From Haliotis asinina (Eukaryota > Mollusca > Gastropoda > Lepetellida > Haliotidae): a stretch of 64,000 nt of DNA. The translations under genes were made by a program, and so were the position numbers. Of this stretch, positions 1 to 64,000 are shown piece by piece. The notes below the pieces were generated by a model, which had not been told where the DNA came from, did not search any database, and worked only from the letters and a program-made list of their open reading frames with translations. The stretch is from contig NC_090280.1 of NCBI RefSeq assembly GCF_037392515.1, positions 61,455,504-61,519,503 of the forward strand, given 5' to 3'. Positions within the stretch are counted from its first letter, which is position 1; the number at the start of each line of letters is the position of its first letter.

Positions 1-729
1 TTCAAATGTTAGAAAGGTAAATAGTGTAGATCACTTCCTTCTTACAATTGTAACAAGTATAGTCAGTTTTATGATGTACAATGCATCTTGTAATTCTTAT
101 AAGAATTTGAACTGATCTTATGATAAGTCAAATTCATCTGGAAAGAAATTAAGTCCATAATGAAGAAATTATGTCCTCCTTGTGAGATCCACCAAATAAG
201 AAGTTAAATCCATCTTTTAAGATGTGTAATAATTTAAGCCAAAAGTTATATCAACCTAGTAAAAAGGAATATATTTGTTGTCAGAAGTATGTGAGAAGTC
301 AGATCCTTCTAATAAGAATTCAGTTCCATCACAGACCTCTTTCATACCCATCAAGAGAAAACTTCTTGACACATTCACAAAAGACTTGTGAGCTGGTACT
401 AGTAGCTTAAGTCTGTGGGAATTTTCATTAAATGCACAATGTCACGATAGCATGGTAATAAACAAGTTATGTTTACCTGAAGAAGGGGCAAGGAAAATGC
501 CCTGAAACATTGTGCATACAAAAAAAAGGTTGACGTCCATAATATTTTGTCTTAAAATTGTTCACCTATGTTTCTCACTATACATGTCAAAGATTAACAG
601 ATGAACAAGTTCCCACTCAGCCAGAAGTCACTAATTGGCTACATGTGTATATCACACTTTCATTGTTACCATGTACCAGTGTTGTATCTAGTTGGTTGAA
701 GGTGCATTATCTCTCTTACTGTCTTCTAG
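1..729 (+). other. STK36 intron (5' of the first visible exon)
   Basis: No coding exon is recognisable before the acceptor at 728-729. The stretch at 100-380 looks like a decayed short tandem repeat (recurring AAGAAATTAAGTCC/AAGAAGTTAAATCC-like words). A hammerhead-like retroelement end lies at 432-517 and is listed separately. The rest is AT-rich intron with nothing recognisable. Confidence 0.6.
432..517 (+). ncRNA. Hammerhead-ribozyme-like motif (Penelope-type element end)
   Basis: The parts of a hammerhead core occur in the right order. ATGCACAATG (432-441) is followed by UC and A, giving a GUC cleavage triplet. CTGAAGA (477-483, the CUGANGA box) is followed by a stem II of AGGGGCA/TGCCCT (484-503), then GAAA (504-507). 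CATTGTGCAT (508-517) pairs perfectly over 10 bp with the first strand as stem III. Stem I is poor: GTTTACC (471-477) pairs only with an interrupted GGTAATAAAC (454-463), leaving about 10 unpaired bases next to the core, so activity is doubtful. Penelope-like elements are known to carry hammerheads in their terminal regions, and this looks like a stranded terminus inside an intron. Confidence 0.5.
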
Positions 730-3478
730 GGTGCCAGCTATGCTATTGGTAATGCTGCCTACCATAGTGGGGAACTGTACACCAAGTTGAAGTCTGCCAT
801 TCCTCATTTGGTCCGACTACTTCGAGACCCTCTCACCAAGACCAAGACTAATGCTGCCAGTAAGTAGATCAGATCAGCACTATGCCATCATACTCACACC
901 ATGGATACTTCAGTCGTAATACCCTGTAAGGCAGTGAGGTAGCCCAGTGGTTAAAGTGTCCTCTCATCACACCAAAGACCTTGGTTTGATTCCCCTCATG
1001 GGTACAGTGTGTGAAGCGCATTTCTGATGTGCCCCGCCATGATATTGCTGGAATATTTCTGAAAGTGGCCTAGAACTAAACTCTCTCAGTTATAATATGC
1101 TACCCATCAAATGTTTAGTCTGACTTAAAACACCCAGTATGTGTTATGTATATACATATGGTTACATCGTTAATGAATTACTCCACTAATCTGGGGAAAA
1201 CAACTGCAAACTTTATGCAGGTGAATTGCTCAAGGTGTTTTGGTGTCAAGTTTTGGTAAGAATTTGCCAATTTTCACCGATTTTTGTTATTTCCTGAACT
1301 CATGACAATAATCTTTTCAGCGTTATGATTTTGCTTTACATCAGTTCATGAGTAAACAGAACCTTTAAACAGGATGGAGTATTTTGCAAAATATAGTTTA
1401 GAACAGTTGACTGAAGTAAGTGGCTTCACTTACACTAGTGAGCATGGTGAACAGAACTGCGGATGGGGAGTATATACCCTGTGAATAGTGACACTTAGTT
1501 TCAAATGAATCCCTTTAAAGTGAGTGAGTGAGTTTAGTTTTACGCCACACTCAGCAATATTTCAGCTATATGGTGGTGGTCTGGACCTGACAATCCATTG
1601 ATCAACAGCATGAGCATCAATCTGCACAACTGGGAACCGATGACATGTCAACCAAGTCAGCGAGTCTGACCACCCGATCCTGTTAGTCACCTCTTACGAC
1701 AAGCATAGTTGCCAGTGTATGAGATTGGTTATTCAAGAAAGGATATGTTTCTTTGTTGTTTAACAAGTAAATAATGAAGTACGGCCCTGATGATCCAGTG
1801 ATCAACATCATTAACATCAACCAAAATTTTTGATACAATGACGTGTGTCAACCAAGTCAGCATGGTTGACCACCAGATCATGTTAATTGTCTTGTACGAT
1901 ATGCATAGGTCCTAGCGTGATGGCTCAAGTATTCACTTCTGGGTTCAATTCCAAACATGGTATCAATATGCAAGCACATTGCTGGTGTCCCTCACTGTGA
2001 TGTTACTGGAATATTGCTAAAAGCGGCATAAAACGATGCTCATAGTCAACAGGTCCCTGTAAGCTGGCAATTCTTGGACAAGAAGTTATGTTTTCAAATA
2101 CTGACATTCAACTGTTTCAGGTGCCTGTGGAAACCTTGGGATGCACTCCCCTGTACTGGTACCAGATATTAAACAACACAAGGTCATAGAACAGTAAGTT
2201 ATACTCTCGAACCTGTCAGTTCAAATTATGGAGTAAGGGATCATTCGTAAGTTTTCGCCTGGGGGATGATTATGATTTTTTTTAATGAAGAAGCATGTAC
2301 AAGGATCCCCCCTAAAATTTATGTACAAAGAAAGTGACCCCCTGCATGTCATGTACAAAACCATTATCCCCAGGCATCCTTCCCTTAATTTTTTAATATT
2401 TCTGTTTACAAATTGCTGACAACTCCCACCATCACCCTACCTCAGTACGTGATCAAAACTGCTGACCTCTCTACCTCCTTGGAACAAACCACCTAGTCAT
2501 AAATTACTAATGGATCATCTTTCATGCCACTCTTTCAACACAGTGATGATATAAAGTAATACAGCTAACATACATCCCAGCGTAGACCACCTCCGTACCG
2601 GAGTGGATGGTGAGTGAAAGGTCACTGGTTCTAGCCCCTGAAACCATTTGACCAAATAGTCAAAAGCTCAGCATTTTAGGATAAAGCAAGGACTGGTTGG
2701 CTTGGAATCTGTTGACCATGTCTAAAGTGGAGTATCCATGCTCAACATGCTACTGTGATATGAAATACCTTTACATCTATTACCAAAGTTGACACTGGTT
2801 CTCCTTCAGTCTCATCGATGTGGCATGCTCAGACAATCATCCCAATGTCCAGACCAATACTCTTCTAGCACTACGCAGTCTGGCACAGCAGGAACTTCTC
2901 AGGAAGGTAAGATCAGATGGTTAATATTTTACTTTACAAATTTCACAATACTATGTATAACAAGGTTGAACAGATATGATACGGAGGGAGGTAGCCCCTG
3001 CTCCTGTTAGGAGACAGCCTCAAGTGTTTAGAGTTACCTCCCTTATATTTTCATTATAATGGATAGAATTGCTGCTGTTGAAGTTTTTGATAAATTTCAG
3101 ACTTATTGCATTATTTCAAATAATTTATCTTTTTTGATGGCGGCAGTAATTTTTAAAAAATTAATGTCTGGTTAGCTGTAGAAAGAATGTTTTTTGACAT
3201 TTCAGTTTTATCAGGGTTTTGGGATTAGTAAATTGTATTCACAGTGATCTCTGTCCTCAACCACATATTGTCGTCTTTTGCAGGAAATGGTGTCCTTGAA
3301 CGCTGTCAGCAAGCTGTGTGACCTGACCACAGCCAGCACCCCTCGTCCCGCCTCTGCCCTGTCCCGACCCACCTCCCAAATGTCCGGGCGGGGTAGCAGC
3401 CTCAGCATGCAGGGTGGGGGAGACTACAACATCTCCTCCCAGTGTAACAAACTTATACGTCTACTACAAGGGAGCTAG
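730..3478 (+). CDS. STK36: STK36 (Fused) serine/threonine kinase, C-terminal part, 5' end outside the window
   Basis: Four final coding exons: 730-859, 2121-2193, 2810-2906 and 3284-3478 (stop TAG 3476-3478), 495 bases, 164 residues. All junctions have AG/GT signals and the frame is kept. The residues match the C-terminal ARM/HEAT-like helices of vertebrate STK36 as I remember them: SYAIGNAAYHSGELY corresponds to FAVGNAAYQAG, NAASACGNLG to VASALGNLG, and NTLLALRSLAQQE to ALIALRSLQQE. The end CNKLIRLLQGS resembles the CRKLIHLL end of the human protein. Between these lies a Ser/Pro-rich linker (TPRPASALSRPTSQM). STK36 acts in Hedgehog signalling and in motile-cilium central-pair assembly. The kinase domain and most of the protein lie to the left of the window. 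Three kinase-only relatives follow within 60 kb. Confidence 0.92.
930..1092 (+). repeat. tRNA-headed SINE (family 2)
   Basis: Box A-like TAGCCCAGTGGTTAAAG and box B-like GGTTTGATTCC, then the family body (TGATATTGCTGGAATATTT) and the ACTAAACTCTCTCAG tail. It lies in an STK36 intron and is moderately diverged. Confidence 0.8.
1093..1520. other. STK36 intron without recognisable features
   Basis: AT-rich sequence between two SINEs. I see no exon, promoter motif or repeat in it. Confidence 0.5.
1521..1717 (-). repeat. SINE family 1, nearly full
   Basis: Starts with GTGAGTGAGTGAGTTTAG (the reverse of the CTCA tail), then ACGCCACACTCAGCAATATT, ATTGATCAACAGCATGAGC and GACCACCCGATCCTGTTAG. True orientation is taken from the CTCA-type 3' tail, so the copy is on the minus strand. 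Confidence 0.85.
1776..1907 (-). repeat. SINE family 1, diverged partial copy
   Basis: GATCCAGTGATCAACATCAT, CAACCAAGTCAGC and GACCACCAGATCATGTTAA match the family-1 body. Both ends are missing. Confidence 0.7.
1908..2050 (+). repeat. SINE family 2, diverged copy
   Basis: Box B-like GGGTTCAATTCC and the tail ACTGGAATATTGCTAAAAGC GGCATAAAAC. The head is decayed. Confidence 0.7.
2194..2809 (+). other. STK36 intron, no recognised element
   Basis: Intron between the exons ending at 2193 and starting at 2810. It contains a T-rich stretch near 2275 and a faint tRNA-like word (GGTTCTAGCCCCTG, 2628-2641), which I do not call as a gene. Confidence 0.5.
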
Positions 3479-5900
3479 TAGTTACCAGTCTAGTGTCAAG
3501 TTGGCACTGCCATTATCCACATACACAGCATGTTGAATGCTTGTGCAGCATTGGCTCTTTCATCTGTTACATTATAAGTGAAAGCCTATATATGGCTGAA
3601 GTGTACGTGGGTTTGTTTCAAGCAGAGTGAACTGGCATGATAAGATATCGAGTAAAATAAATGAATTCAGCTGAGAAGAATTATTGATCGGCTTTTCTGT
3701 ATTGTTGAACAAAGGACGGAGAGGTGTTTGCAACAATGATTGCCCAGAATTCATTGCATACCAACACAGGAACAAGCTTTTCAAACCATGTGCATTGCAA
3801 TATTTTCTCCATGTTCCACTATACTGGGTAAACATTTTCATCATTTGTATCATTTGTTACACAGAAATGCTTTCACAGATGATGTTCCTGTACAAAAGGA
3901 ACTGCTTGAAGAAAGTGATTTTTCTTACATAGTTATCTCCCCTGTATGCAAGTTTGCAGGAGATGTAAATACTTAACAGCAAAAGAAACACAACTGTTGC
4001 TTCTCATCGAGTTTTTAAATAGAAGGCATATACATGAACGCTTATTTGCATTTCTTTTGCTGTCCTATATATTATGGAAAATGACCGATGCAGATCAGAC
4101 TGTATGGTTATGATATGTTAATTTTTATATATGTATAATATAATTTGGTCACAAAGTATCATTAAATCCATCCATGAACAAATTCCCTCCAATATGTTGA
4201 GTTGAGTTTATGTCTTGTCACAGCTGTGTGTCACACTGTTTAACATTAAAAATGTTAACAATATTGGTGACGTGTTGAGTCACATTCTGTGAATTCCCTC
4301 CAAGATCGAATGCAGTGTCCTGTGACCTTTCTCACATTCCACCAGATGCATAATGATCGTGTCCAAACTTTGTTAAGAATTTACACAAGCTTCCGTCCAG
4401 GAGAAGTACTTGATATGCATTGAGCAATGTACCCGGTATTATTTTGTAATATTTCAACTTATTCATATTAACATTACTGTCACAATCACACCACAGTTAA
4501 TCGCTGAGTTTGAGAAATATTTGAAAGTGCATAATATACACTACCAACATTTCACATCAGTTTTTGATGGATGTGGCAAATCTAATTTTCTTAAAAGATT
4601 TAGTTCAAATTTTGAAGACTATCCACTGTTAATATACCATTAAAGAAAGTAGGGGATGGTGGATTTACAAGACTGATAAAATGCAAATGATGAAGCCAAG
4701 GAGGAAGGAGATGAAGAAGAGGAATAGAGGAAAAATGTGACAATTTTTTCCATTGCTATACAAATATTTCATCTGTATGGATATATATTACTTTTTCTCT
4801 TATGCATTGGCATTGGCTAGTGGGATGCTCTCAAAATGGAATATCCCCTACTTTTTGTGAATGGTATATATTGAAAATGTTCTATTGCCATTTGTGTCCA
4901 GTTACATCACTGAATAACGTAATCAACATAATAACCATTGCCTCTTGAGCACACATGACGTTATCTATGCGTTATACCGTATCTATAAAATGGCACCAGA
5001 ATTGTGCATGATGTAAATCACAGGATGACATATGGTTCAATCAAAATTATTACAGACAAATCTCATGGCTGGAATATTGCTGAAAGTTGTGTAAAACTAC
5101 AAACAATCCATCAACAAAATCTCGGTTTAGAAAAATCCTATGAGAGATGTTATCTGCTATTTTTATGAACCATTTTCATCATATAGTCTGTTACTTGTAA
5201 CTTCGTTTATGATGTTTCAGGTGTCTGTTACATTGAAGATTCATGTAATGTTTTCTCTTCTGGTTGTCAAAGATTTTTGTACATTCCACAGAGAAATAAA
5301 TCATTCTCTTAGTAAGACTGCATTATCTGTTCTTGTTTGCATATCGATATTGTGTAGAATGTATAAACTTGGAAAACAAGCGACTGAGATGGGATGATAC
5401 CTGATGTGATTGTTAAGTGAAGATGGGACAAATCCTGCAGTAAGCCTAGGCCTGGGATTGCATGTTGTCATTAGTTACTGAAAAAATTCTACTTGCTGTA
5501 CAATGTCTTCAATATGAACATTGATACTTCTACATCCATGCAGCTTTTCGAGCTGAAAGAATCAGGAACAACAGTCCTATGAAATAAAGTTTTACTGTTG
5601 GCAAGTGGACTTACATATTAAGGAAATAAGGAAAGGTCAGATAATGTCATAAGACTGAAGAGGCTATTGTGAAGTTAATAGTTACATAAATGTTGGGGTA
5701 AATATTTTGTTCTTTCTGTATTATGTAACAGCTAAGATACATCCACTATATGAGACAGAAACTAGATAGATTAAAAATGTCTCTAAACTATTCAAAAAGC
5801 AGTAATAAAATCGTCTCGGCCACGTTTTGACTTATTTAACGGCCAATTGCTTCTTATACTGAGGGCCAGTACAGGTGACAACACTGTAAACCCTCAAAAA
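3479..5900 (+). other. STK36 3' UTR and spacer to kinase A
   Basis: After the STK36 stop there is no coding signal. A candidate poly(A) signal AATAAA lies at 5583-5588. A short SINE-tail fragment (GGCTGGAATATTGCTGAAAG) lies near 5069-5088 and a small foldback at 3978-4068. Short open frames here (for example 3572-3853 minus) show no family resemblance. Confidence 0.45.
3978..4068. mobile_element. Short foldback/MITE with AACAGCAAAAGAAA ends
   Basis: AACAGCAAAAGAAACACAAC at 3977-3996 is mirrored by CATTTCTTTTGCTGTCC near 4050-4065. The same terminal words recur at 59298-59440, so this is a dispersed terminal-inverted-repeat element rather than a chance palindrome. Confidence 0.6.
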
Positions 5901-6050
5901 TGAGGGTTGGAAATGACTACTTCCTGTTGCGCATGCCCACACAGCAATAATGGCGGTTACTTCAAAGAGTTGTCGACCCAAACAAAGATGACATAATGCA
6001 CCAGATAAACCCATCTGGCAGAAGCGTTGATGACCACGATGACGGTGTGT

Positions 6051-6156
6051 GACAAAACCGCTAAATGTGGAATTGCCACATAAAACGAAACCTAGCTCGA
6101 GCTGAGATTAGCACTGATCGAGCAGAGGGAGAGAAGCACAAGCGAAAGGCATCGAG
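6051..6156 (+). promoter_or_regulatory. Candidate 5' non-coding exon/promoter area of kinase A
   Basis: A locally more GC/CpG-rich stretch (5810-6180) ends in a good splice donor, GCATCGAG|GTGAGT (cut after 6156). Kinase A's first coding exon begins at an acceptor (7198-7199) only 20 bases before its ATG, so an upstream non-coding exon is required. This is the best candidate, but the transcription start is not visible. Confidence 0.35.
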
Positions 6157-6721
6157 GTGAGTCAACCCGGAAATGGCAATGTTTATCATAAATCCTAAAT
6201 TAGTAAATAGTGACACCTGACCGGTCATATGTCTCAGATCAATATATGTTATGTGTCACATTCGAACTGAAAAAACAAAACGTATTTTCGTGATGTCAGG
6301 TATATATTGTACTGACAGAGAAAAACGCAGGGTCAAACACGTTCAGAAAAAAAATTAATGCTGTTTAATATTAATATAATATCTATAAAATCCAAAGTAA
6401 GGGATAATTTATTTGTGAAAGTAAAACTAACCTCTCATCTGACAAGTTTATATTTCCACAAATAAAGGTAAAACTCTGTGTGAGCTCAGTGATGTTTTGC
6501 TCTGCAATACTTGTATATCTATATAGCCTGCTTTTGACTACATAGTTCCAGTTTTGTAACAGTTGCCGTGAAGGTGATGAAATGATGCTATCTATTATCT
6601 GCAACACAAAGAATATGCACATTTGCTAAAGGTTCCAAACTTACAAATTTATCAAAAAATGAAAATTCCCATTTCTGTTCATATAACTATATTCTCCTGT
6701 TCCTTTTGAGAGGGATTCTAG
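6157..6721 (+). other. Probable kinase A first intron, no recognised element
   Basis: AT-rich DNA between the candidate 5' exon and the SINE at 6722. No exon or repeat was recognised. Confidence 0.4.
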
Positions 6722-6918
6722 TGTGAGTGTTTTACGCCGCACTCAGCAAATATTCCAGCATTATGGCAGCTGTCTGTAAATAATCATTTCTGAACCTGAG
6801 AATCCAGTCATCAACAGCATGAGCATCAATCAATTGGGAATGGATGACATGTGTCAGCCAAGTCAGTGAGCCTGACCACCCAATCCCTTTAAAGTAGCCT
6901 TTTACGACAAGCATAGGA
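6722..6918 (-). repeat. SINE family 1
   Basis: TTTTACGCCGCACTCAGC, TCATCAACAGCATGAGCATC and GCCTGACCACCCAATCCC. Nearly full length, with small indels. Confidence 0.82.
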
Positions 6919-7219
6919 CTTCACCTATCATGGCATGAATTTGTTGCTGAAGACCTATTCTACCCCAGATATTCATGGGCAAGGGATTCTAGAAGTTGTA
7001 AATGATAGAAATGACAAGTCTTTATGGATGTGCAACTTCTTTTGTATAATAGCAATGTTTCTATGTAGATACTTATATCGTTTTCAAGCATATGCTGTCT
7101 ATATTCCACCTAATGTTGCTATTATGTAATAAAGAAGTTGATCATCCGTGAAGAGTTGTCATTTCTCGTATGTTAACAAGATTTTCATGTTTGTTTCAGC
7201 ACAGAACCAAGAATTCACC

Positions 7220-10200
7220 ATGTCCACAGAAGACGATTACATTAAGCTTGAGAAGTTAGGGGAGGGGGCCTTCGGGGAGGTTTTCAAGGGAAGGAAAAAA
7301 TACACATCTGAGGTAGGAGCTGTATATACAGTAAACTGATGAACTTAAACAGCATTACAGCAAATTGAATTAAGCAAGTGTATTTACTAAACCATCTTCA
7401 GTTGTCTGTAGATGAGGATTTGTTTAATATGTTCCACGTCTTCACCAGTAATAGTGTTTACAAAGCCGGTAACATTTTCCATTACAGATATCAGCTATGA
7501 AATACATGTCGAAATTCCGCAAGACAAAGAAGGAGCTTGATGGCCTGAGGAATGAGATCACCATCATGCAGGGACTCACACATCCACACATCATACAGCT
7601 CCTTGACAGCTTCGAGACCAAGGACGATGTGAGTATACCTTTGTGTGAACACTAGGGCTGCAATGTTTTGCTTCAGTTCATCAAAATTGGAATCTGACAC
7701 CTTAGTTTCATTTTTTGATAACTGTTATCACTGTTTTGATGAGATATTTGAATACCTACCTAACTCATTGTCACTCAGCCAGAACATAACCTGAGCAGTT
7801 TCAGGTGTTGAAATAAGGAGAAATGTGATTGGTAGATGCCTGCTCAAAAAGCTGACTCAGAGGTTAAATGAAATCTGATGTTTTGACTTGTGTGAAAAAT
7901 CTAGTAAAAAATCATCGAATCGAGGGTCCAATATAAAAAGTGTAAATGAATCGAGGTCTGGGTGAATGGTTGCAGCCCTGGTGAACATGGCGAATATGTA
8001 AACAGTTACATTTTCAGGGTCTCAGCCTTTTGGAAAATACACTTTTGAAGCTTCAAGCAATACCAGATAATGATATTTTCTCAGCCTAAGGCCATAAGCT
8101 TTACAAGAAAGCTAAAATGTAAAGAAGAGATCACAACCAGTCAAATAAAAATATGAATATATTTCCTATAAATAAAGTTTAAATCCTAGCCATTATGTGT
8201 CAGTAGCGTGAGTGTAAATGCACCTATAGTAACTGTCCAAGTTATTATATAAATGAAGTACACAATAAAAATTCTAAGGTAGTATTATGGCCAGATTTGG
8301 ACCAGAGTACCCAATGTAGGCAGCTTTGCAGTAGGAATTTTTGTCAGAATAGGAGTTATCCCCCTTATTGTGGGTAAGAACATGGGAGGATGGTTCTTTT
8401 GCAAAAAATCTGAAAAGGACAGTTACAAGGCAGCTGGTGATCTGTCTCACAGTCCCAGAAATACAGTATTTTCCCCAATGTTTTGCCCTCTTTGCAGTTG
8501 CAAAAGCCCTAAAAGAAGCAAGTCTAAATTTCTTCAGGTTCAATCGCTGGGGCTCCTTTTTAATTTAAATGGGTTTATTTGTTATTATCAAAATTATATG
8601 TATATTCACTGACAAAGCATTAGTCTGGAAGGATGCGTAGGCAAATCTATGGTCTTCTCTGACCTAACTTGATTCTTATCTACATACAAATTGTGTATAA
8701 GTCATATAATGACATGGATGTCAGCTTCATCCTTATTGTAAACACGTTTCTGGGCTTTTCCTTGCCCCTTTGTCGGGAAAATCATCCATTATATTTTGTT
8801 TTATACTTGAATACCATCTTCTGTATGTCACTCAAGAGCGTACTAATTGTGTATTGAATACCCATTTGGATATCTCATCAAATTGAAAAGAAGAAAACAG
8901 TTCCTCTGATATCTGAAAAGTTATGTTCCCGAGAAACTATATGTGTGGCAGAAGTCATGGAGTCACAATTCCTAGCAGATGTTTTGTTTTAGCAGTTTCA
9001 AAATATTTTGAATAATATAAAAAAAATCAGGAATACATGACTAGTCTAACATAGCAACGTTTGTTGTGACCATGTGTTTGTGTTCCAGATAGTGGTTGTG
9101 ATCGAACTGGCTACAGGGGAGCTGTTCAGTGTGCTCATCGATGAAGGAGGGTTTGCTGAAGACAAGGTGTGTATCTCTCAATCAGTGAAATTGTTCAAAG
9201 AAATATTCCAATATTGATACTAAAAGTTAAACCTATCGATCGCTACCAGGTTCGAGACATCTCATGTCAGATGTCATCAGCCCTGTACTACCTCCATGCT
9301 CACCGAGTCCTGCACCGCGACTTGAAGCCAGAGAATGTCCTCATTGGTAAAGGCGGGGTCATCAAGCTGTGCGACTTCGGCTTTGCCAGGGCCATGGGGA
9401 GGGATTCCTACTATGCAAAGACAATCAAGGTATGTCACAAGTTATTTGTGTCAAAAATGGTATAGCAAATGGTAGTAAGCGCATACATTTCTTTTTCACA
9501 ATTTTACAGTGATTCCCAAAAGTAGAGGAATTGTTTATCATAGATTGTTGTATTTTAGATTTTAATACAAATATTCAAGATGTGTTTTAAGTTACTTATG
9601 TCTCATTTCTATATTGCTAACAACAAAATAGTTAAAGTTTCTCATTTAACACTATACTTGTATCTGTTCAGTGAAATATACTTCTCTTTACAAATAAGTT
9701 ATATGTATTTAAATGTTGTGAAATCACTGCATTGTTTGGTCCAGACTTGATTATTTACAGACCACAGTCACATAGCTGAAAACTTGCCGAACTGTTAAAC
9801 AACATGCACGCAAAATGTTTCGGAGTTCGCAGACTGGTAATAACATATCTGATATTTGAAGTTACCTGTTCATTTCCGTCTTCATCCCCATCAGGGAACC
9901 CCTCTGTACATGGCCCCCGAGTTGATGGACGAGACATCATATACAGAGAAGGTAGATTTGTGGTAAGAAGTGTATATAAACATAACGCTTGTCGTAATTT
10001 CACTGTTGTAGGAATATTTAGTCAATGTCTGACTTTCTTCGTGCCTTAGCTCTGAGCAGGGATGAAAATAATTCTTGAATTGCTAATGTACCCTGGTACA
10101 GTGGCACTTGTAAACTCACTTGCCCTGAGAATTTATCCACAATACTAGCTGATTTTCTTGTTGATTGTTTAAATAAACAACATAATTAACAATGGAAAGT

Positions 10201-12193
10201 CAACTGGACAGCAGTACAGCATGATATACAAATTAGCTTGCCCAACAGAAAAAAGCACTAGACTGGGGCGTCGGGCAATGGGTTATTTCCACCCATGTCT
10301 GAGGGTAATCATGTGTGACCTAATGTGACTCATCAGTGCCTAAACAGTGATATAAGCTACGTACTCTCAGCAATACCCTTAGAGGCCCAGTGTGTGAGTA
10401 TGGTGATCCTAAGTGAGCTGACCCATGAAGGTCCTGGGTAGAAGAGGCCTTCAGCAACCCATGCTTGTCATAAAAGGCAACTATGCCTGTCATAAGAGGC
10501 AACTGACAGGATCGGGTGGTCAGGCTTGCTGAGTTGGTTGACACATGTCATCGGTTCCCAATTGCACTGATCGAAGTTCATGCTGTTGATCACTGGATTG
10601 TCTGTTCCAGACTCGATTATTTACAGACCGCTACCATATAGTTGGATTATTTCTGAGTACGGCGCAAAAAAACAAAAATAAACCCACTCACTCACTCCCT
10701 AAGCGAGCTACTTGTGGTACACAGAAACAATGTGTAACCTGTTTGTGGTGGAACTCAGACATGTTGCTAATATATATTTTATAACCCTCCCTTTGTTTAA
10801 AAGAACTGTTCAATATTTTATTCTCATCATCAAACAAACATATAAATGTATGAAGCACGATTTGTTTAGAGTTGCGTTTTAGGGATCTTATAGTTCCTTA
10901 CATTTTGCTCTTGTGTTTTCTCTGGAATCTTTTCTTTGTATTATATCACAGAATCTCAGACAATATTCAGCACTAATGAATTGTAAGGAGATGTCATAAA
11001 GATCATACATGTGATTTCTCAGGGCTCTCGGGTGCATCATGTATGAGCTGTTTGTGGGGAGGCCACCATTCTGTTCCATGAGTCCCTATGTCCTGCACAA
11101 GATGATCGTGGAAGAGCCTGTTACTTGGCCTAATGACTTTCCCAGTGAGCTGAAAGACCTTCTGCAAGAGCTGCTCATCAAGAACCCCCGGGAGAGGTCC
11201 TCGTGGCCGGACATCCTCAAACACAGCTGGTTCAGAGGAGGCATCAAAGGTAACAGCAGTCCAGGGTCCCATTTCAGAAAGCTGTCATAGTAGTACGATT
11301 ATCGTAAGTCCATGTTTCAGTATAAAATGTACGATGGTCTTAGCGCTACGATAGCTTTGTGAAACAGGGCCCGGAAAACATCCCCATCCCTCTTCATCAC
11401 ATCTTTACCATAAATGGGTATCCAAAACTAGTAAAAGTGAAAAGAAACCCTCCGCCCTGCTTCTTGATGATGCTGTGCTGAGATGAGATTCTACTGGACA
11501 ACCAGTTGCCTGTTTTGTGAATCCATCAACTCCCTATGTCTGTTAGCTATGATTCCTGATCTACCTTCCAGTGTCGGAAGAGGACTTAGCGCTTGATAGC
11601 CCCTACACCAAACCTGAGATTGCCGCCCAGAAACAGAAAGAATACAACGAAAAGGTAACAACATTTACTAAGCAAAATTTGTTCAGTTGTCCAGTTCGTG
11701 TGCTATGGTGCAGCAGATTTGTAAGCAGAGTTGCTTCCCTTACCTCTTCAGGATCTACTGATGGTCCCTTTCAATGATTTGTCTTGGTTTTTAGTCTCCT
11801 GTTGCTGTGTAACTCCTAGCCTACAATCAGTCACACTTTCAGTAAGATACTGGCTTGCAGCAAAGGCATTCAGGACTGGAGGTCTGTGTGTGACCCATGT
11901 GTATCTCTGACAGAATATTCCAGTAGGTATAGGATATTAAACAAGCATTGTTCCACGTGGATGGAGTCATATTGTTCTATGATTGAAATAATATTATACA
12001 TGACGTTAAATCCTATGTTGCTCACCACCAGAAATTCACACAGACTGTTTCTGTTGAAGATACAGGAGAGGTTGTTATTTCATTGTAGGTTCTAGCTCTA
12101 GGATGTGGTCGTGGCTTGACATCAGATGTGACAGATGGCATCCGATTGGACACAGTTGTGTTGTATGACATTGAGGAAGAACCCGAGATGTAG
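7220..12193 (+). CDS. Fused/STK36-like short serine/threonine kinase A (324 aa)
   Basis: Coding exons 7220-7312, 7488-7628, 9089-9166, 9250-9429, 9895-9962, 11023-11249, 11572-11654 and 12089-12193, all with AG/GT borders and a continuous frame. The ATG at 7220 sits 20 bases after an acceptor, at the same place as in kinases B and C. Residues 7-285 are a complete kinase domain: glycine loop GEGAFGEVF (14-22), Lys36 (AMKY), alpha-C Glu54, HRDLKPEN (126-133), DFGFAR (146-151) and APE (171-173). [14 protein letters not shown] and CDFGFARAM are the STK36 signature as I recall it. Residues 290-314, encoded by exon 7 ([15 protein letters not shown]), also have an STK36 counterpart. The protein stops after a short acidic end (YDIEEEPEM), whereas STK36 runs over 1,000 residues. 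Likely an active cytosolic protein kinase; its substrate is unknown. Its last exon has been amplified into a 75-bp minisatellite. Confidence 0.93.
7629..9088 (+). other. Kinase A intron 2, no recognised element
   Basis: About 1.45 kb between exons 2 and 3. It is AT-rich and contains only short open frames on both strands (for example 8274-8543 minus and 8368-8612 plus) that resemble no family. I see no repeat of the two SINE families here. Confidence 0.5.
9738..9783 (+). repeat. SINE family 1, small 3' fragment
   Basis: GGTCCAGACTTGATTATTTA followed by CAGACCACAGTCACATAGCTG. Only this 3' third survives, about 110 bases before kinase A exon 5. Confidence 0.65.
9963..10409 (+). other. Kinase A intron 5, first part
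   Basis: Spacer between exon 5 and the SINE at 10410. No exon or repeat was recognised. Confidence 0.45.
10410..10700 (+). repeat. SINE family 1, full length in tail orientation
   Basis: Runs from GACCCATGAAGGTCCTGG, through CAGCAACCCATGCTTGTC, GGATCGGGTGGTCAGGC and GATCACTGGATTGTCTG, to CCCACTCACTCACTC. A short internal duplication (two CTATGCCTGTCATAAGAGGC-like words near 10450-10500) resembles one in the copy at 34534. Confidence 0.88.
11262..11373. mobile_element. Hairpin MITE, GGGCCC-type termini
   Basis: CAGGGTCCCATTTCAGAAAG at the left and CTTTGTGAAACAGGGCCCGG at the right are inverted repeats, and TACGATTATCG/CGCTACGATAG pair further in. It begins 12 bases after the kinase A exon 6 donor. 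The same terminal type occurs at 24846 and 48063. Confidence 0.7.
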
Positions 12194-13023
12194 ACATTGC
12201 CATTTCTGAAGGACATCAGACAGAACATAGTTGTACTGTATGATATCAAGGAGGAGCCCGAGATGTAGACATCACCATTTCTGAAGGACATCAGACAGAA
12301 CATAGTAGTGCTGTATGACATTGAGGAAGAACCCAAGAAGTAGACATCGCCATTTCTGAAGGACATCAGACAGAACATAGTAGTGCTGTATGATATCAAG
12401 GAGGAGCCCAAATGTAGACATCACCATTTCTGAAAGACATCAGACAGAACATAGTAGTGCTGTATGATATCAAGGAGGAGCCTGAGATGTAGACATCACC
12501 ATTTCTGAAAGACATCAGACAGAACATAGTAGTGCTGTATGATATCAAGGAGGAGCCTGAGATGTAGACATCACCATTTCCAAAGGAGATCAGACAGAAC
12601 ATAGTAGTGCTGTATGATATCAAGGAGGAGCCCAAGATGTAGACATCACCATTTCCAAAGGAGATCAGACAGAACATAGTAGTGCTGTATGATATCAAGG
12701 AGGAGCCCAAGATGTAGACATTACCATTTCCAAAGGAGATCAGACAGAACATAGTAGTGCTGTATGATATCAAGGAGGAGCCTGAGATGTAGACATCACC
12801 ATTTCTGAAAGACATCAGACAGAACATAGTAGTGCTGTATGATATCAAGGAGGAGCCCAAGATGTAGACATTACCATTTCCAAAGGAGATCAGACAGAAC
12901 ATATTAGTGCTGTATGATATCAAGGAGGAGCCCAAGATGTAGACATCACCATTTCTGAAGGACATCAGACAGAACATAGTAGTGCTGTATGATATCAAGG
13001 AGGAGCCTGAGATGTAGACATCG
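12150..13023 (+). repeat. 75-bp minisatellite, about 12 units, derived from the kinase A terminal exon
   Basis: The first unit overlaps the last codons and the stop of kinase A ([12 protein letters not shown]-stop, ending 12193). The following units repeat that coding end, the TAG and about 36 bases of 3' flank every 75 bases. Units 1 and 3 share the GACATTGAGGAAGAACC variant, and the others read GATATCAAGGAGGAGCC. Because 75 is a multiple of three, the sense frame keeps one stop per unit while one antisense frame stays open over two long blocks. A 2-base change near 12410 separates these blocks. The antisense frames are low-complexity shadows. Confidence 0.95.
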
Positions 13024-14367
13024 CCAGTTTGAAAGGAATCTTACATTAAGGAAAACCATATTTCATGTTGAAACCCATCAGAAGCATTTTTGAGAATCCG
13101 CTGGATGATCTGAAATACCACACTCTTCAGGGAACTGTGATCAAACATGAGTACATGCAGTGGCAACTGATCGATAGTTTGTGATGCTTTTGTCATCAGG
13201 CCTGTGCTCCTGTGAAAGAAAGTTATATTTCAAGCTCTTGGAGACTGACATCTGAATCACTTGATCCTTTCTCTGATCCACTTTGGATTAACTTCACTCA
13301 TACTCATCATTTTCATCAATGAATATTTACCACAGTGAATTTGTGTGATCATCATAAGAAGAAAATATCATGCACTATATTCCAGCATTCCTGTGTATTC
13401 ATGAATTGTTTCAATTTGATTCCATCAGATCTGCCACACAGTGACTCAGGAATTTACATATACATTGAACTTGTCACGTGATCTTGAATGAGATGTGTAA
13501 GGGAGCTAGAGTGAGTGAGTGAGTTAGTGAGTGATGAGTTTGAAAATATCTCACTTGACCTTTGAGTTAATGGTTTTACACAACATTTTGCAGTATTCCA
13601 GAATTTTATCACAGCTGGGACCCTAGAAATGGGTTTCACAAACAGGTCGGATTAAAGAGATTTGACTGTATAAGACTGTTAGGAAACAAAGAAATTACTT
13701 TTCTTTTTTGTTGGTTTTGCACAATGTTAACCCACCGCCCCCAAATCTAAAATGGGTAAAAGAAGGTACATAAAAAAACCTCTACAGAATGTCAGCAATG
13801 GTCAGCCGTTATGACATTACATATCCCGAGAATATAAAGTTATTTGCCATCTATTTTAAAACTAAGATGTGTGCTTTTTAAAATTTAGGCTGAACTAATT
13901 GGGAAGACCAATCCATATTTAGAGAAGGTTCAGCTGGTAACTGTTTTAAGGATGTCATAATAATTTGTGTTTACAATTTAAGGAAATATTGTTACAGATA
14001 TTATGACACTGCATTTTAAATCAAAATAACTATTCCTGTTGTGCTTATACAAGACTATTAAATTTAGGTTTCACTTGTTCAAAGTGACAGTCATGTGACT
14101 ATATAACAGTCATTTCTGATTTTCACTTTTCAAAAGAAGGTAACCTTTATGAGGAAACAAAATGTATGTTTTCCAAAAGCACATCTGTTGCAAGTGAAAT
14201 ATAATTTCCATTATGGCTTTGTTTTTAAACTAAAAGTACTAATCCAAATTATGATAGCATGTTTTTTCTGAAAGATTTCCTATGTGCCAACCTATATTTT
14301 TGCAAAATATACTGGGTGGCGTTTAACTTTTCATTCATGGTATAGTTACTCCAAAGCTCTTATCTTT
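13024..14367 (+). other. Kinase A 3' flank
   Basis: Probable 3' UTR or spacer. It contains a degenerate family-2 SINE on the minus strand around 13500-13640 (GTGAGTGAGTGAGTTAG, then GCAGTATTCCAG and GGGTTTCACA). No coding signal otherwise. Confidence 0.45.
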
Positions 14368-14562
14368 ATGTAGACAAAATATCTATCTGTACATATCCAG
14401 GGATGTCGTAGGAGTCGAGCAGCTTGATGATGTTTGGGTGGTTCACCTTCTTCATGATGAGGATCTCATTCCTCACATCATTCATCTCCTCTTGGTCCTG
14501 AAGGAGGAGATGTACTTGAGATCGCAGATCTGTAGCACAGTTTGCCCGTGAAGATCGCAGAT
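14368..14562 (-). pseudogene. Inverted genomic copy of kinase C exon 2 with flanking intron
   Basis: On the minus strand, 14529-14393 matches kinase C exon 2 (55533-55670) almost base for base: [26 protein letters not shown]. About 25 bases of the following intron (14392-14368) and the acceptor CTACAG also match, so this is a DNA-level duplicate and not a retrocopy. It is 137 bases long instead of 138: one A of AAGAAGGAG is missing, which shifts the frame after the SFRT codons, and Ala of CALKY is Asp. A 33-base tandem duplication (about 14518-14584) repeats the acceptor and the exon start. No other kinase exon lies beside it. Confidence 0.9.
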
Positions 14563-14578
14563 CTGTAGCACAGTTTGC

Positions 14579-14801
14579 CCGTGATCCAGGATCAGGTGGT
14601 CAGGCTCGCTGACTTTTTGACAAGTCATCATATCGCAGTTGCATAGATCAGTGATCAAGCTGTTGTTCACTGGATTGTCTGGTCCTGGACTCGATTATGT
14701 ACAGACTGTCGCCATATAGCTGGAATATTGCTGAGTGCAGCATAAAGCTATACTCACTCACTCATAATAAAAGGCGACTCACTCACTCACTCACTCACTG
14801 T
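14579..14801 (+). repeat. SINE family 1 adjoining the exon copy
   Basis: GGATCAGGTGGTCAGGCTCG, TTCACTGGATTGTCTGGTCC and ATAGCTGGAATATTGCTGAG, with two CTCACT-rich tails. It lies against the exon copy in the same relative arrangement as the SINE at 55285 next to the real exon 2, suggesting both were duplicated together. Confidence 0.82.
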
Positions 14802-16404
14802 CTGTTACCTTATCGGTAGTCTTCATTCCAGCTGAGTCAATTCAGCTTTTATAATCAATCCTATTTCATATGATATTGGTAACACCTGAGGTTGACATGT
14901 TATATTTTACATGGTCTGTTAGAAATTCACAAACTTCTCAAGCTCACCAGCATTAGTGCTGTAAATTCTTATATCATGATTATGATTATGTCAAATGCCA
15001 TCTATTTTTACGTTTACAAGTGTTACCTCTTATGTTCAAGACCAATATATTCTAGGTACCATGTTTGTAAATTATTTTGCGAATATTTCCAGTGGTCAAT
15101 GACATGGTCAAACGAATACCCCTGAAAAATGTATTGACCCTCAGGGCTGCGCACACAGTGGTCTGTGGTGAAAGAGTCTTTTCGCACAAAGTTTCAGTGT
15201 ATGTCATGTCTGTTTTCCTGTCACCAGATCTTAATATTTTGCCAAATTTTCTTTGCCAATGCCATTTGAATATGTGTCAACACAAATTATTGATCAAATA
15301 TTTTCTTAATCTTTATGCTTGATCAGTGCATTCTATTTTGTTAATCAGTGGACTCACGTATTTTGTTTCTCTTTTGTTATTCTGTGTTATTATAATAAGG
15401 TGCTATAAGTAACAGTTCTTCCTCCAGATGTGTGAAGTTCTGTTTATACTGATATTTATTTGCATCAATATTGTGCCATTTTATGCATTTAGTCATGTGA
15501 TGTAACAAATTATCTCCCTTTCATTCCAAGGGATTTTATCAACTGTAGTTTGGAATTATTTTGTATTTTAATTATATTTAAGTTAAAATACTTAATTTGA
15601 CCATGTGAATACTGGTGGCAATCATGACTAATAAACATTAAGGTGAAAATGGAAAAACTGTGAATCTGTTTGTTGTTGCTGTTTCATTTCCAGGTTTTCT
15701 AAGCACCATCTATATGGTTACTGTAAGTGTGATTTAGCAATGTGTCTGTTGCCTTAGTGTTCAGTCTATGTCAAGTTAGTGTTCTCATTTGAAGTAAGAT
15801 CCTGTCGACATTTGCATGTGTTCATCTTGTATGTGTAGGGTTTTTGCAGGTCTTAAGAACAGTGTGCAAAATAGCGGCTGGCATGCTAGCCTACGGCTAC
15901 TAAAAATCCAGCTGAGCCTATACATCTCCACAGTCACTGGTCCAACTTGCTAGTAAGTGTTCATGGAGTCATTTTGTAAATATATCCTCCCCTCCGACTG
16001 ATTGAGTTATAATACATTTTTAAATCATGCAAGATTATGGCACATTATTGTCACATTAGTAGGTTCATCTTGATATTTTTTGTCATCTTTTGCATAGCTT
16101 GGGCGTTCAGGCTAGAGAATTATCTTGTCTTCAAATAACTTTCAGGCGTAGGTAACTCGCCATAGGTAACCCCCACCTCAGATAGTGTCGAAAACTGATA
16201 AACCCAGTACCTTCCCAGAACAAGTGGGTGACACACAAGCACCCTCCCACCCTTCCCATTAAAATCATCACCACACCCTACACCCCCACACCTTGGTCAT
16301 AAATTATGAATGATTCCTTAGTTAGAATGATGTATAATGTAAATACATATTGATTAAACAACATGCATGCCTGGTTGCCATGGCTGTCCTCTTCCTTGAC
16401 ATCT
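14802..16404. other. Intergenic spacer without recognised gene
   Basis: AT-rich sequence with short open frames that resemble nothing known to me. A candidate AATAAA at 15630-15635 could serve a long kinase A 3' UTR, but the distance from the stop (3.4 kb) makes this uncertain. Confidence 0.4.
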
Positions 16405-16586
16405 AGGGGCGGTGGGGTAAAGGTCAAGAATTTCGCTCGTCACGCCGAAAACCCGGGTTCGACTCCCTACATGCGTATAATCTGTGAGACCCACGTCTAG
16501 TGTCCCCCCCCCCCTCCCCCCACGCTCCCCGAGACATTGCTGGGATATTGCTAAAACTGTTCAGAACTCAAATCACTCACTCTTTC
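16405..16586 (+). repeat. SINE family 2
   Basis: GGGGCGGTGGGGTAAAGGTC, CTCGTCACGCCGAAAACCC, box B GGGTTCGACTCC, a poly(C) expansion in the middle, and CTCACTC at the end. Confidence 0.82.
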
Positions 16587-16899
16587 ACTTCTGTTCATAC
16601 TGTGTCCTCAAGTGACCCAAGTTTCTGTACGTCAGTCAAACGTGCCAGAAGGTGATAAGCAGGTTCAAATCCCCGTTGACACCACATGTTGCCTGTGGGC
16701 TTCATGTAAGCCTATTATATTAAGATTTGTGTCACTTCTCCAACGCTGGGCTGACACCGCCATTTTAGGCCCGAAATAGCGTAACCGGATTAATTCTGAC
16801 GCACTCCCTCCTCTCTTATATAATACGTGTGTAACGAGTAGAATGAATATTGCTGTACGTTACTAGAGCGATCCTATCGTTGACGACAGTTCATTTTCT

Positions 16900-17066
16900 T
16901 AACAGTTTGTTTGTTGTTTAACTCCACACTCTATAGTGTTCCAGTTCTATGAAGACGATGTGTGAATAATCGACTTTGGACCAGGCAATCCAGTGATCAA
17001 CAGCATTGACGTCAATTTTTTTAAAACAAGTATGAGTTAGTGAAGATCACTTCTAACCCGGATCGG
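16900..17066 (-). repeat. SINE family 1, diverged
   Basis: ACTCCACACTC, GGACCAGGCAATCCAGTGAT, CAACAGCATTGACG and TTCTAACCCGGATC. The central part has been lost. Confidence 0.7.
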
Positions 17067-17529
17067 CAGAGGAGCAGTCATCAACATACCACAAGGGAAC
17101 AACCCATATATAGAGAATTTCACTCAAGTGTCTACTGATATCAAATATATCAACACGAGTTGATAAAGTAACAAATATCTGAGGCTTTGCGAGGATATTT
17201 TTACCTGTATTAACGAGTGTTGATATAATTGACATCAGTAGACACGAGGGTGATATTCTATTTATCATTTAAAATCATTCTTCATTAGTTTTCAATGAAA
17301 AATGGACATCTCTGAACACAGCACTGGCATTAGATTTGCAGTGCAACGGTATCATAGCATTTTGATGTCATCAAGTTCATGACGTCATAGCATTGTGAGG
17401 GCAATGTGCAAAGTCTACCGTCAAAGCGATATCTCCTAGGAGATATCGTCTGATCTCACACAAGCGATATCGCCTATGGAACTCAGTTTTGGATGATAAA
17501 TTAAATTCTCTCATAACTTCATTGAGACA
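17067..17529. other. Spacer with a 22-bp perfect palindrome
   Basis: CGATATCTCC followed by its own reverse complement occupies 17427-17448, and GCGATATCGCC recurs at about 17464. No gene was seen. Confidence 0.5.
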
Positions 17530-19200
17530 CATTCAGAAGTTGGAGTAGTATGGAAGGATGACAATATATGGATAAACAACTTCTTTATTGCTATGAGACC
17601 GACCTTTCGATGTAGGTTCTAACACCGTTATCAAGTAAGTGATGAACAGTGTGAGGAAGGGGAGCATATACACAGGTAGTGGATATGTTTGTACAGCTTG
17701 ATTGGGGTAGGAAGCCAGACACCGTAACAACTCATGGGCTTTGATATGGTGGTGTCAAACGAAGCCTGCAAACACTAATGGGGTAGTGAAGCCTGTGGCA
17801 TACATAAGCGGTGTTGTCAGTAATGAGCATCTTAATGAGTTGATAATGTGCAGGAGGTTTGTAATAACCTTGGTCACGGTTGACTGATGGCTGGAGTCTT
17901 TTGATGTGGATGGCTTCTTGGAGTTTCCTAAGCTTGAGGTCCTTGAGGTTGGTTGCTAGGGTTTGGGTTCTGTTCTAACTCTGTTCTGTACTGGATACTG
18001 TGGTCGAGATTGTCTTTGATGTGGTCTGATACGGCTGATTTTGAGTCAAGTTTAGATACTGAGGTTTGGAGGTCTTTGATCCGGGTTTTGAGGGGTCTTG
18101 ATCGATGTTTCTCCTACGTAGGTTTGTCCACAATCGCATGGGACATGGTGATTGTTATTTCTGGTTGGTAGGTGGTTTGTCACTTGCTTTGATGGTGTTC
18201 AGGATGGTATTGTTGTTCCATTTGAAGACGGCATCTACTTTGGGCCGTGTTTTTAGGAGTCTCTGGACTTTGTGGCTGACACTTCTGCAATATGGGAGGC
18301 TGATGACAAAGGGTGCAGTCTGTTGACGGGTGGTTCCCTCTGTTTTGTTGCCGACGTTCTGTATACATGTAGTTTGTTGCACAAGCTGTCCAGGGTAGGT
18401 TTTGTACTGTATGGAGACTTCTTTTAGGTGTTGGAGTTCGGTGGTGAGGTGTTGCTTGGTGGAACAGATATTGTGGACTCGTTGTACTAGGGTGGAGATG
18501 ATTCCTTACCTGACTTGGGGTGGATGGTTGGAAGCTAGGTGAAGGTGCTGGTCTGTGTGGTTTGGTTTCCGGTATACTGTAGTGGTTAGTTTGTTGCTAG
18601 TATCCTTCAGAACCAGTACATCGAGGAAGGACCATTAATGGTTGGACTTTTCTTCCATGGGGAACTGGATACGTGGGTTTTGGGAGTTGATGTGGTCTAG
18701 TAGAGCTTTGTGGTCACTGTCAGGCTTAAGGAAGACAAAGGTATTATCCACTTTTCGGAACCAGCAGAAGGATGTTATGGGGGATGTTTCCAGGGCTTTT
18801 TCTTCCAGGTGGGCCAAGAAGATCTCAGTGATTATGGGCGATAGTGGGGAACACAGGTGAAACCAGTTGAAGTATGTGGAGCTGATACAGGAGTGTATCA
18901 GTTGGATGATAGGATGATACTGTCGGTTGTTAGACGGGTTTCTAGGGATGGGTGGATTTCATCTATGCGGTTTCTGATGATTTCGATGGCTTCGTCACCT
19001 GGCACGTTAGTGAATAGGTCCACGACGTCATAGCTGATTAATTTTCCAGTTTGGCTGATGTCACGGATTTTCTTACATCCCCCATAACACCCCTCTGCTG
19101 GTTCCGAAAAGTGGAGGATACCTTTGTCATCATTAAGCCTGACAGTGACCGCATAGCAATAAAGAAGTTTATCCATATACTGTCATCCTTCCCTATGTTC
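17530..19200 (-). mobile_element. Broken Penelope-like retroelement with inverted end
   Basis: The minus strand carries, in order, reverse-transcriptase pieces (KLISYDVVDLFTNVP near 19000; CWFRKVDNTFVFLKP near 18740), a GIY-YIG-type nuclease piece (VPCDCGQTYVGET near 18130) and the tail word EAIHIKRLQPSVNRDQG near 17890. These are typical of Penelope-like elements. The same terminal sequence (GCAATAAAGAAGTT and ATCC words) appears at both ends in opposite orientation, 17541-17590 and about 19152-19190. A short plus-strand RT piece lies at 19060-19150, so this is a head-to-head composite. It is interrupted in several places and looks dead. Age seems moderate. Confidence 0.82.
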
Positions 19201-19226
19201 TCTCATCAGCTCAGTTTCCGATGTAC

Positions 19227-19398
19227 TGGGGCGGTGGGGTAGCCTAGTGGTTAAAGCGTTCGCTCGTCACGCCGACGCCCCGGGTTCGATTCTCCACATG
19301 GGTACAATGTGTGAAGCCCATTTTCTGGTGTCCCCCGCCGTGATATTGCTGGAATATTGCTAAAAGCGGCGTAAAACTAAACTCACTCACTCACTCCG
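19227..19398 (+). repeat. SINE family 2, near-consensus copy
   Basis: The cleanest copy in the window. It has GGGGCGGTGGGGTAGCCTAG, box A TAGCCTAGTGG, box B GGGTTCGATTC, CCCCCGCCGTGATATTGC, and the tail GGCGTAAAACTAAACTCACT with CACTCACTC. Family-2 copies were probably transcribed by RNA polymerase III from the tRNA-like head. Confidence 0.93.
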
Positions 19399-19668
19399 AT
19401 GTACTCTTCTATGGAGGAATAACGGCATAGGTACCACCGTACACATGGTATTGGTACCCGAAAACCTAACTTGCTGATATACAGAGAGGATCGATGATGG
19501 TGGATCATAATGAGGTGTTATCGATGGTACATGGTCCATTAACGCATATGCATTGGCTTTGTTAAACATCGGATAATTATCCTCGTTAGCTTCGTTATAT
19601 AAATCAGATATGTTACCCTCGTCCTCGTCAAAGATGAGCTTTATTATAACGCTATGCCTAATCTGCAC
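19399..19668 (-). other. Open frame of unknown nature, possible exon fragment
   Basis: A minus-strand frame of about 93 codons (19668-19387, the end running into the SINE) reads like protein in its first two thirds: an acidic start (FDEDEGNISDLYNEANEDNY) and several Tyr in polar context. No splice sites or family could be assigned. It could be a chance frame or a captured exon between two SINEs. Confidence 0.2.
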
Positions 19669-19685
19669 TTAGTCCTTTAATGCCA

Positions 19686-20076
19686 AGCGACCCCTGAAGA
19701 TATGGGATGGAATAGGTCTTCAGCAACCCATGCTTGCCATGAAAGGCGACTATGCTTGTCGTAAGAGGCGACGAACGGGATTGGGTGGTCAGGCTTGCTG
19801 AGTCGGTTGACACATGTCATCGGTTCCCAGTTGCGCAGACCGAAGTTCATGCTGTTGATCACTGGATTGTCTGGTCCAGACTCGATTATTTACAGACCGC
19901 CTCCATACAGCTGGAATATTTCTGAGTGCGGTTGACACATGTCATCGGTTCCGAATTGCGAAAAATGATGTTCATGTTTTTGATCACTGGATTGTCTGTA
20001 CCATTTATGTACTGGCCGCCGCCATATAGCTGGAATATTGCTGAGTGCGGCGTAAAACTAAACTTACTCACTCACT
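19686..20076 (+). repeat. SINE family 1, two copies fused head to tail
   Basis: A full copy from CCCCTGAAGATATGGGATGG through GGATTGGGTGGTCAGGC to TGAGTGCGG (about 19929). The second half then repeats from GTTGACACATGTCATCGG to CTTACTCACTCACT. The join falls at TGCGG, consistent with an internal duplication or recombination between copies. Confidence 0.88.
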
Positions 20077-20289
20077 TTAATGCGAAGATTTAATGTAATC
20101 ATTTATAATGCAACTGTACAATTTGAAAAATCATAACCATCTTTCAAAGTGTACAATTGCAGTGTAAATGATTACAATAAATCGTGATACACAATGATAT
20201 GATCGTGTTTCAGATCTCACTGAATTTGCGTAGCCTTTGATAGAAAAACTGAGACATCATTCTGGATAAAAATAATCCTGGCATTTATT

Positions 20290-20485
20290 TTACAAAGGCC
20301 CAGTTATGTACACATGAAGATCTGCGTGGCGCTCTACACAGCTGCGTCCCTTAGCTGTCTGGATCCTCTGAACGAACATCAAATCCGACTATACCCTTTG
20401 ACTGTCAAGAGTATGCTTGAGAACACTGGGTTTATCATCTCTAAGCCGACACGAGTCAACCAGACACTACAAAAACTCCGCATCC
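20290..20485 (+). other. Orphan exon-like segment
   Basis: The frame KICVALYTAASLSCLDPLN ... LQKLRIQQ (20314-20485 area) is compositionally protein-like. It ends at a donor-like CAGCAG|GTAACT and has an acceptor-like ACAAAG upstream. No neighbouring exon or family was recognised. Confidence 0.25.
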
Positions 20486-20529
20486 AGCAGGTAACTTGCG
20501 CAAGCCTGTATCCGTAAAGATTATGGTTA

Positions 20530-20730
20530 GAACTGGGTCTCCTTTCAAGAAACAACCTTTACCAAGGTTAATCTTAACGCCCATTCCTTAACATGACACC
20601 TAGGTATGGCGATCGGTGGCATTGTACAAAGGAATCTTAGCGCTAAGGTGATCGTAACTCCCATACATTAATACAGACGTAGGGTGGTCTTAGCGCTAAG
20701 GTTGTTTTGCACCACGACACCCTATAGCCT
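20530..20730. mobile_element. Probable hairpin element remnant
   Basis: CTTAGCGCTAAGGT occurs twice (near 20635 and 20690) around ATCGTAACTCCCATACATTA. This is the style of the TTAGCGCTAAG/CGTAGCGCTA hairpin MITEs of this window, but the outer borders are unclear. Confidence 0.4.
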
Positions 20731-20783
20731 CCAGCAACGGTGCCTGTGGAGACGTTACAAAAACGTCACACTTAAAAAAAAAA

Positions 20784-20938
20784 GTGGTCACACTTGCTGA
20801 CCTGATTAACACATGTATCTCAACTGCGTGGACAGGTGCTGAATCATTGGACTGACTGGTCCAGAACACACATTCTGTCGTCATAGAATGTGTCATATAG
20901 ATGGGGCAAATTTGCTGAATGTGGCGTTAATCAAAAAG
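20784..20938 (+). repeat. SINE family 1, strongly diverged
   Basis: Word order GTGGTCACACTTGCTGACC, TTGGACTGACTGGTCCAGA and GAATGTGGCGTTAATC follows the family-1 layout. Confidence 0.55.
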
Positions 20939-21419
20939 ACATAAAAATGGAAGCATTATGATGGTCAATCAAATCAAGTACAGTACAACTGAAATTTATA
21001 CTGGTCCATTTTTAATCACCAAATCAATCCACAGATAACAAATATGTCGTAGCGTTTCCAATCATTTCAACAGCGTTTACAACATGTAACCACTGGTACA
21101 ACAAAACTGACGTCAGCTGACTATGGCACAGTTCTTGTTCGAAATCATACACTGAATCAGATAATATTTTCCTAACAAAACACATACAGAGAAAACGTCG
21201 CACAAAACGACAGTTGCGACCTACCCGTATAGGTTCCAGGCGATATGTTTAGGACATACAAACATTGAGTGGTGACATATCTGAAGAAATCAGAACAGAT
21301 TTCCACTCTCCTCCCTTCCAAGAAAACAAGAGAAATTAACAAGTAAATAAATGAAATAAATACACATGAAGACGATTCCAAACATTCTAACCTCCCGCTC
21401 CCCACCCCACCTTTACCAC
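20939..21419. other. Spacer without recognised features
   Basis: AT-rich sequence 3' of the UNC93A gene. No coding or repeat signal. Confidence 0.45.
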
Positions 21420-21652
21420 CCGTGAAGATCCGGGTAAGAATCTGACTTCAGCAACCCATGTTTGTCATAAGAGTTGACTAACAGGATCTGGTGGTCAGGT
21501 TCGCTCACTTAGTTGACACATGTCATTGTATCTAGCATAGATCAATGCTCATGTTGTTGATCACTGGATTGTCTAGTCCAGCCTCGATTATTTTCAGACC
21601 GCCGCCATTTAGCTGGAATTTCGCTGGGTGCGACTCAAAATATCAGTCAAGT
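21420..21652 (+). repeat. SINE family 1
   Basis: CCGTGAAGATCCGGGTAAGA, CTTCAGCAACCCATGTTTG, GGATCTGGTGGTCAGG and GATCACTGGATTGTCTAG. The CTCA tail is missing. Confidence 0.82.
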
Positions 21653-21950
21653 CTTCCCGATACGCACACACATGGCACCTCACCAATAATAGACATGATA
21701 ACTTCTGGACTCTCATTGTTGTCTACAGCTCAAGTTCTAAACCCCAAATCTTCAGGAAATTGTCCTTTCCGAGCAAAACTGGGAATGTTACGAAAATGCA
21801 ATGTTTCCGTTGTATTTTCACAAGGAATTTTGTCTCAGGTTTTCGAAGCATAACAAACTACATGCTGTCTTTTGGTGAAACAGTGCCAGTATCCAGTAAA
21901 GCTCTAAACTTTGATTCATATCATGCATGTATTTCATATCAGAAAAATTC

Positions 21951-24900
21951 TCAACATGAATTAGAGTTACTCTCACGTGAGTTCTCTTTACGTGCTTCGC
22001 GCGTTTGTCGGAGGAAGATGATCTCTGCCAGGAAGTATCCCAGACTTCCGAGCGCGAATAGCGCAAGACACACGTACAGTTTGGCGCGCACGCACAACGC
22101 ACCGCCGTAGGCGAAAGTGATCGTGAAACCGATGGCGTTCCATGTGTGGAAATTGGCGAATGCTGCTTCCTGTTTCTCGGGGAACATCATGCCAACCAGA
22201 GCTGTTGATGAAAATTAGTGTTTTATTACGAAAACCAAATTCATGCAATAACTCTAACGTCGTCCATTATAAACGCGAGCCTACGCCCATTTGGTATGGA
22301 ACGCAGAACCGCCACACTTTAACCATATGCTTATCTCAATACAGTCCTCTGTTTATGGCTTTACGCCGCACTCAGCCATATTTCATCCATATGCCACCGG
22401 TCTGTAAATAGTTGAGTCTGCATAGGTGGTTCCAGAGGGGTCACCTTCCCTATTTATGCCGATCCATGCCCGTGTTTTTGATCGCTAAATTGTCAGGTCC
22501 AGACAAGATTATTTACAGACCGAATCTATATAGCTGGAATAATGCTCAATGCGGCGTTATATTACAGCGAACAAACAAACAAAACAAAACTTACTGTTAA
22601 ACTGTGTGTGAAATATTCCAATAGCTATCCCCCACAGTGAAGGTATGATGAAAATTGGCCCAATGAAATCGCTCCTCGGTTTCCATAGGACCAACGTCAA
22701 GAGCATGGCGGCGTTGCATACGATGGAGGCGCCAAACAACACATATCTCCCAGTGTATTTAGCTGCTTGGCTGGTAACGATGGCAACAACAGCAGTGACA
22801 ACGCCATGACACGCCATCACGTACCCCACCATAGAGACACCTAGAGAACAGCTGATGAATGCCTGAAACAAAGTAAATATGTAACGTCAATGCCAGAAAT
22901 TAACCAGTCTCGATTATCAACCAGAACGATTCCATTTGGCGTTTAAGGTAAATTAGCCGTAAGAGTGAGTGGATGAGTTTAGTTTTACGCCGCTTTTAGC
23001 AATATTCCAGCAATATCAAGGCGGGGGGCACCAGAAATCGGCTTCACACATTGTACTCATACGGGGAATCGAGCCCGGGTCCACGTCGTGAGCAAATGCG
23101 TAACCACTAGGCTACCCCATCGCCCCAAAGGAGAGGTGGATGTTGTATAAATGGATAAATGAAATTCGTTACGTTCGGTTCGCTTGACTGAACGATTTAA
23201 TCGGTTCTTGGTTGACTCTGGAAAAGCAAATCATCATTTGTAGACAGTGACGCTATTATGTTGTCTTGAGCAATGATCCAGCAACAGGGGAACCACAACT
23301 CGGTTCCTCTATTCCGCTTATAGCAACAATATCACGGCGGGGACTTCAGAAACAGTATTCGTCATTATACCCATCTGAGTAATCGAACCCGTCTTTGGCG
23401 AACGCTTTAACCACGAGGCTAGCATGTCCTACCACCCTTGTAGATTCTGAAAAGTATAGCACAGTATTTGCCGTAAATTTTTCAGTGCTCATATATTTGG
23501 GCTGCGAGAATCGGTCTTGGTCAAGCCATGCTTGTCGCAAGAAACGACAGAAGAAATCAGGTGGTCAGACTAGTCAGGTAGTCAGACGTGGATGGTCAGT
23601 TGCTCATGATATCGGTCACTTGATTGTCCCGTCCAGACTCTGTTATTTACAGATCGTCGTCATGTAGCTAGAACATTGTCGAGTGGGATGTTACACATCT
23701 ACCAAAGCATTTGACCTGAACAAATTGGCATGGTCGTTGTACCAAGTTCATTCGTAATAGTCGTGCCATGAATTCATGAGTGACTTAATTTGCTTGCCAA
23801 TAGGTAGGTCACTCAACTTTCAATTCGTTACAGATAATGCACAGTTGACACAGTTGCGATCCTTTCACACTAATTCAATTCTTACTGTCAGCTGCCCCCC
23901 TTATACACAGATGGTTACAGGGTTTTAGGAGATGCGCGAAGGTTCACTGGTTGCTTCTTTAAGCTGTTATGTGCATTATTTCATCAATCAGTCCACATGA
24001 TCAACGATCCATTCGGGGTTCTAAAGACAGCCACAATCAAACCGTATTCCCTCATTCAGGTCCCTCATTTCAACCATATTGACCCTAACATCTAGTACTT
24101 GGGGGTCAAAACATGGTCGAGGTAAAACAAAAACATGTTTCTGTCAAGGGAAGGTGAGTAGCCTAGTGGTTAAAGCGTTTGCTCGTCACGCCAAAGACCC
24201 GGGTTCGATTCCCCACATGGGTACAAAAGCGAATCCCATTTGTAGTGCTCCCCGCGTTATGTTGCTGGAATATTGCTAAAAGTGTTGCGAACACTAACCT
24301 CCCTCAGTCGGGCCTTTCTCAGTCGCGGTCACACGCGTTTAATCTACATAAATACTGCGCCAAGGGACATTGATAAACTCATTCCTTTTCAAAAGCAGTG
24401 CTTTAGAAAATCGTGCTAACCAGATAATGCTACACTGTAGAGGTGGCTATCCATATAGATCATAGAGATCGATAATCGTTAAGTAAATATCGTTCGATTC
24501 TCGATAAATATGGGAGATTTAATTTTGAGCAACAATGCAAATGAACGACAATGAAATGAATGTATTTACTATCACTAACAAAACTAACCTGAACATGATC
24601 CAGAAACAGAGATGAATAACAACCTAACTTAGGTATTGTGATGAAACAAAAATATTACAGCGCAAACGTTTATATGCGATATTATCGATGGCACTATTTT
24701 AATATCGATACTCGTTATTGTTTTCCCTCTCGACGATATTTCTAATTATCGATCCTTTTAGCTTGCCTTGTTAAACTGTGTTGAGGACAGGTGAAAGACC
24801 TCTGACTCACTAACCCACTGATATTTGACCGGTTTACTTTTCTTGACCAGGGCCCGTTCCACTAAGCGGCCTTAACGTAATAGTGACCGCCACTCCCATT

Positions 24901-26218
24901 CTTTGAGATAAACAGTCCAGACTGCTAACATTACCTTGTGGAACATGGCCTATTTCTCACGAACCAATTTCGCTTACGAATTTAAATTGAATAAACAGTC
25001 TGACAGAAAATGTAAATTGTGATTTGCTTGTCTCGTCCAAGGAGCACAAGTTCTACACACTGACGAACACAGGATTTCCATTAGTCTGCATTTATGAGTC
25101 AAACATGAATTTCTATGTGAGTGTGGTTTTACGCCCCACAATCTAGTGACAAACAGCACGAGCATTGGTCTACGCAACTGGGATACGATGACGTGTCAAC
25201 CAAGTCAGCGAGCCTGACCATCCGATCCCGTTAGTCGACTTTAACGACAAACATGAGTTACTTAAGATGCGAATCTTTACGAGTCGAATTTCTAAGAGTG
25301 CTTTACCTTTGTGTAGTCTGCGAAGAGAATGCCCTGACTCATGGCTGCCGACAAGAAGAAGATGACGAGAAGAAGTAGTTTAGGATCCGACAAGGCCGTA
25401 AACCATGACAACAGCGTGCGCCCAATACCCAAGGACTGCTCGGTGCTGTCTTCTGCGCTCGGAGTCTTTTTAAACTGGGGCAGGAAAAACAGTGTTAGGA
25501 CCAACGCAATGACGTCGCACGCCAAAAAAATCCCGAGGAGAGTGTACACTATGTGCGGTTCCGGTTCAGCAAGGTCCGTGGTGATGTTACCGGAAGTGGG
25601 GCAGTCGTCTGCTCCACAAATCTGGGTCACGTTATCGGACTGAACGAGAGAACCTTGTTTGAGCACGAGGGATGAGATGAGGTTGCCCGTCACCTGCGTA
25701 CATTCGTAACACATAAAGAACACGCCGTTCAGTTTGGATAAAACAGCATGAAGTTTCTCTCCTGAAATCTTAGACAGGCGGGTCCCGCTCGCGGTGATGT
25801 ATAATCCCTGGGACGTCCACATAGGTCCGGCGGAGGCCCCGAGTACGACTGACGCGGGGATGAGGGTGGGCCACGTGGGGTAGAAATTGCAGGCTGTGTA
25901 CACACAGTGACACGCCCAAGCTCCCACCAGGCTCCACTTGGGTCCCACAAGCTTTATAAAAGACGGGGTCAAGATGCCGGACAAGATGACAGTTCCGTAC
26001 AGACATGCAAGTGACACTACCCCGAGTCCTTGTTCCTGGTTTAGACTGCTCTGCAGACTCTGTAGAGCTAAGTAGGCGGTGTACGCCGACATGAACGATG
26101 CCGACACCACCAGCGTTTCCCGCCATGACGACCAGAAGCTCTCGCCTCCAGGTGGCGCTTCTTGTGTTGCTAGGTCATGATTTGTGTTTTTGGAGAGCAG
26201 AATCCCGTCTTCATTCAT
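21951..26218 (-). CDS. UNC93A: UNC93A-like major-facilitator membrane protein (about 476 aa)
   Basis: Coding exons on the minus strand: 26218-25307, 22862-22595 and 22201-21951 (stop TGA 21953-21951). All borders are AG/GT and the frame is kept. The ATG lies in an exon that starts at an acceptor just upstream (26239). Residues 35-55 are the first membrane span and QSLQSSLNQEQGLG (52-65) is the family signature. PASVVLGASAGPMW (121-134) matches the fourth-span region. The large extracellular loop has N-glycosylation sites at Asn196 and Asn211 and the cysteine pair C201/C206. Exon 2 carries VGYVMACHG and KYTGRYVLFG. Exon 3 carries EKQEAAFANF, conserved in vertebrate UNC93A as I recall it. Length fits the family (457 in human). 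UNC93A is an orphan transporter-like plasma-membrane protein of unclear substrate. Intact as far as visible. Confidence 0.93.
22350..22575. repeat. Two truncated family-1 SINEs in foldback arrangement
   Basis: A minus piece (TTTACGCCGCACTCAGCCAT ... GGTCTGTAAATAG) faces a plus piece (TTGTCAGGTCCAGAC ... ATAGCTGGAATAATGCTC) within UNC93A intron 2. The pair can form a long imperfect hairpin. Confidence 0.65.
22965..23132 (-). repeat. SINE family 2
   Basis: GAGTTTAGTTTTACGCCGCT, GGGAATCGAGCCCGGGTC and AACCACTAGGCTACCCCAT with CGCCCC at the end. Nearly full length. Confidence 0.88.
23305..23432 (-). repeat. SINE family 2, diverged
   Basis: CGCTTATAGCAACAATATCA, GTAATCGAACCCG and CGCTTTAACCACGAGGCTAG. 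Confidence 0.72.
23499..23702 (+). repeat. SINE family 1, diverged
   Basis: AGCCATGCTTGTCGCAAGAA, CAGGTGGTCAGACTAG, CTTGATTGTCCCGTCCAGAC and TTATTTACAGATCG. Confidence 0.7.
23703..24149 (-). other. UNC93A intron 1, unannotated part
   Basis: No exon or repeat recognised. Confidence 0.45.
24150..24312 (+). repeat. SINE family 2
   Basis: GTAGCCTAGTGGTTAAAGCG, GACCCGGGTTCGATTCCCC and TTGCTGGAATATTGCTAAAA. The tail is altered (CTCCCTCAG). Confidence 0.85.
24313..24845 (-). other. UNC93A intron 1, unannotated part
   Basis: AT-rich, with several ATCGAT/GATAATCG-type words between 24460 and 24760 that could be a decayed palindromic element. Nothing firm. Confidence 0.4.
24846..24951. mobile_element. 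MITE with GGGCCCGTTCCAC ends
   Basis: CAGGGCCCGTTCCACTAAGC at the left and TTGTGGAACATGGCC at the right are imperfect inverted repeats, of the same family as 11262 and 48063 but more decayed. Confidence 0.6.
25116..25270 (-). repeat. SINE family 1, internally shortened
   Basis: GTGAGTGTGGTTTTACGCC, CAACCAAGTCAGCGAGCCTG and CATCCGATCCCGTTAGTCG. It ends about 35 bases from the UNC93A exon 1 donor. Confidence 0.78.
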
Positions 26219-26335
26219 ATTTCCGTTGAAACGTCACGCCTGAAACAAATGTATGTAAAAATCAAATTAGATAAACATTGACTGTGTCTTATCGAATATC
26301 GTTAAAAGACAGCGCGTCATTTGCTAAAACCTGCC

Positions 26336-26700
26336 TGAGTGAGTTTAGTTTTACACCGCACTCAGCAATATTCCAGCAATATGGTGGCGGTTTCTAGATA
26401 ATATAGTCTGGACCAGGCGACCCAGCATCAACCAAGTCAGCGAGTCTGAGCACGCGACCACGTCAGTCGCCTCTTACAGCAAGCGCAAGCATGGGTTGCT
26501 GAATATCTAGTCTACCCTGAATCTTCACGGTCTGAGAATCTAGAGATCTACAGCATGAGCATCCATTTGCGCGTTTGGGATATAACCATGTGTTCGCCAA
26601 GTCAGTGAGTCTGACCACTAGATCCCCTTACTCGCCTCTTGCGACAAGTATGGGTTACTGAAGGTCAGTATTCTAACCCTAACCTTCACTGGGTTTAAAG
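26336..26700 (-). repeat. Two adjacent family-1 SINEs
   Basis: The first runs from GAGTGAGTTTAGTTTTACAC to CTGAATCTTCACGG (about 26530). The second continues with TCTACAGCATGAGCATCC, CAAGTCAGTGAGTCTGACCA and ACCTTCACTGGG. Both are in the 5' intron of UNC93A. Confidence 0.8.
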
Positions 26701-27353
26701 GCAGAGCAAATGGTAATTCATACCTAATAACCTTGAGATATAACACACTCGACGACCGACGACCACACCGTCAGCACATCTGTTACCTCTGGCGGCAACG
26801 GGTGCAAGACGTTTGCTTCGGCACGAACACCAACCACTATCCGGGTAGCTCCCGTTAACGTTGACGCCAATATCTGAATGTTTTTTCGTTTTGTTTTGTT
26901 TTGGATTTTTTTTTAAAGAAACAAAAAACCTTACCTCTACTTACTGTTTTAATAACAAAGGTTCGAGGCAGCATATTGCAACGCGTCGCGTCCTTCATAT
27001 GCATGCAAAATACATACTTCTGTTTGTATGAATATTGATATCTTTGCCACAGAAATCGATTCTCATTATGTCAAGATATTATAGATATGAATATAAATTG
27101 CACACAAATTGAACATGGCTCTAGGTACACACGTGGTACACGTGGTACACACGGCACTTCAGATTATTTTGCACTGCGTTGCCGCGTATTTCATTTTTTG
27201 ATATTATGTCTTATCAAATTCGGTTCACTGGAGATAATAATGTTTACAAACATGTAAGAAATATTTAATGTCTTAGTGACGTGTTTATCAGCTGAATCAT
27301 GGTGAGGTTAAAGTGACCGAAACTATGCTTGGTTTGTGTGCCATAATACATTG
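26701..27353 (-). other. UNC93A 5' intron or upstream DNA
   Basis: A T-rich run at 26883-26920 and ACACGTGGTAC repeats at 27130-27150. No gene or repeat family recognised. Confidence 0.45.
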
Positions 27354-28005
27354 AAATGGCACTGATAAAATATTTCAGAGCTCACGTGGCACCCGTAGAA
27401 TTATACAAATAATACCCACCATATTACCCTCAATATTTTTTTGACCAATTTAAAATACTGATAAGCAGTTTGTGCACACCAGGAATCTATCTGTTGGTAC
27501 ACTCAATCTCACAGCTTAACATGGACGTGGCCATTTTGAATTCCACTGCCCATGACAGGAAAGGCCGTTTTGGATGATAACACTGTTTGTGGGGTAACTT
27601 TTATAAAGGTCTGGGACAAATGATAGTGTTCAGGAAATCCTGCTCTCATGTTACGGGTTTCATGATGTTTATAGATTTATTAAACAATGCATGGAAACGA
27701 CATATTGTTGCCAAGTTTCAAGCATCGATCGTCAAAAGGGATGGTTATATTTAATTTAACAAAGGCACACCTAAAATATATGCCTCGTGACCTATGTCAG
27801 TTCTATCTCTAAAGCATGAGAACGGATTGTTAATGATTTATGTATGGGACACCAAGGACAGGCACCTAGTCTGAGCATAGACAACTACTAGGCGTGAAGG
27901 TATATTATTATTTGGGATTATCAGTAGAAATCACATCGTTTGCCTCTCGCCCCCCAAGGCAATAACATGTAAGAGAGGGAGTGTGAGAGAGAGAGATGGC
28001 GATCT
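27354..28005 (+). repeat. 0.65-kb dispersed repeat, copy 1
   Basis: From TGGCACTGAT(A) through CAGTTTGTGCACACCAGGAA, TGGCCATTTTGAATTCCACT and AAAGCATGAGAACGGATTGT to GTGTGAGAGAGAGAG. Copy 2, in the same orientation, is at 44446-45105. The two differ by many substitutions and several indels. It has no open frame and no matching terminal repeats, and both copies end in a GA-rich run. Confidence 0.88.
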
Positions 28006-28145
28006 GGATGCAATCTGGACCAGGAAACCCAGTGACCGACATCATGAGCATGCATGCACTCTCCTTGGAAAAAAACACTATCAAGCAAGTCACCCAGTCT
28101 CGCCAACCGTTCCATTTGGTCGGCTAAGACAAGCACGATTTGCAT
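28006..28145 (-). repeat. SINE family 1, strongly diverged
   Basis: ATCTGGACCAGGAAACCCAG, GACATCATGAGCATGC and AAGACAAGCACG preserve the word order only. Confidence 0.5.
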
Positions 28146-28268
28146 AGCACGTCTTTACTCGCCACGTGTTACAATGATTTATATTAACTTCTCGATGTCC
28201 AGAAAAGCATGAACGTGACAGTAATACACACGGGAATATCCGCCTACACATGGCAGTCAAGTACTCAC

Positions 28269-28400
28269 CTCTATCGTCTGAACATGCTCCTCCAGCTATA
28301 ATTACACCACACTGTTTACCGAGTACACCACATACTTCCTTGTGAAATTTGAATCAATGGCCATCGTATCGTGCGACTCGACATGGACTTATCGATCAAA
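28269..28400 (-). promoter_or_regulatory. Candidate 5' non-coding exon of UNC93A
   Basis: On the minus strand, ACGATAGAG|GTGAGTAC (cut at 28269/28268) is a good donor. An upstream non-coding exon is needed because the ATG exon begins with an acceptor at 26240-26241. The upstream limit is not visible. Confidence 0.3.
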
Positions 28401-28744
28401 CAGCCGCGTATGTGAAACACTGACTCGTTATCTCTGTGGCTTACTTTGGTTGGCTTATTTAGCATAAGCTTGTCTGTGTGTAACATATGTGACATCTTGT
28501 GACATCCTGTGCCCTGCCCGACGTTTCATTCGCCAACAGTCACGTGAATTAAGGCGCAGCTGAACTCTCTCATGTAACGAGTGATTGCCCTTTGCATCGA
28601 GTGAAATTTTAATCTCTAAAGTTTACACGGAAAACATGCGTCACGAGTTTTCGTAGCGTGTATTTGTTCCTTTTCCTGATCGCCGCACTTACATGATCTA
28701 GTAACAACGCACGGTCAAATATTACAAGGAGACAGGGCCCTTAC

Positions 28745-28843
28745 TCTCGAAACGTTCGTAGCCCTAAGAATTCTTAACTTTGATCGTAGTCTATGTGTTA
28801 GGAATGGGCTTAAGAAGTTCGTAGGGCTACGAACGTTTCGAGA
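28745..28843. mobile_element. Hairpin MITE, TCTCGAAACGTTCGTAG ends
   Basis: CTCGAAACGTTCGTAGCCCT at the left is mirrored by AGGGCTACGAACGTTTCGAG at the right, with a further TTCTTAA/TTAAGAA inside, about 99 bases in all. It is preceded by CAGGGCCC. Confidence 0.85.
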
Positions 28844-29150
28844 ATACCTAGCCTGGCTTGTGAGTGGATTGTTTACAGCTCGCCGTCTAACAGCTGGAAA
28901 ATTGCTGAAAATCACGGATCTCAAAAACACCCTCTCATTAAACGGCCGTCCTGAACTGACACGTGAAGGTGTGTCTACGTATGTTTGTTTACCGGTGTTG
29001 AAAAGATCTGACGCTAATAAGTATGTCCTGAATGAGGCAATGAAACAAACGCGCACGCCCATGGTCGAATTCGAAATGATTCAGTGTCACGCTACAACAA
29101 GATCAGCCAGCGTATTAAGTTATGTACATAAGAAATGGGGGTGGGAGACT
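28844..29150. other. Spacer, no supported gene
   Basis: A 120-codon open frame (28860-29222, plus) runs into a SINE and shows no family resemblance, so I do not call it a gene. Confidence 0.45.
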
Positions 29151-29312
29151 GTGAGTAATCGACTCTGGGTCACGCAACCAAGTGATCAACAGCATGAGCA
29201 TCGATCTACGCAATTAAGCTAAGACGACGTGTCACCGAACCTCACCGTCCGATCCCGTCCACCGACAAGCATGGGTTGATGAAGGCCTATTCTGACCCGG
29301 ATCTGGACCGCG
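29151..29312 (-). repeat. SINE family 1, 5' part
   Basis: ATCAACAGCATGAGCATCG, CCGTCCGATCCCGTCC and ACAAGCATGGGTTGATGAAG with ACCCGGATC at the end. The tail half is lost. Confidence 0.75.
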
Positions 29313-29849
29313 GTACTCTCCATTCCTTAAACATTATGGAGCAGAGGCCCATTATTTTCAGGAATGGTGAGTTACGGGGATATTCGCCCACTATATATTT
29401 TACCTGGACTGGTCAAATATTTCTTGATAAAGTTTCTAATGTAGACATTTATAAAAACCATCGCAAAATGACTAAAATCATTAAGTGACCCTCTCTCTGT
29501 TGTCCAACCCGATTGACGTGTACACAGCATATAACACGTGTCACGGAAACAAATACTCCCCTTTGATTGTAATGGAGCGCGAAAACAATAGAATGACGTC
29601 ACAGATGTAATTTAGTTTCCGTTCCCTGCCCCATTATCCCAATGTTCATAGGGACCGCTCATAATTTATGGCCAAGGGAGGTGATTTTTATGTAGTTGCA
29701 TGTGAATATGAATGACCCCGCATCTCACCCCTCACCGATTAAAGTTTTGGGGAATGAAAAGATTTCTGAAAAGATTCATATATGAGGACCTGACCCGTTT
29801 CAAGCCGGATTTACGAATGGTGCTTTTACAGCTAACTATTGCCCCTCAT
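29313..29849. other. Spacer without recognised features
   Basis: No gene or repeat recognised. Confidence 0.45.
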
Positions 29850-29985
29850 TACGCTGAAGACTCGGGTTCGATTCCTCACATGGGTTCAATGTACGAAGCC
29901 CATGTCTGGTGTCCCCCGCCGTGATATTGTTGAATTATTGCTAGCGCGGCGTAAAGCCATACTCACTCACTCACAAAACAGTCAC
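29850..29985 (+). repeat. SINE family 2, head truncated
   Basis: ACTCGGGTTCGATTCCTCAC, GTCCCCCGCCGTGATATTG and the ACTCACTCACTCAC tail. Confidence 0.82.
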
Positions 29986-30133
29986 CAGTGGTCATATACA
30001 TGTCGAGCATAGCTAACGTCAGGAGTAACACACTACGTCGCGCTTTGTAGTCAGAGTAACAACAACTACCGTCCTTTTTAAATATTTCAGTATGATGCGA
30101 CTTGGGAATCGAACCATGAACCTTTTACTATTG

Positions 30134-30330
30134 GAGTGAGTGAGTTTAGTTTCACGCCTCACACAGCAATATTCCAGCTATATGGTGGCGGTCTGGACCA
30201 GACTATCCAGTGATCAACAGCATGAGCATCGATCTGCGCAATGGGTAACCGATGACATGTGTCAACCAAGTCAGCGAGCCTGACCACCCGATCCCGTTAG
30301 TCGCCTCTTACGACAAGCATAGTCGCCTTT
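30134..30330 (-). repeat. SINE family 1, near-consensus copy
   Basis: GAGTGAGTGAGTTTAGTTTC, GCAATATTCCAGCTATATGG, CAGCATGAGCATCGATCTGC and ATCCCGTTAGTCGCCTCTTA are all intact. One of the best family-1 copies. Confidence 0.9.
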
Positions 30331-31846
30331 TATTGCATTCACCGTCGGAGCAGACACTCTATTCACTATACCACAAGAGTGGTTGCTTAACATACATGTA
30401 TATATGCTATTAAAGACGCGCTATCTTTCTTGGATGAAGAGAGCTACCTTTCAGCTAGTATACATGTTACTGACTATATACTCACTGCGTGAAACTCTGG
30501 TGTCCAGGTAGGTTTTCACTCACATGCCGTTATAAAAGTGCAGTCTGGAAACGCCTCATGGTAAATAAATCGTATATCGGCCTCGTCCTCTTCGACCCGT
30601 CTCCAGTGGCGCGTCAAGTTCAAGGGTGACCTGCATAAAGCGGGTGAATCGTGAATAGATCGATAGCAATGACGAAACAGCGTATAGTGTATTCTTTGGA
30701 TCAATCAGCATGACTCGGCAATTTTCGTTTACGCACAGTCATTGTCATTGTACTTTTTAGAACAGGATGGTTTGCGCTCAAAGACATTCGTGACGTGTAT
30801 TCAAAAGGACCTACCCATATATGTCAATTCAACCGGTGCAGCTTCCACTCAGGGAACTCTGACTCCCTGCTGCACGTGGGACTCGCGACTCGCGCGATCT
30901 GGCGACAGGACGCGTCACGCTCCATTCAGCAGTTGACACGCTGCTGAAATGTGTTCACAGATCGTGATAACCTGGTAAACGATTAAACACAGTGAACACT
31001 CGTGAAAATTTGATGGGTGCATAAATATAAGATGTCTTCTTGACACGAACTAACAAACCACTTCATAACGAATCATTTAGGAAAGGAGGGCCATTTTGTT
31101 CTCAAGCAATACCTATATGTTAACGTTAAGTGACATGACATGAAATATTCTTAAAACGACAACCGTTGGCGTTGTCAAAGATAGTGAGCTTACAAGAGGG
31201 TGGCGTGCAACCCCCCCTCCCCCTCCCTCCCGAATCCCGAAATAATCGAATATCTAATAATAATACAAAATAACACAAAAATCACAAAGATATTCGAGAA
31301 AACGCTCGATCTGATGTTACATTACTGGAATAAAATGACATCAATAAATGAAAATAGTGAAGGATTGTATTGTGTTTATGAGAGCATGTCCTCCCCACTC
31401 ATCCCAGATCACGAACACCGAATACCATCTGTTTTTACGTTTATTGAGCGCAACTGAATGACTGATAATAATAACAATTAACTGATTTCCCATAAAAGTA
31501 TCAATGGATATGGAAGAGGTATGATCTGTTGTAAATTACTGAAAAAGTAATCTATACGATTTATTATGACAAAGCATTGTTTTCCGATCATCGATATATT
31601 CACAGAAATGTTTAATCTACGTTTCAGTTACTACTAGTATATTATTTGCGCCCGCGTACCACAGTGCTGAGACTACATATCGCACAACACATCCTGCTAA
31701 TTTACCTAAATGGCGACGACAAGCTATTATAATGCAGATTCGGGACATAGATGCTATACAAACATTCAGTGTGGGAAATGTAACGATTAAAAATGATAAG
31801 ATAGCACTGTAAATATTAAATCAGCCATATCAGGATTTAGTTGCTG
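30331..31846. other. 1.5-kb spacer without recognised gene
   Basis: Only short open frames (for example 30516-30704 minus and 31200-31457 plus) with no family likeness. A C-rich run lies at 31211-31233. Confidence 0.45.
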
Positions 31847-32090
31847 GGTGAGTTTAGTTTTACGCCGCACTTCGCAAATTTCCTATATGGCAGCTGTTTG
31901 TGAATAATCAAGTCTGGACCAGACAATCAAGTGATCAACAGCTTGAACACCGATCTGCGCAATTGGGAACAGATGACATGGGTCAACCAAGTCCGAGAGT
32001 CTGCCCACCAGATCCCGTTAGTCACCTCTGACAAGGCGCCAGTTACTGAAGATCATTATTTCAAACCCGGACCTTCAGAACTTAGGTACT
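31847..32090 (-). repeat. SINE family 1
   Basis: GAGTTTAGTTTTACGCCGCA, CAAGTGATCAACAGCTTGAA and CCAGATCCCGTTAGTCACC, with AACCCGGACCTTCAG at the end. Confidence 0.83.
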
Positions 32091-32127
32091 GTTTGAAGCG
32101 GAAATGCATTCCTTTTTGACCTACAAT

Positions 32128-32255
32128 TCGTTCGCCCGTCACGCTGAAGATTCTCCACACGGGTACAATGTGTGAAGTCCATTTCTAGTGTTCTCTGTCG
32201 TCAATATTGCTGGAAAAGCGGCATGGGACCATACCCACTCGCTACAATCCCAAGC
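32128..32255 (+). repeat. SINE family 2, shortened
   Basis: TTCGCCCGTCACGCTGAAGA, then GGGTACAATGTGTGAAGTCC and ATATTGCTGGAAAAGCGGC. Box A and box B regions are deleted. Confidence 0.7.
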
Positions 32256-33247
32256 GTTTCCTTGGCAGCAATTGTCTACCTTATTAACACAGTTATATCC
32301 GCATTTGGTTCTGAAAGGATAGACCGACAAGGTGAAAATGACGATTAACACGAAACGAAATGCTGTTTATCACCGTTGTATAGAAGGTATATGGGCCTGC
32401 GTAAATACCCCGAGTTATCCATAGTTCCACAAAACCTCAAAATGATGAAATAGGAAAACGCAGGGACAAGGCGTTTAGTTCGAGACAACCGTGACTTTGA
32501 CACATCAGATTTCGACACAACGGTGTTTGATTGTAGAGCCAAGTTTGAATGTTTATTGAAAAGGTCAAAGAACAATGTTAAATTATTCTAGAATAAAAGT
32601 TTTACTATTCTATGAATTTGATGATGAAGAAATACATTTTATGATCACAGATTTAACCTACTCGTGAATACCACAAGGTCAGAAATGCATATATAGAAAT
32701 TCCCTTGGAAAACATGAAAGACGCATAACCACTAGACAAACACCCTTTTAAAATCATGAAAACAACGGTTATATTATACTGCCATCTACCTATTGCATTC
32801 AAGTTGCCACGATCTAATAAAACTGCTGAAAGCAGTTTCATTAATATTTCGACCTACTGTGCAAATGAAACAGTCTTGCCGAAACATGATCCTAAATATC
32901 TGATAGTTCGGGTAAGGTATGCAGTTCACTTCAAGCACCTGTTAGCACATTAATTACGAGTGTTTATCAAACAAACACCCTAAAGATAAGCTTGTCCTTA
33001 GAGAACACTAGAGCCCTCTTAGTGGAACCGGTTATTATTGAAATGTAAATGTATGTGCTTAATATTCCTTGTTTTATGTCGTGGAGGGTTACCAGTGGTG
33101 ACCCAAATTTCATGACAATGTGACTTTGTTCGTATCTGGTGCAATCACACTCTGTCATTAATCGATCGGTCAACACATATTTGCCCTTTGCGTTACTTAA
33201 AAAGCTGCCAAATTACAGTAAGGTAAGTGTATAGAAGAAGGTAAGTT
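32256..33247. other. 1-kb spacer without recognised gene
   Basis: AT-rich, with nothing recognised on either strand. Confidence 0.45.
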
Positions 33248-33425
33248 GGTTTCTACGCCGCTTTTGATATTATTAACGTCGATTTTGGCATTACTAATGG
33301 CAGTATCACGGGGAACACCAGAGAGAGACTTTAAACGTGGTCTCCATGTGAAGATTCGAAACCGGGTCACCGGCGTGGCGAGCGGACTCTTTAACCACTG
33401 AGCTACCCTGCTGTCCCTCATTCTC
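33248..33425 (-). repeat. SINE family 2, diverged
   Basis: TTTCTACGCCGCTTTTGATA, AGATTCGAAACCGGGTCACC and TTTAACCACTGAGCTACCC. A head fragment of family 1 (AAGATCCAGGTTAGAG) follows at about 33435. Confidence 0.72.
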
Positions 33426-33439
33426 CACATCGGTAAAGA

Positions 33440-34533
33440 TCCAGGTTAGAGTTGATCTTCAGTAACACGTGCTTTGGAAGACGTAGATTGACGCTGTAAT
33501 GAGGTCAATCACTGGATTCAAACCTAAGCGCCCTGGTTTCATGAACCAGTTCAGACAATAACCTACTTTTCAGCCGATCCGAATTTTCTCGCGTGAAAGT
33601 GAAAAGAGACAGTACGACAACTATGTTTTAATGGTTTTATGGTTCATAAGAAAAGGGTATTTACAAATAAATTTTAATTTTAAACTTTGAAAAAAATTCG
33701 TATTTCTATTCTTAATGGCTAAGTTTAGGCAGACAAAACAGACTGACACTGTTTGATGAGGTCGTAAAATGTTTTACAATTTATATGGTTCGCTGGCTGC
33801 ACCTGTTATGAGTTCTTTACACTTGTTAAATGCATCTCTATACAATGTGTACAATATCAAGGCCATACAGGACCGTCAAACGTTTCTAACGACCTGGTCT
33901 CGTTTTGAGTTTTTCATGATTTCCAGATTCCCGTTTGCCAGCGCTATATGTCGCGTTTGCATGGATTGGACGGAGCGTAGTGTTGCAATATACAAGTGAA
34001 AGAATATATCAAAATAATACTGATCAATACCTTTGTATACAGTTAAATGAGTTGGTCTCAAAATTCTGGACTGGGTATTGTACTAGGTTGCGCAGTAGGG
34101 CGGAACCCAGTCAGAAGGGAAGAGACTCTTGTGTTGTCAATGTTTTAACATGGTCTGGTGCAGACTGGAATATTTACTTCATATAGTTGGACCATAGCCG
34201 CGCGCGACGTTATACAACAAGAAAAAGAAACAAACACATGAATACAGCCTATTTCTAGCAGTCCAAGAAAACTTAGCCTCGGTACTTTTCGTTACACTCC
34301 ACTACCGAGACTCAGTTTACTTTGACTGCCATTTCTGGTGGCCCGGTCGTGAACAAGTGGGAACATCTTCAACCATACCATATATAGAAGGTGACCCAGT
34401 CCCCTACTTCCGGTTGCTACGCCACGATGCGACTGAAATACTGTTAACATACCCTCAGAAACTATGATAAGAAGTTCCATCCAAGGATTTGACCCGTTGC
34501 CAAAGGCGACGTCTATAGTGGTGGCAAATCCTC
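33440..34533. other. 1.1-kb spacer without recognised gene
   Basis: The open frame 33769-33999 (plus) is isolated and lacks family features. No repeat recognised. Confidence 0.45.
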
Positions 34534-34815
34534 AGTGAGTGTGACCCGTGAAGGTCCGAGGTAGAATAGGCCTTCAGCAACCCGTGCTTGCTATAAAAGA
34601 CGACTATGCTTGTCGTAAGAGGCGACTAACGGGATCGGGTGGTCAGGCTCGCTGACTTGGTTGACACATGTCATCGGTTCCCAATTGTGCAGATCGATGC
34701 TCATGCTGTTGATCACTGGACAGTCTGGTCCATACTCGATTATTTACAGACCGCCGCCATGTAGCTGGAATATTGCCGAGTGCATCGTAAAACTAAATTC
34801 ACTCACTCGCGCACT
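34534..34815 (+). repeat. SINE family 1, full length
   Basis: GTGACCCGTGAAGGTCCGAG, CTTCAGCAACCCGTGCTTGC, GGGATCGGGTGGTCAGGCTC, GTTGACACATGTCATCGG and AAACTAAATTCACTCACTCG. Near consensus. Confidence 0.92.
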
Positions 34816-34817
34816 CA

Positions 34818-35080
34818 GTGAGTGTAGTTTTAGCCGCACTCAACAATATTCCACCCATATGGTTATTTTTTAACGTCACAGAGCAATATGTTTGTAAGTA
34901 ATCGAGTCTGGACCAGACAACCCGGTGATCAACGATGTGAGCATCAATCTACGCAGTTTTGATACGATGACATGTATCAACCACGTCAACCTAATCTGAC
35001 CACCCAATCACGTTAATTTCCTCATAAGACCAGCATGTGTTCGTGAAGACCAATTCTAACCCACATCACGGATCAAGGGG
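34818..35080 (-). repeat. SINE family 1, tail to tail with the previous copy
   Basis: AGTGAGTGTAGTTTTAGCCG, TGGACCAGACAACCCGGTGA and CTGACCACCCAATCACGTTA, with an insertion near 34870. Together with the copy at 34534 it forms a 0.55-kb inverted pair. Confidence 0.82.
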
Positions 35081-36877
35081 ATTTCAACCCACGACCACAG
35101 ACTGACGACAGGCGTCAGACAAGCAACCCTGTACAGAGAATTAGACGAACACACCCCTCACGCCCCTTGTGGGAAGAAGACCAACGACACAAATTTAGAA
35201 ATAATCATAAGTTTATTGGAAGTATTATAACAAAGAATAAAATTCTACCTGACAATACGAGTGACATTGTACAGAGCAAAAAATGAGTTCAAAACAGTTG
35301 ACAAGCAACAATCGTGAACATTTTAAAATTCATGTAATGATGTCGATCTTATCAACAACATGTCAACTAAAAATATTTACCTTCCATAACATGATTTGTT
35401 CAGTATATTTTCATCATGTGACATGGCACGGGTTATAAAACTCGTTTTGATAAAAAACAAAGAAAGATGTATCACTTGTTCTCACCCTTACTATTCAGAA
35501 ACACATTGAAAGAACATAATCAAGTGTAACTCCAAATCAATTACGACCAAAACAGCGAAGACCAATCTAATGAGATTCACGAGTATCAAGAGTAATTAGG
35601 GCTTAGTTAGTGGTCATCTTGCCACTAAACTCACTCACGCACTCACTCAACCACTCAAAAATGCGAATACGCATTTTCAAAATCTACGAGTATAATACCT
35701 TTGAGACGTTCGGCTCCAGTTGACTTTGGGGTAAAAGTATACAGTATATTTAAGTATGCTAATTCACGCACCTACTAGAGAAAATCATTATGGACACAAA
35801 CTGCAGCTGAGGTTATGATAAGCAACAATCAACGTGTTTAGGACTTAACTATAAAACAAAAAACCACAAACTCACAACGATACTCGTGTCAGAAGACCGT
35901 GATTGATGCATGCCTACGTACAAGCAAGGTGTCAATCACCGGATTGATTAGTCTGTAATTGATCAGTTACAGCTTTCTGTCATATACCTGGAATCCTTAG
36001 CTGGAATTTACTGCAACGCAACCTATGCTTACACTTATTGCAGGGCCCGAGCGATTTAATTTGACGGGTGGTTAGTAAAAGTTTCGCAGTTTGTTTATTC
36101 ACACACACACAAAAACAACTATTGGTGGTACATGAGAAACGTGCAATATAGATCCGCATATGATAATATAACCAATCAAGATGACAGCAATATAATGTTA
36201 ATACACATATTTCGTGAATAGTTCAATGAAATGTGACAAAAATATGTTAACATGATTCTCATGCAGTTGCAAGTAACTAAAAATGGTGTTGATTTTTCCC
36301 TTGTCTTGCTCCCGTGTTGAATGGGAAGAATTGGAATATTTGATTATGTAACATGGCAGTGGATTTTGTATTCTGATACATATTCTTTACTAAGCTAGGA
36401 AATTTACCTGATATTCCGCAGTTTAGCAGTTGTACCAGCCCTGGTACAAGCCGTGATATTGCTGTAATATTGCTAAAAGTGACGTATGGCTGAAGTCCCT
36501 CACGTTGATACAGGCGTCTGACATCGTACCCCTACCAGCCAGAATCGACGCCCACACTATTGCCTGGTTCAGAATAAGTACTTTAAAAAGAACGTCGCCA
36601 TGTTACCAATTTCGGCCTTAAACAAACCAAACGCAAACGAAGACAGTGTTTGCTTTCGTTTTAAGTGTTCTACTAAAATGTACGTAACAATGATCTTTTG
36701 ATGGGTAAGTGTTTATGTTTGATTATTGTAAATCTTTGCATTGTAGACATTCTACATGTACTATGATTTAAGTACAGTTCCTATAGCCTTAACTGCCTAG
36801 ATACGTGCAGAAACCTATCGAGAGGTTTAGATGCCGGTTCGGCCTGATTGTGTTTGTTAGCTCCTTACCGGTGCCAA
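35081..36877. other. 1.8-kb spacer without recognised gene
   Basis: Two SINE remnants: a degenerate family-1 stretch at about 35925-36030 and a family-2 tail at 36447-36500 (GCCGTGATATTGCTGTAATA). The rest is AT-rich and unassigned. Confidence 0.45.
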
Positions 36878-37036
36878 GCACGGGGCTGTGGGGTAGTGAT
36901 TAAAACGTTGTGTCGTCACGCAGAAGACCCCACACGTTTGATTCCCACATGGGTACAATGTCTGAAGCCCATTTGTGGTGTCCCTTGCCGTCGTACTGCT
37001 AGGATAAAAGCGGCGTAAAACTATACTCACTTTTGC
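36878..37036 (+). repeat. SINE family 2
   Basis: GGGGCTGTGGGGTAGTGATT, GTCACGCAGAAGACC and CACATGGGTACAATGTCTGA, with AAAGCGGCGTAAAACTATAC at the end. Confidence 0.83.
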
Positions 37037-37296
37037 ACCCACGCAGGGGTTTTGCCTGGGGTCTATAGTACCTACGATATTTCGGGCTATCCTTCAACTT
37101 CAACATCAAGCTGAACGTCCCTACTGAAACAATGTTCAGCTATTACATATTACGAACACGATGTATTCATCATGTTCGTCCAACTTCTAAATGCCTATGA
37201 AAGGCTACGTTCCTTTGTATGTCAGTCTATATACTTTCGCCTTCATCTTCAATAATGTATTCTAACATGCTAAATTGCTGCCAAATTGCTTTTGGC

Positions 37297-40200
37297 TCAG
37301 TATCTTGAACCTTCATTGCCATCCTCGTCATCTTCATCTTCATCTTCTTCATTTTCGTGACCAAAATGTCCTTCTTCATCCTCGTCCTCACCATCAAGTC
37401 CAATGATCACAACAACGTCCACATCTTCATCAATATCTACCTCTGCCATTGCTTCCTCCAATACAACAAAGTCATCATCGTACCCAAACCCGTCCACAGA
37501 ATCGACATCGTCCTCATCAGCGTCAACGACATCGGTGCCAGACGCCACCCATCTGTCTGGAACTCGAGGAAATACAGCACTACCTGTAAATTGTTCGGTT
37601 CTTGGAGCAGCTTGGTTCTTCTTTACATCAAGATTGTCAGTTCTTGAAGCAACCTCGTTCTTGTCGTGAAGATTATCGGCTCCAGATGCTGCTTCGCGTT
37701 CCTTTGCATCGAGATGATCGGGTCTAGATTCTACTTGAAGCCCTTTCACTCTACTAGCATCTGGTCTTTTTCGACGCATACTTCTAGAGTGTCGGATAAC
37801 CCGGACCTGCAACATGACGTTGATCAAACGTGAGTGAAGTTTACAAATTATGGATGACAAGATCTAGCTTATTGCACAGACAACGTTTCGATGTAGATTT
37901 GTACACGTTATCAAACTAAAAGTGACTAGAACCAAATGATAAGAAGTATTTATGTGTACTATGTTTTGACAAACAGCAGATTAACATGGTATGTTTTGAC
38001 AATCAGCAGATTAACATGGTAAGAACAACAACAGGTGATGAAGCCAATAAACAATGGAGATAAGTTTGTAAACACAAGCCAATAAGGGGCTTCATAGTGT
38101 TTACAGTTTCATTTAATCGTGCACAGGCCGATGGTATGTCGTATCCTTGGTCTTTGCTGATCAAAGGTTTGTGGCGGCAGATTTCGCTAACTGTCAAAAT
38201 CTCGGTAGTTAAGGTTTTATGTTCCTTTATGAGTGTATCAACGGGAAGGAGCAACACAAGGAGTCACCACATTTACAGCACCCCCTAGCACCCCTCTGAG
38301 GGGTTCTTTTTGGAGGGTGGATTCCTGTTTGGTTTATTGTACCTTTCGGAAGGAAACTTTCCATTGAAAAATCAAAACTGATCTGTCAGTACGCGACATA
38401 GAAATAGAAAATGAACACGGTTTGTACATTATCAAAGATTATGTGATGGGGGTGCCAGTGCTCTAGTCAAAATACATGAACTGTTTAAACGTGCAACTCC
38501 TTTGTGTGTGTGTGTGTGTGTGTGTTGTAAATGTTCCACTGTGTAATGTGTCTTTCACACTAAAAGCTATGTGAATGGTTTAATTGTGTTATTATGTATC
38601 TTGTATTAGCACATGACACCCTTCTTCTTTCTTGTATGGTTTAAACATATTTATTTCCAAAGGAGGAATCGGATTGGTAAACAAGCAGTATATTGCTTAT
38701 GTGAACACCGCATGTTCTTTCTTGTATCTCTGTATGTATAATGCTTTCTTGCATATGGGAGACCTTTCATACAGTAGTCCACTTTGAATTCAATTATTCA
38801 AACATGCGCACATATAATCCCATTCTCTAAAGACACATAAAGGGGAGTCAATGGCTGTCCACCAACCATGCTTGGGCCATGATTCGAATCGTATACATAC
38901 CCGTGTATAACGAACTCGCTAATAACGACCTGATTTTTCCCTCACATCTGTACACTTTCATCAAAATGCGCCAAACGTACTAGGGTTATAACTAACAAAC
39001 CTTAGTGAAACGTTCGTTACAGGTGTATTTTATTGTATGCAAATATCAACAACTACACATCGAACATTTTTGTTTCTCTGCTATTGGCAGGTGCTCCTTT
39101 CATCTTCTGCAGGTCCCAGAAACCTATGCTGTTCTTATGAGGCGATGCAGGTTCGTGTAAACATACTTACTTACTCGGATGATAATGTATCATCGTATAC
39201 AACTGTAAACATCGATGCTCACACCATCGATCGCTGTATGAACAGTTCCGCCACTCAACCAGTCACAGCGATGTTCTACTTTTCTTCCAAATATCTTTTT
39301 GCGCTATTTTGTCCCGCAAGCGCTAACGATATCAAAGCCTTTACAGCCACATGTCGTATTACCGAGAGCATGCCGTATGTAAAGAATAACAGCAAATATG
39401 GTAATTATTGCGACTAGAATAGCCATGACAGGCGTTTCTTAGTGATGCCCGTCCCAGCAATATCTGGTTCAGATATGATCATTTACTGGCAGACATGTGG
39501 ATGGGGCATTCAACAACAAACTCACCCTCTGGAGATGTTCCTGGCGTTTCTTCGCTCCTATTTCCGGTTTTGTGTATGGACTTTCCCTGGCCAAGTCTTC
39601 CTCTGATACTGAAGAATACAATACACACAATATACAATACACACAATATACAATACAATACAATGTACCATCACTGTTGTGTTGATATCATCCAAGGAGA
39701 AATGTTTTCACTTTGTTTGAGATACTTTCCTTCAATATCACTGATAAATGTAACTGTAGTACCCTTAATCAGAGCGTCATTTGGACAAGTTGTTATTGTG
39801 TGCTTCAAGGCATATTTGAGCAACTGCCGTTTCCATATTACGAATAATAAGGTAATATTGCCCATTCTCCCGCTAAGTATAACATAATTCATAACCACTC
39901 ACCCCTTTCCGTAATCTACAAATACAGAAGGTCATTACACCTGAACGTTCTGATTTTCATTCAGTTCTTGTAAGTATTTATCCCACAACGATACCGGACC
40001 ACTTCGATGCTCCAGTGATATATACGTAATCGCCTTCAATCACTAATTGCCGATCCTTATCTGGGTTATACCCGCCTGATCAAAACTATGTTAACCGCCT
40101 TCAATCACTAACTGCCGACCCTTATCTGGGTTATACCCGCCTGATCAAAACAATGCTAAACGCCAGCAAATGAGTATTTCTTGTTCAGGAGACTTAACGC

Positions 40201-43200
40201 CGTTTGTCATGAAAGAAAGGGTACAGTCCTTAACGGTTATTTCAACTTCATAAGAAGAAGTTCATATGCGACTATACCCCTTATATAATAAATGTTCTGT
40301 TTAGTTAATCTTCCCTTAAACGGCGCTACGCGTCGAATTTTAAAGGTACAAAAATACCATTGAAGCAGGGACCTACATAGATTTTTGCCCCCAACAGGAG
40401 TTCCGACCACCACCAGCAATGCAACATATTTTTCGGACTAAGCGACAGCTCACGTAACCAAATATGTAAGGGATGTTATATCAAGGTTTGCAATCAATCA
40501 ATCCCTTTCCGGGACTATTATCTGTAAAGTAGTAGAGGAGCGGCTGGGTAGCCTAGCGGTTAAAGGTTTCGCTCATCACGCCGGAGACCCACGTTCGATT
40601 CCCAACGTACAATATTTGGAGCCCACTTTGGTGTCCCCCGCCGTAATACTGCTTGAGTATTTGCTAAAATCGGCGTCAAACTAGACACACTCACTCACTC
40701 ACTCAGTCAGTATCCTCCAGGAAAGTGGAATAAATATCAGATATAAATGTCACATTTGACCACTTTTCATAAGACACTGCGGTTTTTTTTAATTAAAAGC
40801 TGAATACATCGTAGAAGTTGCATCAAAGATATGATGTGGAGAAGGCAGAACCATACTGGTACACATCGAAGACAATAAAATAACATCTACCAAAGCAAGG
40901 CTTCACACCCTAGATTGGTGTTCAAGAGGACGTGTTCTTCCTACCAGGTATGCCGTTCTTGAACCACGGATGGTTGAGGATATTTGGCCAGTTGAGTCGA
41001 CTGTGCTGATCACACACCAGAAGCCTCCGGAGCAGGTCCGTCAGCTTGCTGCTCATCTTCTTCGGGAGCTCTACAGAACGATGGAGCTTGCACAGAGCTT
41101 TTAGGCTTTTTGTTTCGAATAGTCGTTTACCAACAAACAGTTCGTATATAATGCACCCCAGAGCCCTGGAAAGGAATGGTTGACTACTTCAGGCAGTGCT
41201 CTCTGTATGATAACCACGCACTTTCAGTCAGTTTCTAGGCAATACCAATGTTTGTATACTACATGGATGTATTTATATCCTGACTATTGTTTACAAATAG
41301 TATTATGATTATTATTTACAATGTTATATATAGCTGCCCTGTGGATGTAAACCTGTAGAACAGTACATGATGCAAACGAAATTTCCTTGGATATAATAAA
41401 AACATTTATCTTATCTGAAAATGGTAAGTGCTCGAATTGGTCCTCGTTCCGAACGATCGTAGCGCTGTGAACGTCAAACGTTTAAGTTAAAGATGTTACC
41501 GACATCATAACCGAACGATCGTAGTGCTGTGAACGTCAAACGTTTAAGTTAAAGATGTTACCGACATCATAACCGAACGATCGTAGCGCTGTGAAAGTCA
41601 AACGTTTAAGTTAAAGATGTTACCGACATCATAACCGAACGATCGTAGCGCTGTGAACGTCAAACGTTTAAGTTAAAGATGTTACCGACATCATAACCGA
41701 ACGATCGTAGCGCTGTGAACGTCAAACGTTTAAGTTAAAGATGTTACCGACATCATAACCGAACGATCGTAGCGCTGTGAAAGTCAAACGTTTAAGTTAA
41801 AGATGTTACCGACATCATAACCGAACGATCGTAGCGCTGTGAACGTCAAACGTTTAAGTTAAAGATGTTACCGACATCATAACCGAACGATCGTAGCGCT
41901 GTGAAAGTCAAACGTTTAAGTTAAAGATGTTACCGACATCTTAACCGAACGATCGTAGCGCTGTGAACGTCAAACGTTTAAGTTAAAGATGTTACCGACA
42001 TCATAACCGAACGATCGTAGCGCTGTGAACGTCAAACGTTTAAGTTAAAGATGTTACCGACATCATAACCGAACGATCGTAGCGCTGTGAACGTCAAACG
42101 TTTAAGTTAAAGATGTTACCGACATCTTAACCGAACGATCGTAGCGCTGTGAACGTCAAACGTTTAAGTTAAAGATGTTACCGACATCATAACCGAACGA
42201 TCGTAGCGCTGTGAACGTCAAACGTTTAAGTTAAAGATGTTACCGACATCATAACCGAACGATCGTAGCGCTGTGAACGTCAAACGTTTAAGTTAAAGAT
42301 GTTACCGACATCATAACCGAACGATCGTAGCGCTGTGAAAGTCAAACGTTTAAGTTAAAGATGTTACCGACATCATAACCGAACGATCGTAGCGCTGTGA
42401 AAGTCAAACGTTTAAGTTAAAGATGTTACCGACATCTTAACCGAACGATCGTAGCGCTGTGAACGTCAAACGTTTAAGTTAAAGATGTTACCGACATCAT
42501 AACCGAACGATCGTAGCGCTGTGAACGTCAAACGTTTAAGTTAAAGATGTTACCGACATCTTAACCGAACGATCGTAGCGCTGTGAAAGTCAAACGTTTA
42601 AGTTAAAGATGTTACCGACATCATAACCGAACGATCGTAGCGCTGTGAACGTCAAACGTTTAAGTTAAAGATGTTACCGACATCATAACCGAACGATCGT
42701 AGCGCTGTGAACGTCAAACGTTTAAGTTAAAGATGTTACCGACATCATAACCGAACGATCGTAGCGCTGTGAAAGTCAAACGTTTAAGTTAAAGATGCTA
42801 CCGACATCATAACCGAACGATCGTAGCGCTGTGAAAGTCAAACGTTTAAGTTAAAGATGTTACCGACATCATAACCGAACGATCGTAGCGCTGTGAACGT
42901 CAAACGTTTAAGTTAAAGATGTTACCGACATCTTAAGCATGATCATCGTTTTGTTCATACCTGTCCCTGGGTCACTGAGTTGTTCCTTTAACTTAAATCT
43001 AAATCACTCAGTGTGTAGAATTTCCTTAATCATTACTAACTTCTTCTGAACAGTTAGTTAAGTTCTTCTGTACCATGAGGATGTTTGTCACTGACGATGA
43101 AAGAATGATCGGTCCAGGTATTTACAAAGCGATTTTAAATGTGATTCACTGCATTAAAAATAAATGCTTCTCGGGCACGTTTTTCGAAAGTGACGAGGCC

Positions 43201-45085
43201 GGTAGGACTTTTTTTTCAATTTTTTATTTTGTGACGAGGGAGAAACACTTTTTTTTTTCGCTCTCAGAAATACAGACTGGAAAGTTGAGCGCGTGTTAAT
43301 AGGTTGCAGATTCAGTCATACTTGTTCTTACATTCATTCTTATAGTGGACAAATGGATGATGGGGACGTGGCCAAGTGTCAAAATTATTTTTTTTTAAAT
43401 GGCAATATGGTTAATAAATAGTTACGCGTACAAGTAAAAGTGACGCGCCGATGCCCGAGAAACATTTCACCTTTTTCATTTGCCTAAGGTTTAGTTTTCA
43501 AACGCCTGTTACATTCAGGAACATTAAATTCAGGACAAAATGAAGATATATATCCATGAAGAGTAATAGTCAACTGAAATATTTACCAAATGTCCACCTT
43601 CTCTGTATAATGGACAAACGCCTCGGGACCAAAGAGCTCCGGTGCCATGTAGATAAGCGTTCCCTGTTAATGAAAATATTACATTGTAAGGAAGCGTTCT
43701 CTTGACTAGCAGCTTTCCTTTGAGTGACCTTGATTGAAGCAAAGTAAGTGCTTCCGGTATAATTTCATATGCACCCATTTCTTGTCATTTCATAGTAAGT
43801 GCTGTTACATTTTATCGATTGTTGATGGACAGTCCCTTGTGACCCTCAGTTTTCACGGGACATCATTAACTGAAATTTTCTTTAAAAAAAACCCATGAAT
43901 AGCTAACCTGGATAGTTCTTGCATAGTATTTTTCTTGCATCATTCGCGCGAATCCAAAGTCACAAATTTTAATTGTGTTGTTCTGGGTGACGAGAATGTT
44001 CTGTGGTTTGAGGTCCCTGTGCAGCACCTTCTCGGAGTGGAGGTAGTACAGCCCAGAACAGATCTGGCACGAGAGCTCGCGCACCTGAAACGTAGTGATT
44101 ATTGAGGGATTATGTACAATGATGCGGTGTTAAGAGCTGCACATGTGAAAGTGGAATAAATTCAAACAAGCTGGTAACTGTCATACTTTAATCTGACGGT
44201 TGTTGCACATTTTGGTCCAGCAAGTGAGTATTGTTATACGCAGAAATATTCAAGCTATATCACAGCTGGGGTCACCAGAAATGTTCAGTCACTGTATCCA
44301 TGTGAGGAATCGAACCCAGATGTTGGGAATGATCAGCCAACACATTAACCGCTTAGCTACCCCGCTACTCTTTTGGAGCGGATGAGATGGAAAGTCGCAT
44401 TCAAGATTATTTGATGTAGTAATGTGCATGCACGTACAGACTGAAACGGCACTGATAATATATTTCAGTGCTCAGGTGGCACCCGTTAAATTATTTAAAT
44501 AATACCCACCATGATTCATTTAATCGAAAAATGAAATAATTTGACCAGTTCAAATTATAGAAAAGCAGTTTGTGCACACCAGGAATTTATTTGTTGGTAC
44601 ACTCAATTTCACAACTTAACATGGGCGTGGCCATTTTGAATTCCACTGCCCATGACAGGAAATCCCGGTTTGGATGATAACAGTTTGTGGGTTAAAGGTC
44701 TGGGACAAATGCTAGTGAAATCCTGCTCGCATGTTGACAGGTTTGTATGATGTTTATAGATATATTAAACAATACACTGAAATGACATACTGTTGCCAAG
44801 TCTAGATCGTCAAAAGGAACGGTCATATCTAATTTAACAAAGGCACACCCAAAATGTCTTTCTTGTCTCCTGTGGCAGTTCTATCTCTAAAGCATGAGAA
44901 CGGATTGTTAATGATTGGGACACCAAGGGACACCAAGGACAGGCACCTAGTCTGAGCACTGACAACTGCTAGGCGCGAAGGTATATTATTATTTGGGATT
45001 ATCAGTCGAAGTCACATCGTTTGCCTGTCGCCGTCCTAGGCAATATCGTGTAAGAGATGGAGTGTGCGAGAGTCAGAGGGAATAA

Positions 45086-45117
<32 letters not shown>

Positions 45118-48100
45118 GGGAGCCAGTCGAAGACAATCACACATTGTCGCAGCAAACGGCAATATTCCGCGGGAGTGTATGAGAGATAGTGATCGAGAGA
45201 GAGAGAGTGATCGATCGAGAGAGAGTGATCGAGAGAGAGATAGAGAGTGATCGAGAGAGAGGGTGATCTAGAGAGAGAGAAAGTGATCGAGAGAGAGAGT
45301 GATCGAGAGAGATAGAGAGTGATCGAGAGAGAAAGAGATCGAGAGTGATCGAGAGAGATATAGAGTGATCGAGAGAGAGGGTGATTGAGAGAGAGAGAGA
45401 GAGAGAGAAAGTGACCGAGAGAGAGTGATCAAGAGAGAGGGTGATCGAGAGATAGAGTGATCGAGAGACTGATCGAGAGAGAGTGATCGAGAGAGAGGGT
45501 GATCGAGAGATAGAGTGATCGAGAGACTGATCGAGAGAGAGTGATCGAGAGAGTGATCGAGAGTGATCGAGAGAGAGTGACAGAGAGAGTGATTGAGAGA
45601 GAGAGAAAGAGAAAGAGAGAGGTGGGGGGTTGGGGAAAGAGTGCATGTCTGTCTGCATGGACGATTGTCTGCATGCTTCTATCCCACTGGGACACACTGC
45701 CTCATGAACAAGCCTCTCAGTAACAGCACACTGAGTCTGAATCTACCAGTTCATGTCACGTCTATGATGACGAGTGCCTGGCATCTGCAAATGTCTCAGA
45801 TATGACATGACCAGGGTTCGAATGGCCGCTACGGAGAAACGCCGCATGCAGTGGCGAGCAAACGGGGAACTATTATTTGCCGGTCACACTTATCAGTTCT
45901 GTCGCTAATAAGTTTGACCGTATTGGCCCAGAAAGCTTGCGGTTTGGATGATTACTGTTCAAACGTCTATGTGATTAAACTAACATTTTTTTATAAATCG
46001 AAAACTTGGAAAACCAAACGATCCTATGGCAAAGGTGACGTCGTGTTTCGTAAGTATTTACTGTCAGAACTCTTTTTGCATTAAGCGATCATTGAAAGCA
46101 TTTCCCTATTCTAAAGACGCCGTAGATTTAATGATGAAAATTATCAGTCGAGTGCTCGATCAATCAAACTTCGTGGTATGTATACAATAATACCTCTTTA
46201 ACTAAAGACCCATTATTTCATCCTCAGTGAGACCATGTTACGCTGGAATATTATCTTCAACTTTGTTGTTTCATTGTATTCCTGAGGTCTTATCTGCAAC
46301 TTTGTTGTTTCAGAGTATTCCTGAGGTCTTATCTGCAACTTTGTTGTTTCATTGTATTCCTGAGGTCTTATCTGCAACTTTGTTGTTTCATTGTATTCCT
46401 GAGGTCTTATCTGCAACTTTGTTGTTTCAGAGTATTCCTGAGGTCTTATCTGCAACTTTGTTGTTTCATTGTATTCCTGAGGTCTTATCTGCAACTTTGT
46501 TGTTTCATTGTATTCCTGAGGTCTTATCTGCAACTTTGTTGTTTCATTGTATTCCTGAGGTCTTATCTGCAACTTTGTTGTTTCAGAGTATTCCTGAGGT
46601 CTTATCTGCAACTTTGTTGTTTCATTGTATTCCTGAGGTCTTATCTGCAACTTTGTTGTTTCAGAGTATTCCTGAGGTCTTATCTGCAACTTTGTTGTTT
46701 CAGAGTATTCCTGAGGTCTTATCTGCAACTTTGTTGTTTCAGAGTATTCCTGAGGTCTTGGAGGGAACAGATGTAACTACTCGTACCTTGTCTTCCTTGA
46801 ATTTCCCCTTAGGCTCTGCCCTCATAGCCTTGAACAATTCCTTGACAGCATATTCGAACACAAGCACGATCTGTAAATATACATGGAACAATATTATACA
46901 CAAGACACTACAGACTGACGCTTGACGGAACATACAGTATGTTTCAGTATACCAACTTTCGGCCTTGATAGTCCAGGAGACTGAATATGGCAAAGGCTTA
47001 AGGATGCTGGAGCAGTGGAACCCGTTAGTTCTGAACCTACATGCTTGTCAGTCTCGAAGTTGTCCAGCATCTGTACAATGTGCGGGTGTTCAAGTTTCTT
47101 GAGGAGGTGAATCTCGTTGCGAGCATCCTTGATGTGTTTCTCTGTAACATTCTTGGGGATGTACTTGAGCGCGCACACCTGGAACACCAGTTTTAGACTT
47201 GAAATTCACAATATGAGAAGGAAAACCTGAAATAATAAGTGAAGTTGAGTTCACTGTTTCAACAGCGCGTCTAAAAGGATTTTACGGACGCAGATGACCT
47301 TGAATACACACACGAACACACACCGAGACTCTCTCAGCCCGCATTATTTTCCCCTTTTCCAATTTGCATTGGGTTATTTGCTACAATCAAAGTTGTATAT
47401 AATCAAAAACTATAAGCGTTAGTCTAAGTGAGCTCGCAAAGACATTACATCCCTATATTATAAGGAATGTATCTTCACCAGCTAATCAGTGGCATGTCGA
47501 GGAAAGAGTGCCTGTCGGGGTCTGCTAACCCAAAACTTGGATTAAAAAGAGTCTGTTTGTTGTTATAAGTTTGTTTTATGATTTTCAAAAGAGTGCCGCA
47601 TTTCCCCCCAAAATATATCCCACACCTAGAGAATAAATTAGATCTTTACATTAGATGCCCATTTCACTCCATCAACACCTGTGAATTTTAATAACATATT
47701 ACATGCTAACTTTCCATATCTATTTCCTTGCAGACATACGATTCGTATCCTGAGTTTAATTATTAAATAACATCGATGTCAAACTTCAGCATGGTATTTC
47801 AGTGAGTCAGCACATTAGTACAGGTCTCAGGTCTAAGAACGAGGACGTGAACGAGCAAGCACGTCGCCATACTAGTGCAATGAAAGAATTCTGTGAATTA
47901 GTTCACAGATTGCAAATTCCAGCTTTATCACGACGGCCTGTAGATACTCAAGTCTGGACCAGACAGATGTTTTAACGAGGCAGGATCCACGTCATGGAAA
48001 AACTACGTCGTCCTTGACCTCAGATGCCCCCGCGTCATTTACGGCGGCGGGAATATGACCGACCAGGGGCCCGTTTCACAAAACTCTCGTAAGCCTAAGG

Positions 48101-48778
48101 TCTCGTAACTTTTCTCGTAGCATTGGTACCTCCTATACTGAAACATAGGAAGCAGGAATGCTACGAGGAAAGTTACGAGATCTTAGGCTTACGAGAGTTT
48201 TGTGAAACGGGCCCCTGGTCTCTAAGATACTGGAAGTCGCATTACAGATTTCAACCCTTTAGATTTCGTGCCAGGGCTTAACATGCTGAACGATGCTAGT
48301 GATATCGACCATCAGGTTATCTGGTCCAGACTTGATGATTTACACATAACAGGAGTGAGTGAGTTCCGTTTTACGCCGCTCCAGGCAACATTCTAGTAAC
48401 ATCACGACGGGGACACCAAAATAGTCTTCATACATTACATCCATGTGGGGTATCGAACCCGGGTTTTCGGCGTGACGACAGAACGCTTTGACCACTTGGC
48501 TACCCCACCACCTAACACAGCTGGAATATTGCTAACTGTGGTACAACATAGGAACACAGTCGTTATTCCAAATGAAACTGAAACGACATGGAATGATCCA
48601 AATGCAGTTAAAAGCGTAATGCGTTAAACTAAACCCACTCACTCTCTACTGAGTCTACATGTGTATGGATTGTGTCGACACATACCTTATCCTTGTTGTC
48701 CCGTCTCCTGCCCTTGTACACAACTCCATACGACCCCCCGCCGATCCTCTTCAGGAGCTCGTATTTGTCGTCAGACAT
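37297..48778 (-). CDS. Fused/STK36-like short serine/threonine kinase B with long acidic tail (460 aa)
   Basis: Minus-strand coding exons 48778-48686, 47178-47041, 46870-46787, 44084-43908, 43663-43587, 41165-40945, 39608-39526 and 37806-37297. All have AG/GT borders, and phases match kinases A and C. The ATG at 48778 lies 8 bases after an acceptor. The kinase domain spans residues 6-285: GGGSYGVVY (13-21), Lys36 (CALKY), alpha-C Glu53, HRDLKPQN (127-134), DFGFAR (147-152) and APE (171-173), all present, so activity is likely. Exon 3 is two codons longer than in A and C. Exon 7 has the conserved [15 protein letters not shown]. The last exon is unusually long (169 aa). It is basic at first, then has three degenerate 13-14-residue repeats ([30 protein letters not shown]), and ends in a very Asp/Glu-rich stretch. 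STK36-type kinase; pathway role unknown. Its introns hold two minisatellites. Confidence 0.93.
37870..38290 (-). mobile_element. Penelope-like element, 3' terminal fragment
   Basis: On the minus strand the frame ending [18 protein letters not shown] resembles the post-nuclease tail of Penelope-like elements. It is followed by a hammerhead-like end (TTTGATAACG ... ACATCGAAACG, about 37920-37883). A 30-base tandem duplication (TATGTTTTGACAA words) lies at 37958-38019. The copy is 5'-truncated and dead. Confidence 0.65.
38291..39036 (-). other. Kinase B last intron, unannotated part
   Basis: Contains a (GT)n run at 38500-38525. No exon recognised. Confidence 0.5.
39037..39417 (+). other. 126-codon open frame with hydrophobic N-terminus, antisense to kinase B intron
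   Basis: An ATG-started frame with a hydrophobic segment near residues 10-26 ([17 protein letters not shown]) that could be a signal peptide. It has five to six later cysteines and potential N-glycosylation sites. No family, promoter or splice evidence. It lies on the strand opposite kinase B, inside its last intron. May be a chance frame. Confidence 0.2.
39612..39664. repeat. ACAAT/ACACAATAT short tandem repeat
   Basis: AATACAATACACACAATAT units lie directly upstream (in transcript sense) of kinase B exon 7, occupying the place of the polypyrimidine tract. Confidence 0.8.
40031..40160. repeat. 65-bp tandem duplication
   Basis: CGCCTTCAATCACTAA ... CCTGATCAAAAC occurs twice (40031 and 40096) with about five differences, in kinase B intron 6. 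Confidence 0.88.
40161..40536 (-). other. Kinase B intron 6, unannotated part
   Basis: No exon or repeat recognised. Confidence 0.45.
40537..40717 (+). repeat. SINE family 2
   Basis: GGGTAGCCTAGCGGTTAAAG, CTCATCACGCCGGAGACCC, GTTCGATTCCC and a CACTCACTCACTCACTC tail. Confidence 0.88.
41450..42935. repeat. 62-bp minisatellite, about 24 units
   Basis: The unit starts CCGAACGATCGTAGCGCTGT and ends TTACCGACATCATAA. Copies are over 95% alike; two sites vary (GAACG/GAAAG and CATCAT/CATCTT) and shuffle along the array. Each unit contains small palindromes (ACGATCGT, AGCGCT, AAACGTTT). The left edge (TCCTCGTTCCGAACGATCG) resembles the arms of local hairpin MITEs. It lies in kinase B intron 5, 285 bases before exon 6 in transcript order. 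Confidence 0.96.
42936..43586 (-). other. Kinase B intron 5, unannotated part
   Basis: T-rich runs near 43210-43260 and 43385. The short frame 43075-43299 (plus) has no family likeness. Confidence 0.45.
44225..44375 (-). repeat. SINE family 2, diverged
   Basis: ACGCAGAAATATTCAAGC, GAGGAATCGAACCCAGATGT and ATTAACCGCTTAGCTACCCC. Confidence 0.72.
44446..45105 (+). repeat. 0.65-kb dispersed repeat, copy 2
   Basis: Same order as copy 1 (27354-28005): CAGTTTGTGCACACCAGGAA, TGGCCATTTTGAATTCCACT, AAAGCATGAGAACGGATTGT and GGTATATTATTATTTGGGAT, then a GA-rich end that here has expanded strongly. It lies in kinase B intron 3. Confidence 0.88.
45095..45628. repeat. GA-rich satellite, GAGAGAGTGATC units
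   Basis: About 530 bases of (GA)n broken by GTGATC words, spaced 10-26 bases apart. Translations such as ([11 protein letters not shown])n on the minus strand are products of this composition, not a gene. It continues from the GA end of the dispersed repeat. Confidence 0.95.
45629..46239 (-). other. Kinase B intron 3, unannotated part
   Basis: No exon or repeat recognised between the two tandem arrays. Confidence 0.45.
46240..46765. repeat. 39-bp minisatellite, about 13 units, next to kinase B exon 3
   Basis: Unit CTTATCTGCAACTTTGTTGT then TTCATTGTATTCCTGAGGT. Units differ mainly at CATT versus CAGA. Because 39 is a multiple of three, frames stay open on both strands (plus [13 protein letters not shown], minus [13 protein letters not shown]). 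In transcript order it begins about 20 bases after the donor of exon 3 (46786-46785). Confidence 0.95.
47179..48062 (-). other. Kinase B intron 1, unannotated part
   Basis: Only a short SINE-like fragment near 47930-47970 (AGATACTCAAGTCTGGACC). No exon recognised. Confidence 0.45.
48063..48219. mobile_element. Nearly perfect 157-bp hairpin MITE
   Basis: CCAGGGGCCCGTTTCACAAA at the left is mirrored exactly at the right end. The first 62 bases pair with the last 62 with two mismatches, and pairing continues to a loop of about 8 bases (ACTGAAAC). The near identity of the arms suggests a young insertion. It lies in kinase B intron 1. Confidence 0.93.
48354..48520 (-). repeat. SINE family 2
   Basis: GAGTGAGTTCCGTTTTACGC, GTATCGAACCCGGGTTTTCG and CTTTGACCACTTGGCTACCC, with a small family-1 fragment just before (TCTGGTCCAGACTTGATGAT). 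Confidence 0.85.
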
Positions 48779-49724
48779 CGCCAAACCTGAAACAGGGACA
48801 AGATGGTCACCACACCCCTAGGTCGTCATGACAACTTCAGGTAAAACTCTGGAATTTACAAGCACATTTACATCAAACACATATACCTCCACCGAATCTG
48901 ACATATGAATATCTGTTGACTGAACACACCGCGTCAGTGTACTAAACACGTATAACCTGCCTAGCTCAGTCTGTTCACAGGCTGTATATACATGTACGCT
49001 CTGATAATTACGTCCTTCACCTTGAATGTCAGAGGTCAAATGATATTCATGGCTGATTCAATTATTCTGTGACATATAAGTGCAACACATACTAGGTCTC
49101 ACTAACAAATGCGGATACGACAAGTTTGGTCCAGAAATGTCAACGTGACACATCGGCGTTATAAAGGAACTACAACCGTTCGTCGCGAATGACCTAGCCT
49201 CGCATTATCTCTCGACTTCCGACAACAGTGACCGACATATTAGCGTGGAGCAAAACACGTGAGTCCCTGCCTTCACTATCTTATCAAATATTATCTTCTT
49301 CTCCCTCGAGACAAACCAGCTTCAACTGTGATGTTAATAATTCTTGTGACATCATACACTATCTATCATGTCATCACGCGTACGGGTAGTTGTTAACTTC
49401 ATTAACGAAGCTAAACTACGAACTTGTTCACCAAATTGTCAGTTACTATTTTTACCTCCTCGTTATCAGTTATTAATATATCAGTTGATATTACATTATT
49501 ACGACATCATCATAACTAAGATTAACCAGAACAGTATCGTTTATGACACAGCAATCACTGTCAACGCTCATAGTTTTTACGACATGTTTCACAAACAATG
49601 ATATATACCATGGTTGACAACACTTCTGGTTAAGGCTCCTGACAAGGTTATATAGGCAGCGGTTATTTAATCGACCCAGCACAGATATGAACATACAGTA
49701 AACCGAGCTTACACCTTCTCTTAC

Positions 49725-50010
49725 CTAGATGTTGCGAAGCTCTATCTCAACTCAGGTACCGCATGGGTTTTGCCATTAACTACCTGTACAGGTAAATCTG
49801 TGTGACCGAGCAGTTTGGCCGTGCTCGGGTGAGTCACGGCCGCGCCCGGGTTTGTTTACTGGGTTACGTGAGCTTTTCAAGTTCCCAGGGAATTCCTCTT
49901 ACTATTGCGCGCGTCGTTTTCGTAGGGGCTGACAAGAGGTATTTGTGAAGGTTGTTTTCCGTGGTTCGGATCGATTCGTTCGGGTGCGATTCGTTAAAGT
50001 GTCGTGCCGC
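49725..50010. promoter_or_regulatory. Candidate promoter interval between kinases B and C
   Basis: On the minus strand, ACATCTAG|GTAAGAG (49725) is a good donor for a non-coding first exon of kinase B. On the plus strand, GCTCGG|GTGAGTCAC (near 49831) is donor-like. Between and beyond them the DNA is richer in CpG (CACGGCCGCGCCCGGG, GCGCGCGTCG) than the rest of the window. No core promoter element could be assigned with certainty, and kinase C would have a long first intron. Confidence 0.3.
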
Positions 50011-50204
50011 GTGTTAATTTTCATAATATTTTACAAGGTGAATTTTGCATGGATGTATGTATTTGGTTATTGCGAAATACTAGTAACTGTTTGAATTATA
50101 TGGATGTAATTACCATACCGAAATCAGGTATCTGATCTTAACAGGAAACACGCCCATTACGTCATGCACAACATGGATGCTACGTATTTCAGGTCTTAAA
50201 GAAC

Positions 50205-50645
50205 AACAAATGAGTGAGCGAGTAAGTTTTGTTTTACGTGGGTACAATGTTTGAAGCCAATTTCCTATGTTCCTCGCTGTGATATTGCTGGAACACTGCT
50301 AAAAGCGGCGTTAAGCTAAACTCACTCACTCACCTACTCCCCCGGCCTTCCCTTCAAAACCGTCAAGAGACCAGTTTAAGCACAGGCAGACAGACACCCC
50401 CACTCAAATATAAACACCCACACTCCGACACACACCGCACACGCTTGCGCGTACGCACATTAGCTCAAAGAGAATATGAGTACCACCCAGTACGGGATCG
50501 GGTGGTCCGACATGTCCGGCCCGACATGGTTGACACATGACATCATATCCCACTTGTGTAGGTCGATGCTAATGTTGTTGATCACTGGTTTGTCCGGCCC
50601 AGACTTTATTAATTACACACCGCCATATACAGTGGAAGCTGTCTA
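50205..50645 (+). repeat. SINE pieces: family 2 (50205-50340) and family 1 (50490-50645)
   Basis: Family 2: GTGGGTACAATGTTTGAAGC, GATATTGCTGGAACACTGC and CTCACTCACTC. Family 1: GGGATCGGGTGGTCCGACAT, GTTGACACATGACATC and ATCACTGGTTTGTCCGG. Both are partial. Confidence 0.75.
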
Positions 50646-52119
50646 AACTGGCACCCATTGTCCGGGACTGATTAAATGATCTGGTTTAACAATGTGCCGG
50701 ATTGTAGAGCTGATGATAAATTACAAGCCACATATGGGACTGAGATTTTATGCCCGTGCTGACAACTTGCCGGATTGCTCAGATGCCAGTTCTGACTGCT
50801 TCTACTATAACTGGAATATTGCTGAGTGCGATATTAAACAACAGCAAACAAATATACACACAGCGGCACACATACACGGAAATGACCTAACCGATTTAAA
50901 GCTGGATACAGATATTACTATGCTGTATATTCACCCAGCTGTTGTTTCCTGTTATCAAGGACATTTAACATGCAATGTACTGTCAGTACATCTGGTTGCA
51001 GTAGCTGTTACACACCATAGTTCATTAGGGAGACAACGTTCCAAGGTGTGAGGCAAAGGTTGTACCTTCTAGCCCCTGTGCAGTCAATAAATGGCCGTGG
51101 TTGTTACTTATAGATCAATTCCTCAGTGTTCTGATGACCTGGTCGTGACCTCTCCCTGCTATTTTCGTTATGCTTAACTGGACAGAGCAGATTAAAGAAT
51201 GCCGATAGGATACTCGTAGGTATATTTACATCGTATAAGAATGTATATTTAGATATTATAAATAGTGAGAGAAAATACAGTGAATATTTTCCTCGCCTGT
51301 ATCCGGAATCCCGTGTAATGAGGATAATCTTTGCTTCACAACACATCACTTGGTTTTATTTTGAAATCGCCAATTTTGATTTATTTCTGTCTTTAGAGTG
51401 TTTTTGTTTGGACCACTTTGAGGTTAAGTGTAAGCATGCATTATGTACATTGTTACATAATTACATTTTACAGATATGAAATCTCTCATATTTTAACATT
51501 TTTTATTCCCATCCTGTCATGAACAAATCAGTTTCCGAATAAAAAATATTTAATTTCCTATAATTCTGAATCTTAGTTCGGAATAACCTCTGAATTTGGC
51601 ACACATATTTACTTATTTACCTGTATATAAAAAGAAACGATGATTTTGTTATATTATGTAAATATATAATTTAATTTAATTTTATTTTTGTTATAAATAT
51701 CATTTTTATCCTCTTCTAACGATTTCCAAGAAACCTGAAAGAAATAATTAGGAAACCGTTAATGATGGTTGTTTGCACATGCGGCTTCATTGTCGCTACG
51801 TTTATAGGCACACACAGCAGAAATGCGATGAATCACAATTTGACTCGTATGTGTATGTACGTTTCCCCACACAGTCACTCTTTTATGTACGAGTCAGCGG
51901 TAAGAATAGGCCCCAAAGTCCCTGCCCAACACTGACTCTATATTTCATGAATACCTTAAACAGAGTGGTTCTAAAGCGACCAGGTACAGTGTTATACATA
52001 CAAAACGACCAAACACATTATTTCCCATTTAAAGGAGGACTCTATTGAAACGGTAAGTCGGAAGCATGGTGTCACCGCCTGCTCCAAGGGCACTGTTTTA
52101 CGTCGCGAAATGTATATAA
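50646..52119. other. 1.5-kb spacer without recognised gene
   Basis: Very AT-rich around 51440-51720. The 119-codon frame at 50692-51051 (plus) includes a SINE-tail piece (ATAACTGGAATATTGCTGAG, about 50808-50827) and is not supported as a gene. Confidence 0.45.
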
Positions 52120-52480
52120 GTGAGTGAGTTTAGTTTTACGCCGCTCAGTTTAGTTGTTACGCTGAAGACCTGGGCCAAGATTTTCGAAGCTCTCTTGGTA
52201 CGAAGACTGACGTAAGTGCCATACATTAACATTAACTTACGACTATCTTTGCGTTAAGAGAGCTTCGAAAATCTAGGCCCATGTCGTTATTACGCTGTTT
52301 TGGGCAACAGGGGTACCGCCACTGCCTTCATCTATTATCTGTTTTGACAGTAAACCAGAAATATCAAGGCGGGGCAATATATATGGGGTTCATACGTTGT
52401 ATCCATGTAGGAAATCGAACCCGAATCTTCAACGTGAAGAGCGAACGCTTTAACCACTAGGCTAAACTACCACCCCAATA
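52120..52480 (-). repeat. Family-2 SINE pieces split by a hairpin MITE
   Basis: GTGAGTGAGTTTAGTTTTAC at 52122 begins a SINE. A GCTGAAGACCTGGG piece follows at about 52161, and the hairpin at 52171-52281 interrupts it. A further minus copy runs 52340-52480 (GTAGGAAATCGAACCCG, TTTAACCACTAGGCTAAAC). Confidence 0.7.
52171..52281. mobile_element. Hairpin MITE, TGGGCCAAGATTTTCGAAGC ends
   Basis: GATTTTCGAAGCTCTCTT at the left pairs with AAGAGAGCTTCGAAAATC at the right. TGGGCC(A)AG/CTAGGCCCA form the outer ends. 111 bases. Confidence 0.88.
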
Positions 52481-52486
52481 TATATA

Positions 52487-52642
52487 TGTACACGTGGAAA
52501 CGAATAGCATATGAAAGTACAAGTATTCATTCATTCCGTTCCAAGTTTCGTCACAAGGTATGATTGTAATGTGAGTGAAATTCCGGAAATTCATATAAAG
52601 GAACACCTCGTGTTCCCTTATTTATTTCCATGAGTATATAAA
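52487..52642. mobile_element. MITE, CATGGAAACAAATA type, decayed
   Basis: Left TATATGTACACGTGGAAACG, right TTCCCTTATTTATTTCCATG with AGTATATA. Same family as 53457-53573, with worn ends. A TTTCGTCACAAGGTATGATT inner word is shared with that copy. Confidence 0.65.
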
Positions 52643-52728
52643 AGCAGTCTTCCAAATAACTTGGTCCCTTTTCACAGACTAAACACCGTATCATATTAAG
52701 AAGATGTCATGTATGTTTGTGAATAATA

Positions 52729-52830
52729 GTGAGTGAGTGAATATGGTTTTACGCCGCTTTTAGGAGTATTGTAGCAATATCACGGCGGGAGACACCAGAA
52801 ATCGACTTCATTATGACAAATAGGTGTGTT
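52729..52830 (-). repeat. SINE family 2, 3' half
   Basis: GTGAGTGAGTGAATATGGTT, TACGCCGCTTTTAGGAG and ATCACGGCGGGAGACACC. The head is missing. Confidence 0.75.
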
Positions 52831-53456
52831 GCAAATTCCCTCGCGCTGCCGTGCAACGGAAAGTACGTATGTGAAACACTTATAGGTCTCGCCTTACTCG
52901 ATCAGAGTCGCTAATACCTTTCAGGTGTTGATAATTCAGCTAATCTTTGTAATTACGCTACTTTAAGTCTGTGATCCGTTATGGATATGTGAAAAAGCCA
53001 TCCAGCTCACATGATCCGAAGCCTGCTATAGAGTTAGCTGAAGCCGGAAATACTAGTAGTCAGTGGCTGAATTCACTCCAGGCTCAATAGGTAAACAAAA
53101 CGATTGTACGGGCGTTGTAGATATTTATACTCCATACCTGCACGTTTTTCCATGCCATGTAATAGGTATAAATAGAATTCTCAATATTTTCTTATCGATT
53201 TAGATCAGATTGTTATTGCAAGTATACAGCATGTTGAAGGTTAATGTAGAAATAGGGTTGACTAAGACGAGTGGTTCGTATGTTGAGAGTGACGTGGAAC
53301 CAGTTTTACTTTACTTTTGCGCTTTAAAATTGAAAGTGATACATGTTGTTGTTATTATTATTTAGAAATTATATCAGAATAAAAGCTATACTGTATGCGT
53401 TCATTTTGTACACATTCCATTTCAACGCCCTTTTACAATTTCTTTCTTGCAGTCTA
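52831..53456. other. Spacer without recognised features
   Basis: No gene or repeat recognised. Confidence 0.45.
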
Positions 53457-53573
53457 TTATATATACTCATGGAAACAAATAAAGGAACGCATTTAAGTAC
53501 ACGCGCTCCTTTGTTATTTTCCAGGTTTCTTCACAAGGTATCGTGTGTTCCCTTATTTGTTTCCATGAGTATA
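53457..53573. mobile_element. MITE, ATATACTCATGGAAACAAAT ends
   Basis: ATATACTCATGGAAACAAAT at the left is mirrored by ATTTGTTTCCATGAGTATAT at the right, exactly over 20 bases. Inside are AAAGGAACGCATTTAAG and TCGTGTGTTCCC. TA-rich flanks suggest a Tc1/mariner-type TA target, as inference. Confidence 0.88.
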
Positions 53574-53659
53574 TTAATATATCAAATATATTCTGTAATG
53601 TATTAAATCATGTTAATATACAGTAGACCTATGCTTTATTCTTTAATGACACGAGTAAG

Positions 53660-53820
53660 TATGAGTGAATGTGGGTCTATCCCGCTTTAAACATTAATCC
53701 AACAATATCACGGCGGTTCACCAGAAACTGGTTCACACAACGTGCCCATGTGTGGGATCAAACGCGGGTCTTCGGTGTAAAAAAGGTTTCAGCTGTATGG
53801 CTATCCCTTCACCCCTTGTA
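53660..53820 (-). repeat. SINE family 2, diverged
   Basis: ATCCAACAATATCACGGCGG, GTGGGATCAAACGCGGGTC and ATGGCTATCCC. Confidence 0.68.
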
Positions 53821-54251
53821 TGAAACTGACAGTCACCTTGGTTAGACTCGGCTGTTTAGATTATTTGTAGGTCGTCGCTTCATAGTATAACTGTGCCTGG
53901 TGGCGTTGTCAACAAAAGAGAAAGTATATAAAATGTTTTCACCCTAAACATAGTCATCCATATGAGAAACAATGACATGCTGAAATCAAAGAAGCTGATA
54001 TTTTAGACATTTTGCGAGGGTGAGGATCTTTAGTGGCGTTTGTGATGGCGTTAAACACTTAAGCGAAAAGTACGGGTATGGTACAGACACATACTGAATA
54101 CATACTGAGAACATATTCTGTTCGAACCCACACTGGGTGTCAGTACAGAGAATTACATGGGAAACCCTTGTCCCCTGTTGCCCAATATGAGATAAGGCCC
54201 TAAAAAACTGGGTTGGACTTGTCTCCAGCAACCCATGCTTGTCGTAAGAAG

Positions 54252-54381
54252 CGTGAGTGAGTTTTGTTTTACTCCGCACTCAGCAATAATTCACCTATAT
54301 GGCCGCGGTCTGTAAATAATAGACTTGATTATTCATACACTGCCGCCATATATCTGGAATATTGCGGAGTGCGGCGTAAAG
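54252..54381. repeat. Foldback of two family-1 SINE ends
   Basis: Minus tail GTGAGTGAGTTTTGTTTTAC ... GGCCGCGGTCTGTAAATAAT faces plus TTATTCATACACTGCCGCCA ... GGAGTGCGGCGTAAAGC. It ends about 110 bases before the kinase C exon 1 acceptor. A 27-base family-1 head (CAGCAACCCATGCTTGTCGT) precedes it. Confidence 0.78.
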
Positions 54382-54508
54382 CACCAAAGGAGCAAACAAA
54401 ACAAAATGATATCATAGACGCGCGTAGATATATCGAAATGTGAAAAATAAAGGAGGGATGTTTTGTTTCTCTCATTGGATTATGTCTCCCCAGGACGACT
54501 CAGCCAAG

Positions 54509-57500
54509 ATGCAGGATGACCGGTACGAGACACTGGAGCAGATTGGCAGTGGCGCCTATGGTGATGTGTACAAGGGCAGAAAGAAAGGCGGATCAGGGGA
54601 GGTAATAACTAGTAAAAGGTGTAGTGGAGTCGACTTAATGAGTATGGTTTAACACCATTTTTTGCAATGTTCCAGCAATATCACGGCGGTTAAGACCACA
54701 ACTGTGCTTCGCACATTGTATACCCATGTGGGGAATCGAAAACGGGTTTTCATTGTGACGAATCAATCGTTTGACCACTAGGCTAACTCAGCCCCTATAC
54801 TAGCCAAGTGAGATATCAATACTGATGTACTTCATGGATACCAACTTCTTTATATCGTGAATGCAACGTTTCGATACAGATTCTTGTACCGTTGCCAAGC
54901 TGTACCGCTATCCCTGTTTGAGAACGTTTGTCTATATTACGCGAGTCAAAGAAGTTAACTGGAAAACCGTCCGCAGTTTAATATTGAATACTGTAAGGGA
55001 CATTCTCGCGATCTCGACCTTTGGAAACATGCTAAAAATGCCAAAAGCGCGAGAATGCGAGGTCGCGAAAATGTCCCTTACAGTATTCCATAGTTGCTTC
55101 ACAGACACAATATACTTTCTTCCCACAGTCCAGTCATTCCACTAACGGCGATCGCCAGGCAGGGTCACTTTAAGTGACATTATTACCTGTTTCTGTATCG
55201 AACGATATCGATCCACCTACTTCCTGGCCACGCGCTTTATACACAAAGGCGGATTGTAAACAAGAAACAGTTTTGTTTGCTTACTTCATGTTTGATGCAC
55301 CTCTCAGCAATATTCCAGCTACATGAACACAGTCTGTAAATAATCGAGTCTGGACCAGGCAATCCAGTGATTAACATCATGAACGTAGATCTCTGTGGGT
55401 CGAATAATGTGTCAACGATGTCAGTGAACCTAACCATCCGATCCCGTTAATCGCCTCTTACGACAAGCATAGGCCACTGAAGGTCAGTTCTATACCTGAT
55501 CGATCTTCACGGGCAAACTGTATGTGTTACAGATCTGCGCTCTCAAGTACATCTCCTCCTTCAGGACCAAGAAGGAGATGAATGATGTGAGGAATGAGAT
55601 CCTCATCATGAAGAAGGTGAACCACCCAAACATCATCAAGCTGCTCGACTCCTACGACATCCCTGGATATGTACGTATAGATATTTTGTCCACATATACT
55701 CGCCAGGTTTTCTCTAAATGAAATTTGTGATCTTCACAAATGGACAGTAATCTGAAATACATGTTTGCCAATACATGTCATTTGTCAACAAATCCACCCC
55801 ATGCTCTCCGCAAATGAACGCAATGTTGTCGATAAAAATTAGTTGTTCACATGCTGTCATGCTGTCCACAAGTACACATACAGGTATTCCGAAAAAAATA
55901 TATATATACATTAAATGACAACATGCAAGTATAATATACTTTCACAGCATACTGCTCTTTATGGTGGTAATTCTACGTGAGATATTTTATTGCCACTTTT
56001 AATGTTTTATCACTTATAACCATGAGGGTCACCTTGAGGAGCACCAGAGGTAATGCTCTATAGGATAAGTGAAGGGTAGTGGGGATGCACCCAAAGTATT
56101 ACACGTGTGTGGTCATGACAAAGCAGAGATCGAATTCGAACCAGCGACCATACGGTCCAATCTAGGGTGCTAGGTTTGTACATAGTAGCACCCTTCAGTC
56201 GTGTCAAGGTATTAGGATTCGAACCCAAAGCTTCTCCCGATCTTTGTCAGTAGCCCGCCTGTGCTTGTAGGTGGTAGACAAGGCTCTACTTTACATGGGG
56301 CTTTAATTACAAATCAAGCTGACTGGCTGAGCTGTAACCTTAATGCCGTTCAAAGGGGCGTTTTGACTGAATCATTCTCTGTAAATTTATTACATCAAGG
56401 CCAAATGTAGATGTAGGACCAAAACCAGCTATTGAGATGCATCCGACCTTATCAAAACCACTGCATGTCTTGACGAAGCTGTGCATCAGTCCTGTCACCC
56501 TCCACCACACAACTGGAGTTAAGAATTATGCATTTAGTCTGTAGACACGTGGACTGTGCGGATGAAGTAGTGTTGTAAACCCCGTTTGTTTTTAAATTGA
56601 TACTTGCTGTAGTCAGTTCCATATCAACAAGATATTTTGAAAGGTGTCATACGAACCTCTGGATGACACTTTTACTGCTGCTGATTGATCTAAACGATGG
56701 AGACTTTTATAGCATTTGGCCTAGGATTTCGTTGTAACCACAACACAGTCATCATGCTCGAGTTCCAGTATGCGAAATGGCCACTGACCCACTTGCCCAT
56801 GGCTAGTGAACATCCAACTGGTAAATCTCCACAGTCATTGGCCAGAGTGGTGAATTTTGGGGCTGGTGACTGGTAGGATCAATTTGTAAATACATCACTC
56901 GTTAAGTTACAGTGCACCTTTAAATCGTGCAAGATTACGGCCTGACAAAACATTTCATCTAACATAGTTTTGAAACTATTTCGCACACTCCTGTTCAACA
57001 CACCTATGCGTCCATCTCTTGATTACATGTCTGTTTGTTTTCAGCTTGTGGTGGTCACAGAGTGTGCTTCTAAAGAGTTATACAAAACGCTCATCGCAGT
57101 TGGGTGCTTTCCAGAAAACAGGGTACAGTATATTTGTGAAAATTACAATTTAATGTTTTCATAAAAATATTATCGGAAACTCAGTACATGGACTCAGTAC
57201 AATTCATAGAATTACCAGACATGTTAATAAAAAAAAACCTGTTTATAAAATTGATATGTAATTCCCAAACATTTCAGTCAGACAAATAGACTGGTAACTT
57301 TGCAATGTTACTAGACCAGACATGAATTCACGAACTCACGAACTCAAGACTTTGGGATAAACGTATGAAAAATGGTAAACGTAAAAATTAGCAATGTTTG
57401 GTGTCTGTTATCAGGAAATAACAAAAAGCTGGTGGAATGTCAGCATAGTATGTTTAACATACGAAAACTGAAACATTTATTATTCACACTGTTTAAATTC

Positions 57501-60500
57501 AAACCTGGACATCAAGTGGGTCATCTCGAGCATAGGGATTATTTACAATGAGAAGAGAAAGGTTAGATCAACATAAACAGAAGGCATAATAATTGTTTAA
57601 CATGATTTACAGTCAGTTTACCAATTTCTTTGAGAGGCATGTTAGGAGTTGTAAAGGTGAAGGGAAAACAGGTTCGGTGGATAGTCAACTTGTTCATTGC
57701 AATGAGGTCGACGTTTCGGGGTAGGTTCTAACACGTATCATGTATGTACCTGCACCGAAACGTCAGACTCCTTGCAATAGAGAAACTGACTATCCATGCA
57801 GCTTGGTTAACCTTTTGTTTACCTAACACACTGAATAAAGAAACTGAGGACATACAGTTGGTTTAGGCAGGGAACCTCTAACGGGTTATCCCTGGTTTAG
57901 GGAATGCAATCATACAGTTCAACCGCCAGCAAAATCAACTGTCGGGAAGGGGGTACTGAGACACTCCGATACGATACGATGAGTGTGAAGATCTTCGTAG
58001 AAACTCGTGACTAACTCGTATTTTTCCGGGACAAGCCAAACAACATCTTAGATGTTACGGAAAGGATCGAGTGGTGACGAATGCTCCGTGGGATGCAGTT
58101 TAATCAGTCAATCAGTGTCCAGGATTATAAAGGTCCGACAAGACTGACATGTACATATATGTGGCGTCTGAATGGAGTCTTTCGTCACTTTTGGAGTGCC
58201 GCGGTACTTTAAACAAGGGAGGTAACTTTTGACAGCACATGGTTTCGAGTCACTCCAAATGTCATGCATTTTAGGGAAACTTCAAACAATGTGAAGACAT
58301 CAACTGAAGACATTAAGATGATGTGTGAGTGAGTGTATTTTTGCGCCGCACCCACTAATATTCCAGTTATAAGGAGGCGGTCTGTGAATAAAGGTGCAGG
58401 GTACTGCAGGCTGACCACCCTTGTGTCGTTGATGCAGCGCGTGACAGTCTGATCAGGACTCAACCTTAGGGTTAAATTGAGAATGTTTTGTGTTAGTCAG
58501 GACTTGACCCCGAGACACCCACTAGTGCCACCTAGTCACTGCTGTAATAAAGGGTTATGGATCCTCTGATGGATTCCTGTATTTGAAGAAACAGTTATCC
58601 CTGTAAACAGCGCAGGATACAGACCATCTGATTATCTTCTTCTCCATCTCCAGGTGCATGAGATTGCCTGTCAGCTGTCCTCGGCCGTCTTCTACCTCCA
58701 CGCCAACAGAATCCTCCACCGAGATCTCAAACCCGAGAACGTTCTCCTCATGGGCGACGGCACCGTCAAACTGTGCGACTTCGGCTTCGCGAGGGCCATG
58801 GGGGAGACTTACTATGCCACTACTATAAAGGTGAGTGGCAAACAATCATCCAGTCATTGTGAAATGGGAAGTGACACATGAAGATCCGGGTTAGAATCTT
58901 CGATTCCCCGCATGAGTGAAGACTATTGCTGGAAGCGGGGTAAAACTAAACTCACTCATGATTAGAAACATTATGGTAAACCTGTTTCCTTATTGCAGAG
59001 AACTCCGGTATACATGGCGCCAGAAATAGCAACGGACACATTCGTCTCCTACACAGAAAAAGTGGATATATGGTAAGACAGAATATTTTGTGATTATAAT
59101 ATCGATGGGTTATAAGTTGGCTACATCGACTGCCATTATTAATTCACGTCTTAGGGAAAATATTGAAACACTGACCACGACGTGGGACTCATTTCACACT
59201 TGCCCTGTGTTAAAAATGAATTATGCATTCCACAGGTTTCAAGATCCAAGGATAGAATCCCGAAATCACCACAAAAAGAATCATTTTGGTTTATATACTA
59301 AACAGCAAAAGAAACGCAACTGTGTCAAGTTTCTAAATAGTAGAAATAAACATGAACGTTTCTTTTGCTGTTTAGTTCGTGTTTCTTCTGTTTAGAAACT
59401 TGACAACAACAAAACAAAGTTGCGTTTCTTTTGTTGTCAGTATATGAATGCAGTCATGGCTGGTAGCTATTGCAAAGCCATTTTTCAGTTGAGGGGTTAT
59501 CCGACTAATTTTTAGCATATATCTAGAAATGTTTTAACTGTTGTCTTAGTCAAAGACCTTCCTATATAAGGGTAGGAGTTACTGGTTAGATTAATAGATT
59601 GTGCCCGCAGCAAGACAAGTCTGTTCTTTGGGCGACTATATGGATCCAGTGGTCAGGTTTAGTGACAGCTAGGGTTGATTGCATTTGACTACCACGACTT
59701 TTGCCACTGCCAGTAACAGTAATCAGTAGATTGTGATGTCAGCACATTATATACAGGCGTATAACCGAAACAGCCAAATGAATCTGGAATGGCGTTACGT
59801 GAGGATAAGCCAGCCATTGTCCAATATCAAAATGTTCAAGGAACTATAGTAAACAGCCGAGTTGTTTATTGTTGCCTTAGAAACAAACAATGATTGTATT
59901 TCCAGGTTTAGGTCAGGAGACATCTCAATACAAAAAGTTATTCAATAAGTTCTTTTCCACTTATCTAATCTTAATAATTTTTTTTCATATTGCAGGGCTT
60001 TAGGTTGTATAATATACGAGTTGTTGGTGGGCGACCCACCCTTCTTCTCCAACAGTATCGTCACTCTGGGGATGAAGATCCTCAACTCCTCAGTCCCCTG
60101 GACCAACAACATGCCCCCAGATCTCAAGGACCTCCTGCAGATGATGCTCACCAAGAATCCCAGAGAGAGATGTTCATGGCCAACCATTTTGTCCCATCCC
60201 TGGATCAAGGGCGGAATTATGGGTAAGTAGGTTTTTGAAGCATCCGAGTTAAAAACATATTATAACATATTTTTTGTTATATATTGCATAAAAAAATCCA
60301 GTCAGATTACTGAGTTCTTCACAGTATCAGCAAGGACGACTATCCACCAATCCCCGCAGTGACCATTTGACTGTGCTTGGGTTTTACGTCTCTCTTAGAA
60401 ACGTTGCTGACCTGATCAAGTGAATACTAATGCAGTTTGTGACCCTGTCACAACTGGCTAGGTCTATTAATGTGAAGGGGTGCATCTTTGTCAGTCGATT

Positions 60501-62546
60501 GTCAACATGTCAACAGCCGAGACAAGGTTGACGTTTGACATCTCAGAGTCGAGAAATTGTCAGCAATGTTCTAACTTCCTTTGAAAAACAAAGCTACAGA
60601 TGGTGTAATGTTCCGATGTGTGCATGTTTCGTACTATCGCAACAATAATAACATCATCTGCTCCCCTATTTTTTGTGAAATTAACTCGACCTGCCGAATC
60701 TGCCATTTGACCTCCCTGGTCATGCATATGTAGAGTGGCCCAGGTCAAGCTGAACACCCTGTACTCACTGACCTGGCTTGATACTTACCCATTTAGGGGA
60801 TAAACGCCATACCTTTTTCCTAACGAGCAAACGCTTACCCAAATCGTCAGTCTATTTACCTTCTAAATGGAATGCATGTATAATGTCGACAAGTTATAAT
60901 CTTATTAGCAAGTCTTTGACCCAAGCTGATTTTCTTAAGGCAAGTTGATAGAAACAGTACATGACACAAGTATGAGTGAAAGTATTCAAAGGCCACTGAT
61001 TTGTTATCTAAATCTTTAGATTAGATTTCTTTTCTAGAAGCTAATGCTGTAAGTCAATACAAGCAAAAGTATCAACTGTCCAAACTTGTTTCTTATGAGT
61101 CTCTCAGTCCCATTCATAACTATCCCATTCATAACTATCCCTTATACATCTCATTCCCTTTGTATGTTAGATAGCCCTGACTCAGCATACCCATGTTAAA
61201 TAGCCCAGACTCAGTTTACACACAGTGAGAAGAGAGAAATATGTGTTATTTACGTATCGCATTGCTGTACGTATAATGAAAAAAACCAATATACATTAAC
61301 AATACAGTAAACTGTTATGTTCACCACAGATTTAGTAAGGGCGGTGGTTCAGCTAGTGGTTAGTGACTCGTCACGCCGAGGACACGGGTTCGAATCCCCA
61401 CATGTTCACAATGTGTGAAGCCCATGTTTGGTGTCCCCCGCCCTGATATTGCTGGAATATTGCTAAAAGTGGCGTAAAACTGAACTCGACCACTCATAAA
61501 CGTTGTTTACTGTATCATATATACACAAGTTTTTATACTACAACAAGTAAACATGATAGCGTTGTGACTTTCGATAAAAGTAGTAATTTTATGCAATGAT
61601 ATGTTGCTAGTATCTCCCGAGGATAGGGCTCGAGACAGCCCCTACACCAAACCTGAGGTTGCCCAGAAGAAGGTGGAGGAATACCGGGAGAAGGTATGGC
61701 GTTTGTGGTTTTCATACTTCGTCTGTCGACCATAATTTTGTCTAAATGATGAATATAGTTACACTTATCTGTAGCTTGCTTTAAAGCCTTTCTTTCTGAA
61801 TCCTAATGGATACTGTAAGATCTTCCTCACAATACTTAACAAAAACGGTAAGGACCACTCGTGTCAGCTGGTTCCCATGGCAGCATCTGCAGTTGCTCAT
61901 TTGTGACGTCATTCTAACTTTACGTCACAATATGATTTGAATGACGTCACCACTGTTGATGACACAACAAAACAGTTGTTTGCGATGTTTCTACGTGTCA
62001 ATACGCAGCCAGAAGCCAACATGAACAAATACCATTTAATCATGTTTTTCAACCAATCAGATCACAGAACACAGTGACTTTTGGTTTGCAATTAGGAAAT
62101 TAAACATCACGTGTTGGCCAATTTCCAGGTGTTACTGAGTATTTGAAGCACGGGAATATTTCATTTGAAACCTCCGGCTGACGCCATCGGTTCCAAATGT
62201 ATGAGAAGTTATATTATTAGGTAATTATTGGTAGGGATTATTCATGTATGTTTATATAACATCTTTAATATCTTTAAACTATGCATTGATGTAGTTATGA
62301 ACTAAATGTTCATGTGCATTCTTGAATGCATGAATGTAAGGAATTCTCAAATGAGTGTATTTGTATCGTTGTTAGGTACGTATACTTGGACGTGGTGGAA
62401 AGCTGTCAGAGAGTGAAGACGTTCCCGATGGAGCCGAAGACGTCACTGATGGAGATGAAGACATGGATGTCGTCATCATGATTCCTCCACAGAGGAGAGG
62501 AGGTTCTTCAGAGTCACCTGCTGACCCATCAGAAGCTGACCAATAG
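54509..62546 (+). CDS. Fused/STK36-like short serine/threonine kinase C (346 aa)
   Basis: Coding exons 54509-54601, 55533-55670, 57045-57122, 58654-58830, 58999-59072, 59996-60222, 61611-61693 and 62376-62546 (stop TAG 62544-62546), AG/GT throughout. Exon lengths equal those of A or B within two to three codons. The start at 54509 corresponds to those of A and B; the exon opens at 54494 and is in frame upstream, so a longer N-terminus from an unseen exon cannot be excluded. Kinase domain residues 6-285: GSGAYGDVY (13-21), Lys36, alpha-C Glu53, HRDLKPEN (125-132), DFGFAR (145-150) and APE (169-171). The usual Gly of the GTP-YMAPE segment is Arg (RTPVYMAPE), at the splice junction of exon 5. 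Exon 7 ([15 protein letters not shown]) is conserved. The tail has 56 residues and is acidic ([19 protein letters not shown]). Probably an active Fused-family kinase; role unknown. Exon 2 has a broken inverted copy at 14393-14529. Confidence 0.93.
54625..54800 (-). repeat. SINE family 2, diverged
   Basis: TCCAGCAATATCACGGCGGT, GTGGGGAATCGAAAACGGG and TTTGACCACTAGGCTAACTC, in kinase C intron 1. Confidence 0.78.
54835..54910 (-). mobile_element. Penelope-type element end fragment with hammerhead-like core
   Basis: On the minus strand, TTGGCAACGGTACAAGAATC then TGTATCGAAACGTTGC. The layout (box, GGTAC/GTATC stem, GAAAC) is that of the ends at 17590 and 37885. Box 1 deviates from CUGANGA. Confidence 0.5.
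54986..55088. mobile_element. Hairpin element, GAATACTGTAAGGGACATT ends
   Basis: GAATACTGTAAGGGACATTC with TCGCGATCTCG on the left pairs with CGAGGTCGCGAAAATGTCCC with TTACAGTATTC on the right, about 31 bases per arm. In kinase C intron 1. Confidence 0.85.
55285..55520 (-). repeat. SINE family 1 abutting kinase C exon 2
   Basis: CTCAGCAATATTCCAGCTAC, GACCAGGCAATCCAGTGATT and GCCTCTTACGACAAGCATAG, ending GATCTTCACGGGC only 13-20 bases before the exon 2 acceptor, so its 5' end forms part of the acceptor region. Confidence 0.85.
55671..57044 (+). other. Kinase C intron 2
   Basis: About 1.4 kb. Two tRNA-like box B words on the minus strand (GGTTCGAATTCGATC near 56130; GGGTTCGAATCC near 56215) hint at a third, decayed tRNA-derived repeat at about 56080-56290. 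The rest is unassigned. Confidence 0.45.
57123..58653 (+). other. Kinase C intron 3
   Basis: Contains a Penelope-type terminal palindrome at about 57690-57800: TAGGTTCTAACACG and ACCTGCACCGAAACGTCAG, with GACGTTTCGG/CCGAAACGTC arms. It also contains a family-1 SINE end at 58322-58400 (minus; GTGAGTGAGTGTATTTTTGC). No exon recognised otherwise. Confidence 0.55.
58870..58965 (+). repeat. Small composite SINE fragment
   Basis: ACATGAAGATCCGGGTTAGA (family-1 head), CGATTCCCCGCATGAGTGAA (family-2 box B area) and the common tail GGGGTAAAACTAAACTCACT are joined in under 100 bases, in the 168-base intron 4 of kinase C. Confidence 0.65.
59298..59440. mobile_element. Foldback element with AACAGCAAAAGAAACGCAAC ends
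   Basis: AACAGCAAAAGAAACGCAAC with GTGTCAAGTTTCTAAATAG is mirrored by CTGTTTAGAAACTTGACA and AAGTTGCGTTTCTTTTGTTG. An extra inner copy of the terminus (CGTTTCTTTTGCTGTTTAG) sits in the middle. Related to 3978-4068. Confidence 0.78.
59441..59995 (+). other. Kinase C intron 5, unannotated part
   Basis: No exon or repeat recognised. A T-rich acceptor tract lies at 59979-59988. Confidence 0.5.
60223..61337 (+). other. Kinase C intron 6, unannotated part
   Basis: A short duplication (CCCATTCATAACTATC twice) at 61108-61140. Otherwise nothing recognised. Confidence 0.45.
61338..61497 (+). repeat. SINE family 2
   Basis: GGGCGGTGGTTCAGCTAGTG, GACACGGGTTCGAATCCCC, TGATATTGCTGGAATATTGC and GGCGTAAAACTGAACTCGAC. 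Confidence 0.87.
61694..62375 (+). other. Kinase C intron 7
   Basis: Several GACGTCA/TGACGTCA-like words at 61905-61950 (CRE-like by sequence only). No exon or repeat recognised. Confidence 0.4.
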
Positions 62547-63389
62547 TCTGTGTCGAGAGTACCTACTTGAGCTACTGTTGTATGCTGCAAGCATACAGCG
62601 GACCACTCTTAGCGATGTTGATTGTTGTGGAAGTTTATGTTGGAGAGGCAGTCGCGTGGAATGAGAACTGTTTCAGATTATTAAGCAAAGTCATGCTCTA
62701 CTGGATGCAGTAACCCAATCTCTGTGTTGCTCGACAATGTTGATGTTGGCTTGATAGAGATCTTTCCTTTACATCTAAGTCATAGCATCATGATGAAACA
62801 ACAAAGTCGCCATAGAACAAATGTTATATTTGGGATTGCACTTTCTCGGTGAAGATTCTAATACTTTTGTTAGATTTAGTCTCACACGGAATTCGAACAC
62901 TCACTGTCAGGCACCTAATCGACAGGCAAGTCAGCAATCTCACCCGCGCGGTCACTGCTGTCTGCAGGTCGGTCCCTACTCTGTACAGCTACAATCAAAA
63001 TCCATTTTGTTGACCGGGAACAGCAGAGACACGCTGCTGATGCGCCATGGTGCCCGACAGTTTCGAGACACTGTATAACTGCTATCATTCATGGTCTCTG
63101 CGGAATTGTCATAATCTCGGTCGGTCTATTAGACGTATATCATGATACATGTAACTAGCAGACACTGGTGTGTGAGGGACATAAGTCAAGTCTCATGTCA
63201 ATCACCCTGAACTAGAGAGGGTGGCGTCTCCTGACTTTTACTGGTGTTCTGCAGATGGGGGATGACCAAGACCTCAAGCTGAAATAACTCAGTGAAGCAT
63301 GTGGTATAGAAATTGTTGTTGTTGACGATGACGACGACGACAACGATGATGATCATAATGATGATGATGATGATGACGATGATGATGAC

Positions 63390-63420
<31 letters not shown>

Positions 63421-64000
63421 TGTCCCTAAAGTGCAGGAGACTCCAGACTTCAAAGCTCAAGCCTGTTATATATAATTAACGGATCTGTACACATTCCGAT
63501 GGTATTTTCAGCTCTCTGGGGAATATACACCTCTGTTTACAGTGTCCCTGTATGATCAAGAGGTATTGTTGATAGTGTGAAACGCTATTGATATAACGAT
63601 TGTTTTAATGTTTCATATATATTAGCCAGAACTGCTGCCTTTGTATATGTTGTCACTAAGTGACTTGGTGAAAATATATTTCTGTTGAATTTATTTGAAT
63701 TTCGGTGTTATGTTAACCAATAATTACAGCCAGAATTCATATAATGTACGCGGTTGAAAGAAAGGTATCATGTAAACACACAAGGTGCCGTGAAAATTAC
63801 AGCTTACGCTTACAAACAATACAGTAGCCGGAATTAACAAACTTGTAATCAAAAACACAACAATGACAGTCCTGTGCATACAGCTCGGGTCACAATCATT
63901 TGAAATGAAGCAGCAGTGGGCGATGAGAGTCCTTGAATGGGTGACCGAGTTGCAGCTTGACTCCTGACAGTTTCTAGGACTTCGGTCCTGCCCCACAACG
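62547..64000 (+). other. Kinase C 3' UTR and downstream DNA
   Basis: No further coding exon recognised. A (GAT)n/(GAC)n trinucleotide run lies at about 63322-63420. No clear AATAAA was found near the gene. The minus frame at 63724-63996 has no family likeness. Confidence 0.45.
63322..63420. repeat. GAT/GAC trinucleotide repeat
   Basis: Interrupted at first (GACGACGACAACGATGATG), then about a dozen pure GATGAT steps at the right end, in the likely 3' UTR of kinase C. Confidence 0.93.

Follow-up and report, generated by a model that had tools for sequence, protein, structure and literature searches.

Four kinase-only STK36-family genes beside STK36 in Haliotis asinina

To our knowledge, most animals carry only one STK36, a protein that normally combines a kinase half with a scaffold half. 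A locus of Haliotis asinina in which several kinase genes of STK36 type stand beside STK36 itself raises the question of what the kinase half does when it is encoded alone, a natural experiment that four kinase-only genes would provide. We analyzed a window of 64,000 nucleotides (positions 61455504-61519503 of NC_090280.1, here contig C1) together with added flanks of 100 kb per side, and additionally searched the whole genome (1.14 Gb, 159 contigs). Coordinates follow window numbering, with negative values lying left of the window.

Exon-by-exon tblastn with gene A as query revealed one kinase exon set that is present five times in the region, in STK36 and in the genes here called A, B, C and D (Table 1). 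A preliminary description of this DNA had proposed three kinase genes of 324, 460 and 346 aa within 60 kb of the 3' end of a full-size STK36. These lengths are exact, with the joined exons of each gene ending in a stop, and the distance is right as well, with STK36 stopping at 3478 and C finishing at 62546; the count of three is correct for the window, but the locus holds four such genes, with D lying to the right (flank pieces L011:3412-8959 and L012:291-443, equal to window numbers 67412-74443). Between A and B we also found an exon of an UNC-93-like transporter gene, to which a nearby open frame may belong, and a stretch of overlapping broken frames that look like retroelement remains.

Table 1. 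Features of the STK36 locus, in window numbering unless a flank piece is named; tblastn starts are those of the shared kinase exon set.
Feature	Coordinates	Strand	tblastn start	Basis or remark
STK36, kinase exons	-44583 to -38844	+	-44580	
STK36, last four exons	730-859, 2121-2193, 2810-2906, 3284-3478 (stop)	+		open joined frame, AG/GT borders
Gene A, 324 aa	7220-7312, 7488-7628, 9089-9166, 9250-9429, 9895-9962, 11023-11249, 11572-11654, 12089-12193	+	7220	splice model, translation
Gene B, 460 aa	48778-48686, 47178-47041, 46870-46787, 44084-43908, 43663-43587, 41165-40945, 39608-39526, 37806-37297	-	47178 downwards	splice model, translation
Gene C, 346 aa	54509-54601, 55533-55670, 57045-57122, 58654-58830, 58999-59072, 59996-60222, 61611-61693, 62376-62546	+	54509	splice model, translation
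Gene D, 358 aa	67412-67537, 69159-69293, 69402-69479, 69806-69988, 70637-70710, 72202-72449, 72880-72959, 74291-74443	+	67451	splice model, translation
Minisatellite at end of A	12150-13033			75 bp, 11.8 copies
Dead copy of C exon 2	14367-14557	-		antisense, with splice borders; 1-base deletion
Retroelement-like broken frames	18155-19182	-		three frames tested, no Pfam match
Open frame near UNC-93-like exon	22557-22886			no Pfam match
UNC-93-like transporter exon	25292-26233	-		Pfam UNC-93
Tandem array in B intron	41449-42936			62 bp x 24.0
Tandem array in B intron	46251-46759			39 bp x 13.1
Repeated start of D exon 4	L011:5570-5830			by eye

The neighboring STK36 is indeed full-size, as had been claimed: its start at -44583 lies 44.6 kb left of the window, its kinase exons are followed by later exons in order as far as the stop, and the part inside the window has Arm and HEAT matches in Pfam. 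The first seven exons code for 313 aa in our splice model. Human STK36 is colinear with the local gene from -44583 to 2909, and the two kinase domains share 79.6% identity over 255 residues.

Genes A–D follow the plan of the STK36 kinase exons closely. Six intron positions, with phases 0,0,0,0,2,1, are common to all five genes, and GT...AG borders are found at 7/7 introns in each of A, B and C; D ends in a stop like the others and has two weak donor sites (gttgag and gtctgt). The stretch after the kinase domain still aligns, reading SPYTKPE in A, B and C, SAFTRPG in D and SPFTQPL in STK36, and is followed in A–D by an extra phase-0 intron ahead of a final exon not shared by STK36. Searches with the C-terminal exons of STK36 (for the middle of the gene, a distant query, human STK36) gave no match in the window and its 100-kb flanks other than the STK36 gene itself, with no Arm/HEAT part of A–D detected. 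Because the large C-terminal armadillo/HEAT region is not found beyond them, A–D are STK36-family kinases and not full STK36 proteins.

The last exon codes for 34 (A), 169 (B), 56 (C) and 50 (D) residues, and the resulting tails are acidic in A–C (Asp/Glu vs. Lys/Arg: 8 to 2 in A, 51 to 20 in B, 15 to 5 in C), whereas that of D is nearly balanced (7 to 6). Only the tails of C and D are clearly alike (0/2000 shuffles, compared with p = 0.02-0.30 for the other five pairs), so the case for a common origin of this exon comes chiefly from where it sits and from its phase. Derivation of the tail exon from the STK36 linker (EVDSEDEW motif, -34242) was not supported, with local alignment scores no better than those of shuffled tails (p = 0.21-0.55 across the four genes). 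A SUMO-interacting motif, an idea taken from a paper on Fu/Ulk3 condensates (PMC11721587), was also set aside: the tail of A has no match to the pattern, and although those of B, C and D do, so do 17-68% of their shuffled versions. Separately, a minisatellite starts within the last coding exon of A, and its units resemble the last codons of the gene including the stop, from which the array grew; long tandem arrays are also held in introns of B.

Turning to catalysis, script patterns and alignment place the G-loop, beta3 Lys, alphaC Glu, HRD, DFG, YMAPE and C-lobe Arg in all four of A–D, although for two of these in B (the alphaC Glu and the C-lobe Arg) the narrow script patterns failed and the alignment was used; ULK4-type loss of catalytic motifs is absent from A–D. 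The STK36-type and catalytic motifs that the preliminary description had ascribed to A–C are present, with small exceptions, namely KELY instead of KELF in C and stretches reading [12 protein letters not shown] and [11 protein letters not shown]. At the APE motif the local STK36 has YMSPE vs. YMAPE in A–D; for mammalian STK36, where Ser replaces the usual Ala of APE, the authors of a study on CdaH suggest that the protein may be a weak kinase (PMC10565251).

The activation loop is less uniform. Hedgehog drives phosphorylation of Fu at T151, T154, T158 and S159, sites described as conserved in STK36 (PMC10721220). Our alignment shows Ser or Thr at all four of these places in the local STK36, at two in A, one in B and three in C, while in D only the last two of the four can be aligned confidently, and each is Thr. 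All of A–D have Thr at the last place, T158 is replaced by Lys in A and by Arg in B, and YYA sits upstream of the sites in A, B and C. These Hedgehog-linked sites appear partly changed, most in B, and at least some of A–D are probably switched on differently, a claim that is weaker for C and A because they keep Ser/Thr at 3/4 and 2/4 of the places.

Our preferred reading of the cluster, which we put forward tentatively, is that A–D are four coding STK36 paralogues acting as free, active STK36-type kinases, possibly with ULK4 and with partly other activation. Each protein would begin with a kinase domain of STK36 type, continue through the adjoining SPYTKPE region and finish in a short tail encoded by the added last exon, and would work as an active serine/threonine kinase in the manner of a free STK36-type catalytic domain. 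Even without the scaffold half that STK36 carries, these kinases could associate with ULK4 and act on STK36-type phosphorylation sites, with cilia or sperm axonemes the likeliest setting. We propose the ULK4 partnership because STK36 aa 1-260, the kinase domain alone, is reported to suffice for Ulk4 binding (PMC10721220), and because the genome has an ULK4 match (C10:35458526-35459286, with 66 and 70% identity over two exons vs. human ULK4). The four genes offer a testable partner (ULK4) and testable tissues (ciliated epithelium, testis).

The same binding by the isolated kinase domain would also suit proteins that mainly compete with or dampen STK36, either by occupying ULK4 or by pairing with the STK36 kinase domain, and that bring no Arm/HEAT scaffold to the complex; Fu is described as being activated through kinase-domain dimerization (PMC10721220), and the scaffold part is what A–D are without. 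We nevertheless consider this role unlikely, since four old genes that have all preserved their catalytic residues suggest selection on catalysis, which a pure competitor would not need.

How did such free kinases arise? The simplest answer is a partial duplication of STK36. The preliminary description had envisaged a partial tandem duplication producing a kinase-only family, of which the STK36 membership and the lack of a detectable C-terminal half have stood, but B is inverted and the copies are old. We envisage an ancestral gene with only the 5' part of STK36 that would have been duplicated locally several times, with C and D the last to form and later gene conversion between them. Three trees pair C with D as nearest relatives (86/96, 98/98 and 100/98), and their exon 4 (58654-58830; L011:5806-5988) shows 81% identity (144/176) vs. 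56-64% in six other exons compared, a pS of 0.40 vs. 0.76-0.77 in exons 1-3 and 5-6, and 50 identical bases in a row, a likeness that fits gene conversion as its likely cause. The start of D exon 4, with its acceptor, also seems to be tandemly repeated several times just upstream. Additionally, the interval between A and B contains a dead duplicate of C exon 2 in antisense orientation, with 186/196 aligned positions identical to 55501-55696 and 5 gapped; it abuts the end of a SINE-like repeat.

To date the group, we built trees that drew on human and Drosophila sequences. A–D fall outside human plus local STK36 in 4/6 tree settings, and not in the other 2/6. The three STK36/Fu orthologues (local, human and Drosophila) exclude A–D at 99/99, and a grouping of local STK36 with A–D was rejected when Drosophila was left out (p-AU = 0.003), but not when it was included (p = 0.11). 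Four further settings were split: two keep A–D (or A and C) outside, where forcing them together with local STK36 gave p = 0.145 and 0.193, and in the other two A or A–D group with local STK36 at weak support (43/31 and 38/66). Alignment columns point both ways, with 9 in which A–D hold an outgroup-like state, vs. 11 common to local STK36 and at least three of A–D against human, some of which are also outgroup-like. Because the six settings disagree on whether A–D arose within molluscs or earlier, we set aside dating A–D by tree. The exclusion at 99/99, the rejection in the absence of Drosophila and the 9 outgroup-like columns would suit survivors of a kinase-only STK36/Fused sister line that predates the mollusc/insect/vertebrate split and is still linked to STK36, in which case the ancestral Fused locus already held scaffold-free active kinases that were lost where STK36 stands alone. 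Such ancestry appears improbable to us, as the rejection is lost with Drosophila, A or A–D join local STK36 in two of the four further settings, the 11 columns link local STK36 to the cluster, and A–D adjoin STK36.

Partial duplication, the simplest origin, would in any case have been old. Across exons 1-6 of the five genes, pS (0.67-0.81) exceeds pN (0.26-0.41) in all ten pairs, and with synonymous sites near saturation we reject a recent duplication. When neutral change of the STK36 exons was simulated at 30, 50 and 70% change per site, the copies acquired a mean of 7.3, 10.0 and 12.0 stops, and 0/1000 runs at each level remained stop-free. Four intact frames at such divergence imply old genes, in use now or for long, and A–D are, as judged from these substitution patterns, old genes under protein-level constraint. 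A dead fragment close by (the antisense copy of C exon 2) and the two weak donor sites of D might hint that A–D are themselves decaying or untranscribed copies; given that the four frames are open and their splice borders intact, that pN is well under pS for each pair and that no copy among 3000 simulated stayed stop-free, we reject pseudogenes and judge decay very unlikely.

The cluster also appears to be confined to this locus. Genome-wide searches with A, C and STK36 as queries, with the best candidates scored, yielded no second locus with a matching exon set at comparable identity. Among these best-scored candidates, identity reached at most 60% over ~45-50 residues around the HRD-DFG core, and long matches (at least 150 residues) stood at roughly 25-38%; some unrelated multi-exon kinases matched in two pieces. 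The genome also contains tandem arrays of single-exon kinases at C5:13406869-13423781 (7 frames, 265-279 aa) and at C10:35563362-35605462 (6 frames, 381-413 aa), as well as a separate ULK3 match on C3.

Family placement was examined in kinase-domain trees. Identity to the local STK36 is 56.5% for A, 51.5% for C, 44.4% for B and 40.1% for D, compared with 36.7% for human ULK3. A wide tree of 17 kinases, which included 7 of 20 single-exon kinases from the same genome, put STK36 and A–D on one side of a branch (63/99, i.e., 63% bootstrap), and a narrower tree of 13 rows, with the longest branches removed and human STK36 added, united them in a clade at 100/99; 12 short stretches were compared by tblastn only and are in none of the trees. 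Forcing a grouping with ULK3, done for B and D, was rejected for both (p-AU = 0.002 and 0.0001, respectively), and the kinase L021, which from its motifs we take to be TSSK-like, groups with MARK4 at 96/97. An NCBIfam search returned prokaryotic kinase models only, and no chain named STK36 was among the best 60 PDB matches listed for A, STK36, the five-gene profile or C. Membership of A–D in another kinase family (ULK3, TSSK or other) is scarcely credible: the long-branched tree supports the cluster with a bootstrap of only 63%, and PDB searches rank CDPK2, AKT or Aurora kinases above ULK3, for A and STK36 alike, but the 100/99 clade, the two ULK3 rejections, the position of L021 and the introns in common with STK36 all argue against it. 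None of A–C, nor D, was placed with another kinase family, in keeping with the preliminary assignment, and on sequence grounds A–D are STK36/Fused family kinases that form one clade with STK36.

Among the open-access papers listed by our literature searches, no title concerned kinase-only STK36 paralogues. Mammals are reported to have one Fused orthologue, and Fu/Stk36 has been reported in two annelids (PMC9695228). Motile cilia are described as needing STK36 for their central pair, and the kinase as having a role in Hedgehog signaling (PMC10958382, PMC10721220); a review connects ULK4 as well as STK36 with motile cilia and this pair (PMC10958382). Four long-kept kinase-only genes beside a full STK36 are unusual for a cilium kinase that is usually described as single, and they are a variation on a known kinase.

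Compared with STK36/Fused (such as Drosophila Fu and Tetrahymena CdaH), A–D are alike in the kinase domain (40-57% identity to the local STK36), in the six introns and in the SPFT/SPYT stretch after the kinase domain, and differ in that no Arm/HEAT scaffold was found in them, in their extra tail exon, in having YMAPE where the local STK36 has YMSPE, and in the partly changed Ser/Thr places of the activation loop. ULK4, a relative and partner of STK36 (PMC10958382), is described as a pseudokinase with Arm repeats (PMC10721220), whereas in A–D the catalytic motifs are retained and no repeats are seen. Finally, ULK3, a Fu/Ulk-family kinase reported to act on Gli2 in parallel with Stk36 (PMC11721587), shares 31-38% identity with A–D, and a grouping of B or D with it is rejected by the tree tests.
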